DNA of 64,000 bases from Rufibacter glacialis (GTDB lineage: Bacteria > Bacteroidota > Bacteroidia > Cytophagales > Hymenobacteraceae). The notes beneath the pieces were generated by a model. That model was not told the DNA's origin. It worked only from the letters and a program-made list of their open reading frames with translations, and did no database searches. Of this stretch, positions 1 to 64,000 are shown piece by piece. Each line of letters opens with the position of its first letter. Position 1 is the stretch's first letter. Position numbers and translations under genes: made by a program. The DNA lies in the NCBI RefSeq assembly GCF_008271745.1, contig NZ_VKKZ01000010.1:310001-374000 (forward strand), in the 5' to 3' direction.

Positions 1-17
1 GGAAAGCAGCGAAACTT

Positions 18-53
18 GTTTTGGGTCTTTTTTATAGAAAACGGGCTAAAAGC
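18..53. repeat. Dispersed palindrome, copy 1
   Basis: T-rich left arm (GTTTTGGG) and A-rich right arm (GGGCTAAAAGC) around a short AT loop. This is a degenerate copy of the palindrome family described in the findings. Its upstream neighbour lies outside the window. No gene is supported in positions 1-304. Confidence 0.5.
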
Positions 54-304
54 TCTTGGGGAAACAAAAGGTAGTAGGTCGCCAGTTATGAGTGTCGTGT
101 CTCCAATTGGAACTTGGGAATACCTCCTAAGCGAAGGGCAGAAGCATTTTCCTACTGCCTTTCTAGTTGGCCCACAAGATCCTTCCAGGATGACAAAAGG
201 GAAGGCGGTGAGCAGATTTTTAGCAGGGAGAATAACTTCCCCATAAAGAGGGCTCGCTTTCCATCAATCAGCAACCAACAACCAGCAACTAACAATCAGC
301 AAGC

Positions 305-1192
305 CTACTTCACAGAACTGAACCGGAAAAAGGTACCCAGTGGGAGTTTGCGCTTGGCCTGGTCCTGCAGGTACAACTCGCCAAGTTCCTCATTCTGCAC
401 TGTTTTGCCAAAAGAGGCTTTAATCAGGTTGTCCAGAATCAAGGCAGAGAATCCGAGTGAGTAGAGGTTGATCACGAAGAAGTTGTTCTCAGGATCCAGC
501 AACTGGGAGCAAAGCTTGATGAGCTCGTTGATCTGCTCTTCCAGGAGCCATTTCTCGCCATCGGGGCCGCGGCCGTAGGCGGGAGGGTCCAGGATAATGC
601 CCTGGTATTTGTTTCCGCGTTTGACCTCGCGGCGGGCGTATTTCATGGCGTCTTCCACCAGCCACCGGATGTTATCCAGGTTGCTGGCTTCCATGTTCTG
701 GCGGGCCCAGAAGTTGACCTGCTTCACAGAGTCCAGGTGGGTGACATCAGCGCCGGCGGCGTTGGCGGCTAAGGAAGCCCCCCCGGTATAGGCGAACATG
801 TTCAACACCTTCGGCTTGCCGGGCAGGGCCCGGGTGCGGTCAAAGATGAACTGCCAGTTAGGATCCTGCTCAGGGAACAAGCCCACGTGCTTGAAGGAAG
901 ACAAGCCCAACCGGAACCGCAGCTTCAGGTCGTTGTAGCGGTAGTTGATGAACCACTGCTCGGCCATGCCTTTCTTCAGCTGCCACTGGCCTTTTTCCTG
1001 GTTGCCTTTCTCGCGTTTGAACGTAGCCTGGGCCAGGCGTTCCCACTCACCCTCAGACAGATGTTTGTCCCAGGCAGCCTGGGGCTCAGGGCGGGCCAGT
1101 ACATAGTCTCCAAAGCGCTCCAGCTTCTCAAAGTTGCCGCAGTCTATCAGTTCATAATCGGTCCAGGCGCTGGTGGTCAGGAAAGAGTACAT
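305..1192 (-). CDS. Class I SAM-dependent methyltransferase, RlmI/RlmK-like (COG1092 type)
   Basis: This is a probable rRNA cytosine-type methyltransferase that transfers a methyl group from S-adenosylmethionine. The Rossmann core is visible: a motif I region reading MFAYTGGASLAA, an acidic strand end (THLD) for the SAM ribose, and the motif DPPAYGRGP. The N-terminal part (residues about 1-120) looks like the substrate-binding half of COG1092 proteins. The ATG at 1192 is preferred over a longer 332-residue reading, because the extra N-terminus is low-complexity and would run through the promoter-like TACCTTTG at 1216-1223. Target specificity cannot be told from sequence. It stands alone, divergent from dapF. 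Confidence 0.85.
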   Translation of the reverse strand: MYSFLTTSAWTDYELIDCGNFEKLERFGDYVLARPEPQAAWDKHLSEGEWERLAQATFKREKGNQEKGQWQLKKGMAEQWFINYRYNDLKLRFRLGLSSFKHVGLFPEQDPNWQFIFDRTRALPGKPKVLNMFAYTGGASLAANAAGADVTHLDSVKQVNFWARQNMEASNLDNIRWLVEDAMKYARREVKRGNKYQGIILDPPAYGRGPDGEKWLLEEQINELIKLCSQLLDPENNFFVINLYSLGFSALILDNLIKASFGKTVQNEELGELYLQDQAKRKLPLGTFFRFSSVK

Positions 1193-1215
1193 AGGTGTTG
1201 AGGGTGGTGAAGGGG

Positions 1216-1223
1216 CAAAGGTA
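1216..1223 (-). promoter_or_regulatory. Bacteroidota -7 element (TACCTTTG) for the methyltransferase
   Basis: Perfect match to the TAnnTTTG -7 element on the minus strand, ending 23 bases before the chosen ATG. No well-placed TTG -33 element was seen. Confidence 0.55.
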
Positions 1224-1426
1224 CGGTTTTGTGGCGTGCGGTGGTGCTGTTCTTGCAGGGCTTTGGTGACAGGAGAGGGGCAGAAAAAACAGGAGAGCCC
1301 CATTCCACAGGAAAGGAGTTGGGCCGTGACCGGCGGTGGGGCTCATGCTTAGCCTTCGCTGGTAACGACCTACCCTCTGGCAAGAGGACAAAGGGGAAGG
1401 AATTCGTTGGTCGCTCTGCCCCCTGT

Positions 1427-1461
1427 GTTTAGCCCCTGTTTTTGGGAAATAGCCCCTTAAA
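1427..1461. repeat. Dispersed palindrome, copy 2
   Basis: GTTTAGCCCC on the left and AGCCCCTTAAA on the right around a TTTTTGGGAAA centre. It lies in the 404-base gap between the methyltransferase and dapF, where no gene is supported. Confidence 0.45.
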
Positions 1462-1596
1462 TAGGTTTCAGTACCTGAGCTTCAGGAATGGTTTCAGCGT
1501 ATGAATATAGTACGGCATCACTTTTTTTATTACTTTTCAAGGTTTTTTCAAAGAGAAGAAGCTCGGCTTAGGCAGAACACAGGCGTATATTTCAAG

Positions 1597-2367
1597 ATGA
1601 CTCTAACTTTCTATAAATACCAGGGCACCGGCAATGACTTTGTGGTGCTTGATAACCGGGCTCAAGCTATTGCGCTCAGCCAGGAACAGGTAGCCTTTCT
1701 GTGCGACCGCCGCAATGGGGTAGGAGCAGACGGGCTCATGCTGCTGCAAAACAAAGAAGGCTATGACTTTGAGATGGTCTACTACAACGCAGACGGCAGG
1801 CCCAGCTCTATGTGCGGCAACGGCGGCCGGTGTCTGGTGGCGTTTGCGCAGTTTATGGGAGTGGTAGAGAACCAAGCCTATTTCATTGCCGCCGATGGTC
1901 CGCACCAGGCTTTCCTGAAAGACGGATTGGTGCACCTGCAGATGAAGGACGTAGACGCGGTAGAAGCCCTGGAAGGAGCCACTTTCCTGGATACCGGCTC
2001 GCCCCACTACGTGAAGCAGGTAGAGGCACTGCAGGATTTGAACGTGTTTGCCGAAGGCCGTGCCATCCGCTACTCTGACCGCTTCAAGGCCGAGGGAACC
2101 AACGTGAACTTCGTGGAGCATCTGCCAGAGAATAAGTTGTCTGTGCGTACCTATGAACGGGGCGTGGAAGATGAGACGTTTTCCTGCGGCACCGGGGTCA
2201 CGGCCTGTGCCCTGGCCGCCAACCGGGCCGGGTATGAAAGCCCAATTTCTATTCAGGTGCTGGGGGGCGAGCTGCAGGTAAGCTTTGAGAAGGCAGGAGA
2301 AGGCTTCCGGAACATCTACCTGATTGGCCCGGCCCAGCAAGTGTTCAAAGGAGAGATCAGCCTTTAG
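1597..2367 (+). CDS. dapF: Diaminopimelate epimerase
   Basis: Interconverts LL- and meso-2,6-diaminopimelate in the cytosolic lysine and peptidoglycan precursor pathway, without a cofactor. The two catalytic cysteines are visible: Cys73 in SMCGNGGRC and Cys197 in SCGTGVTA, each in the glycine-rich loop typical of the family. The N-terminal YQGTGNDF motif is also typical. A longer frame opens at 1501, but its first 32 residues are not conserved in type, and the ATG at 1597 gives a normal length of 256 residues. The downstream glycosyltransferase is 69 bases away, so co-transcription is possible. Confidence 0.95.
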   Translation: MTLTFYKYQGTGNDFVVLDNRAQAIALSQEQVAFLCDRRNGVGADGLMLLQNKEGYDFEMVYYNADGRPSSMCGNGGRCLVAFAQFMGVVENQAYFIAADGPHQAFLKDGLVHLQMKDVDAVEALEGATFLDTGSPHYVKQVEALQDLNVFAEGRAIRYSDRFKAEGTNVNFVEHLPENKLSVRTYERGVEDETFSCGTGVTACALAANRAGYESPISIQVLGGELQVSFEKAGEGFRNIYLIGPAQQVFKGEISL

Positions 2368-2436
2368 TTAGCAGATCAACCTCCTCCGAAAAACTCCCCT
2401 TGTTCTTAATTAAATTGAACCCAAATAATTCACTGA

Positions 2437-3252
2437 ATGGCATTGCCCACGTGCTCCCTCATCATTACCACCTACAATTGGCCTCAGGCGCTTCAACTCT
2501 GTCTGCAAAGTGTGCGGCAGCAAAAGGTCATGCCCCAGGAGGTGTTGATAGCCGACGACGGGTCGGGCGAGGAGACTCAGAAATTGATCCAGCAATTCCA
2601 GCAGGACTTTCCGGTGCCTCTGCATCACGTGTGGCATCCTGACAACGGGTTCCAACGGTCCAAGATCCTGAACAAAGCCATTGCGCAAGCAAAGTACTCT
2701 TATGTGGTACAGATAGACGGTGACGTGATTGTGCACCCTAGATTTGTGCAGGACCATCTTACCCTGGCCACGCAGGAACGGTTTCTGGCGGGCGGAAGAA
2801 TCAACCTTTCCCCGGAGATCTCTGCCCTGGTGCTGGCCAAGCAGATCACGCATTTCAGCCTGGCAGACATTGTGAAGACCAGTAACCTGTTCAATGGCTT
2901 GCGCTGGCGTCTCCTCCGGAAGTTCCTGGCCAACCGCTACAAACTGACCGGGAAAAACAAGTACTACGTGAAAGGCTGCAACATGTCTTTCTGGCGCCAG
3001 GATCTCCTGCGCGTGAACGGGTACAATGAGAACTATGTGGGCTGGGGCCCCGAAGACAGCGAAATAGCTGCCCGCCTCATGAACGCCGGCATTCGGAAGA
3101 GGTCACTGAAAATGGGCGGGGTGCAGTACCACCTGCACCACCCCTACGTAGACACCAGCCGCAAAGCCATCAATGAGGAACTGTTGCGCACCACCATCAA
3201 AACCAACATCACCTACTGCGAAAAAGGGGTGGACCAGTACCTGCAAAAGTAG
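2437..3252 (+). CDS. Family 2 glycosyltransferase
   Basis: A GT-A fold inverting glycosyltransferase that moves a sugar from a nucleotide donor to an unknown acceptor. The N-terminus (CSLIITTYNW) is the usual GT2 nucleotide-binding start. DGD at residues 94-96 is the metal-binding DxD-type motif, and GWGPEDSE near residues 202-209 resembles the galactosyltransferase C-terminal (Glyco_transf_7C) motif with its catalytic acidic pair. No transmembrane segment is seen. The 271 residues fit small cytosolic GT2 enzymes for cell-surface glycans. It may join the glycan genes beginning at 4314, but a GNAT gene and two gaps intervene. Confidence 0.88.
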   Translation: MALPTCSLIITTYNWPQALQLCLQSVRQQKVMPQEVLIADDGSGEETQKLIQQFQQDFPVPLHHVWHPDNGFQRSKILNKAIAQAKYSYVVQIDGDVIVHPRFVQDHLTLATQERFLAGGRINLSPEISALVLAKQITHFSLADIVKTSNLFNGLRWRLLRKFLANRYKLTGKNKYYVKGCNMSFWRQDLLRVNGYNENYVGWGPEDSEIAARLMNAGIRKRSLKMGGVQYHLHHPYVDTSRKAINEELLRTTIKTNITYCEKGVDQYLQK

Positions 3253-3560
3253 AGACAACGGTCCCGCCTTTGTTGCGGGTTAGCTAGCGGAAAGATGCAG
3301 AAGAGGGGTAGCGTTCAAAGTGGGACGGCCGCCTAGTCGCTAGAATGATAAGGCCATCCTTTTGTGAATTTCCCCTAAAGTGGCCGCGCTAAAATAAAAG
3401 GAAAACGTGCTCTTGATCCAATTTTTTACTTGATTTGCTGATGGCCGTTTAACCCTTGTTTGCTAAAAAGAAGCCAAAAAACGAGGGGTACTTTTTAAGT
3501 GTCTTGAGAAAAGGAAGCTGGTTTTCTTTCTCTTAAGTCCTTGTTATCATCTTCCTGCCC
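3253..3560. other. Intergenic gap, no gene seen
   Basis: 308 bases with no convincing reading frame, RNA gene or strong hairpin. A T-rich stretch at 3490-3540 precedes the acetyltransferase but has no clear TAnnTTTG element. Confidence 0.5.
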
Positions 3561-4109
3561 ATGCTCCAGACAGACCGTATTCTATTGCGCGCGCCAGAAC
3601 CCAGTGACCTTGATTTCCTGTACGGCCTGGAAAATGACACCGCCCTCTGGCCCGTCAGCCTGTCGGTCACGCCCTTCTCCCGGGAGGCCTTGCGGCAATA
3701 CCTGGAGCACGCTACCCTTGACATTTATGCGGTGCGCCAGGTTCGCCTCATGGTATGCCAGACAGCAGATGACAAGGTAGTGGGAACGGTAGACCTGTTT
3801 GATTTTGAACCCCTCCACCAACGGGCCGGCGTGGGCATTGCCCTGGCATCAGCCTATCGTCAGCAAGGCTACGGGCAGGAGACTCTCCAACTGCTGGAAC
3901 AGTACGCCACGCAGGTCCTTCAACTGCACCAACTTTACTGTTCTGTAGCGCAGGATAACACCTCCAGCCTAAGGCTTTTCAAGGGGGCCGGCTTTCAGGA
4001 AATCGGGGTCAGGAAAGATTGGTTGCGCGTGCCTACTGGCTGGCAAGATGTGGTGGAGCTTCAAAAATTACTACCTGTTTCTTTGAATAAACCACTAGGG
4101 GGTAGCTGA
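3561..4109 (+). CDS. GNAT family N-acetyltransferase
   Basis: Acetyl-CoA-dependent N-acetyltransferase of the RimJ/SpeG-like GNAT branch. It opens with the common pattern TDRILLRAPEPSDLDFLYGLEND. The pyrophosphate-binding loop RQQGYGQETL lies at about residue 115, and the late pattern NTSSLRLFKGAGFQEIG is typical of motif B. The length of 182 residues is normal. The substrate (protein N-terminus, polyamine or small amine) cannot be assigned. It has its own upstream and downstream gaps, so it is probably monocistronic. Confidence 0.85.
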   Translation: MLQTDRILLRAPEPSDLDFLYGLENDTALWPVSLSVTPFSREALRQYLEHATLDIYAVRQVRLMVCQTADDKVVGTVDLFDFEPLHQRAGVGIALASAYRQQGYGQETLQLLEQYATQVLQLHQLYCSVAQDNTSSLRLFKGAGFQEIGVRKDWLRVPTGWQDVVELQKLLPVSLNKPLGGS

Positions 4110-4313
4110 AATGTTTAAAAAAATATCAGTATTATTCAGTTGCGTACGGTGGAATTTATACGGTATTTTTAAAGGTTTTATAGGAGAATCAAGGCTTAAT
4201 CCTATTGCTATGTAGCCTTTTTAGGTTTTACACGTAAGCTTAGTTAAAAAAAGAAAAGACACTCGTTTTTCCTTTCTTTTTAGGAAACCACACTTCAAAA
4301 CTAGCTTTCGATT

Positions 4314-5612
4314 ATGTTTGACCTAGACTCAGATTTCATCCCCGGCGTGGGAGGTAGCTCCCTTTCGTCTGAACCCGAGGTATCTTCTTCCAGTACCTAT
4401 TCTTCTTCTCCTTCTGACACCACGCGGACAGCGGCAAAACAAGGCGCTGACCTTTCTCTTGAAGCTTACCTTTCTACCGTATCTGCTATCATCTGCCTGT
4501 CTCACCTGCGGTGGGATTTTGTTTACCAACGGCCCCAGCACTTGCTGTCGCGCTTTGCCAAGCATACCCGCCTCTTCTTCTTTGAGGAACCTTATTTCTC
4601 AGACAACGCCCAGCCGCGGTTAGAGATGCAGGAGCGCGAAAACGGTAGAGTGACCATAGTGGTAGCCCATCTGCCCCACGGCCTGACCCCGGAAGAGTCT
4701 GACGCCAAGCAGGTAGAGTTGCTGAACGCTTTCATGGCAGACCATGACCTGACCAAGACCGTTTTCTGGTACTACACGCCCATGGCGCTGGAGATCTCGC
4801 GCCAGTTCAACCCAGCCCTCACCGTCTTTGACTGCATGGATGAGCTTTCGGCCTTTAAATTCGCCCCGCCGCGGTTGCTGGAGCTGGAGGCAGAATTGAT
4901 GACCAAGGCAGATGTGGTCTTCACCGGAGGGCAAAGTCTGTATGAAGCCAAGGTGGGCCGTCACAAAGAAGTGTACGCCTTCCCTAGCAGCATAGACAAG
5001 GTGCATTTTGGGCAGGCCCGTCAGGCCCAGGAAGATCCCGCTGACCAGGCCAATATCCCGCACCCGCGCATGGGTTTCTTTGGGGTGGTAGATGAGCGCT
5101 TTGACATTGAACTGCTGCGCGAAGTAGCCCTGGCCCGCCCAGAATGGCAGTTTGTCATTATAGGACCGGTGGTGAAAATAGACCCGGCCATTTTACCTTC
5201 CAGCTCCAACATCCATTACCTAGGTGGCAAATCCTATCAGGAACTGCCTTCTTACCTGGCCGGGTGGGATGTGGCCATGCTGCTATTCGCCCACAATGAA
5301 TCCACCAAATACATTAGTCCCACCAAAACGCCGGAGTACCTGGCAGCTGGCCGGCCCGTGGTTTCTACCTCCATCAGAGATGTAGTGCGCCCATACGGGG
5401 AGCAGAACCTGGTGCACATAGCCGATGGGGCCGAAGCCTTTGAAGCGGCCCTGGTGAAGGCGCTGGCCCAGAAAGAGGACAAAGACTGGAGACGCCGCAC
5501 AGATGACTTCCTGGCTGGTATCTCCTGGGACAAAACCTGGCAGAACATGGTGCGCCTCATGCAGAGCGTGGCCAAAGGGAAAAGCGCTAAGGAAAAGGCT
5601 TCCTCTACCTAA
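4314..5612 (+). CDS. GT-B fold glycosyltransferase (family 1/4-like)
   Basis: Predicted nucleotide-sugar glycosyltransferase. After a Ser-rich, probably disordered first 50 residues comes an N-terminal domain opening ICLSHLRWDFVYQRPQH. The C-terminal Rossmann domain has GFFGVVDERFDIELL and the donor-site motif SPTKTPEYLAAGRPVVST, whose Glu is the conserved GT4-type EX7E-region residue. Length is 432 residues. Next on the same strand are UDP-galactopyranose mutase and a GH1/reductase fusion, so a galactofuranose-containing surface glycan is a reasonable inference. Donor and acceptor are unknown. Confidence 0.85.
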   Translation: MFDLDSDFIPGVGGSSLSSEPEVSSSSTYSSSPSDTTRTAAKQGADLSLEAYLSTVSAIICLSHLRWDFVYQRPQHLLSRFAKHTRLFFFEEPYFSDNAQPRLEMQERENGRVTIVVAHLPHGLTPEESDAKQVELLNAFMADHDLTKTVFWYYTPMALEISRQFNPALTVFDCMDELSAFKFAPPRLLELEAELMTKADVVFTGGQSLYEAKVGRHKEVYAFPSSIDKVHFGQARQAQEDPADQANIPHPRMGFFGVVDERFDIELLREVALARPEWQFVIIGPVVKIDPAILPSSSNIHYLGGKSYQELPSYLAGWDVAMLLFAHNESTKYISPTKTPEYLAAGRPVVSTSIRDVVRPYGEQNLVHIADGAEAFEAALVKALAQKEDKDWRRRTDDFLAGISWDKTWQNMVRLMQSVAKGKSAKEKASST

Positions 5613-5690
5613 CGTTCTGACCAGATTAGGGGAACGATCAACGGCCACTTCTGCCCTTATCTGATCAAGTACCCATCAACCTTGAATTGT

Positions 5691-5708
5691 ATTTTCCTGA
5701 AGGAAAAT
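5691..5708. repeat. Perfect 8-bp inverted repeat between glycosyltransferase and glf
   Basis: ATTTTCCT-GA-AGGAAAAT lies in the 162-base gap before glf. It is too AT-rich for a strong terminator and could be a protein-binding site. No regulator is identified. Confidence 0.35.
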
Positions 5709-5774
5709 GATGTACAGGTAAGCCAAGCCGGTTTTGCCTTTGAATGATTTTAACAACTATAGCCCATTAATAAC

Positions 5775-6992
5775 ATGTTCGACTATCTGATTGTAGGGGC
5801 AGGATTTGCCGGAAGCGTACTGGCCGAGCGTTTGGCTACGTATTCCAATAAAAAAGTATTAATCATAGACAAGAGGTCACACATTGGCGGCAATGCCTAT
5901 GACCACTATAACGAAGACGGGATTTTGGTGCATAAGTACGGCCCACATATCTTCCATACCAACTCCAAAGATGTCTTTGAGTACCTGGGGCAGTTCACAG
6001 AATGGCGCCCGTATGAGCACCGCGTGCTGGCCAGCGTAGACGGCCAACAAGTGCCCATGCCCATCAACCTGGATACCATCAACAAACTGTACGGCTTGAG
6101 CCTGACCTCCTTTGAACTGGACAAGTGGTTTGAGTCTGTGGCGGAGAAAGTAGACACCGTGCGTACCTCAGAAGACGTGGTAGTCAGCAAGGTAGGCCGT
6201 GAACTGTACGAGAAGTTCTTCAAGAACTACACCCGCAAGCAATGGGGCATGGATCCGTCTGAGTTGGATAAATCCGTGACTTCTAGGGTGCCTACCCGCA
6301 CCAACCGTGATGACCGCTACTTCACAGACACCTACCAGGCCATGCCGCTGCACGGCTTCACCAAGATGTTTGAGAACATGTTGAGCCATCCTAACATCAA
6401 GATCATGCTCAACACAGATTACCATGAGATCATTGACATGATTCCGTTCAAGGAAATGATCTATACGGGTCCGGTAGACGAGTACTTTGACTTCAAATAC
6501 GGCAAGCTGCCCTACCGTTCCCTGGAGTTCAAGCATGAGACGGTGAACAAAGAAACCTTCCAGCCGGTGGCCGTGGTGAACTACCCCAATGAGCAGTTGT
6601 ATACCCGGGTCACAGAGTTTAAATACCTGACCGGGCAGCAGCACCCCAAGACCAGCCTGGTGTATGAATACCCGCGCGCCGAAGGAGATCCCTACTACCC
6701 AGTGCCTAAACCAGAGAACGCTGAACTGTACAACAAGTACAAAAAGCTGGCCGATGCCACGCCAGGCGTACACTTTGTAGGCCGTTTGGCTACCTACAAA
6801 TATTACAACATGGACCAGGTGGTGGCCCAGGCGCTTACCCTGCACAAGAAGCTGACGGAAAAGGACAAAGTTGCCCTGCCGGTAGTAGAAGGGGTAGATG
6901 TCTTGCCTAAAGTAGTGCGTGAGGCATTGAACGGAAGTTCTGCCACCCTAAACGGAAGTTCCACCAAAGTGAGTACGAATGGCAAACATTGA
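5775..6992 (+). CDS. glf: UDP-galactopyranose mutase
   Basis: Flavoenzyme that converts UDP-galactopyranose to UDP-galactofuranose, the donor for galactofuranose in cell-surface glycans. The FAD-binding GAGFAG motif is at residues 7-12, followed by GGNAYDHYNEDG and the family signature KYGPHIFHTN. YTGPVDEYFD and GRLATYKYYNMDQVV are further conserved stretches of the fold. The 405 residues are slightly longer than usual because of a Ser/Thr/Asn-rich tail with a repeated NGSS motif. Its 3' end overlaps the next gene by 14 bases, which implies translational coupling. Confidence 0.95.
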   Translation: MFDYLIVGAGFAGSVLAERLATYSNKKVLIIDKRSHIGGNAYDHYNEDGILVHKYGPHIFHTNSKDVFEYLGQFTEWRPYEHRVLASVDGQQVPMPINLDTINKLYGLSLTSFELDKWFESVAEKVDTVRTSEDVVVSKVGRELYEKFFKNYTRKQWGMDPSELDKSVTSRVPTRTNRDDRYFTDTYQAMPLHGFTKMFENMLSHPNIKIMLNTDYHEIIDMIPFKEMIYTGPVDEYFDFKYGKLPYRSLEFKHETVNKETFQPVAVVNYPNEQLYTRVTEFKYLTGQQHPKTSLVYEYPRAEGDPYYPVPKPENAELYNKYKKLADATPGVHFVGRLATYKYYNMDQVVAQALTLHKKLTEKDKVALPVVEGVDVLPKVVREALNGSSATLNGSSTKVSTNGKH

Positions 6993-9228
6993 GCTTTGGG
7001 GAGGCGTTGAGTGTACTGTAAACCGGGTAGGTGAGGAGTACTTTGACCAGCTTGCACAGAGCGGGCATGCAAACCGGCTTTCAGACCTGGATCTGTTCGC
7101 TGAGTTAGGCATCAAAAAAATTCGGTACCCGGTGCTATGGGAAAGCGTTGCCCCAGAACACCCGGAACAACAAGACTGGACCTGGGCGACAGAACGCCTG
7201 AACCGGCTCCGGGAACTGAACATAGACCCAATCGTGGGGCTGCTGCATCATGGCAGCGGCCCCCGATATACCCACCTCTTAGACGAGGACTTCCCTCAGA
7301 AACTGGCGCAATACGCCCGTGGGGTGGCCCAGCAGTTTCCGTGGGTCAACCACTATACTCCCATCAATGAACCCCTTACTACGGCTCGGTTCAGCGCATT
7401 ATACGGCTTCTGGTATCCACACACCCAAGATGATGCTTCCTTTGCAACAGCTTTACTAAACCAAATCAAAGGCACCAAGCTGGCCATGCAGGCCATCAGG
7501 GAGATAAACCCCCAGGCCAAACTGGTGCAGACCGATGACCTGGGCTACTCCCACAGCACACCGGCGTTGCAGTACCAGGCAGATTTTGAGAACCACCGGC
7601 GGTGGCTCTCCTGGGATCTGCTCTGTGGCAAAGTAGACCAGCAGCATCCGCTGTGGGGCTACCTGCGCCGGGTGGGCGTGTCAGAGGAAACCCTGCTGGA
7701 ACTGGTGCAGGACCCATGTCCGCCAGACATCATAGGGGTGAACTACTACGTCACCAGCGAGCGCTACCTAGATGAGCGCATCATTGACTACCCCTGGCAT
7801 ACCCACGGCAGCAACGCCTGGCATAGGTACGCAGATGTAGAGGCCGTGCGCGTGCAAGCGGCTACGCCGCTGGGCGTGCAGAACATCCTGGAACAGGTGT
7901 GCGCGCGCTATGACCTTCCGGTGGTCATCACCGAGGCCCATCTCTGCTGTACCCGTGAAGAACAGATGCGGTGGCTCGCCGATGTGTGGGATTCTGCCTC
8001 TTTTCTGCGGAAACAGGGCAAAAACGTGCTGGCGGTCACCGCCTGGTCTCTTCTTGGGGCCTATGACTGGAATAGCCTGCTTACCAGAAACGCCGGGCAT
8101 TATGAAATGGGCGCCTTTGACCTGAAAGGCGGCCAGCCCGCACGCACCGCGGTCTCTGATTTTCTGAAAGGGCTACCCCTTGAGGCAGAACGGCATCCGG
8201 TGCTCAAGGTAGATGGCTGGTGGAAACGCGTTTGCCGCAGTATTTACACCAATATGCCAGAAGAGCCAGAGAACTGGAGCCAGGCCGGTAATGAGCAGAT
8301 GCTGCCCCATGACCTGGCCATTGAACCCTTGTTGATAACCGGGGCCACGGGTACCCTGGGTCGGGCCTTTGCCCGCCTCTGTGATACCCGCGGCATTCCG
8401 TATGTCTTGCTCACCCGTCAGGACCTGGACATTGCAGACGCCGCCTCGGTAGAGAAAGCTCTTCAGAAATACCGGCCCTGGGCACTGGTGAACACCGCCG
8501 GCTTTGTGCGGGTAGATGCCGCCGAGGAAGAAGCAGAAGCCTGTTACAGAGAGAATACCCACGGCCCGGCGGTTTTGGCGAAAGCCTGTCAGGCGCACGG
8601 GGTAGGGTTTGTGACCTTTTCCTCAGACCTGGTGTTTGATGGCGAGAAAATGGAACCTTACCTGGAGGAAGACCAGCCCCAGCCCCTCAACGTGTACGGC
8701 CGCAGTAAGACCCAGGCCGAGGAGCAGGTGTTGGCCGCAATGCCGCAAGCCCTGGTGATCAGAACCAGTGCTTTCTTCGGTCCCTGGGATGAGCACAACT
8801 TTGTATACCATGCCCTGCGGGCGATAGCGCACCAGGAGCCTTTCAAAGCCGCCGAGGACAGTTTCATTACGCCTACCTATGTGCCAGATCTGGTGAATAT
8901 GGCCTTGGACCTGCTCATTGACGGCGAAAGCGGCATCTGGCACCTGGCAAATACGGGCGCTTATAGCTGGGCTCAATTGGCAGAACTGGCCGCTAACCTG
9001 GCCGGGCTTGACCCGGCACCATGGTTGCAACCGGTACCCATGGCTAGCTTTAAACAACCTGCCGCCCGACCCGTTTATTCTGCCCTGGAAACTGGCAAAC
9101 GGGGCATTCTGCCTTCGGTGGAAGATGCTTTGCGCCGGTACCTGCACGCGTGTGAGTTCAACTTCAGGCCTGTCCAGACAGACCTCCATTCTACCGAAGG
9201 CGAAATTCGCTTTGCCGCGCAAGCATAA
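6979..9228 (+). CDS. GH1 family glycosidase fused to RmlD-like sugar-nucleotide reductase
   Basis: A two-domain fusion of 749 residues. Residues about 1-420 form a family 1 glycoside hydrolase (TIM barrel). The acid/base Glu131 sits in TPINEPLTT, and the probable nucleophile Glu319 is in VITEAH, where ordinary GH1 enzymes have ITENG. Residues about 450-740 form an extended SDR domain of the dTDP-4-dehydrorhamnose reductase type, with GATGTLG at 455-461 and catalytic Tyr573/Lys577 in YGRSK. The start overlaps glf by 14 bases. A role in trimming, transfer or modification of a galactofuranose-type glycan is inferred; no signal peptide is seen, so it should act in the cytoplasm. Confidence 0.85.
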   Translation: MANIELWGGVECTVNRVGEEYFDQLAQSGHANRLSDLDLFAELGIKKIRYPVLWESVAPEHPEQQDWTWATERLNRLRELNIDPIVGLLHHGSGPRYTHLLDEDFPQKLAQYARGVAQQFPWVNHYTPINEPLTTARFSALYGFWYPHTQDDASFATALLNQIKGTKLAMQAIREINPQAKLVQTDDLGYSHSTPALQYQADFENHRRWLSWDLLCGKVDQQHPLWGYLRRVGVSEETLLELVQDPCPPDIIGVNYYVTSERYLDERIIDYPWHTHGSNAWHRYADVEAVRVQAATPLGVQNILEQVCARYDLPVVITEAHLCCTREEQMRWLADVWDSASFLRKQGKNVLAVTAWSLLGAYDWNSLLTRNAGHYEMGAFDLKGGQPARTAVSDFLKGLPLEAERHPVLKVDGWWKRVCRSIYTNMPEEPENWSQAGNEQMLPHDLAIEPLLITGATGTLGRAFARLCDTRGIPYVLLTRQDLDIADAASVEKALQKYRPWALVNTAGFVRVDAAEEEAEACYRENTHGPAVLAKACQAHGVGFVTFSSDLVFDGEKMEPYLEEDQPQPLNVYGRSKTQAEEQVLAAMPQALVIRTSAFFGPWDEHNFVYHALRAIAHQEPFKAAEDSFITPTYVPDLVNMALDLLIDGESGIWHLANTGAYSWAQLAELAANLAGLDPAPWLQPVPMASFKQPAARPVYSALETGKRGILPSVEDALRRYLHACEFNFRPVQTDLHSTEGEIRFAAQA

Positions 9229-9245
9229 GGTTCTTCCTTCTAAAA

Positions 9246-9287
9246 GCCGCTTTGGGTCTGTTTTTTATAAAACAGCCCCAAAGCGGC
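9246..9287 (+). terminator. Strong hairpin terminator after the GH1 fusion gene; palindrome copy 3
   Basis: GCCGCTTTGGG at 9246-9256 pairs perfectly with 9277-9287. An inner CTGTTTT/AAAACAG stem adds to it, and TTTTT follows. It starts 17 bases after the stop codon. Its core matches the dispersed palindrome family. Confidence 0.85.
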
Positions 9288-9417
9288 TTTTTCTTTTCTG
9301 TTACCTGGTGCCAGCCTGCTAAGTGTTCAGGTAGCCCAATGCCTCTGGGTGGGTACTCTGGCGGGTCACAGACTTAGGTAAGAAGTGCAGCTTTGTCCTT
9401 TGTGCCGGTAAGAATCT

Positions 9418-9454
9418 GTTTGCGAGGTATTTTTGCTAAAATAAGCCTCAAACG
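9418..9454. repeat. Dispersed palindrome, copy 4
   Basis: GTTTGCGAGG on the left and AAGCCTCAAAC on the right around TATTTTTGCTAAAATA. It lies in the 398-base gap between the GH1 fusion gene and secA, about 130 bases before the secA promoter. Confidence 0.55.
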
Positions 9455-9585
9455 CCTGGTCACCCCTTTGCTTTACTTCCTAAATACCGCACCTTTGGAC
9501 TTATTCTGCCAAACCGTCAGGCGGTGGGCACTATTGTGGTTGTGGTATTGTTTTGGCTAGGTAGAAATTTGTCGGAAAAACCGCG

Positions 9586-9593
9586 TATTTTTG
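9586..9593 (+). promoter_or_regulatory. -7 element (TATTTTTG) for secA
   Basis: Matches TAnnTTTG and ends 33 bases before the secA ATG. A TTG lies upstream but at a short spacing of 14 bases, so only the -7 element is called. Confidence 0.5.
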
Positions 9594-9626
9594 AGATTGA
9601 TTCAAGTACATTTTAATTAGTTATAT

Positions 9627-12600
9627 ATGTTTGATTTTGTTGGGAAGACGGTCGCTAAGATTTTCGGAACCAAGTCTGAGCGGGATATCAAGGGGGTATT
9701 GCCGTATGTGACGCTCATCAACCAGGAGTTCTCCAAGCTTACGTCCCTTTCAGATGACCAGCTGCGGGCGCGCACCCAAGAGGTGCAGGCCGTAATAGCA
9801 GAACGTCTTAAGCCCATTGATGATAAAGTAACGGTTCTTTATCAGCGCATAGAGAATGAGCCGGAACTGGACATCGCCCAGAAAGAAGAGATCTTCACGG
9901 AGATTGACGGCCTGGAGAAAGACCGCAACAAAGACCTGGAAGTAGTACTCATGGAAGTATTGCCCCAGGCCTTTGCCATTGTAAAGGAAACCGCCCGCCG
10001 GTTCAAGGAAAACGGCCAGTTGACCGTGACGGCCACAGAGTTAGACCACACCTTCGCGGCCCGCAAACCCAACGTGCAGATCAACGGAAACCAGGCCATC
10101 TGGGCTAACCGCTGGATCGCCGCCGGCACCGAAGTAGTCTGGGACATGCTCCACTATGACGTGCAGCTGATTGGGGGTATTGTCTTGCACCAGGGTAAGA
10201 TTGCCGAGATGGCCACGGGGGAAGGTAAAACCCTGGTGGCTACCTTGCCTGCTTTCTTGAATGCGCTGGCAAAGCGCGGGGTGCACGTGGTAACCGTGAA
10301 CGACTACCTGGCCAAGCGTGACTCTGAGTGGATGGCGCCCTTGTTTGAGTTCCACGGCATCACCATTGACTGTATTGACAAGCACCAGCCCAACACAGAT
10401 GCCCGCCGCAACGCCTATCTGGCAGACATCACCTACGGTACCAACAATGAGTTCGGGTTTGACTACCTGCGTGACAACATGTCGCGTGAGCCGGGTGAAC
10501 TGGTGCAGCGCAAGCACCACTACGCCATGGTAGATGAGGTAGACTCGGTGTTGATTGATGATGCCCGTACCCCCTTGATCATCTCTGGCCCGGTACCGCG
10601 CGGCGATGAGCACGAATTCTACGTGCTGAAACCACGCGTGGCCATGCTGGTAGAAAACCAGCGGAAACTAATCAGTAACTACCTGGTAGAAGCCAAGCGC
10701 CTGATCAAAGAAGGAAACGACAAAGAAGGCGGCCTGGCCTTGTTCCGGGCGTACCGCGGTTTGCCTAAGAACAAGCCCTTGATCAAGTTCCTGAGCGAGA
10801 CCGGCGTGCGCCAGATCCTGTTGAAGACCGAGGCCTTCTACCTGCAAGACCATTCCCGCCAGATGCCGGAGGCCGACAAGCCTTTGTACTTCACCATTGA
10901 CGAGAAACACAACCAGATTGAGCTCACTGAGAAAGGCATTGACCTGATCACGGGCCAGGGCGAAGATCCACAGTTGTTCATCTTGCCAGACATAGGCACA
11001 GAGATAGCCAACATAGAGAACCACAAAGAGCTTTCTGCGGACGATAAACTGCACCAGAAAGAAAAGCTGATCCAGGACTACCAGGAGAAGTCGCAGCGGG
11101 TGCACACCATCAACCAGTTGCTTAAAGCCTATACGCTGTTTGAGAAAGACACCGAGTACATTGTCACCGATGACCACAAGGTAAAGATCGTAGATGAGCA
11201 GACAGGCCGCGTAATGGAAGGCCGTCGGTACTCAGACGGCTTGCACCAGGCCATTGAGGCCAAGGAGAACGTGCGCGTAGAAGATGCCACGCAGACGTAT
11301 GCCACGGTGACCTTGCAGAACTACTTCAGGATGTACCACAAGCTGGCCGGTATGACCGGTACGGCAGAGACCGAGGCCGGGGAGTTCTGGGAAATCTACA
11401 AGCTGGATGTGGTGGTGATCCCTACCAACCGGGTAGCCCAACGCAAAGACGAACACGACAAGGTGTACAAAACCATGCGTGAGAAATACAACGCCGTAGC
11501 CGAGGAAATCCAGGAGCTGACCAAGCAGGGCCGTCCGGTGCTGGTAGGTACAACTTCGGTGGAGATATCTGAGCTGGTAAGCCGTATGCTCAAGCTGCGC
11601 GGTATCCCGCACCAGGTCTTGAACGCGAAGCACCACCAGCGCGAGGCTGAGATTGTGGCCGAAGCCGGTAAACCGAGCACCGTGACCATTGCCACCAACA
11701 TGGCCGGCCGTGGTACGGATATCAAATTGACCCCAGAATCAAAAGCCGCGGGCGGATTGGCCATCATTGGTACCGAGCGCCACGAGTCACGCCGCGTAGA
11801 CCGTCAGTTGCGCGGTCGGGCCGGTCGTCAGGGTGACCCTGGATCATCGCAGTTCTTCGTGTCACTGGAAGACAGCTTGATGCGTCTGTTCGGTTCTGAC
11901 CGCATTGCCCGCTTAATGGATAGAATGGGTCTGGAGGAAGGCGAAGTGATTCAGCACTCCATGATCACAAACTCCATTGAGAGAGCGCAGAAGAAAGTAG
12001 AGGAAAACAACTTCGGTACCCGTAAGCGCCTCTTGGAGTATGATGACGTGATGAACGCCCAGCGCGAGGTGGTGTACAAACGCCGCCGCAACGCCCTGTA
12101 CGGTGAGCGCCTGGAGCTGGACATCTGGAACATGATCTATGATACCGCTGAGGATATTGTACAGACGTACAAAGCCACCGGCAACCATGAAGACTTCCTG
12201 CTGCACATCATCCGGGTGTACGGGTTCAACTCCGCTATCACCGCGCCTGAACTGGCCGGGCAGTCCGTGGACGTGCTCATGGACCGTCTCTACAACGAGG
12301 CCCTGGAGTTCTACCTGGCCAAGAACCACCAGATCATGGAGCAGTCAGCGCCTATCATGGCAGATATCTACCAGAACCGGGGGCCTATGATTGAGAACAT
12401 CGCCGTTCCTTTCTCAGACGGCCGCAAGCAGATCACCGCCGTGGCTAACCTGGAGAAAGTATACAACACCAAGGGCCGTGAACTGATCAAGACTGTGGAG
12501 AAAGTGATCTCCCTGGCTACCATTGACCAGGCCTGGACCCAGCACCTGCGCGAGATGGATGACCTGAAGCAAAGTGTGCAGAACGCGGTGTATGAGCAGA

Positions 12601-13007
12601 AAGACCCCTTGTTGATCTATAAATTCGAGTCTTTTGAATTGTTCAAGCGCATGATCAGCAAGGTGAACGAAGAAACCGTTTCTTTCCTGTTCAAGGCAGA
12701 CCTTCCGGTACAACAGGAGGCACCCGCCCCGGTACAGGAAGCCCGTCAGCCCCAGGCGCCAAGACCACCAAGGCTGCAGGAGCAGAAAGAAGAAGTACAT
12801 TCTACGTTAGAGGAAACTATCCCTTCCATGCCATCTATGCCGCAGGCGCCCGCCCCTAAGCAGGTTCCCGTGAGGGCAGAGAAGGTAGTGGGCCGAAATG
12901 ACCGGGTAAGCGTGCAGTACGCTGATGGCCGGGTCATGAAGGACGTGAAGTTCAAAAACGTGGAAAACGATTTGCTCAACAACCGTTGTGTTCTCATTGA
13001 AGACTAA
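9627..13007 (+). CDS. secA: Preprotein translocase subunit SecA
   Basis: Motor ATPase that pushes unfolded preproteins through SecYEG at the cytoplasmic membrane. The Walker A motif MATGEGKTL is at residues 195-203 and the DEAD-type [14 protein letters not shown] at about 302-315. The second helicase motor includes [13 protein letters not shown] and [13 protein letters not shown]. At 1126 residues it is far longer than the roughly 900-residue E. coli protein, with extra sequence in the N-terminal and preprotein-crosslinking parts. The Cys-rich zinc tail that binds SecB is absent: the protein ends in a proline-rich linker and a short conserved tail. deoC begins inside its 3' end. Confidence 0.97.
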
Positions 13008-13668
13008 ATCCCTTATCTCTCCGGAACAGAGCTTGGCACCGTATATAGACCATACGGTGCTCAAGCCTGACACCACCAAAGAAATGGTGGCGCAACTCTG
13101 CCAGGAAGCGATCCAGCACAGGTTTGCGGCAGTGTGCGTGCCCCCTTGTTTTGTGCGGCAAGCCGTGGCTGCCCTGCAAGATACCGGGGTGCAGGTTGCC
13201 ACCGTGGTGGGCTTTCCGTTGGGGTATCAATTGGCAAAGGTGAAATTCTTTGAGGCGCACCAGGCTTTGTCTGAAGGCGCCACGGAGATTGACGTGGTCA
13301 TGAACATAGCCGCGTTCAAGTCGGGTAGGCATGATGAGGTCATGTCTGAGCTGCATGAGTTGAGCACCCTCTGCCACTTCAAAGAGTCTATTCTGAAAGT
13401 GATCATAGAAACCGCCCTGCTGTCTCCGGAGGAGATTGTGCAGGTGTGCCAGCTTTGCGTGGAGGCCGAGGTGGACTACGTGAAAACCTCCACGGGCTTT
13501 GCCGCCACCGGGGCCCAGATAGAAGACGTGGTGCTCATGCGGGCCAACCTGCCCCGGCACATCAAGATCAAGGCCTCCGGCGGAATTAAAACCAAGGAAG
13601 CCGCCCTTGCGTTGGTGAACGCAGGAGCAGACCGGATTGGAACATCCTCCGGCGTTTCATTGCTATGA
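12988..13668 (+). CDS. deoC: Deoxyribose-phosphate aldolase
   Basis: Class I aldolase that splits 2-deoxyribose-5-phosphate into glyceraldehyde-3-phosphate and acetaldehyde in deoxynucleoside catabolism. The Schiff-base lysine is Lys166 in VKTSTGF. Asp102 (EIDVVMN) and Lys195 (IKIKASGGI) complete the catalytic set. The reading uses a GTG at 12988 and overlaps secA by 20 bases; a TTG at 12997 is an alternative start. The conserved part begins with [12 protein letters not shown]. Its stop overlaps the start of the following lipoprotein gene in an ATGA arrangement, so secA, deoC and the lipoprotein gene form one translationally coupled unit. Confidence 0.93.
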
Positions 13669-14225
13669 TTTGGAGAAAAATGACAGCCAGACTATTTGCC
13701 TTCCTTTGTTTAGGGGCCATGATGAGCTGTGCCGCCACGGGCAGCACCTCGTCTTCCACCAACAATGGGAACGGCACTGCTTCCGCCAATGCGCGGGGTT
13801 CTGAGAAAAAAGGCGACGGTACGGCCACCCTGGTAGACACCAAGAAATACCGGCCAAGTTTCCCGGCGGTTCCCTCGGGAGCCTCGGTACCCATGGCATC
13901 AGTCGCTCCCACGCACCACGTGGGGCCTCAGGTAGCTATGCTCATGGACAGTGTGGTGCAGATAAACCGGAACATCAAATACGCCGCGGGTTACCGCATT
14001 CTGGCGTACACCGGCATAGAGCGCAAAACCGCCATGGACCTCCGCAGTAACATCATTCAGCGGCTGCCAGAGGAGAAAGACTACCTTACCTATAAGCAGC
14101 CCACGTACGTGCTGAAGATAGGCGATTTCTTTACCCGGGTAGAAGCCCAGTCAGCGTTGAACAAGATCAAAGACCTGCTGCCCAACGCACGGTTGGTGCC
14201 TGAAACCATCAATATCCCTAAATAA
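13665..14225 (+). CDS. Predicted lipoprotein, possibly with a SPOR-like domain
   Basis: Secreted lipoprotein of 186 residues. A short signal peptide ends in the lipobox AMMSC. Next comes a low-complexity Ser/Thr/Asn/Gly spacer, then a folded C-terminal region (about residues 95-180) containing YRILAYTGIERKTAMDLRS and VLKIGDFFTRVEAQSALNKIKD. That pattern of paired strand-helix units resembles a SPOR-type peptidoglycan-binding domain, but the match is by eye only. The start codon overlaps the deoC stop by four bases. Confidence 0.7.
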   Translation: MIWRKMTARLFAFLCLGAMMSCAATGSTSSSTNNGNGTASANARGSEKKGDGTATLVDTKKYRPSFPAVPSGASVPMASVAPTHHVGPQVAMLMDSVVQINRNIKYAAGYRILAYTGIERKTAMDLRSNIIQRLPEEKDYLTYKQPTYVLKIGDFFTRVEAQSALNKIKDLLPNARLVPETINIPK

Positions 14226-14280
14226 CGGTCTTCGGCCCTATTGGCCAATCCTGTTAAGTTTTATCAAAGTGAATGGATTT

Positions 14281-14326
14281 CCGCCGTTTCTGCCCTTGTT
14301 TTAGCTAAACTGGCCAGAAACGGCGG
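14281..14326. repeat. Dispersed palindrome, copy 5 (probable terminator)
   Basis: CCGCCGTTTCTG and CAGAAACGGCGG form a perfect 12-bp outer stem, with GTTTTAGCTAAAC in the centre. It lies 55 bases after the lipoprotein stop and before the amidohydrolase promoter. It could end the secA transcript. Confidence 0.7.
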
Positions 14327-14344
14327 AATTCTTTTTAGCAGCCG

Positions 14345-14352
14345 TACCTTTG
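14345..14352 (+). promoter_or_regulatory. -7 element (TACCTTTG) for the M20 amidohydrolase
   Basis: Perfect TAnnTTTG match ending 26 bases before the ATG at 14379, just downstream of the palindrome. No TTG at the right distance was seen. Confidence 0.55.
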
Positions 14353-14378
14353 CCTCCTTATCCTTTATTTTCTTTCCC

Positions 14379-15584
14379 ATGCAAGACGTAGCCCTCCGCA
14401 TTCAGGAACTTGCCCATGCGTATGCCACAGATACGGTAGCCACCCGCCATCACCTGCACCAGCACCCGGAGCTGTCATTCCAGGAAGTGGAGACCTCGGC
14501 CTACGTGTTCAGAAAACTGCAGGAATACGGCCTGGAACCCGAGCGCGTGACCGATACGGGCGTAGTAGTCCTCATCAAAGGCCGCAACCCGGAGAAAGCC
14601 ACCACCGCCCTGCGCGCCGACCTGGATGCCTTGCCCATTCTGGAAGCCAATGACGTGCCTTACAGATCCAGGAACGAAGGGGTGATGCATGCCTGCGGTC
14701 ATGACGTGCATACCTCTTCCCTGCTCACCACTGCCCGTATTCTGCAGGAGCTGCGCCAGGAGTTTGAAGGCACCGTGAAGCTTATCTTCCAACCGGGCGA
14801 AGAGAAGTTCCCAGGAGGGGCCTCGCTCATGATCAAAGAGGGCGTATTGGAGAACCCGGCGCCGCAGAGCATCATGGGTCAGCACGTGTTTCCGTTTCTG
14901 CTCGCCGGTAAAGTGGGCTTCCGGTCAGGCATGTACATGGCCTCTGCTGATGAGATTTACATCACGGTGAAGGGAAAAGGTGGCCATGGCGGGCTGCCCG
15001 AGCAGCTGGTGGACCCAATCCTGATCTCGGCGCATCTGTTGGTGGCCCTGCAGCAGATTGTCAGCCGCCGGGCCAATCCTAAGATTCCTTCCGTTTTGTC
15101 GTTCGGGAAAGTGATCGCCAACGGCGCTACCAACGTGATTCCGGAGGAGGTGAAACTGGAAGGCACATTCCGCACCATGGATGAGGCCTGGCGCGCCGAG
15201 GCCAAATTGAAGATAAAGAAACTTGCTGAAGGCCTCTGCGAAAGCATGGGCGGTTCCTGTGACATCAACATCATGGACGGCTATCCTTTTCTGAAGAATG
15301 ACCCAGCTCTGGTGGCCCGCGCCCGCGCCGCCGCAGAGGCCTACCTAGGCTCCGAGAACGTGGTGGAGCTGGATATGTGGATGGCTGCCGAGGACTTCGC
15401 GTATTATTCCCAACAGACTGATGCCTGCTTTTACCGCCTGGGTACCCGCAACGAAGCCCAGGGCATCACTTCTGGGGTGCACACGCCCACCTTCAACATT
15501 GATGAAGCCGCCCTGGAGGTAGGCAGTGGCCTGATGGCATGGCTGGCTATCAGTGAACTGCAAAGCTTGGCCGCGGAGGCCTAA
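14379..15584 (+). CDS. M20 family metallo-amidohydrolase
   Basis: Peptidase-family M20D enzyme of the hippurate hydrolase / N-acyl-amino-acid amidohydrolase type, which hydrolyses amide bonds of N-acyl amino acids. Metal ligands are in HACGHDVH (Cys106, His108) and FQPGEEKFPGG (Glu141, Glu142), with a late acidic motif AAEDFAYYSQ. The ATG at 14379 gives 401 residues, the usual length. A longer frame from 14241 would begin with TTG and run through the palindrome and the promoter, so it is rejected. No signal peptide is seen. Substrate is unknown. Confidence 0.92.
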   Translation: MQDVALRIQELAHAYATDTVATRHHLHQHPELSFQEVETSAYVFRKLQEYGLEPERVTDTGVVVLIKGRNPEKATTALRADLDALPILEANDVPYRSRNEGVMHACGHDVHTSSLLTTARILQELRQEFEGTVKLIFQPGEEKFPGGASLMIKEGVLENPAPQSIMGQHVFPFLLAGKVGFRSGMYMASADEIYITVKGKGGHGGLPEQLVDPILISAHLLVALQQIVSRRANPKIPSVLSFGKVIANGATNVIPEEVKLEGTFRTMDEAWRAEAKLKIKKLAEGLCESMGGSCDINIMDGYPFLKNDPALVARARAAAEAYLGSENVVELDMWMAAEDFAYYSQQTDACFYRLGTRNEAQGITSGVHTPTFNIDEAALEVGSGLMAWLAISELQSLAAEA

Positions 15585-15599
15585 GTGGTCCTGTACGCC

Positions 15600-15654
15600 A
15601 GAGGCCCTGGATTCTGCCCTGTTTTCTGAAAACAGGGCAGAATCCAGGGCCTCT
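15600..15654. terminator. Perfect 26-bp stem between convergent genes; palindrome copy 6
   Basis: Positions 15600-15625 are fully complementary to 15629-15654, with a CTG loop. The core is CCTGTTTT-CTG-AAAACAGG, the best-formed copy in the window. It starts 15 bases after the amidohydrolase stop and ends 23 bases from the porin stop, so it can serve both strands. Confidence 0.85.
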
Positions 15655-15677
15655 AGTTATTTTGAGAAACGACTTGC

Positions 15678-16895
15678 TTAGATGCCCAGCTCCATCTGCA
15701 GCCGGAGAATCCAATTGTTCCGGGAGCCGGTGAGGTTTGTCAGGTCTTTTTCCGTTTGGTAGGTTAGGTCAGACTGGAGTTTGATGCGGTGCCAGCGCAG
15801 GTAGTAATTGGCCGCCAAGGTATAATGTTTCGTCTGCGGGGCTAGGTGCCGGATCTGCGTTTCCGGGGTAATAACCGCGTAACGGCCTGCCAATTCAAAA
15901 TGGTTGGGGAATTGGTAGCTTACCTGCCCGTTATAGCCTTGCCCGGCATAGACAAAAAGCGGGTCCCCTTCATTTTCTGCCGGAAAGATCATGGTATCTG
16001 CTCTCCGGTTGATCCATTCATGGAGCGTAGCCCAGCCTCTGTACTTAAAATGCAGATCGGCCATGGCCGAACGAAGGTCAGTGAAGCCAGCGAACGACTG
16101 CCCAATCTGGCCGCCGGTGCGATACGCCTTCTTGTTCTCGGAGAACGTGACCCCTACGGCTAGCTTCGGGCTTTGCTCCCGTACCCAATCACCCTCAAAA
16201 TAATCCCCGTCCATGGTGAATTCGCCTAATGGAAGGATTTCCACGCGGCCCGTATACGCCGCTCCTGAGCCTTCTTTGGGCAAGGCATTGCGGCCGTCAC
16301 CGGTGGAGAGGGCGGCCTGCAGCCGGAGCGGTACGTTTCCTACCTGGTTTTCATAAAAGGCGAAAAGCCCAAAGTCGCGGTCTATGGTGAAAGTGGCGTT
16401 CACAATGGAGCGGTCCACGAACTGCTGTTCGCCAGAGGAGATAACACGCTGGCGGTTACCCGGCAGTTTGGTCTGGCCGAATCCTACTTTAAGGGCAGGC
16501 GTGAACTGGTAAAACAGCACCGCATCCCGAATGATCTGCTCCCGGTCAGAGTCTTTGTCATCCGTATCGCCATTGGCAAAGCCTAACTGTAGCGAGTATG
16601 TGAGCTTCTTGCTGAGCAGATGACCCGAAGTGCGTAAGCGCAATCGCTTTACATAACCGCCCGCGGAGGCCAAGCCCAGGTCTTTTCCTGAATTGGTCTC
16701 AAAATCTGCCCGGTTCTGGATCCTGAACCGGAATGAAAGACTGGAGGTAGAATCTGCCGTGGTATACTGGAGGCCTTTTTGCAGGTCCAGGTGCCAGGGG
16801 GTATGCTGCGAAGGCTGCTGCTCTTGCGCCAGGGTAGGGAGGGCACTGACACCGGCCAGAAGCGCCAGTAAAGTAGCGTATAAGGTTTTTTTCAT
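15678..16895 (-). CDS. Outer-membrane porin, OprO/OprP (phosphate-selective) type
   Basis: Predicted 16-stranded beta-barrel porin of the Porin O/P family. A clear signal peptide (MKKTLYATLLALLAGVSALPTLAQ) leads into repeated amphipathic strands with the family's typical FGQTKLPGNRQRVISSGEQQFVD segment around residue 135-160. The C-terminus alternates aromatic and polar residues, as in barrel proteins. The 405 residues are normal. Despite the family name, homologues are not always phosphate-specific, so the solute is left open. It is divergent from hsp20. Confidence 0.82.
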   Translation of the reverse strand: MKKTLYATLLALLAGVSALPTLAQEQQPSQHTPWHLDLQKGLQYTTADSTSSLSFRFRIQNRADFETNSGKDLGLASAGGYVKRLRLRTSGHLLSKKLTYSLQLGFANGDTDDKDSDREQIIRDAVLFYQFTPALKVGFGQTKLPGNRQRVISSGEQQFVDRSIVNATFTIDRDFGLFAFYENQVGNVPLRLQAALSTGDGRNALPKEGSGAAYTGRVEILPLGEFTMDGDYFEGDWVREQSPKLAVGVTFSENKKAYRTGGQIGQSFAGFTDLRSAMADLHFKYRGWATLHEWINRRADTMIFPAENEGDPLFVYAGQGYNGQVSYQFPNHFELAGRYAVITPETQIRHLAPQTKHYTLAANYYLRWHRIKLQSDLTYQTEKDLTNLTGSRNNWILRLQMELGI

Positions 16896-17259
16896 AATAG
16901 GAAATAGGATTGTGTGGTACAGATAAAAGTTTGCTTCATCTCTGCTACTTTCTCGGCTTGGCGCAAAAACTAAGGCCCTTAGGGAAGATAATCAGCCTCT
17001 ACGGAAAGATACAACTTCAAACCTACCTTCTAAAAACCGGAAAGATTTGGGAATGGCCGGAGCTTCGGGTAAAAAAGCTGAGGAATGACAGCTAGGAACA
17101 ATTAAGTTATTCATGTTTAGGACTTATTGTCGGTATGTTTTTGATTTAACCAGATAGAATGTGTCATAATGTCTTGAAATGGCTGGAGAAAGAGACTGGT
17201 ACAGAATTTATGAATAAGTAAGTATCCAATTGAAAATCTTAACCTAAGAAATAAAGACC
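16896..17259. other. Divergent intergenic region between porin and hsp20
   Basis: 364 bases that must hold the promoters of both genes. No exact TAnnTTTG element is seen on either strand and no gene is supported. Confidence 0.5.
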
Positions 17260-17694
17260 ATGATCACTGCCAAACAAAACCCAGGAGTAACTAACAGAGG
17301 AGCACACGCTTTCAGCAGCCTGTTAGACAGTTTTTACCAAGATTCAGTGAACCAACGCAGAGGGCAGGGCTTCACTCCAGCAGTAGACCTTTGGGAAACC
17401 GAGAGTAGCTATGAAGTAGAGCTTGTTTTGCCGGGTGTCACCAAAGAAAACATCACTGTGGAGTTTGAGGAGGGCGTTTTACGCGTGAGCGGAGAGCGGG
17501 CCTTCAAGAAGGAAAACCAGCAACTGAAGTACCACCGGGTAGAGAACCTGTACGGGAAGTTCAGACGCTCTTTCCAGCTGCCGGAACACGTAGATGCTGC
17601 TGCCATTCAGGCGCAGTTTGAGAACGGTGTCTTGCATGTTTCCGTACCTAAAGTAGAAGAGAAAGTGGTGAAGCACCAGATTTCAGTGAAGTAG
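17260..17694 (+). CDS. Hsp20/alpha-crystallin family small heat-shock protein
   Basis: ATP-independent holdase chaperone of the cytoplasm. The alpha-crystallin domain spans residues about 35-140: it starts FTPAVDLWETESSYEVELVLPGVTKENITVEFEEGVLRVSGER and ends with FENGVLHVSVPK, the usual conserved last strand. The length of 144 residues is typical. A hairpin terminator follows within 20 bases, so the gene is probably monocistronic. Heat induction is expected from the family, but no recognisable heat-shock promoter or CIRCE element is seen. Confidence 0.95.
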   Translation: MITAKQNPGVTNRGAHAFSSLLDSFYQDSVNQRRGQGFTPAVDLWETESSYEVELVLPGVTKENITVEFEEGVLRVSGERAFKKENQQLKYHRVENLYGKFRRSFQLPEHVDAAAIQAQFENGVLHVSVPKVEEKVVKHQISVK

Positions 17695-17713
17695 CAAACG
17701 TTAAAGATATGTT

Positions 17714-17739
17714 AAAAAGGCGCTGGAGAGCGCCTTTTT
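17714..17739 (+). terminator. Terminator after hsp20
   Basis: AAAAAGGCGCT and AGCGCCTTTTT pair perfectly around GGAG, 20 bases past the hsp20 stop, with a T tract. Confidence 0.85.
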
Positions 17740-17872
17740 GGCTTAGTGTTTGTTGACTGTACAATACTAGTTTTATTATTTTAGCGTTTCCCACGTACAA
17801 AAGAATCAAAACTGTAGCCTCTTTATTAAGAGATACTTACCTTTTTTTAACCTTTATAGCTAATCTATAAAT

Positions 17873-19369
17873 ATGAGAACGAAACAGTTTATGTTGGGGC
17901 TTCTGCTTTCTGCCATGATGGGTGGAGGCGTGGCCGTTGGTGGTTATAAACTGCTGGAAGATGACGCGCCCGCCGCCGGGCAGCAATCGCCTAATACCAA
18001 TGTACGGTACACCAGCGCCATGCGCAGCTCAGACGTGGTGGTGCCTGAAGGCTTGAATTTTGTCACTTCCGCAGAGCTGGTTACCCCGGCTGTAGTCCAC
18101 GTGACCACTGAGTACAAAGTACAGGCCCGTAGAAGCCCGAGCGCCAGTGAGATCCATCCTTTTTTCCGTGATTTCTTCGGAGATGAATTTGAAGGCTACC
18201 AACGGCAGCAGGGCCCGGCCATGGGGTCAGGTTCCGGGGTGATCATTGCCTCCAACGGATATGTGGTGACCAACAACCACGTGATTGACCGCGCAGACAA
18301 AATCCAGGTGATCCTGGATGACAAGCGGACGTATGATGCCACCCTGGTAGGCACCGACCCTAACACAGACATCGCGCTGCTGAAGATCAACGCTGACAAC
18401 CTGCCGGCTTTGCGCTACGGCAACTCAGACAAGGTGCGCGTAGGAGAGTGGGTATTGGCCGTGGGCAACCCGTTCAACCTGAATTCAACCGTAACCGCGG
18501 GTATCGTGAGTGCGAAAGGCCGTAACGTAGGTATCTTGCAAGGCGCCGGCAACATGAGCGTGGAGTCTTTCATTCAGACCGATGCGGCCGTGAACCCTGG
18601 TAACAGCGGCGGCGCTCTGGTGAACCTGAACGGGGACTTGATTGGGATCAACACCGCCATTGCCTCACAGACCGGTTCTTTTGCCGGTTACTCTTTCGCG
18701 GTGCCGTCTTCCATTGTAAGCAAAGTAGTGGATGACCTTATCAAGTTTGGGGAAGTGCAGCGTGCTTTGCTTGGTGTGCAGATGCAGGAAGTAAATGCTG
18801 ACTTAGCCAAGGAGAAAAACCTTAAAACCTTGAATGGGGTGTACGTGGCCGGCTTCTCTGAGAGCAGTGCCGCCAAAACCGCCGGGTTGCAGGAAGGTGA
18901 CGTGATCACAGAGATCAACGGCGTGAAAGTGAACACCAGCGCGCAGTTGCAGGAGCAGGTAACCCGTTACCGTCCTGGTGACAAGATCAAGGTGAACTTC
19001 ATGCGCGGCGGCAGCGAGAAAAACATCAACGTTACCCTGCGCAACGCCAACGGAAGCACTGAATTAGTGAAGCGTGACCCTAACTCGGCTAAGTCCATGA
19101 CCATTGACGGGGCTAAATTTGAAGCCGCCAGCAAGCAGGAACTGAACAAACTGGAACTGACCGGCGGGGTGAAGATCACAGGGGTGGAGAAAAGCGCTTT
19201 CGCTGAGACCGGCATGAAAGATGGCTTCATCATCACCAGCATTGACAAGACCCCTACCAATGCGCCCCAAGACGTAGACAAAGTACTCAAAAGCACGCGC
19301 CGCGGCGGCCTTCTCATTGAGGGGGTTTACCCAGACGGCCGCAGAGCTTACTATGCCATGGGCCGTTAA
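17873..19369 (+). CDS. Do-like periplasmic serine protease, HtrA/DegP family
   Basis: Periplasmic protease-chaperone for misfolded envelope proteins. An N-terminal signal or anchor segment (FMLGLLLSAMMGGGVAVGG) is followed by a trypsin-like domain with the catalytic triad His136 (VVTNNHVID), Asp166 (NTDIALL) and Ser245 (NPGNSGGA). Two PDZ domains follow: the first, around residues 290-395, contains GVYVAGFSESSAAKTAGLQEGDVI; the second, degenerate, ends the protein. The 498 residues match DegP-type proteins. It is transcribed on its own, with a terminator after it. Confidence 0.95.
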   Translation: MRTKQFMLGLLLSAMMGGGVAVGGYKLLEDDAPAAGQQSPNTNVRYTSAMRSSDVVVPEGLNFVTSAELVTPAVVHVTTEYKVQARRSPSASEIHPFFRDFFGDEFEGYQRQQGPAMGSGSGVIIASNGYVVTNNHVIDRADKIQVILDDKRTYDATLVGTDPNTDIALLKINADNLPALRYGNSDKVRVGEWVLAVGNPFNLNSTVTAGIVSAKGRNVGILQGAGNMSVESFIQTDAAVNPGNSGGALVNLNGDLIGINTAIASQTGSFAGYSFAVPSSIVSKVVDDLIKFGEVQRALLGVQMQEVNADLAKEKNLKTLNGVYVAGFSESSAAKTAGLQEGDVITEINGVKVNTSAQLQEQVTRYRPGDKIKVNFMRGGSEKNINVTLRNANGSTELVKRDPNSAKSMTIDGAKFEAASKQELNKLELTGGVKITGVEKSAFAETGMKDGFIITSIDKTPTNAPQDVDKVLKSTRRGGLLIEGVYPDGRRAYYAMGR

Positions 19370-19408
19370 GGAGGTGTTTTTGCCAAAACGCAGCTAAAAC
19401 CGCTTTCT

Positions 19409-19440
19409 AAAAGCCTCTGCCGCAGGGCAGAGGCTTTTTT
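19409..19440 (+). terminator. Terminator after htrA-type gene
   Basis: AAAAGCCTCTGCC pairs with GGCAGAGGCTTTT and a T tract follows. A degenerate half of the dispersed palindrome (CAAAACGCAGCTAAAACCG) lies between the stop codon and this hairpin. Confidence 0.85.
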
Positions 19441-19519
19441 GTTTTTTATGTTGCCAGAAAGGCCTATACTAGGAGCATTATTTCCCTAAGACTTTGCTTA
19501 AAGAATAACACATACCATT

Positions 19520-21064
19520 ATGTCAACAGAAATCAATTCCATCCTCTCGCGCCTCGGAATCCAAGACCGGAACCCTGCTTACTGCACCGGGCTTACGTGG
19601 GGAGGGGAGAACAACCAGGAAACCCGCGTCATCCATTCGCCTACCAACGGCCAGCCTATTGCCACGGTGAACATGGCCTCAGAGGCAGACTATGAGCAGG
19701 TGATCACCACGGCGCAGCAAGCCTTTCAGGAGTGGCGCACATGGCCATCGCCCAAGCGGGGCGAGGTGGTGCGGCAGATAGGCCAGAAACTGCGTGAGCA
19801 CAAAGAGGCCCTGGGAAAACTGGTGAGCTATGAGATGGGCAAGATCTTACAGGAAGGCCTGGGCGAGGTGCAGGAAATGATTGACATCTGTGATTTCGCG
19901 GTGGGCTTGTCCCGGCAGCTGCACGGCTATACCATGCACTCAGAACGCCCCACGCACCGCATGTATGAGCAGTACCACCCGCTGGGCGTGGTGGGCGTGA
20001 TCTCCGCGTTCAACTTCCCGGTAGCCGTCTGGAGCTGGAACGCCATGCTGGCCGCCATCTGCGGCGACGTGGTGGTCTGGAAACCTTCTGAGAAAACCCC
20101 GCTGACCGCCATTGCCTGCCAGCGCATCATTGAAGAGGTGCTCCGCGAGAACGAGGTGCCGGAGGGCGTCTTCTGTCTTGTCGTGGGCGATGCCGTGATC
20201 GGGAACAAGATGGCCCATGATGAGCGCGTGCCTTTGGTCTCAGCCACGGGATCTACCCGCATGGGCAAGAAAGTGGGCGAGGCCGTAGGGGCCCGTTTAG
20301 GGCGTTCTTTGCTGGAATTAGGCGGAAACAACGCCATCATCATCACCGAGAACGCCGACCTGGAAATGGCCATGCGGGCGGTGGTGTTCGGGGCGGTAGG
20401 CACCTGTGGCCAGCGCTGCACCTCTACCCGCCGATTGATCATCCATGACAGCATCTATGACGAAGTGAAGGAGCGCCTGTTAAAGGTGTACCCTAACCTG
20501 CCCATCGGGGATCCCCTGAAAGACGGCATTCTGGTTGGTCCGCTTATTGACAAGGCGGCCACCACCGCTTTCCTTGATGCCCTGGAACGGGTACAGCAGG
20601 AAGGCGGCCAACTGCTCACCGGCGGTACGGTGCTGGAAGGCGAGGAATACGCGACGGGTACCTACGTGACCCCGGCCTTGGTAGAGGCCGAGAACCAGTA
20701 CCACACCGTGCAGGAAGAAACCTTCGCGCCTATCCTGTACCTGATCAAATACAGCGGTTCGGTAGACAATGCCATCGCTATCCAGAACGGCGTGCGGCAG
20801 GGATTGTCTTCGTCCATCTTCTCTTCTAACCTGCTGGAAACCGAAGCGTTTTTGAGCCATTGGGGTTCTGACTGCGGAATTGCCAACGTAAACATCGGCA
20901 CCTCCGGGGCCGAGATCGGCGGCGCTTTTGGCGGCGAGAAAGATACCGGCGGCGGGCGCGAGTCCGGGTCAGATGCGTGGCGCTTCTACATGCGGCGGCA
21001 AACCAACACCATCAACTTCGGGCGGGAGTTGCCGTTGGCGCAGGGCATCAAGTTTGACTTGTAA
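19520..21064 (+). CDS. Aldehyde dehydrogenase, ALDH7 (alpha-aminoadipic semialdehyde dehydrogenase) type
   Basis: NAD(P)-dependent aldehyde dehydrogenase of the antiquitin family, which oxidises alpha-aminoadipic semialdehyde in lysine catabolism. The catalytic Cys300 lies in GQRCTSTRR, and the general-base Glu is in LLELGGNNAI. The late motif FGGEKDTGGGRESGSDAWRFYMRRQTNTINF is characteristic of ALDH7. The 514 residues are the normal length. No other lysine-catabolism gene is seen in the window, so the pathway assignment rests on family resemblance. Confidence 0.92.
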   Translation: MSTEINSILSRLGIQDRNPAYCTGLTWGGENNQETRVIHSPTNGQPIATVNMASEADYEQVITTAQQAFQEWRTWPSPKRGEVVRQIGQKLREHKEALGKLVSYEMGKILQEGLGEVQEMIDICDFAVGLSRQLHGYTMHSERPTHRMYEQYHPLGVVGVISAFNFPVAVWSWNAMLAAICGDVVVWKPSEKTPLTAIACQRIIEEVLRENEVPEGVFCLVVGDAVIGNKMAHDERVPLVSATGSTRMGKKVGEAVGARLGRSLLELGGNNAIIITENADLEMAMRAVVFGAVGTCGQRCTSTRRLIIHDSIYDEVKERLLKVYPNLPIGDPLKDGILVGPLIDKAATTAFLDALERVQQEGGQLLTGGTVLEGEEYATGTYVTPALVEAENQYHTVQEETFAPILYLIKYSGSVDNAIAIQNGVRQGLSSSIFSSNLLETEAFLSHWGSDCGIANVNIGTSGAEIGGAFGGEKDTGGGRESGSDAWRFYMRRQTNTINFGRELPLAQGIKFDL

Positions 21065-21133
21065 GCGAAGAGATAAAGCAATGGATGCGGGCGTCTTCCT
21101 GAAAAAGGGAAGGTAAACTTGACGCAGCTCTCT

Positions 21134-21183
21134 AAAAACAAAGCAGCCTTGCCGTTTCACAGCGGTAAGGCTGCTTTGTTTTT
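21134..21183 (+). terminator. Long hairpin terminator after the aldehyde dehydrogenase gene
   Basis: A 21-base arm at 21134-21154 pairs with 21163-21183 (AAAACAAAGCAGCCTTGCCG side), with a short loop and T-rich end. It lies 70 bases after the stop. Confidence 0.85.
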
Positions 21184-21213
21184 AGCCCGATTTTCTAAAA
21201 AAGCCCGTTAAAC
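21179..21213. repeat. Dispersed palindrome, copy 7
   Basis: GTTTTTAGCCCG and GCCCGTTAAAC around ATTTTCTAAAAAA. It is directly fused to the preceding terminator, sharing its last bases. No gene is seen in the remaining gap to 21480. Confidence 0.5.
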
Positions 21214-21480
21214 ATGGAATTGGTAACTTGCTAACCGTAGGACAGGTTTTCCCGAATCACAGTACAGGCTCTATGATTCTAGCGCTATGGTTCAGTTTTA
21301 TTAACCTGGACCTGGGATTTCCAGGAGTTTAAAACTGTCGTGAGGCGAAAGCCGGAAAGTCAATTTACTTCATCCAACAACAGCCGGTACTTGTGAGAAT
21401 AGATCAACCTTGGTATGGGGCTGGGTTTTTCTAAACCTCGGGCAAAATGCCTATCTTTTGTTTCCTCTTTTCCTGGGCCT

Positions 21481-21978
21481 ATGACCACTGTTTCTACCGC
21501 CGCCTTCCGTAAGTTGATCACGAACCCCGTCAAGTTGAAGCTGTTCCTTTTCAAGAACCTGCCCATGGCGTACCTGGCCGGTATCCGGGTGAAGAGGTTA
21601 ACAGACCAGGAGGCACAGGTGACTATCAAATACAAGTACCTGACTAAAAACCCGTTCAAGTCCATTTATTTCGCGTGTCTGGCCATGGCCGCTGAAATGG
21701 CCTCGGGGGTGATGAGCATGATGTACCTGTACCAGGCGCAACCGTCGGTGTCTATGCTGGTGGTGGGCATGGAGGCCGAGTTCAGCAAGAAAGCCGTGGG
21801 CACCATCACTTTTACCTGCTCAGATGGCGAGGCCATTGCCGCTGCCGTGCGGGAAACCCAGCGCACGGGCCAAGGCAGCGCCCTGCAAACCCTGAGCATT
21901 GGCCATGATGAGCAAGGGGAGGAGGTAGCCCGGTTCAGGATCACCTGGTCGTACAAGGCCCGCGGCCAGAAAGCCTGA
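21481..21978 (+). CDS. DUF4442 domain protein (hotdog-fold thioesterase-like)
   Basis: A 165-residue cytosolic protein matching DUF4442, a family predicted to adopt the hotdog fold of acyl-CoA thioesterases. Visible features are the opening region with KLFLFKNLPMAYLAGIRVKRL, the hydrophobic helix YFACLAMAAEMASGVMSMMYL, and C-terminal strands ending RFRITWSYKAR. The ATG at 21481 follows a TATCTTTT element closely and is preferred to an in-frame upstream ATG at 21415. Enzyme activity and substrate are not known for the family. Confidence 0.75.
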   Translation: MTTVSTAAFRKLITNPVKLKLFLFKNLPMAYLAGIRVKRLTDQEAQVTIKYKYLTKNPFKSIYFACLAMAAEMASGVMSMMYLYQAQPSVSMLVVGMEAEFSKKAVGTITFTCSDGEAIAAAVRETQRTGQGSALQTLSIGHDEQGEEVARFRITWSYKARGQKA

Positions 21979-22725
21979 CGTCTCTGGCTGGCCTTCTTCA
22001 GGAACTACTTCCCGGCTTCCCGGAACAGTGCCCGCTGATTCAGGTTTAAGAGGTGATTTTACAGAATCAGGTGCGAAACGGTAGAAAAGAAGCAGCAGGC
22101 ATTCCGCAGGAAGGGAACCTGACCGGAAGGAAAGCGCCTGCATTTTTCTGGTCAGATTCCATCGTGGTAGGCAGGTCTCCTCAAAGTCCTGGGCCCGGTG
22201 CCGTACGCAGTCGTTTTTTCCAGTGCTTTCCCAGGCCAGGCGTTGCCGCATTGGTCAAGGGACGCGATCTGCGCAGACTTTCCCGCGTGTCCATCCCAGC
22301 CCATCCACCAGAGGCGCCCGGTTTGTCCCGGCCAACAACTGGCCCATCCTTCCCAGATACCTTCTGTTGGTGTTCAATGCCATTGCCTATAAGGAAGCGA
22401 AGGACACGTGCAGCCGCCTGAAAAAGGGAGTCTTGCCGGTCGAATGCTATAGAAGGACTGTTTCTTGCTAAAAATCAGAAAAAGAAAGAAAACCAGTGTT
22501 AAAAGCAAGCTGTTTGGGCGAAAGTGGGAAATAATTTGAATAAATTAAGGAAGTGAAAAACACAGGATATTTTTGAAGCAGGGTGCAACCCTAAGGCTTT
22601 TCACTAGTCTTTAGAGTAGAAGTTTGGAACAGAAGAGAGCCATGAGGCTCAGCGAAAAGGGTGGGTGTTGTTCCGGGTTGCTGTTACTGAGATTACCGTC
22701 ATGATGAGCATTAAAAGGTAACAAT
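21979..22725. other. 747-base region without a recognisable gene
   Basis: Both strands were read. Open frames here have unlikely composition and no recognisable motif. There is no strong terminator and no tRNA-like structure. It precedes the sigma-factor operon and may hold its control region. Confidence 0.45.
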
Positions 22726-23286
22726 TTGGAAACGCTGGAATACACCGACGTGAACGCGCACGTGGTGGCCCGCTGTAAAGAGGGCGACCGGAAGGCGCAG
22801 TATGAGCTGTACAAACTTTACAGTAAGTCCATGTTCAACGTGAGCATGCGCATCACCAATGACTATACCGAGGCCGAGGATGTCTTGCAGGAGGCTTTCC
22901 TGAGCGCGTTCAGGGAACTGCACACCTTTAAGGGAGACTCTACCTTTGGCAGCTGGTTAAAGCGTATTGTCATCAACAAGTCCATCACCAAGGTGCGCAG
23001 CCGGCGGCTACAGGTGGTGCCCATGGAAGAACACCAGGATTTCGCCGAGGAGGCGCCTGACTACGACCACGAGGAGATGGAATACAAAGTGGAATGCATC
23101 AAGAAGGCGATCCAGTCTTTGCCAGACGGTTACCGGCTGGTGCTCACGCTTTACTTACTGGAAGGGTATGACCACGGCGAGATCGCTGAGATTCTAAGCA
23201 TCAGCGAGGCCACGTCTAAGTCACAGTACAGCCGGGCCCGCAAAAAATTACTGTGCCTCATGAAGGAGCAGTCGTTCTTAAGCTGA
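22726..23286 (+). CDS. ECF-type RNA polymerase sigma factor
   Basis: Sigma-70 family factor with only regions 2 and 4. Region 2 contains YELYKLYSKSMFNVSMRITNDYTEAEDVLQEAFLSAFRELHTFKGDSTFGSWLKRIVINK, a good match to the core-binding and -10 recognition helices. Region 4 has LPDGYRLVLTLYLLEGYDHGEIAEILSISEATSKSQYSRARKKL, the helix-turn-helix for the -35. The start is a TTG at 22726 behind an AAAAGG ribosome-binding site; no in-frame ATG fits. It heads a three-gene operon with an anti-sigma-like membrane protein and a DUF4097 protein. Confidence 0.92.
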   Translation: METLEYTDVNAHVVARCKEGDRKAQYELYKLYSKSMFNVSMRITNDYTEAEDVLQEAFLSAFRELHTFKGDSTFGSWLKRIVINKSITKVRSRRLQVVPMEEHQDFAEEAPDYDHEEMEYKVECIKKAIQSLPDGYRLVLTLYLLEGYDHGEIAEILSISEATSKSQYSRARKKLLCLMKEQSFLS

Positions 23287-23329
23287 AAAAGTAGAAAGAA
23301 CCCCAAAACGAGTACAAGGAGCATTAGCC

Positions 23330-23917
23330 ATGAAAGATAGATTAAAAGATTTTGTACAGACCCACCGAGACGAGTTTGACTCTTTCACCCCCAGACCAGA
23401 CCTGTGGCAAGACATTGCCGCCGACCTGCAGACCGAGGAAAAGAACTTGATTCTACCCGTGGATCAAAAGCAGGAGGCCAAGATCATTTCCATGACCTGG
23501 CACCACGCCTGGCGGTATGCCGCCGCCGTTGCCCTGCTGGTGATGGTTGCCTTCTCTGCCAAGTATTATATGGCCTCCTCTGATTCTCCAGGCACTGTGG
23601 CCGCTGCCCAACCGGTTACCCTGGAGAAAATAGCCCCTGAGGTAAAACAGATCGAGACCCGGTACGTGCAGGTGATAGAGAAAAAGGAGTCTGAACTCAA
23701 AGCCCTGGGCGCCGGCAACGTGCAGTTCGCAGAGCTGGACTCGGCCTACAACGCCTTGAAAAAAGAACTGTACACCACCCCCAACAAAGAAGTGCTGCTG
23801 CAGGCCATGAGCGATAACCTTAAAATGAGGATTGCGCTGTTGAACCAGCAGTTAGAAGTGCTTGAAAACCGAAACAACGTAAAAACCCGTGCCCGCCATG
23901 AGACTACCAATATCTAA
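23330..23917 (+). CDS. Single-pass membrane protein, probable anti-sigma factor
   Basis: A 195-residue protein with a cytosolic N-terminus, one transmembrane segment (WRYAAAVALLVMVAFSAKYYM, residues about 63-83) and an extracytoplasmic C-terminal half rich in charged coiled-coil-like helix (to about residue 190). That layout, and the position 43 bases after an ECF sigma gene, is that of an anti-sigma factor; no zinc-binding anti-sigma motif (HxxxCxxC) is seen, so the call is by context. The next gene begins inside its last codons. Confidence 0.65.
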   Translation: MKDRLKDFVQTHRDEFDSFTPRPDLWQDIAADLQTEEKNLILPVDQKQEAKIISMTWHHAWRYAAAVALLVMVAFSAKYYMASSDSPGTVAAAQPVTLEKIAPEVKQIETRYVQVIEKKESELKALGAGNVQFAELDSAYNALKKELYTTPNKEVLLQAMSDNLKMRIALLNQQLEVLENRNNVKTRARHETTNI

Positions 23918-25244
23918 ACTACTTTCCTTTCTTTGCTTATCCCTGGCGTGGACAACCGCGCAGGGGCAACCTGCGGCCGTCTCGGCGGGCTGCAAGGAAG
24001 CAGTGAAAGAAGAGATAAAAGTCGAGATCTCAGAACTGGTGCTCCAGTGTCTGTCATCGTCCCTGAAAAGCCTGCAGGCCATAGAGACCTTGGCGGCGGT
24101 AGGGCCAGCCCTAGAAAAAATGGACATTCCTGAGCCTCCATTCCTTCCTTCGCCAGAAGAGATGGAAGCAGCCCTGGAAGCCGCGGGAATGCCTGTTTTC
24201 CCGCAGCCAGACCCCCGGGCAGCAGATGTGCAAGGAGCCGCCTTCGCCTATACCAAGGTGAAGAAGATAGACCGCTCTTTCAAAGTAGACCGCTCAGATA
24301 AGCTGAACATTGAAAACCAGTTTGGTCGCGTAGACGTGCAGACCTGGAACAAAAATGAGATATCCGTTGAGGTGACGGTGATTTCAAGGGCGGCCACCGA
24401 GGCCAAGGCCCAGGAGATCCTGGACAAGATCCAGATCAGAATCCAGGAAGACAAGGCCAACAACCTGGTGTCTTTTGTGACCGAGCGGGAGCCCATGCAG
24501 ATCAAGTCCAGCAGCGAGAAGGCCTTTGAGATCAACTACGTGGTGAAAATGCCTAAAGCCAATCCGCTCAGGATCAGCAACAAGTATGGGGCGGTGCAAG
24601 TGCCAGACTTTGACGGCCCCACTGAGTTGGAGGTGCAATACGGCAAACTGACCGCTGGCAGCCTCAACAACGTCAAGAACAGGCTGTACGTGACCTACAG
24701 CGGCAGCCAATGCCAGGTAGGGTTTGTGAAAGGCGGCGATCTGCTGTTCAAGTATTCTAACCTGCACCTGCTGGGTGCCGATGACATCAGGACTACCACG
24801 GCCTATAGCAACATCATTATTGACAAGGTGGACTTGCTCACCATGGAAAGCCGCTATGATTCCAAGTTCCATATCGGCAGCGCCGGGCAGATCTCTGGTA
24901 CCGGAAGCTACTCCGGCATCAAGATCGGGAGCCTGCGCGAGTCTGCCAGCCTTATTGTGAAGTACTGCTCAGGGTTTGAGATCAACAACGTGTCCTCTAA
25001 CTTCCGGAAACTGGATTTGACCGGCGGCTACACCGGAATGGCCCTGAGCTTCGCTGATAACTCGGCGTTCAACTTTGAGGTAGACACCCAGTACGGCAGT
25101 TTCAAGCTAGACCAGGATTTGGCTAATTTCAGCCTGAAAGAGGTCAGAAACACTTCCAGTTCCTACAAAGGGAAGTACGGCAAAGCCACGCCCAAAGGCA
25201 CCGTGAACGTGACCAGCAAATACGGCAGCATCGCTTTCCAATAG
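23898..25244 (+). CDS. Secreted DUF4097 (putative adhesin) family protein
   Basis: Exported protein of 448 residues. The signal peptide LLSFLCLSLAWTTAQGQ is followed by a helical region (about residues 30-110), then a repetitive beta-strand region with many short turns such as ENQFGRVDVQTWNKNEISVEV and YGKLTAGSLNNVKNRLYV, the pattern of DUF4097 beta-helix-like proteins. The ATG at 23898 is preferred to a GTG nine bases earlier. It overlaps the preceding gene by 20 bases. The family's function is unknown, but it often sits next to ECF sigma factors; an envelope-stress sensor or effector role is inferred. Confidence 0.75.
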   Translation: MRLPISKLLSFLCLSLAWTTAQGQPAAVSAGCKEAVKEEIKVEISELVLQCLSSSLKSLQAIETLAAVGPALEKMDIPEPPFLPSPEEMEAALEAAGMPVFPQPDPRAADVQGAAFAYTKVKKIDRSFKVDRSDKLNIENQFGRVDVQTWNKNEISVEVTVISRAATEAKAQEILDKIQIRIQEDKANNLVSFVTEREPMQIKSSSEKAFEINYVVKMPKANPLRISNKYGAVQVPDFDGPTELEVQYGKLTAGSLNNVKNRLYVTYSGSQCQVGFVKGGDLLFKYSNLHLLGADDIRTTTAYSNIIIDKVDLLTMESRYDSKFHIGSAGQISGTGSYSGIKIGSLRESASLIVKYCSGFEINNVSSNFRKLDLTGGYTGMALSFADNSAFNFEVDTQYGSFKLDQDLANFSLKEVRNTSSSYKGKYGKATPKGTVNVTSKYGSIAFQ

Positions 25245-25352
25245 ACAAGCAAAGCTTCCAGAGAATCTAAGAGCGGACCCGCAAAGGCCCGCTTCTTTTT
25301 TGCCCCGTTTTTACCTTAATTTGGAGAAACAGGGCTAAAACAGGATCACTAC

Positions 25353-25778
25353 ATGGACAAGACACCGCCACCCGCATTTCATTCATCCCAGGCGCCCGAA
25401 CCCGTGGGGCTATACCCGCACGCGCGCCGGGTGGGCAATCTGTTGTTCCTCTCGGGCGTGGGGCCGCGGGAGAGGGGCGTAACCGAGATCCCGGGGGTCA
25501 CCCTTGATGCGGCCGGAAACATCAGCAGCTATGACATAGAGGCGCAATGCCACTCGGTCTTCAAAAACGTGCGCCACATTCTGGAGGAGGCCGGTTCTGC
25601 CTGGGAGAACCTGGTAGACGTGACCGTGTTCCTCACTAACATGAAAGCCGATTTCCAGACCTATAACCGCCTCTACGCCCAGTACTTCCAGGACTGCCAG
25701 CCCTGCCGCACCACGGTTGAGGTCAACGCCTTGCCTACGCCCATCGCCATTGAGTTGAAGTGCATTGCCACCATCTAG
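25353..25778 (+). CDS. RidA family protein (YjgF/YER057c/UK114), possible deaminase
   Basis: A 141-residue trimeric-type RidA fold. The N-terminal GLYPHARRVGNLLFLSGVGPRERG and the final strand IAIELKCIATI are typical. The Arg in CRTTVEVNALP is the conserved substrate carboxylate ligand. The sequence resembles the branch that includes 2-aminomuconate deaminase of tryptophan degradation more than canonical RidA, but no kynurenine-pathway gene lies nearby. So the substrate remains uncertain: imine or enamine deamination is the shared chemistry. Confidence 0.85.
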   Translation: MDKTPPPAFHSSQAPEPVGLYPHARRVGNLLFLSGVGPRERGVTEIPGVTLDAAGNISSYDIEAQCHSVFKNVRHILEEAGSAWENLVDVTVFLTNMKADFQTYNRLYAQYFQDCQPCRTTVEVNALPTPIAIELKCIATI

Positions 25779-25781
25779 GGG

Positions 25782-25824
25782 CCGTTTCAGGCCTGTTTAA
25801 GTAAAAGTAGGCCCAGAACTACGG
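25782..25824. repeat. Dispersed palindrome, copy 8
   Basis: CCGTTTCAGGCCTGTTT on the left, AAAAGTAGGCCCAGAACTACGG on the right. It begins 4 bases after the ridA-family stop codon. The rest of the gap to 26122 holds no visible gene. Confidence 0.6.
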
Positions 25825-26122
25825 TTGTGTACTTTTTCAAATCGCCGGTTATGCGCCTTAGGAGGGAAATCTCTGCCCAAGGCAATAATTTGGACGCAAT
25901 GGCCTTTTATCGGTAGGAGTCTGTTTTAAGGGTGTTTTCCAAAAAATGACTTAAAGCTGCCTGAACCTTTGGTGAGCCGGAGCCAGGCTACTGCTATTAG
26001 GAGTTCTGTGGATAGAAGTGGTAATTGCAATCGTTCCGGACCTAGTGGCCTTACTGGGCGCAAACCCGATGGCTTCTGCGGCTTGCCGCCCAGGAACCTA
26101 ATTCTGACGTACGCTTTTTTGA

Positions 26123-27925
26123 ATGATAGAGACCTCTCCAGAGGCATTGTTCGCGGAACGCGAACAGCGCTTTTTCGCCGCCGAGGAACGGCAGGCCGCC
26201 AGGTACCGTTGGGTAGGCTGGCTTAGATTGTCTTTTTTTGTGGGGTCGGTGCTGGGGTGCGTGGTGCTCTTCTATTACGGGCGCAACGCCGCGGGAATGG
26301 GCCTTCTTTTGGGCGGGTACTTCCTTTTCGCCGCCCTCATCCGGTGGCACAACAAGATTGAATACGCGCGCAAGCACCAATTGTACCTGGGTCTGATCAA
26401 CCGGAGGGAGCAGGAACGCCTTCGGGGTGAACTTTCTTCTTTCGCCAGCGGCGAGGAATTCCAGGAACCTAACCATTACTACGCCGCCGACCTGGATGTT
26501 TTCGGGCCGAATTCTCTTTTTCAGCTCCTAAACCGGGCGGTAACCCGCTTAGGGCAGCAGCGGCTGGCCGAGTGGCTGAAAACCCCCGCGGCGGCAGAGG
26601 AAATCCTTTCGCGGCAAGAGACCGTGGCCGAACTCCTGCCCGACCTGGAGTGGCGGCAGAACCTGGAGGCCCGGGCCATGCACCACCACCGCAAGACCCA
26701 GCAATTGCCCCAGCCGTTCCTGCTGTGGCTCAGAAGTCCCAATTTCTTCCAAGGCAAAGCCTGGCTGGTGGCGCTCACGTTCCTGCTGCCCTTGCTTACC
26801 ATTGCCGCCGCGGTGTATTGGGCCGAGGGGCGTTCCCATTATCCGTTCCTGGGCCTGGTGCTGGTACAGTTCCTGATCGCCTACAAGTACCAGCGCCAGC
26901 GCGATGAATACTATGAGGAAAGCACGGGCATGTATGAGACCCTGCGCAGCTACACCGACCTGCTGGTGCACATTGAGGGCCGGAGTTTCCAAAGTCCCCG
27001 GGCCAAGGCCTTGCAGGAGCAGCTCAAGATTGATGACCGCCAGGCCTCCGGGCACGTGCGCCAGCTGGCCTCCATCATTCAGTTCCTCTCGGCGCGCCTG
27101 AACACCTACCTGAACTTCATTTTGAACCACATGTTCATGTGGGACTTCATCTGGATGTGGCGGCTGGAACGCTGGAAGAAAACCATGTCGGGTAATATTG
27201 GGCAGGTGCTCAACGCGGCCGCTGAGTTTGAGGCCCTGGCCAGTCTGGCGGCTTTCCAGTACGCCAATCCCACCTACGCCGTGCCCGGCGTGAGTAACCG
27301 CCCCTTTGAATTTGAGGCCCGGTACCTGAGCCATCCGCTTATTTTCAGCCCCGGCCGCACGGCCAACAGCCTTGCCTTTGAGGGAACAGGACACACGGTA
27401 CTTATCACCGGTTCCAACATGTCGGGGAAGAGTACGTTTCTGCGGGCGGTGGGGGTGAACATGGTGTTGGCCTTTACCGGAGCCGCGGTCTGCGCCCGTA
27501 ATTTGAAGGTTTTCCCGGCCCTGGTGTACACCAGTATGCGCACGGAAGATAACCTAGCCGAGAATACGTCGTCGTTCTACGCAGAGCTTAAACGGCTGAA
27601 AATACTGATTGATATAACAGCTACCGGTACCCCCGTGTACTTCTTCCTGGACGAGATCCTGAAAGGCACCAACTCGCATGACCGCCATGAAGGGGCCATG
27701 GCTTTGATCAGGCAGTTGCACCAGCGGCAGGCGGCCGGGTTTGTGTCTACCCATGACCTGGAGCTAGGCAACATGGAGCAGGAACTGCCGGGGGCGGTGG
27801 AGAACTACAGCTTCAACAGCTATTTTGAAGACGGCCAACTGCGCTTTGACTATACCCTGCGCCCCGGCGTCTGCCAGAGTTTCAATGCCAGCCAGCTCAT
27901 GCGCCAGATGGGCATAGAACTGTAA
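26123..27925 (+). CDS. Membrane-associated MutS-like ATPase
   Basis: A 600-residue protein combining a MutS C-terminal ABC-type ATPase with predicted membrane segments. Two hydrophobic stretches near residues 32-75 and a pair near 212-255 are likely transmembrane helices. The ATPase has Walker A GSNMSGKST at about residues 430-438, and Walker B FFLDEILKGTNSHDR at about 508-522, ending with the STHDLEL signature. No mismatch-recognition domain (Phe-x-Glu) or Smr nuclease is seen, so it is neither MutS1 nor MutS2. The family is generally annotated only as MutS-related. A substrate is not known. Confidence 0.85.
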   Translation: MIETSPEALFAEREQRFFAAEERQAARYRWVGWLRLSFFVGSVLGCVVLFYYGRNAAGMGLLLGGYFLFAALIRWHNKIEYARKHQLYLGLINRREQERLRGELSSFASGEEFQEPNHYYAADLDVFGPNSLFQLLNRAVTRLGQQRLAEWLKTPAAAEEILSRQETVAELLPDLEWRQNLEARAMHHHRKTQQLPQPFLLWLRSPNFFQGKAWLVALTFLLPLLTIAAAVYWAEGRSHYPFLGLVLVQFLIAYKYQRQRDEYYEESTGMYETLRSYTDLLVHIEGRSFQSPRAKALQEQLKIDDRQASGHVRQLASIIQFLSARLNTYLNFILNHMFMWDFIWMWRLERWKKTMSGNIGQVLNAAAEFEALASLAAFQYANPTYAVPGVSNRPFEFEARYLSHPLIFSPGRTANSLAFEGTGHTVLITGSNMSGKSTFLRAVGVNMVLAFTGAAVCARNLKVFPALVYTSMRTEDNLAENTSSFYAELKRLKILIDITATGTPVYFFLDEILKGTNSHDRHEGAMALIRQLHQRQAAGFVSTHDLELGNMEQELPGAVENYSFNSYFEDGQLRFDYTLRPGVCQSFNASQLMRQMGIEL

Positions 27926-28019
27926 GAGGTTTAAGCTCTGCTTTTCAGGAAAGGCGGGAGAAACCCGTCCCGGAGCGAAATTAGGGAGTTATCCTGTCCT
28001 GAGATATTTACCTGGCCCC

Positions 28020-28050
28020 TTGGCGGCTACCGTTGTGTACCGTAGCTTTG
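28020..28050 (+). promoter_or_regulatory. Bacteroidota promoter (TTG, 20 bp, TAGCTTTG)
   Basis: TTG at 28020-28022 and TAGCTTTG at 28043-28050 are separated by 20 bases. They precede the small gene starting at 28084. Confidence 0.7.
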
Positions 28051-28083
28051 GGAAGTATTCACTTTTTTTCTTTCTTTTGGTTT

Positions 28084-28329
28084 ATGCGCGTTGTAGCTGA
28101 TATTCCCCACCCAGACATTAAGATCACGCTTTTGGCCTGGAACGGCAAATACCTTCTCAAACTGGAGCTGGGTCCTTTTGAGCAGACCTACAAGGTAAGC
28201 GAGATGGAGGTGACCGGCGGTGATGAGGAGGTAAAGACGTGGCTGGATGCCCCTTTTCTGGAGGGTTGCCTGGAGTTGTTTCTGGCTATGCGCAAAAACC
28301 TGTACGCCACCAGAGACCGGCACGAATAA
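28084..28329 (+). CDS. Conserved-looking small protein, function unknown
   Basis: An 81-residue acidic protein, not recognised. It begins MRVVADIPHPDIKITLLAWN and contains the strand-rich YLLKLELGPFEQTYKV, followed by a helical half. No signal peptide, membrane segment or metal motif is present. The ATG at 28084 lies 33 bases after a good promoter, which supports it being a real gene; an earlier in-frame start would overlap that promoter. Monocistronic. Confidence 0.6.
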   Translation: MRVVADIPHPDIKITLLAWNGKYLLKLELGPFEQTYKVSEMEVTGGDEEVKTWLDAPFLEGCLELFLAMRKNLYATRDRHE

Positions 28330-28499
28330 GTAGGAGTATTCTACTTAAATATGGCCTGTTTAGGGTTTATTTGTAGGGAATGAGCTTATCTGCTTGCATT
28401 TACCAATGGTAAGGGTTAAATTCATTGCAAGACAGACAAATGACAGCCGTATGATGTTAAATCCAAAGCGCCACTAAGTAGCGTTAAGTCCCTAGCGCC

Positions 28500-28934
28500 A
28501 TGAAGATAGGATTCAGCAAGCACATCAAGATCTCCTATCGGGCGGATATGCAAACGGTTATTATCCGTTGGCAACAGCCTGTCACCTTTACTGAGTTCAA
28601 GATGAACTGTTTGGCCATTCTCTCCTTGGCCAGAGAGCATACCGCCTCTTCCTGGTTGCTTGACTGTAGGTCAAAAGGGGAAATCACCCAACAGGAAAGC
28701 GACTGGCTCAGCAATGAATTTTACCCCAAGTCTTTACAGCAGGTTTCTTCCTGGGTATTGGTAGCCTGGCTACTGACTCCTCGTCAGATGCAGCGGTTGC
28801 AGGAAGGAGCATTGTCGGCGGTTTCCTCTGATTGCCCTGATGTTTGCCGCAAGGCGTTCCTGACCGAGCACGAAGCCGTGAAATGGCTGGAAGATTCGGT
28901 GGCGCAGATAGAGCATCGCAAAGCGGATCAATAA
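28500..28934 (+). CDS. Hypothetical protein, SpoIIAA/STAS-like
   Basis: A 144-residue cytosolic protein. Its pattern, with a strand (IKISYRADMQTVIIRWQQPVTFTEF), a helix and then SSWLLDCRSKGEITQQESDWL, resembles the SpoIIAA-like STAS fold, where the D after the second strand precedes a short helix. No phosphorylatable Ser motif is obvious. It is not near the partner-switching genes at 52-55 kb. The assignment is by eye and tentative. Confidence 0.5.
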   Translation: MKIGFSKHIKISYRADMQTVIIRWQQPVTFTEFKMNCLAILSLAREHTASSWLLDCRSKGEITQQESDWLSNEFYPKSLQQVSSWVLVAWLLTPRQMQRLQEGALSAVSSDCPDVCRKAFLTEHEAVKWLEDSVAQIEHRKADQ

Positions 28935-28993
28935 AAACCTCCCCACCCCAACCTGTCTGGCTTCTCTTCCAGGCCTCTCGGCCCCCATAAGCT

Positions 28994-29035
28994 CCGTTTT
29001 TTAACCCTCATTCCTGGAAAACACCCGTTAAATGG
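28994..29035. repeat. Dispersed palindrome, copy 9 (degenerate)
   Basis: CCGTTTTTTAACCC and GAAAACACCCGTTAAATGG about 60 bases after the upstream stop codon. The rest of the gap to 29218 has no gene. Confidence 0.45.
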
Positions 29036-29218
29036 GAAACTCCTTCTGCTTTACCCATGGTGCTAATCCAGGTAGCGGGAGACCGGCCTGGTGGCCTGCC
29101 CATTAGAGTAACAAGGGCAACCAGTGAACCGTTGTCTTTTACAAGCGGTCTCAGGCGCAGCCGGCCGTGGCGGCCAACCTAAGTGATTTCTGGCTGTTTT
29201 TCTAAAAACGATGTGTAA

Positions 29219-29497
29219 ATGAAACCTACCCTCAGCATAGAATATTGCCCCAAATGCGGCTGGATGCTTCGGGCTGCTTATATGGCCCAGGAACTGCTCA
29301 CCACCTTCACTGATGAGGTGAAAGGGGTGCTGCTGGAACCTAGTGAGACCAGCGGAACCTACCTGATCAAAATCAATGACCAAATCATCTTTGACAGGAG
29401 GGCAGCCGGGCGGTTCCCGGAAATAAAAGAACTCAAGCAGCTCGTCCGTGACCAGGTAGCCCCGGAGAAAAGCTTGGGCCATTCAGACCGGAAGTGA
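29219..29497 (+). CDS. SelT/SelW/SelH (Rdx) domain protein
   Basis: A 92-residue thioredoxin-like protein of the Rdx family. The redox motif is C10-P-K-C13 in EYCPKCGWMLRA, so cysteine replaces the selenocysteine found in SelW. The rest follows the family's strand-turn pattern: GVLLEPSETSGTYLIKIND and FDRRAAGRFPEIKELKQLVRD. The redox partner is unknown. The gene lies alone. Confidence 0.85.
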   Translation: MKPTLSIEYCPKCGWMLRAAYMAQELLTTFTDEVKGVLLEPSETSGTYLIKINDQIIFDRRAAGRFPEIKELKQLVRDQVAPEKSLGHSDRK

Positions 29498-29735
29498 TCC
29501 GCAAGTGGGCCTTGAAAGACCGCTGGATTGGGAAGTAAAAACATACCCTCCCTAAGGCATAGGAGTAGGGCTGCCTAGGATTCTGCTAGGAAGAGGCCGT
29601 TGCGCGGCAAAGGAGGAAAGGTGCCTGGTTTTCCTCAGTAAACATGGGGAACAATAAGCCAAAAGCGCTATACTTGGGTTTTCTAACCCCGCCGGTAGCT
29701 TCCGGTTCGGCAACTATCCTAAACCACAAGAATCC

Positions 29736-30608
29736 ATGCGTAAACTCCTCCTCTCTCTTTTCCTGCTTCTTTCAGGGCAGGCAATGGCCCAGCAAGGTGT
29801 ACTCAGGGAAAGCCTGAAAGCCAAAAGCAAGATCCTGGGCCATGAGGTGAACTACTCCATCTACCTGCCCTCAGATTACACGGCCTCTAACCGCCGCTAC
29901 CCGGTCCTGTACCTGTTGCACGGCTACACCGATGACGAGACCGGCTGGACCCAATTTGGCGAAGCCCACCTGATTGCAGACCGGCTCATGCAAGCCGGCC
30001 AGATCCCGCCCATGCTTATAGTGATGCCAGACGCAGACGTGAGCTGGTACGTGAACAGTGTAGACGGCAAGGTGAAGTATGAGGATTTCTTCGTGAAGGA
30101 ATTCATTCCCTTTATTGACAAAGAATACCGCACCCGAAGCGCCAAGGAAGCCAGGGCAGTGGCCGGGCTTTCCATGGGAGGTTATGGGTCGCTTATCATG
30201 GCCATGAAGTACCCCGGCTTGTTCGCCGCGGCAGCCCCGCTCAGTGCCGCCGTCTTCACCAATGAGGAGTTCAAGAACATGCCAGAGGGCAACTACAACC
30301 GAACCTTCGCGGCTATTTATGGCCCGCACCCCCCAGGAGAAGAGCGCCTGAGCAACCACTGGAACCAGAATTCTATCCTGAAAATCATTGAGACGGCCCC
30401 GGCAGATTCGCTTAAGAAAGTGAAGTACTACATTGACTGCGGAGACGACGATTTCCTCATCAAGGGGAACATGGCCCTGCACGCAGCCCTTATTGACAAG
30501 AAGGTAGCGCATGAGTTCAGGGTTAGGGACGGCGGCCACACCTGGACCTACTGGCGTACCGCTTTGCCGGAGGTCCTTAAGTTTGTGGGCACCAGTTTTC
30601 ACCGGTAA
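29736..30608 (+). CDS. Secreted alpha/beta-hydrolase esterase (esterase D-like)
   Basis: An exported serine hydrolase of 290 residues. A signal peptide (LLLSLFLLLSGQAMAQ) precedes the esterase fold seen in feruloyl, enterochelin and S-formylglutathione esterases. The nucleophile is Ser146 in GLSMGGYGS. The oxyanion region is in YLLHGYTDDETGW. The Asp (CGDDDFL) and the His in RDGGHTWTYW complete a plausible triad. Substrate is unknown; carbohydrate-ester hydrolysis is common in relatives. Confidence 0.88.
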   Translation: MRKLLLSLFLLLSGQAMAQQGVLRESLKAKSKILGHEVNYSIYLPSDYTASNRRYPVLYLLHGYTDDETGWTQFGEAHLIADRLMQAGQIPPMLIVMPDADVSWYVNSVDGKVKYEDFFVKEFIPFIDKEYRTRSAKEARAVAGLSMGGYGSLIMAMKYPGLFAAAAPLSAAVFTNEEFKNMPEGNYNRTFAAIYGPHPPGEERLSNHWNQNSILKIIETAPADSLKKVKYYIDCGDDDFLIKGNMALHAALIDKKVAHEFRVRDGGHTWTYWRTALPEVLKFVGTSFHR

Positions 30609-30631
30609 GGTTTCTTTCAACAGGTACCATT

Positions 30632-30684
30632 CAGAAAGGCGTTGAGGGTTGGTTTCTCAGAAACAAGCCTTAAACGCCTTTCTG
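30632..30684. terminator. Hairpin after the esterase gene; palindrome copy 10
   Basis: CAGAAAGGCGTT at 30632-30643 pairs perfectly with AACGCCTTTCTG at 30673-30684. The inner part (GGTTTCTCAGAAACAAGCC) carries the family core. It lies 23 bases after the stop. Confidence 0.75.
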
Positions 30685-30828
30685 GTTCTGGGGCTGCCTT
30701 TGGGGCCTTTTGTAGAAGAGGTTCCTGGTGAATAGAATATCTTATATACCCAAAAAGCAGTATAAGTCTAATGACAAAAGATAGTCTCAGGCGAACCTGA
30801 GGCCAGAATAAACTTCTACTGCTAACAT

Positions 30829-32175
30829 ATGCTTCATATACAAGAACTTACCCTTAACATTCCGGAAACCAGAAAGCCCCGGGTCGTGATTATTGGCGGC
30901 GGGTTTGGCGGCGTGAACCTGGCCAAGAAGTTATCAGGGAAAGAGTTTCAGGTGGTCATGTTTGACCGGCAGAACTACCACGGTTTTTGGCCGCTTCTGT
31001 ACCAGGTAGCCACAGCGGGCCTGGAGCCAGACGCCATTGCGGAGCCCCTCCGGAAAATGTTTGACGAGGACTTTGAGGATTTCCATTTCCGGCAGGTGAA
31101 AGTGACGAGCGTAAACCCTGCCACCAAGACGGTTTCTACCTTGGTAGGCGATCTGGCCTATGATTTTGTGGTCATTGCCACGGGTACCAAATCCAATTAC
31201 TTCGGGAACGAGCAAATCAAGAAATACTCTTTCCCGCTCAAGCAGATCCCAGACGCCCTGAACCTGCGCAGCCAGTTGCTGCAGTCGTTTGAGCAGGCCA
31301 ACATGATCAGAGACCCTGAGGTGCGCCAAAGCCTCCTGAACATTGTGATTGTAGGGGGCGGCCCCACCGGCGTGGAACTGGCCGGCTCGCTGGCCGAGAT
31401 GCGCAAGCACGTGCTGCCCGGCGATTATCCTGGCATGGACTTCAGCAAGATGAATATTTACCTGGTAGAGGGGCTTGACCGCGTGCTGCCGCCCATGTCA
31501 CCAGAGTCAAGTGCCACCACCAAGCGCTACCTGGAAGAGATAGGCGTCAACATCAAGCTGAACACCCTGGTAGAGTCTTATGATGGGGAGATAGTCACCT
31601 TCAAGGGTGGCGAGCAGATCAGGACCCAGACCCTGATTTGGGCAGCGGGGGTTTCCGGCGCCCAGATTGCCGGCTTACCGCCTGAATCCAGCGAGAAGGG
31701 GAGGTACCTGGTGAACACCTTTAACCAGGTGCTGGGTTTCAACGATATCTTCGCCATTGGCGACATCGCCTTCATGAAGACCGAAGAATACCCCAGAGGA
31801 CACCCTGGAGTGGCGCAGCCAGCGATTCAGCAAGGCAAGCACCTGGCCAAGAACATCCGCCACCTGGTCCGGAATGAACCGCTGGAACCCTTTGAGTATT
31901 TTGACAAAGGGTCGCTGGCCATCATAGGCCGGAACCGGGCGGTAGCTGACTTGCCCAAGAACATGCACCTGAAAGGCTTCATTGCCTGGATGGCCTGGCT
32001 CTTCGTGCACATCTATTACCTTATTGGTTTCCGGAACAAGTTGGTTGTACTGGCCAACTGGGTGTATAAGTTCTTCACCTATGAGAGCGGTACCCGCCTA
32101 ATCATAAGACCCTTCTTAAGGAAAGAAGATGTGGCGGGGCATGATTTTGTGAGAAGGCAGGCAGATCTGGATTAA
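30829..32175 (+). CDS. ndh: Type II NADH:quinone oxidoreductase (NDH-2)
   Basis: Peripheral-membrane flavoprotein that passes electrons from NADH to quinone without proton pumping. Two dinucleotide-binding motifs are present: IIGGGFGGVNLAKKL for FAD (residues about 22-36) and IVGGGPTGVELAGSLAE for NADH (about 176-192). AIGDIAFM is the FAD ribityl-binding motif. The C-terminal FIAWMAWLFVHIYYLIGFRNKL is the amphipathic/hydrophobic membrane-anchoring helix usual in NDH-2. Length of 448 residues is normal. Confidence 0.93.
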   Translation: MLHIQELTLNIPETRKPRVVIIGGGFGGVNLAKKLSGKEFQVVMFDRQNYHGFWPLLYQVATAGLEPDAIAEPLRKMFDEDFEDFHFRQVKVTSVNPATKTVSTLVGDLAYDFVVIATGTKSNYFGNEQIKKYSFPLKQIPDALNLRSQLLQSFEQANMIRDPEVRQSLLNIVIVGGGPTGVELAGSLAEMRKHVLPGDYPGMDFSKMNIYLVEGLDRVLPPMSPESSATTKRYLEEIGVNIKLNTLVESYDGEIVTFKGGEQIRTQTLIWAAGVSGAQIAGLPPESSEKGRYLVNTFNQVLGFNDIFAIGDIAFMKTEEYPRGHPGVAQPAIQQGKHLAKNIRHLVRNEPLEPFEYFDKGSLAIIGRNRAVADLPKNMHLKGFIAWMAWLFVHIYYLIGFRNKLVVLANWVYKFFTYESGTRLIIRPFLRKEDVAGHDFVRRQADLD

Positions 32176-32217
32176 GTAGTTCCTGTGCTACTGCCCTGCC
32201 ACTAATTCTATCCATGG

Positions 32218-32246
32218 AGAGGCCTGCTAACTGCAGGCCTCTTTTC
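32218..32246 (+). terminator. Terminator after ndh
   Basis: AGAGGCCTGC pairs with GCAGGCCTCT around a 5-base loop, followed by TTTTC. It starts 43 bases after the stop. Confidence 0.8.
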
Positions 32247-32829
32247 TTATACCCTAATCTATCTTCTAGACTTTAGGAGTACCAGCCCGCTTTACCTCCT
32301 AGCTGACCATAGGTAAGTTTATGGAGTTCTTTTTCTGAACATGTCAAAAAGCATCAATAACATCCAAAATTATATCAGTTTTAGTAAATAGTATGTTTGA
32401 TTAACCCATTATTTAGATGAATTTTAATAAAACCGGGTATAAATATGATTTTTTAAATTCATCTCACTACTTAGTTTTAGGTATTATGCACTTATTTATA
32501 AGAAATTGAATAAATAAATTTGTCAATTATGAAAAAGCTGGTATATTAGATAAATAAAGCAATAAAGGAAGCTTGGCTTTTACCAAGGCTATTTGAAGGC
32601 GGATAAAAGGCAAGTAGGATTTAATTATATTGTTTTTGAAGATTTAGAATTGAAGCGTTATAAAATTTATAAATTTCATTCAATTAGTAGGAACGTTCTT
32701 GGTAAGGTCTACGTTTATGGGAGAACAACAGGGAAAGAAAGCTTTTCTGAATGGGTTTTCCTCCTTTCGTACAAACCATACATGTTCTATTCTTTGGTAA
32801 TATAATCGTACATCTGAAATCGTTAAATT
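32247..32829. other. AT-rich island without a convincing gene
   Basis: This stretch is markedly richer in A and T than the rest of the window, from about 32330 on. A 70-codon frame (32593-32805) starts with TTG; it has no recognisable motif and is not called. The composition suggests foreign or decayed DNA. Confidence 0.55.
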
Positions 32830-32985
32830 ATGAAAGCAAAAGCTACCTTCCTTAGTTACATTTCCGCCGAGAAAAGATTGAGAAAAGAACAATCTAAATC
32901 AGCCAATGCCAAGGCCAGCAAGACGAATGTTGACCAGGCCTCACAAGTAGAGAAAAGGACCTCCTTGTCATCTGCTGGTAATTAA
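32830..32985 (+). CDS. Possible small basic protein (51 aa)
   Basis: An ATG at 32830 opens a 51-residue frame with a Lys/Ala/Ser-rich product beginning MKAKATFLSYISAEKRLRKE and ending in AGN. No signal peptide or known motif is present. Codon composition is closer to the bulk genome than the AT-rich DNA before it. It is listed as a candidate only; no promoter is identified. Confidence 0.35.
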   Translation: MKAKATFLSYISAEKRLRKEQSKSANAKASKTNVDQASQVEKRTSLSSAGN

Positions 32986-33163
32986 GCCAAGCAGGTCAAC
33001 CTGACCTAGAAAAAACCACGGTATCTATATATCCCTTATTTAGTCAAATCTATTCTTTTCCAAAAAGTTATAGATAATGGGCTAGGCGACATAGTTTGCC
33101 ATCGCTTGGGTGGCTTTCTTCCAGACGCAACCCATTGATTGAATCAAACCATGAATCTAAAAG

Positions 33164-33197
33164 AAAAGCCCCCGCTGTAGTAACAGCGGGGGCTTTT
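33164..33197 (-). terminator. Terminator of the rplM-rpsI-rpsB-tsf operon
   Basis: AAAAGCCCCCGCTGT pairs with ACAGCGGGGGCTTTT around a short loop, 28 bases beyond the tsf stop on the minus strand. Confidence 0.88.
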
Positions 33198-33224
33198 GCA
33201 TAGAACCGTTGGGTTCAGAGGAGA

Positions 33225-34058
33225 TTATCCAATGGCAACACGTTTGAACTCTGTCACGGTCATGCCTTTAGACGTGTTGTCTAACAGTTTGGCAATGGTC
33301 ACAGAAGGATCTTTCACAAACTCCTGGTTCAACAGGGTGCTTTCTTTGTAGAATTTGTTCAGTTTACCTTGCGCGATTTTCTCCAGCATTTCCTCTGGTT
33401 TGCCTTCAGCGCGGGCCTGCTCTTTTCCAATCTCAATCTCACGTTGGATGGTAGCGGCATCAACTCCATCTTTGTCTACCGCGATAGGGCGCATAGCAGC
33501 AATCTGCATGGCTACGTCCTTGCCAACCTCAGACACTTCGTTTCCGCCGGTGTTGGTTAAGCCTACCAATACACCTAATTTACCGTTTGAGTGGTTGTAG
33601 GCAACCACTTTCTCAGCAGAAACAGTCTCGTAAGAAACCACGTCAATTTTCTCACCAATCTTACCCATCAGGTCAGTGATGTGGTCTTGCAGCGAGCGGC
33701 CATCTGCCTGAGGCGTAGCCAATAAGTCTTCTTTAGAACCAGACGTGTTGGCAACGGCAGCCGCCAAAACAGTTTGGGCCAATGTTTTGAAATCTTCTAC
33801 TTTAGAAACGGGCTCAGTCTCGCAGGCAAGCGCGATCACTGTTCCTACAGTACCATCAGCGTTTACCTGCGTTAAAACGGCACCTTCAGAGGTAGCGTTA
33901 TCGGCACGCTTGCTGGCAATTTTCTGGCCTTGCTTGCGGAGGATATCTTTGGCTGTTTCAAAGTCGCCGTTAGCTTCAGTCAGTGCTTTTTTGCAATCCA
34001 TCATACCTGCGCCAGTTTCCTGACGAAGTCTGTTTACATCTTGTGCTGTAATAGCCAT
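33225..34058 (-). CDS. tsf: Translation elongation factor Ts
   Basis: Nucleotide-exchange factor that recharges EF-Tu with GTP. The N-terminal UBA-like domain is clear: ITAQDVNRLRQETGAGMMDCKKALTEANGDFETAKDILR. The core has the TDPxP-region equivalent CETEPVSKVEDF. The 277 residues fit. It is the last gene of the ribosomal operon, 157 bases after rpsB, with a separate hairpin in that gap. Confidence 0.97.
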   Translation of the reverse strand: MAITAQDVNRLRQETGAGMMDCKKALTEANGDFETAKDILRKQGQKIASKRADNATSEGAVLTQVNADGTVGTVIALACETEPVSKVEDFKTLAQTVLAAAVANTSGSKEDLLATPQADGRSLQDHITDLMGKIGEKIDVVSYETVSAEKVVAYNHSNGKLGVLVGLTNTGGNEVSEVGKDVAMQIAAMRPIAVDKDGVDAATIQREIEIGKEQARAEGKPEEMLEKIAQGKLNKFYKESTLLNQEFVKDPSVTIAKLLDNTSKGMTVTEFKRVAIG

Positions 34059-34143
34059 TGTTCTTTTATTAAGAATTACGGTTAATAAGTTTCAATAGGA
34101 GGGTGGTGCTGCTTTGGCAAGCCGGCACCGGTAAGAGTAAAAA

Positions 34144-34185
34144 GAAACTGAACATCAGTGGCTAGGCTTCCTAATGTTCAGTTTC
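34144..34185 (-). promoter_or_regulatory. Inverted repeat between rpsB and tsf
   Basis: GAAACTGAACAT (34144-34155) and ATGTTCAGTTTC (34174-34185) are perfect 12-bp arms with an 18-base loop. It lies in the 157-base gap of the operon. It could be a partial terminator or a processing site that lowers tsf relative to rpsB. Confidence 0.55.
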
Positions 34186-34215
34186 CTTTAAGATAATCTT
34201 ATGAGACAAAGAGGC

Positions 34216-34977
34216 TTATTCAGCGTCAATTTTCTCCTGGATGCCTTCTTCTTCTGAACGCTTCTTCTCGGTCTCGTCTTTGTCTACTTTACGCTCAGAC
34301 AAACCTTCTTCAATGGCTTTGCCAATCAAAGAAGTGATCAGAGAGATAGACTTAGAAGCATCATCGTTGGCCGGGATTGGGAAGTCCACCAGCTCTGGGT
34401 TAGAGTTGGTATCTACAATCGCGAATACCGGCAAGTTCAGTTTCTGTGCTTCTTTGATAGCGATAGACTCACGCTTCACGTCTACAATGAACAAAGCAGC
34501 AGGAAGACGTGACAAGTCAGCGATACCACCCAACACACGGTCAAGTTTCTCACGCTCACGAGACAGCATCAAACGCTCACGCTTTGCCATGGCGGCATAG
34601 GCAGTGTTCTCTTTCACCATTTTGTCAATGGTAGACATTTTCTTCAAAGACTTACGAACCGTCTGGAAGTTAGTCAACATACCACCTAACCAACGGTCGG
34701 TCACGTAAGGCATCTTCAGGCGCTTGGCCTCTTCTGCTACTATGTCCTGGGCTTGTTTTTTGGTAGCGACAAACAAAATCTTGCGGCCAGACTTAGCAAT
34801 CTGCTTAATAGCGGAGATTGCCTCATCCAGGGAAACCAAGGTTTTGTTCAGGTCAATGATGTGGATACCGTTTTTCTCCATGAAAATGTACGGAGCCATT
34901 TTAGGATCCCATTTTCTGGTAAGGTGACCAAAGTGTACACCGGCGTCCAGTAATTCTTTATATGTGGTATTAGCCAT
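34216..34977 (-). CDS. rpsB: Small ribosomal subunit protein uS2
   Basis: Assembly-late protein of the 30S subunit, needed to bind bS1. The opening motif [23 protein letters not shown] and the later [33 protein letters not shown] are diagnostic. The 253 residues include a charged C-terminal tail ([12 protein letters not shown] type). It follows rpsI by 24 bases. Confidence 0.97.
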   Translation of the reverse strand: [253 protein letters not shown]

Positions 34978-35001
34978 GATATTGATACAGCTGATGATAT
35001 A

Positions 35002-35388
35002 TTAACGTTTAGAGAACTGGAAAGAACGACGGGCTTTGCGCTTACCGAACTTCTTACGCTCCACCATACGGGGGTCACGCGTTAAGAATCCTTCTTTTTT
35101 CAGGGCTGGACGGGTCTCAGCGTTTTCTTCCACCAAAGCTTTGGTGATGGCCAAACGAAGGGCTTCTGCCTGACCGGCAACGCCACCGCCTTTGATATTC
35201 GCCTTGATGTCGTATTTGCCAACCGCGTCAATCAGCGACAATGGCTGCTGAACGATGGTTTGCAATACTTCACTAGGGAAGTATTCCTTAATATCTCTAT
35301 CGTTAATAGTGATATTCCCTTGCCCTGACGTCATGTAGATGCGCGCCACCGAGGTTTTTCTTCTACCAGATGTATTGAGAATTTCCAT
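35002..35388 (-). CDS. rpsI: Small ribosomal subunit protein uS9
   Basis: 30S head protein whose C-terminal tail reaches the P-site tRNA. The TSGRRKTSVARIYMTSGQGNITINDRDIKEYF opening and the basic end KKFGKRKARRSFQFSKR are diagnostic. The 128 residues are standard. It follows rplM by 14 bases in the same operon. Confidence 0.97.
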   Translation of the reverse strand: MEILNTSGRRKTSVARIYMTSGQGNITINDRDIKEYFPSEVLQTIVQQPLSLIDAVGKYDIKANIKGGGVAGQAEALRLAITKALVEENAETRPALKKEGFLTRDPRMVERKKFGKRKARRSFQFSKR

Positions 35389-35402
35389 TAAATATGACTA
35401 GG

Positions 35403-35852
35403 TTATTTTGTAAGTTTTACTGTAACAGGCTGTTGTGCCTCATGTGGATGCTCTGCACCGGTGTACACGAACAGGTTGCGGAATTGCTCACGGCCCAAAC
35501 GGGTTCTTGGCAACATACCGCGTACCGCGCGCTCAACCAACAGAGTAGAAGACTTGGCCTTCAACTCCCGGGGAGTGAACGTGCGCTGACCACCTGGGTA
35601 ACCAGTGTGCGTCACGAAGGTTTTCTTGTCCCACTTCTTACCGGTCATACGCACTTTGTCTGCGTTGATCACGATCACGCTATCACCGCAGTCAGCGTTG
35701 GGCGTGAAAGAAGGTTTGTTCTTGCCGCGAAGAATCATCGCGATCTGGCTGGCCACGCGGCCAAGGGTTGAGTCTCCGGCGTCTATCACTACCCAGCCTT
35801 TGTTTGCGGCCGCCTTATTAACTGATAGCGTCTTATAACTTAAATGGTCCAT
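35403..35852 (-). CDS. rplM: Large ribosomal subunit protein uL13
   Basis: Early-assembly 50S protein. WVVIDAGDSTLGRVASQIAMILRGKNKPSFTPNADCGD and the motif HTGYPGGQR are diagnostic. The 149 residues are normal. It is first in the rplM-rpsI-rpsB-tsf operon and has a well-formed promoter upstream. Confidence 0.97.
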   Translation of the reverse strand: MDHLSYKTLSVNKAAANKGWVVIDAGDSTLGRVASQIAMILRGKNKPSFTPNADCGDSVIVINADKVRMTGKKWDKKTFVTHTGYPGGQRTFTPRELKAKSSTLLVERAVRGMLPRTRLGREQFRNLFVYTGAEHPHEAQQPVTVKLTK

Positions 35853-35906
35853 TGTAAATGGTTAACGAGTGAAAAAATAAAGTATCTCTACTTTGAAAAA
35901 TGGTCA

Positions 35907-35937
35907 CAAAGATAGGGGTATTTTTTCTGTGGTGCAA
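35907..35937 (-). promoter_or_regulatory. Promoter of the rplM operon (TTG, 20 bp, TATCTTTG)
   Basis: On the minus strand a TTG (35937-35935) and TATCTTTG (35914-35907) are separated by exactly 20 bases, a perfect Bacteroidota -33/-7 pair. The -7 element lies about 55 bases before the rplM start. Confidence 0.8.
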
Positions 35938-36015
35938 CCCGCGTTTATATTATTCCCTTGAAAACAAGGTAAATAGTTAAGGGCGGTAACAAAGGAGGGT
36001 GGCGTTCAAAGGGAA

Positions 36016-36063
36016 AATCCCGTTTCGGGCCTCCTTTCCGGAACGGAAGCCTGAAACGGGATT
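36016..36063. repeat. Dispersed palindrome, copy 11 (probable RluA-gene terminator)
   Basis: AATCCCGTTT and AAACGGGATT form a perfect outer stem. The core GGGCCTCC/GGAAGCCT is close to consensus. It lies about 190 bases beyond the pseudouridine synthase stop. No gene is seen between it and that stop. Confidence 0.65.
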
Positions 36064-36251
36064 CTTGCCCGGTAGCGGCGTTACACGGTAACGCCGGGGT
36101 GCTATGCAACAGAATGATTCTATTGTAGGAAAGCAGAATTCACAGAGACATCAGACGAGGTTTTTGGGTGGGAACAGAAGCCTCCTTCCATAGAGACTGA
36201 GCCTCTTCGGAAGCGCACGCCGTTAGGGTGGAACGCTGCCACCTTTTCGTT

Positions 36252-36965
36252 TTACCCGTTTTTCCTGAGCAGTTTCAGCAGCACCTCAAAGTCTTTGGGG
36301 TACTCGGCGGTGACCAGCAGCGGTTCGCCGTTCAGCAGGGTAAAGCCTAACTGGTAAGAGTGCAGGGCGAAGCGTTTGATGACCGGTTGTTCCTCGGTGT
36401 CTTTGGCCAGGTTGAATTTGCGCTTCAGGCTGGAGAGGAACAGGGGCTCGCCGCCGTAGAGTTCATCCTGCACAATAGACGCCTTCAGGTAGGCCAGGTG
36501 CAGCCTGATCTGGTGCATACGGCCCGTGATGGGTTTGCATTCTACCAACGTATGCCGCCCGAATTTCTCCAGCGTGGTAAAGTAGGTTTGGGCCGATTTT
36601 CCTTTGTAGGCCAGCTTGGCAATTCCTTTCAGGCCCGGCTGAATGGCGCGGTCTACCAACAAGTTGTCAAAATCATAGCTGCCCCAGGCTACGGCGTGGT
36701 AGATCTTCTGCACCTGCCGGTTCTCAAACTGCATGGAAAGATGGCGGTAGGCCTCTGGGTTCTTGGCAATGGCCAGACAGCCTGAGGTTTCCTTGTCAAG
36801 CCGGTGGCAGGCCTGGGCATCTTCATGGTACTGGCGGGCCAGGGTAAGTAGGTTGGTGGCGTTGTAAGACCGGTCTTCTAGGGTAGACAGAAAAGGAGGC
36901 TTGTTGACAACAATGAAGTCATCATTCTCAAAGACAATAAGATCGCTAAAGGCGGGTAACTTCAT
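36252..36965 (-). CDS. RluA-family RNA pseudouridine synthase
   Basis: Converts uridine to pseudouridine in rRNA or tRNA. The catalytic Asp57 lies in CHRLDKETSG. The neighbouring elements ITGRMHQIRLHLAYL and KAGIAKLAYKG-like strand are typical. The 237 residues are short: the N-terminal S4 RNA-binding domain of RluC/RluD is absent, as in the RluA-type short forms. The RNA target is unknown. Confidence 0.92.
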   Translation of the reverse strand: MKLPAFSDLIVFENDDFIVVNKPPFLSTLEDRSYNATNLLTLARQYHEDAQACHRLDKETSGCLAIAKNPEAYRHLSMQFENRQVQKIYHAVAWGSYDFDNLLVDRAIQPGLKGIAKLAYKGKSAQTYFTTLEKFGRHTLVECKPITGRMHQIRLHLAYLKASIVQDELYGGEPLFLSSLKRKFNLAKDTEEQPVIKRFALHSYQLGFTLLNGEPLLVTAEYPKDFEVLLKLLRKNG

Positions 36966-36983
36966 AGAAATGGGTATGTGGCA

Positions 36984-37042
36984 CTTGGCCTTAAGGCTGT
37001 TTCTGTCCTCCTTTTACGGAAAGAGGAGTTAAACAGGCCAAG
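36984..37042. repeat. Dispersed palindrome, copy 12 (long, upstream of the RluA gene)
   Basis: CTTGGCC pairs with GGCCAAG outside, and CTGTTTCTGTCCTCC with GGAGTTAAACAG inside. It sits just upstream of the start of the pseudouridine synthase gene, so it would be in its leader if transcription starts beyond it. Confidence 0.55.
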
Positions 37043-37090
37043 CGCCAAAAGGGCTGCAAGTTACCTAAAATTTTGGGTTAGTGGCGGAGC

Positions 37091-37128
37091 GGTTTCGGGC
37101 TTATTTGCCAAGAACGGACTTTAAACCC
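37091..37128. repeat. Dispersed palindrome, copy 13
   Basis: GGTTTCGGGC and TTTAAACCC around TTATTTGCCAAGAACG. It lies 3 bases past the histidine kinase stop codon. Confidence 0.5.
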
Positions 37129-37131
37129 ACT

Positions 37132-38268
37132 TCAGACCTTTACCCGAGGCAGTTTGAAACGCATGGTAGTGCCTTCGCCTACGGTGCTTACCACAGCAAT
37201 CACTGATTTATGGGCCTCCACAATGTGCTTGGAAATAGCCAGGCCCAGCCCGGAACCACCCCCCGAGGAATCTTTGGTGCGGCTCTTGTCTATGCGGTAG
37301 AACCGTTCAAAAATGCGGGTAAGGTGCTCCTTGTGGATGCCGGGGCCATCGTCCCGTACGGTGACCACGGTTTTCTTCTTGCCATCATGGAAGGAAAGCC
37401 AGATGTTGCCGTTCTCTGCCCCGTATTTGATGGCGTTGTCAATGAGATTGAGCAGCACCTGCTTGATACGGCCGCGGTCGCCAATGACCTCAAAGGTTTC
37501 TTCAGGGGCGTTGACCAGGTGAATGGTGGTGTTGCGGGTGCGGGCCTTGGCTTCCAGCTGTTCCACGGCCTCGCGGCCCAGGTCGTTCAGGTCAAACTGC
37601 GTTTTCTTCATCTGGATCACGCCTTTCTCCAGTTGGGAGATGGTGATCAGGTCCTGCACCAGGGTGTCTAACCCATCAAGGCTGCGGGCGGCTTTCTGCA
37701 GGAATTTATCGCGCACGCGCTCATCATCAATGGCCCCGTCTATGAGCGTGTGCAGAAAACCCTGGGCGGCGAAAATAGGGGTCTTGAGCTCATGGGAGAC
37801 ATCGGCGAGAAACTCCCGGCGCATGGCTTGCAGGCGTTTGAGCTCCTCAATCTCTTTCTGGTTACGCTCTGCCAGCAGGTAGATCTCGTCTTTGATGCGC
37901 TGCAGCGGGTCTGGGCGGAAGAGGAATTTGCTGCTCATGCGCTTGAACTCCTTGCGTTTGAATTTCTCCAGGCTGCCGTAGATGTTGTTGATTTCCTTGA
38001 AGATCAGGGCCTCATAGGAAAAGTACACCAGCAGAAAACAGGCGGAAAACGTGAGCGCCAGGGCCAGTACCCGTTGCTTGAATTCCAGGTGCGGCGAAAT
38101 AAACAGGTAGACGGTGATAATCAGCGCCACCGTCACCGAGATGATGATGGCAATGGTCTGCGAACTGAGCTTGAGCCCGCTCCTGGGGCTGGCAGCGGCG
38201 GCGGGGACGGGTTTAGTCGGTGTTGAATTTGTAGCCAACGCCTTTGATGGTCTTAATCTGGTCTTCAC
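37132..38268 (-). CDS. PhoR-like sensor histidine kinase
   Basis: Membrane sensor kinase, partner of the PhoB-like regulator just upstream. Two transmembrane helices lie near residues 38-58 and 66-86, with almost no periplasmic loop between. The dimerisation/phosphoacceptor helix has His159 in ADVSHELKTP. The catalytic domain has NLIDNAIKYG, DDGPGIHKEHLTRIFERFYR and GGGSGLGLAISK. The frame opens with a GTG at 38268, 56 bases inside the regulator gene; a TTG at 38238 is an alternative start. The signal sensed is unknown. Confidence 0.9.
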   Translation of the reverse strand: MKTRLRPSKALATNSTPTKPVPAAAASPRSGLKLSSQTIAIIISVTVALIITVYLFISPHLEFKQRVLALALTFSACFLLVYFSYEALIFKEINNIYGSLEKFKRKEFKRMSSKFLFRPDPLQRIKDEIYLLAERNQKEIEELKRLQAMRREFLADVSHELKTPIFAAQGFLHTLIDGAIDDERVRDKFLQKAARSLDGLDTLVQDLITISQLEKGVIQMKKTQFDLNDLGREAVEQLEAKARTRNTTIHLVNAPEETFEVIGDRGRIKQVLLNLIDNAIKYGAENGNIWLSFHDGKKKTVVTVRDDGPGIHKEHLTRIFERFYRIDKSRTKDSSGGGSGLGLAISKHIVEAHKSVIAVVSTVGEGTTMRFKLPRVKV

Positions 38269-38905
38269 CTATTTTCTCGCGTACTTTTCTGATATGGACG
38301 TCCACGGTGCGCGCTATCACGAACACGTCATTCCCCCACACGTTGTTCAGCAGTTCGTCGCGGCTGAATACTTTGTTGGGCGTGGCCGCCAGAAACGCCA
38401 GCAGCTCAAACTCCTTCTTAGGCAAGGTGATTTTCTGCTCTCCTTTGAGCACGTGGAAGCTGGTGCGGTCAATGGTCAATTCGCCTATCTCAATGACCTG
38501 CGTCTGCTCAGGGCTTTGGCTGGTGTCACGGCGTTTGAAGGCGGCCAACCGGCTGATCAGGGCCCGGGGTTTGATGGGTTTCACAATGAAGTCATCGGCG
38601 CCGGCGTCAAAGGCGGCCACCTCAGAGAATTCCTCAGAGCGGGCGGTCAAAAACAGGATGTGGATGTCTTTGAACTTGGGGTTCTCGCGCAGGTGGCGGC
38701 AAGCGGTGATCCCGTCCATCACGGGCATCATGACGTCTAGCAGGATGATGTCTGGCATAAACTTGCGGGCCATGTCAAGGGCCACCTGGCCGTTTTCTGC
38801 GTGGGCCACTTCATAGCCCTCTTTCTCCAGGTTGTACTGCAGCAGTTCCACGATGTCTGGGTCATCGTCTACTACCAGAATCTTGTATTTAGCTGGCGTT
38901 TGCAT
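38213..38905 (-). CDS. PhoB/OmpR-family response regulator
   Basis: DNA-binding regulator controlled by phosphorylation at Asp57 in IILLDVMMPVMDG. The receiver domain (residues about 8-125) has the acidic pair VVDDDP and the conserved Lys in FIVKPIKP. The winged-helix domain (about 135-230) ends VRKVREKIGEDQIKTIKGVGYKF. The histidine kinase gene overlaps its 3' end, so both are made from one transcript. Which genes it controls cannot be told. Confidence 0.93.
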   Translation of the reverse strand: MQTPAKYKILVVDDDPDIVELLQYNLEKEGYEVAHAENGQVALDMARKFMPDIILLDVMMPVMDGITACRHLRENPKFKDIHILFLTARSEEFSEVAAFDAGADDFIVKPIKPRALISRLAAFKRRDTSQSPEQTQVIEIGELTIDRTSFHVLKGEQKITLPKKEFELLAFLAATPNKVFSRDELLNNVWGNDVFVIARTVDVHIRKVREKIGEDQIKTIKGVGYKFNTD

Positions 38906-39008
38906 AGCATGCGGTTTACTTTAAAGAGAAAGACACGGTTGTTTCCTCTCCCCTGGAAACCAGACAGGCTTTGCCGCGAAGGGCAATCACCGGCTCTGAA
39001 TTCCATGT

Positions 39009-39016
39009 CAAAGATA
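39009..39016 (-). promoter_or_regulatory. -7 element (TATCTTTG) for the response regulator operon
   Basis: Exact TAnnTTTG on the minus strand, about 104 bases before the regulator start. No TTG at proper distance. Confidence 0.45.
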
Positions 39017-39116
39017 AGGAATAGTTGCTGGTTGTTTATTTTTAAGTAGTTAGGAGAGCAATAGTAACAATTTGTTAACCTGTAGCCCTTTAAAGTAGGC
39101 TGTCTAAAGTTGTTTT

Positions 39117-39150
39117 TGGCTTGTTCCCGGGAAAAGAGGCCCAAAAAGGG
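39117..39150. repeat. Dispersed palindrome, copy 14 (degenerate)
   Basis: TTGGCTTGTTCCCGG and GAAAAGAGGCCCAAAAAGGG; the right side overlaps the arm of the adjoining terminator. Confidence 0.35.
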
Positions 39151-39192
39151 AAGCACCGCCCAGGTCTTATCCCAGGCGGTGCTTCCCTTTTT
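39143..39192 (-). terminator. Terminator of the DUF3108 gene
   Basis: AAAAAGGGAAGCACCGCC pairs with GGCGGTGCTTCCCTTTTT, 21 bases beyond the gene's stop on the minus strand. A T run follows on that strand. Confidence 0.85.
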
Positions 39193-39212
39193 TATTTTCA
39201 GACGCTACAAGC

Positions 39213-40022
39213 TTATTTCACTACGCTAAGTCTGCTCTGGAGTCCATTGTATTTGTAGAGGTCCACCTTCACGGAGCCCACGAACATCTCCGCCTGAAAC
39301 AGCACCGGCACCTTGTTCTCATCATCAGAGAAATAAACCGAGATGGCGTCTTCGCCGCTGAACAATCTGTTTTTAGGCATTTTGGGTACCAGGCGGTGGG
39401 CACGTATTTTGCCGGCCTTGGTTTCTACCACCACCTTGCCCCGGTAAGTCACGTTCATGTCAAAGACCTCATCGCCCAGGAAGCCCTGCATGCGCACGGT
39501 CTGGCCTGGTTTGAAGTTGTGCAGGTCCAGGGTGCGCAGGTAATAGAACCCACTGATCATGTCCTGGGCATTGTCTGGCACCTTGAATACCTGGTTTTTC
39601 TTGTCGTCGCGGCTGTCGTTCACCACCACGGTGTTCTTGTAGTGGTCAAAGTCAGTGGTTTCTTTGCGGCGGTACTTGCCTTCCTCAATGTTGCGGTGGA
39701 AACGCAGCGGCAGCATGGAGGAGGTGTCTATGTAAGAAGTCCAGGTGTTTCTTATGCGGTGGAAGAAATCAAAGGAGCCCAAGGTCTTGCCGCTGACGGT
39801 GGTCTGGTAGCAGGGCCGGTTATTGATGCGCTGGATATTGGGTGATACATGGATGGTGGCCTCACCGGCGTTGATGACGCCATAGTGCACTTTGTACTGC
39901 AAGACCTCGCCAGGACCAAAAGAGTCATTCTTCACTGTGCGCAGGGTGTCATTAACTGCAAAGCCACTCAAAACCAATCCTAACAGGGGTACTATAAGTA
40001 GTAGTTGATGTTTTACACGCAT
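39213..40022 (-). CDS. DUF3108 domain secreted protein
   Basis: A 269-residue exported protein of DUF3108. A signal peptide (LLLIVPLLGLVLSGFA) precedes a mostly beta-stranded body with the family pattern VLQYKVHYGVINAGEATIHVSPNI and, later, GKVVVETKAGKIRAHRLVPKMP. Many members lie in the periplasm with a lipocalin-like or LolA/B-like fold; the function is unknown. It stands alone between the two-component pair and recA. Confidence 0.78.
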   Translation of the reverse strand: MRVKHQLLLIVPLLGLVLSGFAVNDTLRTVKNDSFGPGEVLQYKVHYGVINAGEATIHVSPNIQRINNRPCYQTTVSGKTLGSFDFFHRIRNTWTSYIDTSSMLPLRFHRNIEEGKYRRKETTDFDHYKNTVVVNDSRDDKKNQVFKVPDNAQDMISGFYYLRTLDLHNFKPGQTVRMQGFLGDEVFDMNVTYRGKVVVETKAGKIRAHRLVPKMPKNRLFSGEDAISVYFSDDENKVPVLFQAEMFVGSVKVDLYKYNGLQSRLSVVK

Positions 40023-40129
40023 AAGCCAATGTTTCCAGTATACCTGAGGCTATTCAAATGTCGTACCAATTCCCTGCCGGGGTAGGAGGTAGCCAAAGTT
40101 ATAGATTTTCAGGTGGAACTCAACGTAAA

Positions 40130-40161
40130 CAGAAACGGCACCTGAAAAGGTGCCGTTTCTG
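40130..40161 (-). terminator. Terminator after recA
   Basis: CAGAAACGGCACC pairs with GGTGCCGTTTCTG around TGAAAA, 17 bases beyond the recA stop. The T tract is short. Confidence 0.7.
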
Positions 40162-40177
40162 GAAAAATAGATGATAA

Positions 40178-41218
40178 TTACTCAGCCGAGGTGTCTTCTA
40201 AAGCAGCGGCCACTTTCTCTGGCTCACCCTTCACAATGTCCCGGATCTTGTTCTCGATCTCCTGCATCAGTTCCTCGTTATCCAGCAGGAACTGCTTCAC
40301 GGCGTCGCGGCCCTGGCCTAAGCGGTCACCGCTGTAAGAGAACCAGGAACCGGATTTCTGTACCACGCCCAGTTCTACCCCAAGGTCTAGGATCTCGCCT
40401 ACCTTAGAGATACCCTCGCCGTACATGATGTCAAACTCCACTACTTTGAACGGAGGCGCCACCTTGTTTTTCACCACTTTCACTTTGGTGCGGTTACCGG
40501 TAATGCTGTCTGGTCCTTCTTTGATCTGCCCAATACGGCGGATGTCCAGACGAACCGAGGCGTAGAATTTAAGGGCGTTACCACCGGTAGTGGTCTCCGG
40601 GTTCCCGAACATCACCCCGATCTTCTCCCGCAACTGGTTGATGAAGATACACAAGCAACCGGTTTTGTTGATGGTACCGGTCAGCTTACGCAGGGCCTGA
40701 GACATCAAGCGGGCCTGAAGGCCCATTTTGCTGTCACCCATGTCGCCTTCCAGTTCACCTTTAGGTACCAGGGCGGCCACGGAGTCAATCACAATAATAT
40801 CAATGGCACCGGAGCTGATCAGATGATCTGCGATTTCAAGCGCCTGCTCGCCGTTGTCTGGCTGCGCAATCAAAAGGTTTTCTGTGTCAATGCCCAGCTT
40901 CTCAGCATAGGACTTGTCAAAAGCGTGCTCCGCGTCAATGAAAGCGGCAATCCCGCCTTTTTTCTGCGCTTCGGCAATGCAGTGCATGGTGAGTGTGGTC
41001 TTACCGGAAGACTCCGGTCCATAGATCTCCACCACTCTGCCGCGCGGAAGACCTCCAATGCCCAACGCGATGTCCAGGCCAAGGGAGCCGGTAGAAATAG
41101 CCGGCACGTCCACCACCTGGGTATCGTTCAGCTTCATAACCGTACCTTTTCCGTAGGTTTTGTCCAGCTTGTCAATGGTGAGTTGGAGCGCTTTCAGTTT
41201 TTCGGTGTTTACACTCAT
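40178..41218 (-). CDS. recA: Recombinase RecA
   Basis: ATP-dependent strand-exchange protein and LexA/SOS coprotease. The Walker [10 protein letters not shown] is at residues 67-75; the LexA-type loop region and DNA-binding L2 region ([28 protein letters not shown]) are present. Its 346 residues are standard. No LexA-box-like sequence was recognised upstream. Monocistronic. Confidence 0.98.
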
Positions 41219-41776
41219 GTCTGTGTTTTCTTTGCTTAATTATTTGTTGAATTTACAACTTCCTGAGCCAATCTGCAAACGCTTGCCGCGGCGTTTCAGC
41301 TGCTTTCCAGACTCATTCCGGAGGCGTATTGAAGAAACACCCAAAGTACCGGATTTGTGCCCTCATTTACTATTTTATTTAGTTTTATTTTCTTAAATAA
41401 TGCTAGTAAAAATAGCAAGCAGGTAGGTGTTTGAAAACCAGGGTTTTCTAGGTTCGGCCTCCTTTGGTGGTCTGGTTCTTTCCTTTTCCTGCAACAACTA
41501 TTCCTGCTTTTAAGTTACAGTCCTTGCCAGGTATTTGCCTGAAAAAAGCCACCAGCAGCACTTCTCTTGAAGACCAGAGTTGACCCAGGCCAAAAACCAG
41601 GCTAGGCCCTTAGCCGTTCCTGGCCGGGCAGGAGGAAGGGGCATTCTTTTTTATTGCCGTTTTCGCCTATCTTTCGCTTTGGCGGCAGAAAGAGAACTGA
41701 GATGCTCCTTCCTCGTTGTTGTTAGCACATGGTGGCTGCCTGGCCTTTGTTCCCTCCTTAAGGATTGAGATTGTTT
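41219..41776. other. 558-base divergent gap between recA and the outer-membrane gene
   Basis: No gene is supported on either strand. Near-match promoter elements are present (TATCTTTC at 41668-41675). No strong hairpin. Confidence 0.45.
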
Positions 41777-42946
41777 ATGTTAAGAAAGTGGCTTTTAGTG
41801 GCAGTAGCAGCCTTGGCGGCGGGATCAGGTGCCTGGGCGCAGGTGAACAACCAAGCCCTTGAATTCAGGCGGCCGGTAAAGCCGGGGCAGGCCGGGGAGC
41901 TGCAACTGGGCCTTAATGCCTTTGGGTACCAGAAGAACAACGAGTACTTCAATGACATCGCCGAAGGTTATACCCTGTTTGGCTACCACCTGAACCCGCG
42001 GCTCATCTATTTCCCCACAGACAAGGTCAGGATAGACGCCGGCGCCCAGGTGCAGAAAGACTTCGGGACCCGCAGTTACTCACTGGTGCAACCTACGTTT
42101 ACCATCCGTTATGAGGAAAACGGCATGGCCCTGCTGTTCGGGACCCTGGAAGGAAACGTGAACCACGGCTATATTGAGCCCCTCTATGACTTTGAGCGCG
42201 TGATCACGAACCGCCTGGAAAACGGCCTCCAGTTCCTGCTGGACAAACCCGGGGCCAAGCTGGACGTCTGGATTGACTGGCAGCGCTACATCCGGCGCCT
42301 GGACCCGTTCCAAGAGGAAGTGGCCGGCGGCGCCTCTGCCGAATTGACGCTTTACCGCACACCCGTTTCTATGGACTTTCCGGAAAACAAGCCCCAAACC
42401 GAAACCTATATTGGGGTACCGCTGCAATTCACGGCCCAGCACCGGGGCGGGCAGATTGATGACACCCAGTTACCCCTGGTGACCTTATCCAACGTGGCGG
42501 CGGGCCTGGTCATCAGGAAGACCTACAACAGAAACGTGTTGAAAGCCCTGCATTTTCAGCCGTACGTGGTGGGCTGGAAAGACTTCTCCAACACCAAGGC
42601 CCAGCCCTTTACCCAGGGCGGCGGTTTGTACCTGAACGCAGGCATAGACACCAAATACCAGAACGTGATGCTGAGCTACTGGCGTGGCAGCGGGTATTAC
42701 TCAGAGTTAGGGGGGCGGCTGTTCCCCTCGGTTTCCTCTAATTTCAAGACGCCAGGGTACACGCAGAAAAACCGGCAGGTACTCATTCTACGCTTTCTGC
42801 ATGACCTGGAGCTGACGCAGGGCCTTTCCCTGACCCTTCGTCTGGAGCCGTACCTTGACCTGGATTTCCCCAAACTGGAATTCTCCAACAGCCTGCACCT
42901 GAACTTCAACTCAGACTTCTTCCTGACCCGCCTTAAAAAGAGATAA
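41777..42946 (+). CDS. Predicted outer-membrane beta-barrel protein, unknown function
   Basis: A 389-residue secreted protein. The signal peptide is MLRKWLLVAVAALAAGSGAWAQ. The rest alternates short polar loops with strands rich in aromatic residues at their ends, for example AELQLGLNAFGYQKNNEYF and VMLSYWRGSGYYSELGG, and it ends with a strand in SLHLNFNSDFFLTR. That is the look of an outer-membrane barrel, but no named porin family is recognised. The ATG at 41777 is used; a TTG 12 bases earlier is possible. Confidence 0.65.
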   Translation: MLRKWLLVAVAALAAGSGAWAQVNNQALEFRRPVKPGQAGELQLGLNAFGYQKNNEYFNDIAEGYTLFGYHLNPRLIYFPTDKVRIDAGAQVQKDFGTRSYSLVQPTFTIRYEENGMALLFGTLEGNVNHGYIEPLYDFERVITNRLENGLQFLLDKPGAKLDVWIDWQRYIRRLDPFQEEVAGGASAELTLYRTPVSMDFPENKPQTETYIGVPLQFTAQHRGGQIDDTQLPLVTLSNVAAGLVIRKTYNRNVLKALHFQPYVVGWKDFSNTKAQPFTQGGGLYLNAGIDTKYQNVMLSYWRGSGYYSELGGRLFPSVSSNFKTPGYTQKNRQVLILRFLHDLELTQGLSLTLRLEPYLDLDFPKLEFSNSLHLNFNSDFFLTRLKKR

Positions 42947-42950
42947 AACC

Positions 42951-42987
42951 GGATTTTAAGCCATTTTTGCCAAACAGGCGCTAAACC
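42951..42987. repeat. Dispersed palindrome, copy 15
   Basis: GGATTTTAAGCC and AAACAGGCGCTAAACCC between the convergent outer-membrane and acetyltransferase genes, starting 5 bases after the first stop. Confidence 0.5.
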
Positions 42988-42995
42988 CAAGGGTC

Positions 42996-43580
42996 TTAGG
43001 AGGCATCTTCTTTCTTAAGCTGGTACACATGGATGGGCCGGGGCTGAGCTTCTTCACTCTCGGCCTGGGTGGGGGTATAGGTTTTCAGGAGGCGGAAGCC
43101 GCAGCGCTCGGCCACCCGCTGGCTGCGCTCATTCCCCTGGGCGCAGCGTAAGTTCACGCATTCCATCCGGAGCACGTCAAAGGCATAGTGGACCATGGCT
43201 TTGAGGGCCTCGGTCACGTAGCCCTGGCCTTCCGCCTCGGCGCTCAGGTAATACCCCACCTCAGAGAAGGGTTTGCCCCGGGCCAAGCGGCGCAGCGTGA
43301 TATCGCCAATATAGTCGCCGGCTTCTTTGCGCCAGATCCCAAACGAATACAAGTCACCCGCCCGGTGCTGGGAGATGAACACCTTGATCCGGGCCTGGGC
43401 ATCACGCACGGTCACCACCGCAGACGTGCGGTCTGGGAAGTCGGGGAGCAGGCGTTCCCGGTTCTGGTGGAGGAGCTGCCAGAAGTCAAGCGCCATTTCT
43501 GGGGTGTAAGGCAGTATCCGAAGCCTCTTGGTGGAAAGCTCTATGCTGGTGACAGGATAAGAGGAGGGCGGTGCGGGCAT
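42996..43580 (-). CDS. GNAT family N-acetyltransferase (RimJ-like)
   Basis: A 194-residue acetyl-CoA-dependent N-acetyltransferase. The pattern STKRLRILPYTPEMALDFWQLL, the cofactor loop region EGQGYVTEALKAMVHYAF and NERSQRVAERCGFRLLKTY is that of RimJ/RimL-type enzymes that modify ribosomal or other N-termini. No particular substrate can be assigned. It is monocistronic and convergent with the preceding gene. Confidence 0.85.
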   Translation of the reverse strand: MPAPPSSYPVTSIELSTKRLRILPYTPEMALDFWQLLHQNRERLLPDFPDRTSAVVTVRDAQARIKVFISQHRAGDLYSFGIWRKEAGDYIGDITLRRLARGKPFSEVGYYLSAEAEGQGYVTEALKAMVHYAFDVLRMECVNLRCAQGNERSQRVAERCGFRLLKTYTPTQAESEEAQPRPIHVYQLKKEDAS

Positions 43581-43949
43581 AGACGGTGAAATGGTCTTAG
43601 CAGGTTGTACGAGGCTGGATGGGCACGGATAGCAAAAAGATACAAAATTGTCAGCCAGGTTCCTCTCCCTGCTTTCTGCGGAAGAAGGTCTTGACAGACG
43701 TCTGTGGAAAGAAACTTAGGTAAGCCCAAAGACTAGTCTGCAGTGCATTCCCGCCGGGTGAAAGGAAAGGAGGCATCATGGGCGCACCAGAAGCCGTACA
43801 TAGGGAATTCCCGCAGGTTGGTTTCATCATCAAGCCAATAAGCGACCTTTTCACCAGGGCTCCTGGAGTCTTCTGGTGGCTGGTTGGCTTGGGGCTACGC
43901 AGGAAAATCGCCTACGGGAAGTTCGTTTTTACCTCGTTTTCAGAAAACC
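43581..43949. other. 369-base divergent intergenic region
   Basis: No gene supported. On the minus strand a TATCTTTT lies at about 43634-43641, a near-match -7 element for the acetyltransferase. Confidence 0.4.
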
Positions 43950-44840
43950 ATGCGCAATAAAAGCATTGGACAGTCATTGCAGGAGTACGGGCGGGGCGTG
44001 ATTGGCGGCCTGCTGTTCAGCCTGCCCCTGCTGTATACCATGGAAGTGTGGTGGACCAGCTTTCAGGTGTCTCCGTGGCTTTTGATTCTCTACATCGTGG
44101 TGACGGCGGTCCTGCTTCTGGGGTATAACACCTATGCCGGCCTGCGCTCCAGTGCCTCCTGGAAAGAGATAGCCGTAGACTCTGTAGAGGAGATGGGGCT
44201 TGGGCTGGTGCTGGCGTTCCTGTTTCTCTGGTTGCTGGGCGTGGTACAGGTGTATGACATGTCGCTGGAGCGCATCATCTACATGACCGTGATAGAAGCC
44301 ATGCCGGTAGCCATTGGGGTTTCCATAGGCACTGCCCAGTTGGGCACCTCTGGCGAAGACGAGGAAGAAGACGAGGCCGAGGAGAAAGACCCTGAAGACA
44401 GCATGCTGCCCACCCAGAACCAGGGCCAGGCTTCTACCCTGGAGCAGATCATGTTGGCTACCTGTGCCAGCATGCTGTTTGGGGCCAACATTGCGCCTAC
44501 GGAAGAGGTCATCAAGATCTCGGCAGATGCCAACCCGCTGCAGTTGTTACTGGTCTTCTTTGTCTCGCTGGCCTTGAACGGGGCCATCCTGTTCTATGTG
44601 GGGTTCAGGGGATCTTATGAAACCCCCGCCAACGAAAAGCCTAAATTCCTGGAGGTGGTGTGGGGCCTGAGCCTTACCTATGCTACCGCCTTCTGTACCT
44701 CGGCGGGGGCGTTGTGGTTCTTTGGGCGCTTTGATGGAGTGGGCCTGCAGGTCTGTATTGAGGCCACCGTGGTCTTGGGCATGGTCTCCTCGCTGGGGGC
44801 ATCCGCCGGCCGGTTTTTATTTGACCAGGAATATAAGTAA
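43950..44840 (+). CDS. TIGR02587 family integral membrane protein
   Basis: A 296-residue polytopic membrane protein with about seven hydrophobic segments, matching the TIGR02587 family by its GRGVIGGLLFSLPLLYTMEVWW and NAILFYVGFRG-type segments. In the middle lies a strongly acidic loop (about residues 137-152, EDEEEDEAEEKDPED). Function is unknown. A TIGR02588 protein follows 6 bases downstream, the pairing that defines the two families. The ATG at 43950 begins the conserved part. Confidence 0.85.
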   Translation: MRNKSIGQSLQEYGRGVIGGLLFSLPLLYTMEVWWTSFQVSPWLLILYIVVTAVLLLGYNTYAGLRSSASWKEIAVDSVEEMGLGLVLAFLFLWLLGVVQVYDMSLERIIYMTVIEAMPVAIGVSIGTAQLGTSGEDEEEDEAEEKDPEDSMLPTQNQGQASTLEQIMLATCASMLFGANIAPTEEVIKISADANPLQLLLVFFVSLALNGAILFYVGFRGSYETPANEKPKFLEVVWGLSLTYATAFCTSAGALWFFGRFDGVGLQVCIEATVVLGMVSSLGASAGRFLFDQEYK

Positions 44841-44846
44841 ACGGCT

Positions 44847-45224
44847 ATGAAGAAGAATCCGCTGGAGTGGTTTGTGTTTGGTCTGAGTGTGGTGCTGATT
44901 CTGGCGCTGCTGGGGTACCTGGGAGTGAAAGCCTTCCATTACCAGCATACGCCGCCTGATCTGCACGTGGAGATCTTTCCGGAGAAGGGCCGGCCCCAGC
45001 AGAACATCCACCGGGTGGAGCTAACGAACCGGGGCGAACAGACCGCCGAGAACGTACTGGTAGAGATCACGCTGTTTCACCAGGGCCAGGAGATAGACAA
45101 AGCCGAGGTGAGTTTCCCCATTGCCCCCAAAGAAAGCAGACAGGAAGCCTGGATCACGTTCAAAAAACCGAAACAGGCAGACCAGAAAATGCAGGTGCAT
45201 GTGTTAGGGTACAACAAACCTTAG
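44847..45224 (+). CDS. TIGR02588 family membrane-anchored protein
   Basis: A 125-residue protein with one N-terminal transmembrane helix (EWFVFGLSVVLILALLGYLGV) and an extracytoplasmic beta-rich domain (VEIFPEKGRPQQNIHRVELTNRGEQTAENVLVEI). It lies 6 bases after the TIGR02587 gene, so both should be made together and may form one membrane complex. The role is unknown. The stop codon is inside the arm of the downstream terminator. Confidence 0.85.
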   Translation: MKKNPLEWFVFGLSVVLILALLGYLGVKAFHYQHTPPDLHVEIFPEKGRPQQNIHRVELTNRGEQTAENVLVEITLFHQGQEIDKAEVSFPIAPKESRQEAWITFKKPKQADQKMQVHVLGYNKP

Positions 45225-45275
45225 CCAGGCAAAAGGCAGGTACCCGTTAGTGGAGCACCTGCCTTTTGTCTGGCT
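45223..45275. terminator. Bidirectional terminator between convergent genes
   Basis: AGCCAGGCAAAAGGCAGGT pairs with ACCTGCCTTTTGTCTGGCT with one mismatch. The stem begins within the upstream stop codon. Confidence 0.75.
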
Positions 45276-45314
45276 AGCCTGTGGCAGGAGGCCTCTCCTG
45301 CCGGATTCTAGGGG

Positions 45315-45752
45315 TTATTTATTGGATTCGTTCAGGAACGGGTAGTTGTACTGCATGGGGCTCCCCAGTTGCTGCAGACGCGCAATCACTTCCATGGAGT
45401 GGGCAATCTCATTGAAATACTCTAAGCGTCTGATCAACTGCTCTTTCATTAAAACCGTGCCCTCTGGGGTGCGGAGGTAGGTGCGCTTGTCGTCCAGTAT
45501 CTGGTGCATCACGTCAGACACGCGCTTGCCCTGCTGCAGGTATACCTCGTGGAACTCCACCAGCGCGTCAAACCCTTCTTTGGTGACTTTGCAGGGAAAC
45601 CCGGCGTTGGTCAGGACATCACACAAAAGATTCAACTCCAGAGGCATAGAGATGTGGTACGGCGTAGTGCGTACGTCCAGGCCTCTCTTAATGTAGGAGA
45701 AGATGGTTTCAAGGTTGTTTTCAAAGCGTTCGTAAAGAGCTGCTGCTTCCAT
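45315..45752 (-). CDS. Hypothetical cytosolic protein, mostly helical
   Basis: A 145-residue protein that I do not recognise. It begins MEAAALYERFENNLETIFSYIKRGLDVRTTPYHISMP and is helix-rich throughout, with no signal peptide or metal motif. The ATG at 45752 is used: an in-frame TTG ten codons earlier would remove the leader of a fairly good promoter at 45780. Neighbours are unrelated and no operon is evident. Confidence 0.6.
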   Translation of the reverse strand: MEAAALYERFENNLETIFSYIKRGLDVRTTPYHISMPLELNLLCDVLTNAGFPCKVTKEGFDALVEFHEVYLQQGKRVSDVMHQILDDKRTYLRTPEGTVLMKEQLIRRLEYFNEIAHSMEVIARLQQLGSPMQYNYPFLNESNK

Positions 45753-45779
45753 GCGGATGTGGTTTAAGGGAATCAGGGG

Positions 45780-45787
45780 CAAAAGTA
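45780..45787 (-). promoter_or_regulatory. -7 element (TACTTTTG) for the helical protein gene
   Basis: Exact TAnnTTTG on the minus strand, 27 bases before the ATG at 45752. No TTG at the right distance. Confidence 0.5.
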
Positions 45788-45830
45788 CACAATGCGTTAC
45801 TCTTTTTCACCACCTGGTGTTGCCTGCGCG

Positions 45831-47255
45831 TCAGGCGGTTTGGGTTTTAGGCCCCTTTTCGGGAAAAACGCCCTGAAACGAAGCCAGGAGGTGGGCCGCC
45901 AGTTCCTGGGCCTGCTCCCTGAGTTCGGGCACGGCGTTGGACTCCCACAGTTCCCCGCGCAACGAGGCCCCCAGGGTGAACAGGCCCGGCGTGACGGAGC
46001 CACCTGGCTGCCGTACCTGGTAAAGGCCATCGGTTTCCAAGCCCATGCCCATAGGGTGCGGCGAAATGAGTTTCTGTGCCAGCAGTGACCTAACCAACGG
46101 GTCTGGGATAGCAGCGTAGTTGAGTTGCGGCCCCGTGCAGTTGAGGACCCGGTGCGCCCACCGCGTCTCTGTTCCCCTGCTGGTTTTCACCTGTACCTGC
46201 ACCCCCGTCTCATGCGACGTTACTGCCTCTATCTGGCCCGGTACAATCTCCAAGATCCCTTCTGCGATGGCTTCCTGGATTCTTTGGTGCACCTGGGGCG
46301 GGAGCCGGTGCCGTACGACTGCCCAGAGAGACCCCAGCTTCTTGCTGAACCTGATCTTGTCTGCGCAGGAAAAGCGCTTCCAGAGGTCCTGGGTCTGAGA
46401 CCGCAGGCCATTGACCAGGTTTTCCCAGTGGCCGGGTTCTGCCTGGCGCAGGTGGGTTTTGAAGTGCCGCAGTACCTCCAGCAGCGTGGTAGCCTGGGCC
46501 ACCCGGGCGCTGAAGGCAAGGTCAGGCACGGGTGTTTGGTACGGGAAAGGAAGGTAGCCATTGGTGGAGACCGCCGTGATCTTTCCGGTGAAGTTCTGGG
46601 TGAGCAGGGCCAGGATGATGTCAATGCTGGTGAGCCCGGTGCCAATCAGGAGAAGGGTAGGCGCCGGGGGCAGGTTTTGCCAGGCTTCTGGTTTCCAGGG
46701 ATTGGCTTCGTACAGATGCGGGGGTAGGGGCGGGGCGGCCGCCACACAGCGGAGGGGAGCGGGTAAAAAATTGCCCAGGGCCAATACCACCTGATCTGCT
46801 GAAACGGTTTCGCCGGTCTTGAGCCGGAGGTGAAACGGACGTTGAGCGCCGGGAGTATGCCGCAGGTCCTCTACCCGCTGCTCTACCACCTGGCAGGTGC
46901 TTTTGCCGGCGGGGCGGGCAATGGCCTGGGAGAGGAGCTGGTGCAGGTACCGGCCATACAATTGACGGGGCATGAACGAAACCGCCAGTTCCTCAGGCGT
47001 ATGCCCGGCATAAGCGGGTTCCTGCAAAAGCCACTCCACAAAATGGTTGGGTTCGTCTGGCAAGGCGCTCATGCGGCCTGCGTGCACATTGAGCAGGAAG
47101 GTATCTTGGTCAGCGGAGTAGGCGATTCCTTTTCCGGTAGGATACCCTTCATTGAGCAGCACCACCTCTACCTGGCACTGCTGCTGCCTGAGCAAATGCA
47201 CGGCTACCATGGTGCCGCTGAACCCTCCTCCAATAATCGCGATGACGTGCCGCAT
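45831..47255 (-). CDS. FAD/NAD(P)-binding protein (YdhS-like)
   Basis: A 474-residue flavoprotein-like oxidoreductase of the PF13454 type. The dinucleotide motif AIIGGGFSGTMVAVHLL is at residues about 6-22, followed by LNVHAGRMSALPDEPNHFVEWL, which is characteristic. A second nucleotide motif (LLIGTGLTSIDIILALL) is near residue 206. Reaction unknown. The last 13 or so codons coincide with a copy of the dispersed palindrome, so the C-terminal tail is probably not conserved in function. Confidence 0.82.
   Translation of the reverse strand: MRHVIAIIGGGFSGTMVAVHLLRQQQCQVEVVLLNEGYPTGKGIAYSADQDTFLLNVHAGRMSALPDEPNHFVEWLLQEPAYAGHTPEELAVSFMPRQLYGRYLHQLLSQAIARPAGKSTCQVVEQRVEDLRHTPGAQRPFHLRLKTGETVSADQVVLALGNFLPAPLRCVAAAPPLPPHLYEANPWKPEAWQNLPPAPTLLLIGTGLTSIDIILALLTQNFTGKITAVSTNGYLPFPYQTPVPDLAFSARVAQATTLLEVLRHFKTHLRQAEPGHWENLVNGLRSQTQDLWKRFSCADKIRFSKKLGSLWAVVRHRLPPQVHQRIQEAIAEGILEIVPGQIEAVTSHETGVQVQVKTSRGTETRWAHRVLNCTGPQLNYAAIPDPLVRSLLAQKLISPHPMGMGLETDGLYQVRQPGGSVTPGLFTLGASLRGELWESNAVPELREQAQELAAHLLASFQGVFPEKGPKTQTA
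45844..45879. repeat. Dispersed palindrome, copy 16, inside the coding sequence
   Basis: GTTTTAGGCCCC and CGCCCTGAAAC around TTTTCGGGAAAAA. It provides the C-terminal codons (SFQGVFPEKGPKT) of the FAD protein. Confidence 0.6.
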
Positions 47256-47363
47256 GCCCCGGTGACTGGTTTAAGAAGAAACAAAAAAGGATTCCTTTGG
47301 TATCGGGTACTAGTACGCCCAACCAAGAAATCCTCCTACGTAGAAAATCCTTATTCGCTCCGT

Positions 47364-47401
47364 GTTTCAGGCCTTTCTTCCTGAAAACAGGTCTTAAACG
47401 C
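47364..47401. repeat. Dispersed palindrome, copy 17 (after MoxR gene)
   Basis: GTTTCAGGCCTTTC and GAAAACAGGTCTTAAACG, touching the MoxR stop codon. A probable 3' end of the PpiC-SurA-MoxR transcript. Confidence 0.6.
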
Positions 47402-48366
47402 TACAGCAGCCCCTTAATGATCTGCTCTACGGTAATGCCCTCGGCCTCGGCCTTGAAATTGCGCACCAAACGGTGACGCAGGATAGGCACGGCAACAGCC
47501 TGCACGTCTTCAATGTCTGGCGAGTATTTGCCCCTGATGAGGGCGTTGCATTTGGCGCCCATGATCAGGTGCTGCGAAGCCCGCGGGCCGGCGCCCCATT
47601 CCAGGTACTGGTTAGTCTGTGGACCAGCCATGGCGGTTTCCGGGCGGGTTTTATGCACCAGTTTCACGGCGTATTCCACCACGTTGTCCGTCACGGGTAC
47701 GCGGCGCACTAATTGCTGGAAAGCGGTGATCTCCTCGGCATGCAAAACCACAGAGGGTGTATGAACGCGGTCACCGGTGGTGTTCTTCACTATCTGCAGC
47801 TCAGCCTCATAAGAAGGGTAGGAGAGCGAAATGTGGAACATGAAGCGGTCTAATTGCGCCTCGGGCAGGGGATAGGTTCCTTCCTGTTCAATGGGGTTCT
47901 GGGTGGCCAGTACAAAGAAAGGGCGCGGCAACTTGTAATGGTGGCCCGCTACTGTTACTGAGTATTCCTGCATGGCCTCCAGCAGGGCCGCCTGGGTTTT
48001 GGGAGGCGTCCGGTTGATCTCATCTGCCAAGACAATGTTGGCGAACACCGGGCCTTTCACGAACTGGAATTGCCGGTTATTGTCCAGGGTTTCGGAGCCC
48101 AGAATGTCTGAAGGCATCAAATCTGGCGTGAACTGCACCCGGTTGAAGGAGAGGTCCAGGGAGTTGGAGATGGTCTGGATCAGGAGGGTCTTGGCCAAAC
48201 CGGGCACCCCTACCAAAAGGCAATGCCCCTGACAAAAAACGGCAGTCAGCACCAGTTTCACCACTTCCTCCTGGCCAATGATGGTTTGGGAGATTTCAGC
48301 GGTTAAACGCTTGTAGGCTTGGTGAAGCGCGTCTGCAGCTTCTTTGTCAGAGGCAAAGGGAGGCAT
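47401..48366 (-). CDS. MoxR-family AAA+ ATPase
   Basis: Chaperone-type AAA+ ATPase of 321 residues. Walker A is in LLVGVPGLAKTLLIQ, Walker B in ANIVLADEINRTPPKTQAALLEAMQE, and sensor 1 in FVLATQNPIEQEGTYPLPEAQLDRF. MoxR proteins usually help insert cofactors or assemble envelope complexes together with VWA proteins, but here no VWA gene follows. The gene is 11 bases after a SurA-like isomerase gene, so an envelope-biogenesis role is inferred. Confidence 0.93.
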   Translation of the reverse strand: MPPFASDKEAADALHQAYKRLTAEISQTIIGQEEVVKLVLTAVFCQGHCLLVGVPGLAKTLLIQTISNSLDLSFNRVQFTPDLMPSDILGSETLDNNRQFQFVKGPVFANIVLADEINRTPPKTQAALLEAMQEYSVTVAGHHYKLPRPFFVLATQNPIEQEGTYPLPEAQLDRFMFHISLSYPSYEAELQIVKNTTGDRVHTPSVVLHAEEITAFQQLVRRVPVTDNVVEYAVKLVHKTRPETAMAGPQTNQYLEWGAGPRASQHLIMGAKCNALIRGKYSPDIEDVQAVAVPILRHRLVRNFKAEAEGITVEQIIKGLL

Positions 48367-48377
48367 AAATGGGTGCG

Positions 48378-49730
48378 TTAGTCGTCTAAACTACAGGATT
48401 TGAAGTCAGGCACAATGTCCACAAACACCGTGTCTTTGTTTTTCTCAAACCAGTCCGCGATAGCCCGGTTGCGTTTGTCGGCCAGGGCCGCCGCCGCAAT
48501 CTTCTGGTAATCATCCCGCATGTTGGCTTGGTGCGGAGGCGTCTTTGATTTGAGGTAAAGGATGCGCAGGGCTTCTTTTCCGTCTTCGGTGCGGTAAGGA
48601 AGCGGCTTGCTGATAGAACCTACCTGCAGCGTGTCAATCACGAAGAAGATGGAAGGGTCTACTTTGTCTACCGGTATGTAGGTGGTAGGGCTGCCGGGCA
48701 GGGTGATCATGCCGCCGTTTCCTTTGGTAGCCATGTCATCTGAGAAATCTTTGGCTGCTTTGGCAAAAGACAAGCTGTCTTTCATGACAAGCGCCCGGAT
48801 GCTGTCTAACTGCTGGGCCGTTTGCTGCATGTCTACCTGTGCGGTGGCGGGTTTGATGAGGATGTGGCGGGTATTGAACTCCTCGCCACGACGCTCCAGC
48901 AACTGGATGATGTGGTACCCGAACATAGACTCAATCACGGGAGAGGTCTCACCGGGCTGCAGTTTCAGGGCTGCTGCCTCATACTCCGGTACCAGCTCGC
49001 GTTTCTTGAAGAAGCCCAGCTCTCCGCCCTGTGCCCCGGAACCTGGGTCCTGGGAAAATTGGCGGGCCAGGGCCGCGAAGTCTTCTCCGGCCAGAATGCG
49101 TTTCCTAAGATCCTCCAGTTGTGCTTTGGCGGCCTGTTTCTGGGCATTGCCCACCTGCGCGATCTTCACGATCTGACCTACTTCCACCTCGGTGGAGAAA
49201 TAGGGAAGGCTGTCTTTGGGAATCCGGTTGAAATACTGCTGTACCTCTTTGGGGGTTACCTTGATTTTACCGGCAATCTCGCGTTCCATCTGCTGTACCG
49301 TGAGCTGCTCTTTGAGGCTACGGCGAATATCACTTCTGATCTCGCTCATAGACTTGTTGTAGTAGGCCTCCAGCTTATCGGCGCCGCCGATCTGGGCAAT
49401 CATGCTGTTCAAACGGCCATCCAGTTCACCCGTAACCCGGCTTTCATCCACCACCACAGAGTCCACCTCGGCGCGGGCCAAGAGGAGTTTGTTCTGTACG
49501 AGTGACCGCAAAATATCACAGCGCAGGGTAGGGGATTTGTACCCCTGGCCTACGGCATTGGCATGCTGGAACTCCAGTTCTGAGCGTAAGATGATGTGCC
49601 CACCCACCTTAGCCACAATGTTATCTATCAACGTGGCCTGCTGGGCTTCAGCGCGTGGAGCAGAGGTAGCCAGCACGCCCACCAGAAGGAGGCACTTGAA
49701 GAAAGAAGAAAAAGAAATGCTGATTTTCAT
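48378..49730 (-). CDS. SurA-like periplasmic peptidylprolyl isomerase
   Basis: Periplasmic chaperone/isomerase for outer-membrane proteins. A signal peptide ends near APRAEAQ. A SurA N-terminal-like helical region (IDNIVAKVGGHIILRSELE) comes first, followed by two parvulin (PpiC) domains: one near residues 180-280 with GGELGFFKKRELVPEYEAAALKLQPGETSPVIESMFGYHIIQL, and a second after NTRHILIKP. The 450 residues match bacterial SurA in size. Gene order with MoxR and PpiC suggests co-expression. Confidence 0.9.
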   Translation of the reverse strand: MKISISFSSFFKCLLLVGVLATSAPRAEAQQATLIDNIVAKVGGHIILRSELEFQHANAVGQGYKSPTLRCDILRSLVQNKLLLARAEVDSVVVDESRVTGELDGRLNSMIAQIGGADKLEAYYNKSMSEIRSDIRRSLKEQLTVQQMEREIAGKIKVTPKEVQQYFNRIPKDSLPYFSTEVEVGQIVKIAQVGNAQKQAAKAQLEDLRKRILAGEDFAALARQFSQDPGSGAQGGELGFFKKRELVPEYEAAALKLQPGETSPVIESMFGYHIIQLLERRGEEFNTRHILIKPATAQVDMQQTAQQLDSIRALVMKDSLSFAKAAKDFSDDMATKGNGGMITLPGSPTTYIPVDKVDPSIFFVIDTLQVGSISKPLPYRTEDGKEALRILYLKSKTPPHQANMRDDYQKIAAAALADKRNRAIADWFEKNKDTVFVDIVPDFKSCSLDD

Positions 49731-49842
49731 GGTATTCTTTATAGCAGTTGCTCTCTATACAACCGCTTCTCTTGCAAAATAGTATGAGTCGTAAACAGAC
49801 AAAGCTAGGTAAACGGCTGCATTAAATAAAACTTCTGCCGGC

Positions 49843-52128
49843 TTACTTCTGAATAAGCTTCTGCACCTCTTGCTGGTTCACGCTGATGGGGTATTTCTGA
49901 CGCAGTTCCTTGATCCACTCCTGCTCCAGGTAGGTTTGGTAGTCAGAGATCACCGTGCCTCTGATCTCGTTCAGTTTCTTAGGGGCTGGGGGTTCCACGG
50001 CCTCAATCCTGATCCAGATGGCCCGGCCGTCTTGGGTGAGGGTATGGGTGCCCGGTTTCCAGTCTACCGTGTCCAGCAGCTTGTTCTCGCCGCGTTGGGA
50101 CTTGCGGGAAGTCACCTGCAGGGCCAGCGGGCTGTTCTGGTTTATCTGTTCGGCCAGTGCCTGCACATCAGAGGTGAATAACCTAAGGGCTACCCGGCGG
50201 GCACCGGTGGCCCGACCTGTGGCTGGAACCGTCTGCAGGCTGGCCGCAGGGGCGCCTTTCTGTTGCAGGTACTCTACCACCGCCGCGGCCCGGCGGGCCG
50301 CCAGGCCGGCGTTCTTCTTGTTAGCCGCCTCCCGGGCGTCGGCGTAGCCGGTTACCTCCAGGGTAAGGCTGGTGTCTACCTGCAGGGCAGCGGCCAACTG
50401 GTCTAACTGCGCCGTAGCTGCTTTGGAAAGCGTGGTACTACCTGCCATAAAGGTGAGGTCTGGTTGCTTAAGTCGGGTAGCCGGGAACTTGCCGGAGGCC
50501 AATAGTTTCTGGGCCTGGTCAAGTACTGCTGGGCTGGCAGCGCTCAGGATAGTGGCCTGTGCTCGCTCGCCCCACATGTATTTGCTTTGGTTCGCGGCGA
50601 AGAAGGCTTTCAGACCTACCGTGTCTTCCACGGCTTTGGCCCATACTTTCTCCTCCATGAGCTGGAACAGCAAAATGCCGTCATGGTACTCATTCACCAG
50701 CATGCGGTAGTCTTTGTGTTTCTCCTCCAGATGCTCGCGCTCGTAGTTAAACAGGCTGTTTTCCACGAAACGGTCATAAAGCAGGTTCATGGCGTGGGCC
50801 GGCGACGCATTCTGGCGCGGGCGCTGGTTTTCCTCCACGTAGGTGGCAAAGGTGCCTACCGTGTACGGCCGGCCGTTGATGGTGAAAAGCGTGGCGGTGG
50901 GTAGGTTCTTGGGTTCGGCAGGAACCACGAATTTCCATTTTCCGGCCAGTAAGGTAGAATCAGCTAGCTTCAGGGCCGCCGCCTTGATGGCAGGGGTCTC
51001 CTGGAATTTATTCTCTGTCTTGATGCGGCGCAGGAAAGCGGCCTTGTTCAGTTCAGAGCGGGAGTCTTTCGCAATCCGGTTCCGGAGCGAGGTTTCCATC
51101 TCTTCATAGGTAGGCAGTTCTTTGCGCTCCAGCAATTTGATGATGTGCCAGCCGTAGGCGGTCTGTACGGGCGGGGTGATTGCGCCCGGCTGGGCCAGGG
51201 CAAAGGCGGCTTCCTCAAACGAGGGAATCATGCGGCCGGTGCCAAACCACGGCAACTCGCCGCCGTTGTCAGCGGAGGCGGCGTCTTCAGAGAACTGGGA
51301 CGTGAGTTTGTTCCAGTCTTCCTTGCGCAGAACGCGGCTGTAGATTTCGTCAATTTTCCGCTTGGCCACCAGGGAATCGGCTTTAGGCAAGCCTTGCTGG
51401 GCCCGCACCATGATGTGGGCCACCCGTATCTCTCCCTGGGCCGGGCGTACTTCGTTTACTTTGATGAGATGGTACCCGAAACGGGTTCTCACGGGCTGGG
51501 AAATCTGCCCCATCGGCGTGTTGTAGGCGGCGTTCTCAAAGGGATACACCATCTGCAGGGCCGTGAAATACCCCAGGTTGCCGTTGTTCTCCCGCGCGGA
51601 GGGATCTTCTGAGAATTGTTGGGCCAGGGACTCAAACGAGGTGCCATTCACCGCCTGCTGCCGGTATCCCATGATTTTCTGGAAAGCTGCCAGAGTGTCT
51701 TTGGGATCAGCTTCCATGTCTACCGTGACCAGAATATGGGTGGCGTTCACCTCTTTTTTCAGGCGCTCGTAGGCTTCGCGCACCAGTTGGTCGGTTACAC
51801 TCTTCTCGGTGAGGAACGGCTGCGCTAACTGCTCTTTGTAGCCTCCCAATTCGGTCTTGAAAGCCTGCGTGGTGTCTAAGCCGCGGCTTTTGGCCTCTGC
51901 CACCTTCAGCTTGAAGTTGGTGTAGAGGTCCAGGTACTCCTGCACGCTGGCGCTGGAGAAGGCGCTGTCACTGCTGCTGTTGTTTTTCTCATAGACATAC
52001 GAGAACTCAGAAACAGGTACTTTCTCTGGGCCAATGGTGAGCAGAACGGGTTCAGTGGCCTTCTTAGGGGAGGTACACTGGAATAGCAGCAGGGCGCTTA
52101 AGCCCACATACAAAGAGGATACTCGCAT
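49843..52128 (-). CDS. Lipoprotein with two PpiC domains and an OmpA-like domain
   Basis: A 761-residue envelope isomerase. The signal peptide has a lipobox-like LLLFQC, so it is probably membrane-anchored. Two parvulin domains follow, containing NNGNLGYFTALQMVYPFENAAY (about residues 180-210) and NGGELPWFGTGRMIPSFEEAAF (about 290-320). Further on, residues about 555-680 read as an OmpA-like peptidoglycan-binding fold: LTLEVTGYADAREAANKKNAGLAARRAAAVVEYLQQKG. The ATG at 52128 is used instead of a TTG four codons earlier. The OmpA-type insert is unusual for this family. Confidence 0.85.
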   Translation of the reverse strand: MRVSSLYVGLSALLLFQCTSPKKATEPVLLTIGPEKVPVSEFSYVYEKNNSSSDSAFSSASVQEYLDLYTNFKLKVAEAKSRGLDTTQAFKTELGGYKEQLAQPFLTEKSVTDQLVREAYERLKKEVNATHILVTVDMEADPKDTLAAFQKIMGYRQQAVNGTSFESLAQQFSEDPSARENNGNLGYFTALQMVYPFENAAYNTPMGQISQPVRTRFGYHLIKVNEVRPAQGEIRVAHIMVRAQQGLPKADSLVAKRKIDEIYSRVLRKEDWNKLTSQFSEDAASADNGGELPWFGTGRMIPSFEEAAFALAQPGAITPPVQTAYGWHIIKLLERKELPTYEEMETSLRNRIAKDSRSELNKAAFLRRIKTENKFQETPAIKAAALKLADSTLLAGKWKFVVPAEPKNLPTATLFTINGRPYTVGTFATYVEENQRPRQNASPAHAMNLLYDRFVENSLFNYEREHLEEKHKDYRMLVNEYHDGILLFQLMEEKVWAKAVEDTVGLKAFFAANQSKYMWGERAQATILSAASPAVLDQAQKLLASGKFPATRLKQPDLTFMAGSTTLSKAATAQLDQLAAALQVDTSLTLEVTGYADAREAANKKNAGLAARRAAAVVEYLQQKGAPAASLQTVPATGRATGARRVALRLFTSDVQALAEQINQNSPLALQVTSRKSQRGENKLLDTVDWKPGTHTLTQDGRAIWIRIEAVEPPAPKKLNEIRGTVISDYQTYLEQEWIKELRQKYPISVNQQEVQKLIQK

Positions 52129-52259
52129 AGGTGTCAGCAAAATGCAGGATGCCCAGGAAAGGCACCCCTAACATGATGCAATTTTACTCATTTTTTTGGA
52201 GAGAACAGGCTACTATTGAAAAACATAGTGCCCAGGAAACGGGTGCACAATACCCCGTT

Positions 52260-52299
52260 CCGTTTCAGGCATCTTTTGCACAAAACAGGCCTGAAACGG
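52260..52299. repeat. Dispersed palindrome, copy 18 (near-consensus)
   Basis: CCGTTTCAGGC and GCCTGAAACGG pair at the ends, with ATCTTTTGCACAAAACAG in the middle. It lies 35 bases past the RsbW-like gene stop on the minus strand, so it is a likely 3' end of that operon. Confidence 0.7.
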
Positions 52300-52333
52300 T
52301 TTTTATTGTGTGAAAAGAAAAAATACCTGGACG

Positions 52334-52750
52334 CTAGGCCAGGTATTTGTACATGCGGCAGATGTTGGTGGACCCTTGCACGCTGTATTCTACTTTGTCC
52401 ATGATGCGGTTCACCAGCGCCACGCCTACCCCTCCTTTTTTGCCCGCCCGTATGTTGTCATGGATGTTAGGCTCTTTGTAGTTGGCCTGCACAAAGGGGG
52501 TGCCATTGTCTTCCAGTTCAATCACGATCTCTTGCTTGCCGTGATGAATGGTCAGGCAAAGGTTTTTCCGGCTGTCTTCCTGGTTGGAATGGATGATGAG
52601 GTTGGCACAGATCTCATCTACGGCCAGAATGATTTGGTTTAACGTGATCTCAGACAAATGGACAGGCGTGAGGGTATCCGTCACGAAGGCGCGGATGAGC
52701 TTAAGGTTCTTCCTGTCACAGCTGACCCTGATCCTGTTAGTCATTGGCAA
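52334..52750 (-). CDS. RsbW-like serine kinase / anti-sigma factor
   Basis: GHKL-type ATP-binding protein of 138 residues, as in anti-sigma kinases such as RsbW. The N-box ILAVDEICANLIIHSNQ and the glycine-rich GKKGGVGVALVNRIMDKV are visible; the GTPF region lies between. It would phosphorylate the STAS protein encoded just upstream, with which its gene overlaps. The sigma factor it might hold is not in the window. Part of a three-gene partner-switching module. Confidence 0.85.
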   Translation of the reverse strand: MPMTNRIRVSCDRKNLKLIRAFVTDTLTPVHLSEITLNQIILAVDEICANLIIHSNQEDSRKNLCLTIHHGKQEIVIELEDNGTPFVQANYKEPNIHDNIRAGKKGGVGVALVNRIMDKVEYSVQGSTNICRMYKYLA

Positions 52751-53075
52751 TGGTCACAGCTTCTTCATAAGAAGAGACAATGGTCATTAGCAGGTCTAAA
52801 CCCAGAATCTCAAAGACGTTGCGTACTTTCTCCTGCATGTTGAAGAAAATCAACTTGATCTGGGCATCTTCAAAGCGCTGTAAATGCGAGATGAACACCC
52901 CTAGACCCGCCGAGGAGATGTAATTGAGGTTCTTGCAGTCAACCAAGATCTTGCCAAACATCATGATGCTGGGGTTGGAAAGTTCTTCATCCAGCAGCAC
53001 AGAGGAGCTGGCGTCTAATTCACCATCTAAGCTGATGGTGATCGTGTTGTCGGTTATGGTATGTTTTATTTTCAT
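52737..53075 (-). CDS. STAS-domain anti-sigma factor antagonist (RsbV-like)
   Basis: A 112-residue STAS protein that binds and releases the anti-sigma kinase when unphosphorylated. The fold is seen from ITISLDGELDASSSVLLDEEL to ILVDCKNLNYISSAGLGVFISHLQRF. The expected phosphoserine is Ser54 or Ser55 in YISSAGLG. Overlaps the kinase gene by 14 bases and follows the phosphatase gene by 20. Confidence 0.92.
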   Translation of the reverse strand: MKIKHTITDNTITISLDGELDASSSVLLDEELSNPSIMMFGKILVDCKNLNYISSAGLGVFISHLQRFEDAQIKLIFFNMQEKVRNVFEILGLDLLMTIVSSYEEAVTIAND

Positions 53076-53095
53076 CGTGCTTCTTTACGAATCAT

Positions 53096-55174
53096 CTATT
53101 TATTAGGTTGACGCTGTTTGAACTTGATCACCAGCAGGGTTTGGTCGTCATGCAGGATGTCGCTGCTGAAGTCGTTGACATCGTTGATGATGGCGCTTTT
53201 GATGTCCTCGGCCTCTAGGTGGTAGGTTTGGGAGAGCATGTACTTCAGGCGCTCCTCGCCATACTCATCTTGCCGGGTGTTACGGGCTTCCACAATCCCA
53301 TCGGTGTAGATGACCATCACGTCATTGGGGTTGTAGTCATAGTGCAGCCGGTGAATGCGCTTGGCGTAGGAGGGGTCTCTGATGATGCCTAGCCCCAGAC
53401 CCTCCGTCTGGAAATAGAACGTATCTTCCATCATAGAGTTGTAGTAAAGCGTATGGCAATGGCCCGCGCGGGCAAAAGAAACGCCTTGCATCTCATAATC
53501 AATGATGTATAGCGCAGAGGTGATAAACGAGGTGCGTTCCAGGCAACGGCTCAGGGCGCTGTTGGCCTGCACCATGAACTCATCTGGCAGTAAATCCTGC
53601 TGCATGAGCCCGTGGAAGATCCCTTTCATCTGGGCCATGTGGAACGCCGCCGAGATTCCTTTCCCAGACACGTCGCCAATGATGATGGCAATCCGGGACT
53701 TGCTCAGTTGCAGGTAATCATAGAAGTCACCGCCTACTTCTTTGGCCGCCTGTGAGTATGTACTTATGTCAAACCAGGTGTCGGCGGGAAATGTTTTGGG
53801 GTTCAGGCGGTCCTGGACCAGGGTAGCAATCTTGAGTTCCTCTTTGTAGCGCTCGTTCTGCAACGATTCCTGCATGAGGCGCAGGTTCTCAATGGTGAGC
53901 ACGGTCTGGTTCGCAAAGGATTGCACCACGCTCACCGTGTCTGGGTCAAAACCCTGCTCTACCTCCAGCAAAAGGTACAGGTAGCCGTAACGCCGCTTGG
54001 TAGAGAACAAGGGAACCACCAGCAAGGAAAGGTACGGGCTGTTGAGGCTCTTGAAGACAGGGTCCAGGTGCAGGTCTCCGTTTAGAAAGACGGTCTCAGC
54101 CGCTGATCTGTCCAGTTCCTGCGCCCGCATCAGCATTTCTTTCACCAGAGCCTGCACCTGCGCGTCTACGGGGTTTCCTGTGACCTGTGACGTGTCCAGA
54201 TGCGTCTCGTCATTGATCTCCAGCCAGGCCGCGTCTGCCCCAGAGGCCTTGATAGCGCTCTCAAACAGCATGTTGTATACTTCTTCCTCACTCTGGCCTT
54301 GTTGTATGATGTGGCTCAGGCGTTGGAAGCTCAACAAGTCGGCGTTTTTCTGCTCAAAAACCCGGGAAGTAGGCAAACTGAAAAGGGCCACCAGCAAAGA
54401 AGCCAGCGCGTACAGCAGCACAAACGCCAGCGTGAGGAGGATAAACGGGTTGTCTGTATAGTCTACTACCAGGTCTGGGGAATCCGCGTAGCGGAAAAGG
54501 AAGTTCGCGAACAAGGTGCCGGAGGCCATGATGGCGGTCAGGAGCAGGATGCAGCCCCATTTCTTGTCCAGGGTCAGGAACGCGACCCACCGCTGGTGCA
54601 CGCTCAGGTACAGGCAGTAGGCCAGGAGCAAGGCCAGGTCCAGGATGAGGAAGATGTGGTTCATGTACTCCACATTGAACAAGGGCACCAACAGGGACAG
54701 GAACACCAGAATCTCAAACCACTTCCATTGGCTCTGGATGTCTTTGGTTTTGTGGTAGAGAATCAGTTGCCGCCAGGTGTAGAACCCTTTGCCCAGGAAA
54801 TAAACCAATAGCCCAAAGAGCACCTGGTAGAAGATGTCTAGCAGGTAGGGGCTGGTAAACCACCGTTGGTTCAGGTCTGGGTAGGCCACGTACAGTAACA
54901 CGCACACATAAGCCCCCAAGCCCCCCTTTGCAAACAGAGACCACAGGGGGGCGGTGAATTCTGCGCTGCGCTGGACAGGCACATTTGTCCTATGGTACAG
55001 GAAAACCGAGAGGATGAAGATCACCGACAGCAGGTTGTTCAGGTAGGGGGCGGCCGCATTGGTTTCCCCTTCAAAGCCTTGGCGGGCCAGAAGCAAGACG
55101 TTCACCAACAGCAATACCCAGCTCACGCATCCGGAAAGAAAAGTTAACCGCTTGAATCTTGTGTCTAGGGGCAT
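53096..55174 (-). CDS. Membrane PP2C (SpoIIE/RsbU-like) phosphatase with GAF-like domain
   Basis: A 692-residue signalling phosphatase that would dephosphorylate the STAS partner. About seven transmembrane helices span residues 1-265. A GAF-like sensor region lies near 290-430 (IQQGQSEEEVYNMLFESAIKASGADAAWLEI). The SpoIIE-type phosphatase domain (about 460-680) has GGDFYDYLQLSKSRIAIIIGDVSGKGISAAFHMA and the metal site in YTDGIVEARN. It is the first gene of the partner-switching module. Signal unknown. Confidence 0.9.
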   Translation of the reverse strand: MPLDTRFKRLTFLSGCVSWVLLLVNVLLLARQGFEGETNAAAPYLNNLLSVIFILSVFLYHRTNVPVQRSAEFTAPLWSLFAKGGLGAYVCVLLYVAYPDLNQRWFTSPYLLDIFYQVLFGLLVYFLGKGFYTWRQLILYHKTKDIQSQWKWFEILVFLSLLVPLFNVEYMNHIFLILDLALLLAYCLYLSVHQRWVAFLTLDKKWGCILLLTAIMASGTLFANFLFRYADSPDLVVDYTDNPFILLTLAFVLLYALASLLVALFSLPTSRVFEQKNADLLSFQRLSHIIQQGQSEEEVYNMLFESAIKASGADAAWLEINDETHLDTSQVTGNPVDAQVQALVKEMLMRAQELDRSAAETVFLNGDLHLDPVFKSLNSPYLSLLVVPLFSTKRRYGYLYLLLEVEQGFDPDTVSVVQSFANQTVLTIENLRLMQESLQNERYKEELKIATLVQDRLNPKTFPADTWFDISTYSQAAKEVGGDFYDYLQLSKSRIAIIIGDVSGKGISAAFHMAQMKGIFHGLMQQDLLPDEFMVQANSALSRCLERTSFITSALYIIDYEMQGVSFARAGHCHTLYYNSMMEDTFYFQTEGLGLGIIRDPSYAKRIHRLHYDYNPNDVMVIYTDGIVEARNTRQDEYGEERLKYMLSQTYHLEAEDIKSAIINDVNDFSSDILHDDQTLLVIKFKQRQPNK

Positions 55175-55634
55175 TGGAGGGAGGGCCGGCTGAGGTTGGC
55201 TGTATGGCAGATTTGGGTGGATACGAGATTTTTTTTAAAAGTAGTTAAAAAAAAGTAATCTTCTTCAAGCCAGGCCGCTCTCCGGTTCTGCCGGGAGCCT
55301 AAGTGGCTGGTGAAGAGAATCTAGCTTTTCAATTCCATGGCGTGTCTCCTTTACGCAATAGCGGAAACATATATAGGGAACGCTAAATCTTATGCAATAA
55401 TTCATGGCCAAACCAGAGAAAGAGTGTCTGCAGCTGAAAGGTGATGGCTAAAAATAAGTAACCTCTTGTTTATAAGTAGCTTGTAAGGGTGACTGATGCA
55501 AGAGGATTTTTCATTTTTTTCTGGTGAGACTGGAGCGGCTGTAAACAAACATGCCCTGCCCTTAGAGATCCAAAGGCAGAGCATGACATGGGGTTTCCGT
55601 AAATTAGTTGGCTGGTGAGGCCTTTATAGAATGC
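55175..55634. other. 460-base gap between the phosphatase and guaB genes
   Basis: No gene, RNA or strong hairpin recognised. It must hold the promoter of the partner-switching operon; TACTTTTT-like near-matches exist on the minus strand near 55250, but no perfect element. Confidence 0.45.
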
Positions 55635-57116
55635 TTAGCGGCTGTAGTTAGGGGCCTCGCGGGTGATCTGCACATCATGCGGATGGCTTTCACGCAGACC
55701 AGCCCCGGTGATCTTCACCATTTTGGCTTTTTTCAGGGTCTCAATGTCCGGAGCGCCGCAATAGCCCATGCCGGCCTTGAGGCCACCTACCAGTTGGTAC
55801 AACACCTCGCCGGCCAGGCCTTTGTACGGCACACGGCCCACAATGCCTTCGGGTACCAGTTTCTTCACGTCGTCCTCGGCATCCTGGAAGTAGCGGTCCT
55901 TAGAGCCTTCGCCCATGGCCTCAATAGAGCCCATGCCGCGGTAGGTCTTGAATTTACGGCCTTCGTAGATCTGCATGTCACCGGGGGCTTCCTCAGTACC
56001 GGCCAGCAAAGACCCGATCATGATGGTGCTGGCGCCGCCCGCAATGGCTTTGACCACGTCACCGGAGAACTTGATGCCGCCGTCGGCGATCACGGGAACG
56101 CCCGTGCCTTCCAGGCCTTTCACGGCTTCCATGACCGCTGAAAGTTGGGGGACGCCAATACCGGCAATGATACGGGTGGTGCAGATGGAACCAGGACCTA
56201 CGCCCACTTTCACGGCATCAGCGCCCGAGTTGGCCAGGGCCCGGGCCCCTTCGGCGGTAGCCACGTTGCCGGCAATCAGGTCAATGTTGGGGAACGCGTC
56301 TTTGATGCGGCGTACGGCGTCCATGACTCCTTTGGAGTGGCCATGGGCGGTGTCTACGCTGATCACGTCCACGCCCGCCTCTACCAGGGCACCTACGCGG
56401 TCCAGCACATCGGGGGTCACCCCCACGGCGGCACCTACGCGCAACCGCCCGAACTCGTCTTTGCAAGCATACGGACGGTGTTTTCTTTTCAGGATGTCTT
56501 TATAAGTGATGAGGCCCACCAGGACTCCGTGGTCATCTACCACCGGCAGCTTCTCAATCTTGTATTCCTGCAAGATGTCTTCGGCCTTGTCCAGTTCAAT
56601 GCCTTTAGGGGCGGTCACCAGGCGGTCTTTGGTCATGATCTCAGAGACCTTCACCGAGAAGTTCTTCTCAAAGCGGAGGTCGCGGTTGGTGATGATGCCC
56701 ACCAGTTTCTTCTGATCGTTCACGATAGGAATGCCACCTATCTTGTGTTCCTTCATGATCTGGATGGCTTCCCCCAGGGTGGCATGCTCATTGAGGGTCA
56801 CGGGGTCCAGGATCATGCCACTCTCTGAGCGTTTCACCTTGCGCACCTGTTCGGCCTGCTGCTTGATGCTCATGTTTTTGTGGATGAAGCCAATGCCCCC
56901 TTCCTGCGCCATGGCAATGGCCATGTCCGCCTCGGTCACGGTATCCATGGCCGCCGAGATAAGCGGGATGTTTACTCTGATGTTGCGGGTAAGTTGGGTG
57001 GAAGTATTGGTGTCTTTGGGAAGTACCTCAGAATAAGCGGGTAATAATAAGACGTCGTCGTAAGTCAGGGCTTCGAACAACAGATTAGGAGCGTGAGACT
57101 GCATAGCAAATAGCAT
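55635..57116 (-). CDS. guaB: Inosine-5'-monophosphate dehydrogenase
   Basis: NAD-dependent oxidation of IMP to XMP, the committed step of GMP synthesis. The catalytic Cys lies in GPGSICTTR (about residue 310). A pair of CBS domains is inserted at about residues 95-215 ([20 protein letters not shown] and [21 protein letters not shown]). The mobile flap has [18 protein letters not shown]. The 493 residues are standard. Monocistronic. Confidence 0.97.
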
Positions 57117-57284
57117 GTATGGTATTTGCCACGTAAAGTTAAGGGAAAAATTGAAAAACCTATAGTTTCTGGGGTATTTATAGAAAATCAGCCTTGTAAC
57201 GGGAGCAGGGCTTTGGGTTTATCTTAGGCTGGCAAGCTTGTATTTTTTCGGGAGCCAACCGTTTACAGTTGCTGACAGAATTCG

Positions 57285-57342
57285 TGCATGCCTTATGCCG
57301 TTGCTGGCGTAGTGGCGAGTATTGGCACAGACCCTTATGCTC
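57285..57342. repeat. Direct repeat, first copy
   Basis: Shares TGCCGTTGCTGGCGTAG and flanking GCCTT, plus the later CCCTTAT, with the second copy 138 bases downstream. Similarity extends over about 58 bases with substitutions. Confidence 0.65.
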
Positions 57343-57354
57343 CCTTGTTCGCCG

Positions 57355-57370
57355 TAGTTGGTGTTCTCAC
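57355..57370. repeat. Small perfect hairpin TTGGTG-TTCT-CACCAA
   Basis: Six-base perfect arms with a 4-base loop, lying between the two direct repeats. Confidence 0.5.
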
Positions 57371-57422
57371 CAACAACCAAAACTGCGTCTCCCAGCCGCT
57401 TGTTTCACATGTGGCTGTTCTG

Positions 57423-57481
57423 TGCACGCCTTTTGCCGTTGCTGGCGTAGCGGCCGGGTGATGCGAGGCCCTTATACTTGG
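57423..57481. repeat. Direct repeat, second copy
   Basis: TGCACGCCTTTTGCCGTTGC and the following GGCGTAG match the first copy closely; GGCCCTTATACTTGG follows as in the first. Offset is 138 bases. Confidence 0.65.
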
Positions 57482-57780
57482 CCTTTCCATAGTTGCCCTC
57501 CGAGCGCTCACGGCCGCGAGGCCCCGTCTTCCCCTCTCGCACTGCCCTTTCGGCCTGTACTGTCCTTTTCTTTTAGTAATCGTCTATCTAGGGCCAAAAG
57601 CGAGGCGCGCTCGGGAAAGACTGGAACAGGGGAAAGTCGCATAGACCCTGAGGAGAACCCTGTAGAGACAATGGCACCGCCTTGTCTCCCACGCATTGCT
57701 TGTCTCCAACCGCCCCATAACGCCCGCTCAAAAGGCCTCGTAGTGTGCGCAGCTCCTACGAGTGTCTGAGCTCATGTCAA

Positions 57781-57814
57781 TTCAGGGCTGTTTTCAGCAA
57801 AACAGAACCAAAGC
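57781..57814. repeat. Dispersed palindrome, copy 19
   Basis: TTCAGGGCTGTTTTCAGC on the left and AAAACAGAACCAAAGC on the right. It lies 8 bases past the rhodanese stop codon on the minus strand. Confidence 0.55.
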
Positions 57815-57822
57815 TTACTTCC

Positions 57823-58143
57823 CTAATACACCGGAAAAGCCGGGTCTACCTCCAGGGCCCAAGCGTGCACACCGCCTTTCAGATTCAGGAGGTTGGTGAA
57901 GCCGTGGCGTTGCTGCAAAAACAGGAGGGCCTGGGCGCTTCTGAAGCCGTGGTGGCAGATCAGCACGGTGGTTTTCTCCTTGTCCAGGGAGGCGGCTTTC
58001 TTAGGAAGGTCTGCCAGCGGGATCAGCTCGCCGCCCAGGTGACAGATGGCCCATTCCTGCGGCTCACGCACGTCAATGAGTTGTAAGGGCTCCTGGCGGT
58101 CCAGGCGTTCTTTGAGTTGGGTGGGTGTGATCTCTGGGAGCAT
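57823..58143 (-). CDS. Rhodanese-like domain protein
   Basis: A 106-residue single-domain rhodanese. The active-site loop is CHHGFRSA, with the nucleophile Cys63; the CH1 and CH2-like elements are RLIDVREPQEWAICHLGGEL and GGVHAWALEVDP. It may transfer sulfane sulfur. The ATG at 58143 is only 5 bases after a perfect TACCTTTG element, so the mRNA may be leaderless. An in-frame GTG-type extension to 58200 would run through that element and is rejected. Confidence 0.88.
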   Translation of the reverse strand: MLPEITPTQLKERLDRQEPLQLIDVREPQEWAICHLGGELIPLADLPKKAASLDKEKTTVLICHHGFRSAQALLFLQQRHGFTNLLNLKGGVHAWALEVDPAFPVY

Positions 58144-58147
58144 AGGG

Positions 58148-58174
58148 CAAAGGTACACTGAAATTTTTACCCAA
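58148..58174 (-). promoter_or_regulatory. Rhodanese promoter; divergent from pnuC
   Basis: TACCTTTG (58155-58148, minus strand) with a TTG at 58174-58172, 16 bases upstream. The ATG at 58143 lies only 5 bases after the element. Confidence 0.6.
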
Positions 58175-58190
58175 AACCCAGGGCCAGGGC

Positions 58191-58219
58191 TTGAACCCAC
58201 CGTGAAGCTTCTATTTTTG
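58191..58219 (+). promoter_or_regulatory. pnuC promoter (TTG, 18 bp, TATTTTTG)
   Basis: TTG at 58191-58193 and TATTTTTG at 58212-58219 are 18 bases apart. Palindrome copy 20 would then fall in the transcribed leader. Confidence 0.7.
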
Positions 58220-58237
58220 TGGCCGTTACCTTCGCGG

Positions 58238-58285
58238 TTCGCTGTTTCAGGGGCCTATTTTTAAAAAGCCCGCCAAAACAGCGAA
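58238..58285. repeat. Dispersed palindrome, copy 20, in the pnuC leader
   Basis: TTCGCTGTTT pairs with AAACAGCGAA, inner parts GGGGCC and GGCGGGC-like are weaker. It ends 18 bases before the pnuC ATG, so it may form a leader hairpin. Confidence 0.6.
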
Positions 58286-58303
58286 GGCGGCAATTTCTTT
58301 TCT

Positions 58304-58915
58304 ATGGACTTTCTCTCCCCCAGCCAATGGGATCTGGATACCATCACGGAAGTGGTAGGTGTTGTGACCGGTTTGCTGTGCGTGTGGCTGGCCGCCAGGC
58401 AGAACATCTGGACCTTCCCCACCGCGCTCATCAGCGTTACCTTGTACATTGTCATCTTCTACGAGGCCCGCCTCTACGCCGACATGGGGCTGCAGGTCAT
58501 GTTCGCCGGGCTCAACTTCTATGGCTGGTACCTGTGGCTCTACAAAGGGAACCAACGCGAGGAACGTCCGGTTACCCGCACCACACGGCGGCAGTGGGCC
58601 TACCTGTTGGTGTTCGTGCCGCTGTTTACCGTGGGCCTGGGCACTTTCCTGCACCAGAACACAGACGCCGACTTAGCCTTTTGGGATGCCGGCACTACAG
58701 CCGTCAGCCTGGGCGCGCAATGGCTCATGAGCCGGAAAAAACTGGAGAACTGGCTTATCTGGATTGTGGTGGATGCCGTGTATGTGCCCATCTATCTCTA
58801 TAAAGAGTTGTACCCTACCGCCGGCCTGTATTTCCTGTACCTGGGCCTGGCCTGGTGGGGCTATCTTGACTGGAAGAAAAGCATGGCCAACCCTTCTCAG
58901 GAGATAGCCGTCTAG
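58304..58915 (+). CDS. pnuC: Nicotinamide mononucleotide / riboside transporter PnuC
   Basis: Seven-helix membrane transporter for nicotinamide riboside in NAD salvage. The signature near residue 30-45 (NIWTFPTALISVTLYIVIFYEARLYADMGLQ) and FAGLNFYGWYLWLYK, with conserved aromatic residues and W and N, matches PnuC. The 203 residues are in the family's range. A NadR-like kinase gene lies 2.4 kb downstream, which would phosphorylate imported nicotinamide riboside. Confidence 0.92.
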   Translation: MDFLSPSQWDLDTITEVVGVVTGLLCVWLAARQNIWTFPTALISVTLYIVIFYEARLYADMGLQVMFAGLNFYGWYLWLYKGNQREERPVTRTTRRQWAYLLVFVPLFTVGLGTFLHQNTDADLAFWDAGTTAVSLGAQWLMSRKKLENWLIWIVVDAVYVPIYLYKELYPTAGLYFLYLGLAWWGYLDWKKSMANPSQEIAV

Positions 58916-59396
58916 CAGGGGAGTAAGGAGGAGAAGCGGGAGCGAATGTTGGGCAGGACAAGAACATATAGTCCTGAGGTGCCTACGCATACTGAATTCC
59001 GCCATTATAGCTGCCTGTGGTGCCGGGCCTTTTGCCTGGCCTGCTAGCTTCCCGCTCCTGTTGTTTCTGTCTTACCTCAATTTTCCCAAGCTAACCCTTC
59101 TCTCAGGAACCTGTGGCTGGCAGCGGTTCTTACTGCCGCCGACCGTGGTGTAATCTATGGTGCGGTACCTGAAAAGCATGACCTTTGGGTAGCCTGGAAA
59201 CTGGTCTGGGCGTTGGCTAACTTTAGGAAGGAGAAGGGGTTAGAAGTAATCCTGCTTTTCCTTTTCCGGGGCTTGATTGGTGGTGGGTGCTTGAGGTGAC
59301 TGGGGCTGCTCAAAAAAAATGCCTGCCAGAGGAAACCCTTTGCCGTTTCTCACGATATGCAGAGGATTACTTTCTCACCTCTACAATGATTGGCAT
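58916..59396. other. 481-base gap between pnuC and the PAP2 gene
   Basis: No gene is supported on either strand; no strong terminator or promoter was recognised. Confidence 0.45.
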
Positions 59397-60266
59397 ATGA
59401 AAAACCTAGTACGTATTTGGCTTGCCCTTACCATGTGTTTCGGCCTGACTTCGCAGGAACTCATGGCCCAGGAAGCAGATTCCCTGAAGAAGTACCAGAC
59501 TCCGGTAGTAGCAGCAGATACCTTAAAAAAATACCAGGATTCAGTTACCACTCCTGGAAAACAGCCTTTTTTCAAATCAAAGGCCTTCAGAGCCACCATT
59601 ATCCCTACCATCTTGATCGCGTACGGGTTAAGTACTATCAAAGACAACGGTATTTACAGCAGCTATGACGCCAAAAGAGACATCCAGCGGCATTTCCCTA
59701 ATTTCCAGACCAAGATTGACAACCCGCTGCTCATAGCCCCTTATGTGGAACTGGCCGCCGCCAACCTCTTCAACATAAAGTCTAACAATGATTTCCTGAA
59801 TACCTCCATTCTGATCTTGAAGGCCGAGGCCATTTTCGCCATCACCGTTTTTGGGATAAAACGGGTATCTAACCAGGAGCGGCCCAACGGCGAAAACTTT
59901 GAATCCATGCCTTCTGGCCATACGGCCCAGGCCTTTCTGGCGGCCTCCATTTTAAACTCAGAGTTGAAGCACAAGAGTCCGTGGTACGGGATAGGGGCTT
60001 ACACCATTGCCACCAGCGTGGGAGCGTTCAGGATGCTGAACAACAAGCACTGGCAGTCTGATGTGTTTGTGGGTGCGGGTATTGGTATGTTGTCTTCGCA
60101 CTTGGCGTACCTTTCGCACCGTAACCGCTGGGGCCGGAAACCATCCATTGTACAATTGTCACCTACCTACATTTACGGGGTGCCTGGCTTCGCTTTCAGC
60201 ATGAACTTAGATGATTACCGAAACCGGAAAAGAAGTACCCATATCTACCAGGGTGAACTGAATTAA
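59397..60266 (+). CDS. Membrane PAP2-family phosphatase
   Basis: A 289-residue lipid-phosphate or phosphoanhydride phosphatase. A signal peptide (IWLALTMCFGLTSQELMA) starts the protein. The three PAP2 motifs are present: KRVSNQERP (motif 1), SMPSGHTAQAF (motif 2), and AFRMLNNKHWQSDV (motif 3, with the Arg, His and Asp). The ATG at 59397 is chosen. Substrate: undecaprenyl-diphosphate and lipid-linked phosphates are usual in the family. Confidence 0.88.
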   Translation: MKNLVRIWLALTMCFGLTSQELMAQEADSLKKYQTPVVAADTLKKYQDSVTTPGKQPFFKSKAFRATIIPTILIAYGLSTIKDNGIYSSYDAKRDIQRHFPNFQTKIDNPLLIAPYVELAAANLFNIKSNNDFLNTSILILKAEAIFAITVFGIKRVSNQERPNGENFESMPSGHTAQAFLAASILNSELKHKSPWYGIGAYTIATSVGAFRMLNNKHWQSDVFVGAGIGMLSSHLAYLSHRNRWGRKPSIVQLSPTYIYGVPGFAFSMNLDDYRNRKRSTHIYQGELN

Positions 60267-60320
60267 CCTTTCTTTCAGCTATACAGAGGGAAGTACGCGG
60301 CCTCTGCCAGCAAACGCAGA

Positions 60321-60354
60321 AGAGAGACCTTGGATATAAGCCAGAGGTCTCTCT
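60321..60354 (+). terminator. Terminator after the PAP2 gene
   Basis: AGAGAGACCT pairs with AGGTCTCTCT around a 14-base loop; TTTTACG follows. It starts 54 bases past the stop. Confidence 0.7.
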
Positions 60355-60511
60355 TTTACGTTTATGGCCCGTTCCCTTCTCAAGGTATTTTCAGAAAAAG
60401 AGGCTGAAAAAAGGCTGACCATTTGGAGGTTGACCGTCTTCCATAGTTGATTTGCGGGATAACCTAGCCTGCATCTAGCCATAAAACCGACGCCTGTCTT
60501 ATAACCTGCCT

Positions 60512-61267
60512 ATGAAAAAGCTGCTCTCTTTGTGCCTCTTGCTCTCTTTTTTCACCTTTTCAGAGACTTTTGCCCAGAACAACCGGCGGCATGACACCAA
60601 CTACAACGGCTGGTTCATGTATTTCGGCACCCACAAACTCACTGATAAGTGGGGCCTGCACACTGAGTTCCAGCTGCGGCGCTACCAGGTGGTTTCCCAT
60701 CCCCAACAGTTCCTGCCCCGGGTAGCGCTGACCTACAGCCTCTCAGACCGGGCCTCGGTGGCGGCGGGCTACGCCTACGTGCGCACCTACCCCTACGGCG
60801 ACAACCCCGCCCGTGAGGCCTTCCCCGAGCAGCGCACCTACCAGCAACTGCAGCTCAGAGACCAACAGGGCATTTTTATCCTGCAGCACCGGTTCAGGCT
60901 GGAGCAACGCTGGATCAAATTCCCCGGGGCGGAAGACTATACCTACCTGAACCGCGCGCGCTACCAGTTCAGGGCCACCCTTCCGCTGCAAGGGGCCACC
61001 TTGGAAGACAAAGAGTTTTATCTGGGGCTGTATGACGAGGTGTTCGTGAATTTCGGGCCCAATGTGACCCAGAATATCTTTGATCAGAACCGGGCTTATG
61101 CCGCGGTGGGCTACCGTTTCCACAAAGACGCCACCCTGGAGGTAGGCTACCTGCACCAGCACGTGGCGCAGCGCAACGGCATCTGGTTTGAGAGCAACCA
61201 CACCCTACAGGTAGGCCTCACCTATAACCTTGACTTCCGGAAGAAGAACCCCGCTCCGCAGGAATAG
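60512..61267 (+). CDS. DUF2490 outer-membrane-like protein
   Basis: A 251-residue secreted beta-rich protein. The signal peptide (LLSLCLLLSFFTFSETFAQ) is followed by the DUF2490 pattern YNGWFMYFGTHKLTDKWGLHTEFQLRRYQ. The repeated strands ending with aromatic residues (VAAGYAYVRTYPYG and LQVGLTYNLDF) suggest an outer-membrane barrel. Function unknown. Confidence 0.85.
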   Translation: MKKLLSLCLLLSFFTFSETFAQNNRRHDTNYNGWFMYFGTHKLTDKWGLHTEFQLRRYQVVSHPQQFLPRVALTYSLSDRASVAAGYAYVRTYPYGDNPAREAFPEQRTYQQLQLRDQQGIFILQHRFRLEQRWIKFPGAEDYTYLNRARYQFRATLPLQGATLEDKEFYLGLYDEVFVNFGPNVTQNIFDQNRAYAAVGYRFHKDATLEVGYLHQHVAQRNGIWFESNHTLQVGLTYNLDFRKKNPAPQE

Positions 61268-61300
61268 CCCGCCTTAAATTCTGTACCTTGCCCGCAGATT

Positions 61301-61341
61301 CCCGTTTGGGGGCCGTTTCTTGAAAACAGGCCTGGAACGGG
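61301..61341. repeat. Dispersed palindrome, copy 21
   Basis: CCCGTTT pairs with GAACGGG; the inner core GCCGTTTCTTGAAAACAGGC is close to consensus. It lies 33 bases past the DUF2490 stop and abuts the next gene. Confidence 0.65.
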
Positions 61342-61878
61342 TTGGCTTTAAAGAACAGTTCCTTGGTTAAAATAGCGATCACCGGACCAGAGAGTACCGG
61401 CAAGTCTACCCTGGCGGCGCAATTGGCCCAGCATTACGGCGCGCCCTGGGTACCGGAATACGCCCGCACCTTTCTGGATGGGTTGGGCCGTCCGTATGAA
61501 GCCCCAGACCTGGAGACTATTGCCCAGGGGCAGTTGGCGCTCTGGCAGGAGGAGGAGGCGAAGAACCCGCCCTTGCTCTTCCTGGACACCGAGCTGCTGG
61601 TGCTCAAGATCTGGTCTGAGCACGCGTACGGCTTCTGCCCATCGTTCATTCAGCAGGAGCTGCGGCGGCAAGCCTGCGATCTGTACCTGCTGCTGGACAT
61701 AGATTTGCCCTGGCAACCGGACCCGCAGCGCGAGCATCCGCATTTGCGCCAGTTCTTCTATGACTGGTACAAGCGCGAACTGGAACAGATGGGCGCGCCC
61801 TTCGTAGAGATTTCCGGCAGTGCCGCGGTCCGCTTACAGAAAGCCCTGGAAGCCGTAGAAACCGTCTATCACCCTTAA
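61342..61878 (+). CDS. NadR-like nicotinamide ribonucleotide/riboside kinase
   Basis: A 178-residue P-loop ATPase with the Walker A motif ITGPESTGKSTLA (residues about 13-25). The whole sequence matches the C-terminal kinase domain of NadR; the adenylyltransferase domain of NadR is missing. The start used is a TTG at 61342, right after the palindrome; a TTG at 61363 would also keep the P-loop. It is followed by the aldose epimerase gene after 9 bases. With PnuC this could form a nicotinamide riboside salvage route. Confidence 0.8.
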   Translation: MALKNSSLVKIAITGPESTGKSTLAAQLAQHYGAPWVPEYARTFLDGLGRPYEAPDLETIAQGQLALWQEEEAKNPPLLFLDTELLVLKIWSEHAYGFCPSFIQQELRRQACDLYLLLDIDLPWQPDPQREHPHLRQFFYDWYKRELEQMGAPFVEISGSAAVRLQKALEAVETVYHP

Positions 61879-61887
61879 CCTCCTCTC

Positions 61888-62769
61888 ATGAAGACTACTT
61901 ACCTGGAAAACGAATACCTGCGCGTGAGCGTGAAAAGCGTGGGCGCCGAGCTGTGCAGCCTCTTCAAGAAAGACGGCGCGCGCGAGTACCTCTGGCAAGC
62001 CGATCCGGCTTTCTGGAACCGCCATGCGCCGGTGCTTTTCCCTACGGTGGGCCGGTTGCCCAAAGACCAGTACCTGCACCAGGGCCAAACTTACTCGCTG
62101 CCCCAGCACGGCTTTTCCCGCGACCAGGAGTTTGCGTTGCTGGAAGAAAAGGAAAACCGACTGGTGTATGAACTGAGGGCTGCGCCTGACACCAAAAAAG
62201 TGTATCCCTTTGATTTCGCGCTACGCATCATGTATACCCTGCAAGACCAGACCCTGGAGGTGAAATGGCAGGTGCACCACCTGGGCCAGGGCGAGATGCT
62301 TTTCTCCATTGGCGCCCACCCGGCCTTCAACGTGCCTATGCTGTCCGGCGGGTCTTTTGAAGACTACTACCTGGAGTTCTCCCAGCCGGAGACCTTATCT
62401 AGATACTTACTGGAAGACGGCACGGGCCTGCAGAACGGCGAAACGGAGCCCGTGCTGGACAACATGTCCGTGCTGCCGCTTAGGTATGAGCATTATGAGA
62501 AAGACGCGCTGGTCTTCAAGAACTTCCGGTCAGAGCGGGTCACCCTCAAAAGCGACCACCACCCGCACTTTGTGCAGATGCAGTTCGCCAACTTCCCGTT
62601 CCTGGGTATCTGGACCAAACGCGTGGGTGCGCCTTTCCTGTGCCTGGAGCCCTGGTATGGCATTGCCGGCAGCGCCGGAGCCCCCGTGGAACTCAGCGAG
62701 AAAGAAGGCATGCAGTCTCTGGGTGCGCAGGAGACCTTTGAGGCGGCCTATACTATTACCATCGGGTAA
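61888..62769 (+). CDS. Aldose 1-epimerase family protein (GalM-like)
   Basis: A 293-residue beta-sandwich mutarotase of the GalM/LacX type. Conserved elements are LWQADPAFWNRHAPVLFPTVGRL, the catalytic-region PQHGFSRDQEF, FSIGAHPAFNVP and the final CLEPWYGIAGS with the catalytic-site Glu. It anomerises hexoses. It starts 9 bases after the NadR-like gene, so co-transcription is likely although the two roles are unrelated. Confidence 0.9.
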   Translation: MKTTYLENEYLRVSVKSVGAELCSLFKKDGAREYLWQADPAFWNRHAPVLFPTVGRLPKDQYLHQGQTYSLPQHGFSRDQEFALLEEKENRLVYELRAAPDTKKVYPFDFALRIMYTLQDQTLEVKWQVHHLGQGEMLFSIGAHPAFNVPMLSGGSFEDYYLEFSQPETLSRYLLEDGTGLQNGETEPVLDNMSVLPLRYEHYEKDALVFKNFRSERVTLKSDHHPHFVQMQFANFPFLGIWTKRVGAPFLCLEPWYGIAGSAGAPVELSEKEGMQSLGAQETFEAAYTITIG

Positions 62770-62770
62770 C

Positions 62771-62810
62771 CCGTTTAGGGACTGATTTTCTGAAAACCCG
62801 CCTCAAACGG
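62771..62810. repeat. Dispersed palindrome, copy 22
   Basis: CCGTTTAGGG and CGCCTCAAACGG around GATTTTCTGAAAAC. It begins 1 base after the epimerase stop codon. Confidence 0.6.
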
Positions 62811-62884
62811 TTCTTGCCCATGGAAAACGGCTCCAAAACAGAGCCGGTGCTGGACTCGCAAACCCTTCGGGCGTTGAAGCGGGT

Positions 62885-62915
62885 TTGTATAGCATGGCAA
62901 ATGAAAGTAGCTTTG
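62885..62915 (+). promoter_or_regulatory. Promoter (TTG, 20 bp, TAGCTTTG) for the PhnA-domain gene
   Basis: TTG at 62885-62887 and TAGCTTTG at 62908-62915 are 20 bases apart. They precede the ATG at 62965 by about 50 bases. Confidence 0.7.
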
Positions 62916-62964
62916 TGGCCTGCCCATCGGTTTTTGGGCTCTTTTTACCAACAAGCCCATACCC

Positions 62965-63174
62965 ATGGAAGTAAAAGATAGCAACGGTACCCTGCTCGGC
63001 GAGGGCGACAATGTCACGGTGATCAAAGACCTGAAAGTGAAAGGCTCCTCTACCACCATCAAAAGAGGCACGGTGGTCAAAAAAATAAGACTCACTGATG
63101 ACGCCGAAGAAATTGAAGGCCGTGTAGAACGAACCGTGATGGTCTTGAAAACCTGCTTCCTGAAAAAAGTATAG
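62965..63174 (+). CDS. PhnA-like domain protein (zinc ribbon absent)
   Basis: A 69-residue protein matching the C-terminal domain of PhnA (VKDSNGTLLGEGDNVTVIKDLKVKGSSTTIKRGTVVKKIRL). The N-terminal zinc-ribbon half of full PhnA (about 110 residues) is absent here. Despite the historical name, phosphonate catabolism is not implied. It has its own promoter and a terminator after it. Confidence 0.85.
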   Translation: MEVKDSNGTLLGEGDNVTVIKDLKVKGSSTTIKRGTVVKKIRLTDDAEEIEGRVERTVMVLKTCFLKKV

Positions 63175-63180
63175 ATCAAC

Positions 63181-63212
63181 ACAAGAAAGGCGCCCTGGGG
63201 CGCCTTTCTTGT
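63181..63212 (+). terminator. Terminator after the PhnA-like gene
   Basis: ACAAGAAAGGCGCC pairs perfectly with GGCGCCTTTCTTGT, 7 bases beyond the stop. Confidence 0.85.
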
Positions 63213-63220
63213 GTTCAGTG

Positions 63221-63257
63221 GTTTTGAGCCTTTTTTCTGTAAAGCAGACCTAAAGCG
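63221..63257. repeat. Dispersed palindrome, copy 23 (degenerate)
   Basis: GTTTTGAGCC and AAAGCAGACCTAAAGC around TTTTTTCTGT. It lies 9 bases past the beta-lactamase-like gene stop on the minus strand. Confidence 0.4.
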
Positions 63258-63265
63258 GAAAGAAG

Positions 63266-64000
63266 TTACGAGGTGGGAAGAATGCTTAACGCCTGCAACA
63301 CCTGTTGGGTAATGGTTTTCCGGCAGGCGGAGAAGTGGTCATTCTTGGCTTTGGCGTCTTGGTGCAGCCGCGTGGCGAAGTAGTAGACCTTGCCTTTGGT
63401 TTCCACGTAGCCCACGTACCAACCACTGCGGGTGCCGCCGTAAGTGGTGAGGCCGGTTTTGCCGCTCAGCGTGTAGTGCGGTGTCTGCTCGGCCACCATC
63501 AGTTGCTTCACCTTCTGGATATTCTCCGGGGCAAACGGGAGGTTGCCTTCATAAAACCGCCGCAGAAAGGCAATCTGCTCTTTGGGCGAGAGGGCAAAGT
63601 CACCGTAGTTCCAGAAATCTGCGCCGGCGGCATTGGTGGTTTTGCCATTGCCGTACCCCACGCGTTTCAAATACCTTTGGTATTTCTTCATCCCGATGCG
63701 CTCGGCCAGCCGCACGTAAAACCAGACGGTGGAATTCGGGAAAGCGGCTTGCAGGTCGGTGTCAGCGTTCCAGGCGGGGACGCCGGGTACCTGCCAGTCC
63801 CATTTCAGAACCTCGTGCTCATCACGCACGGCTTTTTCCTGCAGGGCAATCAACGAGTTCAGGATCTTGAACGTGGAAGCCGGCAAAGAGGCCCGTTCCG
63901 CGTCGTCAGGGTCACTGAAGGTCCACTGGTTTTTCTGCGGGTCAAACACTGTGATGCTGCCTTGCACGCCACACTGGGTGAAAGGGGTTTGCAGATCCTG
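63266..64000 (-). CDS. Class D beta-lactamase-like protein (N-terminus beyond the window)
   Basis: Penicillin-recognising serine enzyme of the OXA type. The active-site STFK is in PASTFKILNS, the second motif is STVWFYVRL, the class D YGN is in VGYGNGKT, and the third motif KTG is in LSGKTGLTTY. The frame stays open to the right edge, so the N-terminus and any signal peptide are missing. Many environmental homologues are chromosomal, and hydrolysis of a given drug cannot be inferred from sequence. Confidence 0.88.
   Translation of the reverse strand, partial: QDLQTPFTQCGVQGSITVFDPQKNQWTFSDPDDAERASLPASTFKILNSLIALQEKAVRDEHEVLKWDWQVPGVPAWNADTDLQAAFPNSTVWFYVRLAERIGMKKYQRYLKRVGYGNGKTTNAAGADFWNYGDFALSPKEQIAFLRRFYEGNLPFAPENIQKVKQLMVAEQTPHYTLSGKTGLTTYGGTRSGWYVGYVETKGKVYYFATRLHQDAKAKNDHFSACRKTITQQVLQALSILPTS

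Follow-up and report, generated by a model that had tools for sequence, protein, structure and literature searches.

The usual explanations for extragenic palindromes are hairpin formation, transcription termination or descent from RAYT transposons. Gilson and others are reported to have described in 1987 that enterobacterial palindromic units occupy the same gaps in related species with a sequence typical of each species, and the family of dyads described here would resemble these units in both respects. REPs are characterized (PMC3733652) as palindromes of 20 to 40 bp that reach up to thousands of copies, with some families being species-specific, and that lie between genes, mostly tandem and convergent ones, downstream of coding regions. 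The DUS of the Neisseriaceae (PMC3630211) are 10- to 12-mers with clade-specific dialects, thousands of copies, common intragenic occurrences and inverted pairs that are linked to terminators.

The window examined here is a stretch of 64 kb from Rufibacter glacialis. Like the GTAG/CGTC REPs that accompany RAYT, the dyads of this DNA are palindromic, high in copy number, intergenic and located downstream of coding regions. Unlike REPs, they are symmetric, carry no tag, have no RAYT linkage, occupy positions shared across the genus, and are constrained in their letters without pairing. With the DUS they share dialects by clade, high copy number and terminator-linked inverted pairs, but a DUS, being a short word, occurs within genes as well, whereas the dialect words of the dyad occur almost only within the 36-bp element (in the species designated G013). 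Some copies are similar to the bidirectional intrinsic terminators of Hymenobacteraceae in having long GC stems and T-runs past stop codons. Ordinary palindromes of the form AAAAGCC..GGCTTTT are also present in the genus, whereas in the dyad the T-rich side of the stem lies 5′, adjoining the loop, and a T-run is missing from most copies.

A dyad family restricted to one genus

A scan of the window for 24 consensus letters, spread over both arms, recovered 31 copies at a cut-off of at least 18 matches, compared with none for the reversed consensus and three for swapped arms. The first scan, at 17 or more letters, had given 39 copies, as opposed to 4 for the reversed consensus, 9 for swapped arms and 1 for a single third-order Markov sequence, and a blind search for long palindromes found 15 in the window and none in each of three dinucleotide-resampled sequences. 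The consensus (GTTTnnRGSCTGTTTT, 3–5 bases, then the reverse complement) defines an element of about 36 bp with four A/T blocks, GTTT, TTT, AAA and AAAC. All eight places named in an earlier note on this DNA contain what was described when their sequences are inspected and scored, and the density estimated there, one copy per 2.8 kb, is close to the measured one per 2.1 kb. The GGCCT core reported at that time is looser than described; the copy at 15600–15654 carries GATTCTGCCC in its place.

A contiguous 400-kb sample of the same genome holds 171 copies at 18 or more letters, as opposed to 5 reversed and 7 swapped matches. Genome-wide, a strict pattern gave 43 forward and 48 reverse matches and none for its reversed control. 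The genome holds roughly 1,100 copies or more, a value extrapolated from sampling rather than from a full count, and the earlier expectation of well over a thousand is backed on the same terms.

The strict pattern was matched in all 16 genomes of the genus and in none of 43 other relatives, and 394 further genomes of the class yielded one match, on a single strand. With a covariance model at E 0.1 or better, each of the 16 genomes gave at least 107 matches, and 10 of the 43 outside genomes gave one to four. No copy with at least 18 letters was present in 80 kb from each of five other Hymenobacteraceae genera or in 23 kb of Pontibacter fetidus. A dialect-neutral count found 18–42 copies per 100 kb in samples from all 16 species (reversed control, 0), which amounts to roughly one per 2.4–5.5 kb in each species sampled and, by extrapolation, to an estimated thousand copies or more per species. 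Rfam returned no match at gathering score, BLAST against plasmids and phages gave nothing convincing, and four stretches in IMG/VR were matched, one of them on both strands. The dyad family is real and is restricted to one Hymenobacteraceae genus, in agreement with the lineage specificity proposed for it.

Copies are mostly intergenic, often just past stop codons, and are less frequent in divergent gaps. The dyad occupies 94 of 165 convergent gaps, 289 of 727 tandem gaps and 47 of 176 divergent gaps. Element edges peak at 5–9 and 20–29 nt after stop codons with no peak before starts, which bears out the suggested tie to gene 3′ ends. When tandem-gap copies were oriented by gene direction they proved symmetric, with 1 of 110 position tests in five genomes reaching p<0.01.

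Comparison of orthologous gaps, as proposed in the earlier note, revealed that the places are shared. A copy lies 20 to 27 nt past the stop codon in the secA gap of all 16 species, and copies about 199–212 nt upstream of secA are listed for most species and absent from the list for G007 and G014. The gap after the gene ending at 14225 is included in the stretches from 14 other species, and all 14 have copies in it. Between sister species, 73 of 82 and 73 of 80 copies were matched in the corresponding region; these values are upper bounds, since any match of at least 17 letters within about 580 bases was scored as present. Copies remain next to the same orthologous genes, and the middles of their arms vary from species to species.

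Copies in the window

The following brackets give matched letters (of 24) and arm pairs (of 16). The hairpin-type copy upstream of secA, 9242–9291 (22/24, 15/16; z −8.95), has its core (9249–9284) 20 nt past a stop codon and has a T-rich tail, and a second copy in this gap, 9418–9453 (21/24, 12/16), is 209 nt upstream of the secA start. A perfect 25-bp palindrome with a drifted core lies between convergent genes at 15601–15653 (20/24, 16/16; z −11.12). Further hairpin-type copies are found past a stop codon at 30632–30684 (18/24, 12/16; palindrome score 16) and at 36016–36063 (20/24, 13/16; z −5.32) and 52260–52299 (23/24, 14/16; z −5.61). The copy after the gene ending at 14225, 14286–14321 (20/24, 11/16), sits inside an over-long ORF call and is flanked by CCGCC/GGCGG. 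That at 45844–45879 (22/24, 12/16; z −0.55) overlaps the 3′ end of an ORF call and is the sole match to the strict pattern in the window.

Several copies follow stop codons at short distances: 1 nt past that of a minus-strand gene (47364–47399; 22/24, 12/16), 3 nt (62773–62808; 21/24, 10/16; z −0.49), 5 nt (25784–25819; 21/24, 10/16; 37092–37126, badly paired, 19/24, 7/16; and, in a convergent gap, 42952–42986, 18/24, 7/16), 8 nt (57779–57814; 20/24, 10/16; z −0.85) and 9 nt, again in a convergent gap and with no fold (63221–63256; 21/24, 10/16; z +1.08). Another lies 36 nt past a stop codon (61304–61338; 21/24, 10/16). No fold is seen for the imperfect arms of 18–53 (21/24, 10/16; z −1.07) or for 39112–39147 (20/24, 10/16; z +0.78). 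Two copies occupy divergent gaps, 1427–1461 (19/24, 9/16) and 58244–58279 (18/24, 11/16). The element is also present at 3447–3481 (18/24, 9/16), 21178–21212 (badly paired; 19/24, 7/16), 25307–25341 (18/24, 10/16), 25923–25957 (19/24, 11/16), 36999–37034 (19/24, 11/16), 57165–57200 (19/24, 9/16) and 62930–62964 (weak right arm; 20/24, 10/16). Weak copies within called genes at 391–425 (19/24, 9/16), 7989–8025 (19/24, 9/16) and 42365–42399 (18/24, 7/16) may be due to chance.

A badly paired copy at 19365–19400 (18/24, 10/16), which is aligned in 15 of 15 species, overlaps a stop codon and directly precedes an ordinary plus-strand intrinsic terminator at 19409–19438. This terminator is outside the dyad family and is conserved at the same place in 15 of 15 species.

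Letter constraint, fold and species dialects

To measure constraint, sites were chosen in a third species; a previous retention value of 0.902 was biased because one of the two species under comparison had supplied its sites. Between two sister species, the TTT/AAA blocks are 90.5% identical versus 73.3% for intergenic flanks, over 109 site rows of which some may represent one place found via several outgroups, and from which rows failing alignment were dropped uncounted. The corresponding values are 0.837 for all consensus positions and 0.743 for variable positions. Block identity is 0.904 where at most 10 pairs form and 0.905 in better-paired copies. Moreover, 102 of the 171 copies from the window's genome, and 66 of 108 from G004, give no fold signal (z > −1.65). 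Because badly paired copies are equally constrained and most copies in the window's genome show no fold signal, selection or drive acts mainly on the dyad as a DNA motif rather than on its fold. This letter constraint is independent of structure and of gene direction, as is expected of a site for a sequence-specific chromosomal protein.

The selection on the fold that had been suggested earlier is supported for a hairpin subset only. Likewise, arms that differ yet remain complementary were confirmed for the cited examples and not for most copies, since in the window's genome pairing exceeds all 200 arm shuffles only at positions 5 and 6 (0.51 versus a mean of 0.31, and 0.40 versus 0.27). A pairing term is worth only about 1.5 bits over the 44-position model (0.843 versus 0.809 bits per position). 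Copies mostly fold in G013 (55 of 89 at z < −3), and about half do so in G006 (32 of 61). In counts summed over genomes, palindromic flanks lengthen 39 of the 97 copies that have at least 15 core pairs, 5 of the 259 that have at most 11, and 0.2% of random centres. Cross-species covariation is above shuffles (161 versus 87 double-change cells), with dialects contributing to the difference, and between G004 and G015 there is a slight excess of double changes at paired positions (62 versus 52 expected, 26 still pairing).

The spelling between the A/T blocks is homogenized within some species. Dialects are clear in six of the 16 species, with the sisters G007 and G014 having a common one, and copies with at least 15 of 16 core pairs make up 21–43% in these six and 0–25% in the other ten. 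Among secA-region copies, 35 of 90 fit the matrix of their own genome best, where 6 are expected (0 of 1000 permutations). The spelling of the genome in question is found at orthologous places in G005 (8/8), G006 (5/5), G013 (7/8) and G007 (5/5). In 200 kb of G013, the 10-mer TCGGGCTCAT occurs 64 times versus 1.6 expected, with all 64 inside elements. For most of the other listed G013 dialect 10-mers all but one copy falls within the dyad, and those listed for G006 are likewise mostly within elements.

A putative protein-binding site and its alternatives

We propose, with a probability of roughly 0.43, that the dyad is a genus-specific binding site of a putative dimeric protein at gene ends, where it may serve as a roadblock, insulator or chromosome organizer. 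A dimeric or tetrameric DNA-binding protein specific to the genus would read the four A/T blocks as DNA and would settle at the 3′ ends of genes, as a two-sided roadblock, an insulator or a chromosome-organizing site. Species dialects would arise from co-evolution of protein and site or from copying between sites, and the subset of copies 19–34 nt past stop codons, extended into hairpins, may also terminate transcription. More tentatively, the family could constitute a genus-specific, genome-wide signal, with more than 1000 four-block dyads per chromosome read at gene ends in double-stranded form by one abundant putative protein, and with dialects and homogenization in place, forming a class of chromosome or gene-boundary signal apart from REPs, terminators and uptake words. 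Several observations speak against a protein site. Spelling shifts across a thousand copies would be easier to achieve by copying between sites or by drive than by site-by-site selection, and structure matters in a subset of copies, as seen from flank palindromes. Cross-species covariation, the share of well-paired copies in the dialect-bearing species, folding in G013 and G006 and the slight excess of double changes between G004 and G015 count in the same direction.

A possible but rather doubtful alternative is that the dyad is a REP-like mobile or self-copying palindrome, in which a putative transposase or gene conversion spreads copies and overwrites them in place, such that positions are old, spelling is refreshed and no function is needed. 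The distribution is indeed REP-like, as the earlier suggestion of a REP/MITE element would have it: the elements are short, high-copy and intergenic, enriched after genes and fewer in divergent gaps, although only part of the copies are perfect palindromes. Copying would also fit the near-identical G013 copies, the own-genome spelling at orthologous places in G005, G006, G013 and G007, and the greater frequency of near-perfect palindromes in dialect species. A homologous region was available for 9 of the 16 copies that two sister species do not share. Of the 8 inspected, one (at 53870 in G015) corresponds to an indel of roughly 100 bases containing the element. No clean element-sized empty site was seen among the 8, of which only about three had homology on both sides. 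Against this alternative, A/T blocks are constrained in badly paired copies as well. The GTAG/CGTC tag is absent from the tandem-gap profiles of five genomes, including six flanking bases.

Linkage to a RAYT-type transposase, a predicted mark of a mobile element, was not borne out. G007 has the element but no RAYT-like Y1_Tnp genes, and of 31 genomes drawn from the family 27 carry such genes, spanning all five element-free genera. A RAYT-driven REP was rejected as the present driver, as the occurrence of PF01797, in 15 of the 16 genomes of the genus and in 27 of the 31 from the family, does not track the element. At 20 Y1_Tnp loci copies are scattered rather than bracketing the gene, with none at L160, L166 and L170. 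Of 15 Y1_Tnp genes tested, 11 share other 14-mers upstream and downstream, and none of the up to three shown per locus equals the dyad motif. In G013, a separate palindrome with GTAG/CTAC neighbours surrounds a RAYT-like gene.

It is unlikely that the family represents a lineage-specific transcription terminator or mRNA 3′-end hairpin, which was another reading of the earlier note. The peaks past stop codons are consistent with this function, and in nearly every species the copy in the secA gap combines a hairpin with what looks by eye like a T-rich tail. T content right after the extended stem was too crude a measure because extension swallows T-runs, and T-runs were scored instead. Their excess is clear only in the class 19–34 nt past stops, where 0.45 of 107 copies have them versus a baseline of 0.13 and flank pairing is 4.5/8; the value is 0.29 for 21 copies at −6 to 2 nt. 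In contrast, the 96 copies at 3–12 nt are at baseline (0.11), most copies in the window's genome are unfolded, and 47 of 176 divergent gaps hold copies. Furthermore, in all 15 species compared a conserved copy stands ahead of an intrinsic terminator distinct from it, and terminator palindromes of ordinary form occur alike in the genus and in five other genera of the family. General termination was rejected as the family role on the basis of baseline T-runs, the separate terminator and the ordinary palindromes elsewhere. The hairpin and U-run of an intrinsic terminator are lacking in the family as a whole and present in the subset 19–34 nt past stops, which often has extended hairpins with T-runs and may terminate transcription.

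It is very improbable that the dyad marks DNA for uptake, or its identity, during natural transformation and is maintained through biased uptake and recombination in the manner of Neisseriaceae DUS dialects: dialects (six of 16 species), a comparable density throughout the genus, constraint that falls on letters and not on the fold, and a subset drawn into terminator-like hairpins would fit, but abundant single words are lacking in G013, the 10-mers listed for G006 are mostly within elements, and solitary half-sites are almost absent from 200 kb of G013. An uptake word built of half-sites was rejected, as the dialect words hardly occur alone in G013.

The copies of this family have preferred distances after stop codons and are mostly neither terminators nor RAYT repeats. 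The 16 species allow letter and fold to be separated, and it is the letters, not the fold, that conservation tracks. If the dyad is read by a protein, as we favor, it would constitute a genus-wide, chromosome-wide signal of gene boundaries, for which we found no description in the literature searched. If copying maintains its uniformity, the family would offer a natural system in which a thousand short, dispersed sites evolve in concert.

Copy number and taxonomic range of the dyad

Copies were scored over 24 fixed letters across two 16-base arms with a center of 3 to 5 bases, and a threshold of at least 18 matches was applied. The window holds 31 such copies, compared with 0 for the reversed consensus and 3 for swapped arms, and thus the dispersed palindromes described in an earlier note on this DNA are indeed present. 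A blind palindrome scan of the window returned 15 long palindromes, versus 0 in each of three dinucleotide-resampled sequences. Within the window, positions 32001–36000 have a GC fraction of 0.44, compared with 0.52–0.57 for the remaining 4-kb segments.

The strict pattern GTTTNNGGNCNNNTTT-N2..7-AAANNNGNCNNNAAAC gave 43 forward and 48 reverse matches in the 5.3 Mb of the window's own genome and 0 when reversed, a result unlike the chance frequency against which the earlier note had proposed to judge the family. A contiguous 400 kb sample of this genome yielded 171 copies at the same threshold (reversed, 5; swapped, 7). By a criterion lacking the letters in which species differ, density was 21.4 per 100 kb in this genome and 18–42 per 100 kb in all 16 genomes of the genus (samples of 20–421 kb per genome; reversed control, 0). 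Extrapolation from samples of the window's own genome gives ∼1,100 copies by this neutral count and ∼2,000 by a looser, control-corrected count, in agreement with the earlier expectation of well over a thousand. The same 400 kb sample (contig C10, L018–L037) also carries another short repeat family, whose clustered, mostly intergenic units read AGTTCTGAGT / AGTCCTGAGT, with AGTTCTGAGT found at 18 places.

Among 59 related genomes, the strict pattern matched every member of the genus (16 genomes, with 24 to 832 hits on each strand; control, 0) and none of the 43 remaining genomes, which come from the family and order. In a class-wide set of 395 genomes, it occurred only in the window's own genome and, as one single-strand match, in one other. 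The covariance model search proposed previously, using a model built from 72 copies (six from the window), gave at least 107 matches in each of the 16 genus genomes, and 1–4 matches at E 0.1 or better in 10 of the 43 others. Therefore, the element family is restricted to the genus. Two genomes from other genera of the same family, G022 and G035, have four and two covariance model matches (best E 5.8e-7 and 2.0e-5), which possibly reflect chance, transfer, or remnants. The closest named relative found was Pontibacter fetidus (SecA, 79%), and the family is Hymenobacteraceae. Searches of open-licence papers found no description of the element family. One copy, matched on both strands, lies at 1275–1310 of a predicted viral contig (IMG/VR UViG 2839759663_000002), which is possibly a prophage of this genus.

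Arm pairing and letter conservation

The earlier note proposed selection on the fold, and this is supported for only some of the copies. Folding z scores were below −3 for 45 of 171 copies in the window's own genome, 23 of 108 in G004, 55 of 89 in G013, and 32 of 61 in G006 (the latter three being other genus members), whereas 102, 66, 21, and 17 copies, respectively, lacked signal (z > −1.65). Extended flank palindromes accompany 39 of 97 copies with at least 15 core pairs but 5 of 259 with 11 or fewer (summed over genomes; random centers, 0.2%). The copies thus fall into two groups, one of hairpins and one of dyads without a fold. Double changes speak for the fold, both across species (161 cells versus 87 in shuffles) and between G004 and another genus member, G015 (62 versus 52 expected, with 26 still pairing).

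When arms were re-dealt in the window's own genome, pairing exceeded all 200 re-dealings at positions 5 and 6 but at no others, and arm complementarity is mostly the consensus meeting itself. Structure contributes ∼1.5 bits to a model of ∼36 bits. Counting places from match rows with rough E-values, a sequence-only model found 28–29 places in the window at E about 0.01 or better, versus 24 for the structured model.

Sites chosen in three other species (G003, G011, and G009) were then compared between G004 and G015 over 109 rows, some places possibly being counted from more than one outgroup and failed alignments being dropped uncounted. Identity was 0.905 at the TTT/AAA blocks, 0.837 over all consensus positions, 0.743 at variable positions, and 0.733 in intergenic flanks. 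Block identity was 0.904 where copies had at most 10 pairs, versus 0.905 for copies with more. The letters are conserved irrespective of arm pairing.

Shared places, species spellings, and mobility

The commonest spelling is GTTTAGGGGCTGTTTT in G005, GTTTTGGGCCTGTTTT in G006, GTTTTCGGGCTCATTT in G013, and GTTTTTGGCCTGTTTT in the sister species G007 and G014. Despite such differences, copies occupy the same gaps across species. All 16 species have one upstream of secA, 20–27 nt past the preceding stop codon, and all 15 whose stretch extends far enough have another at a later stop codon downstream. In the same comparison, the r2–r3 gap lacked a copy scoring at least 17 in four species, and no copy was seen in the r8–r9 gap of G005. 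For the closest species pair (87.6% identity), 73 of the 82 copies in one species and 73 of the 80 in the other had a match in the corresponding region, which are upper bounds. The proposed comparison of orthologous gaps therefore revealed shared copies.

Each of 90 copies in the secA region was scored against 15 letter matrices, one per genome and built elsewhere in it (G002, lacking a second sample, was left out). For 35 copies the best fit was the matrix of the genome in which they lie (6 expected; 0 of 1000 label permutations). This preference is concentrated in G005, G006, G013, G007, G014, and G001, and is absent or weak in the window's species and eight others.

Copying between sites, as in REPs, explains the dialects better than a protein-read signal, and the two may act together. 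However, copying leaves unexplained the letter constraint in badly paired copies. The REP/MITE-like nature suggested earlier is consistent with copy number and intergenic placing, but the element shows no linkage to RAYT genes. All genus genomes except G007 (15 of 16) carry Y1_Tnp (RAYT-type) genes, as do genomes from all six genera of the family (27 of the 31 drawn). Element copies did not bracket any of 20 such genes inspected, and 11 of 15 tested have other 14-mers in common upstream and downstream. A RAYT-like gene in G013 is surrounded by a different palindrome, GGACAGGTCGCGACCTGTCC, adjoining GTAG or CTAC. This palindrome (L168 in G013, L140, L133, L012, L220, and others; 19 places in the DNA sampled, some in overlapping loci) often adjoins these tetramers and looks like a true GTAG REP of the genus.

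Between G004 and G015, 16 copies are not shared, of which nine have a homologous region. Eight were inspected, of which only about three have homology on both sides. Among the eight there was no clean element-sized gap, and one was an indel of ∼100 bases holding the element. Solitary half-sites are nearly absent in G013, where one dialect 10-mer occurs 64 times, always inside a dyad. The same genome has an 18.6 kb stretch at 36% GC (about C1:1068090–1086752, L136–L137) in which the codon model calls no gene and element pairs lie 73–75 bp apart. Small ORFs are numerous there, and almost all of them share one strand. The stretch is perhaps a cassette array or an acquired island.

Gene ends and a putative symmetric protein

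Gene context was surveyed for 567 copies in 1.91 Mb from 16 genomes, with genes called from codon usage and gaps of at least 50 bases considered. Copies were present in 94 of the 165 convergent gaps, in 289 of the 727 tandem gaps, and in 47 of the 176 divergent gaps. Element edges peak 5–9 and 20–29 nt past stop codons, and there was no peak ahead of start codons in this survey. These edge peaks agree with the 3′-end signal or terminator proposed earlier, as do the T-runs that follow 0.45 of the 107 copies 19–34 nt after a stop, a class that also shows flank pairing. In contrast, the T-run fraction is 0.11 for the 96 copies at 3–12 nt, against a baseline of 0.13; at −6 to 2 nt (21 copies) it is 0.29, and at 35–120 nt (127 copies) 0.20.

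One gap has a copy overlapping the stop codon, after which a separate intrinsic terminator is present in all 15 species. Five other genera of the family have 10–17.5 long palindromes per 100 kb, many of ordinary terminator form, and three species of the element-bearing genus have this form plus a T-apex type, at 13–28 per 100 kb in all. The baseline T-runs of the near class, the separate terminator, and the coexisting ordinary palindromes therefore rule out the family as the general terminator of the lineage, although part of it is drawn into terminator-like hairpins.

Tandem-gap copies oriented by gene direction have a symmetric profile (in 110 tests, p fell below 0.01 once). Such symmetry would be expected where a symmetric protein binds DNA, whereas an RNA signal with unpaired letters could be asymmetric. 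The best-supported reading is that the element is a DNA signal, composed of four A/T blocks at spacings of about 12, 7, and 12 bp, which a putative symmetric protein would read at gene ends. We infer that this protein may act there as a roadblock or boundary, and that the protein and its sites would co-evolve.
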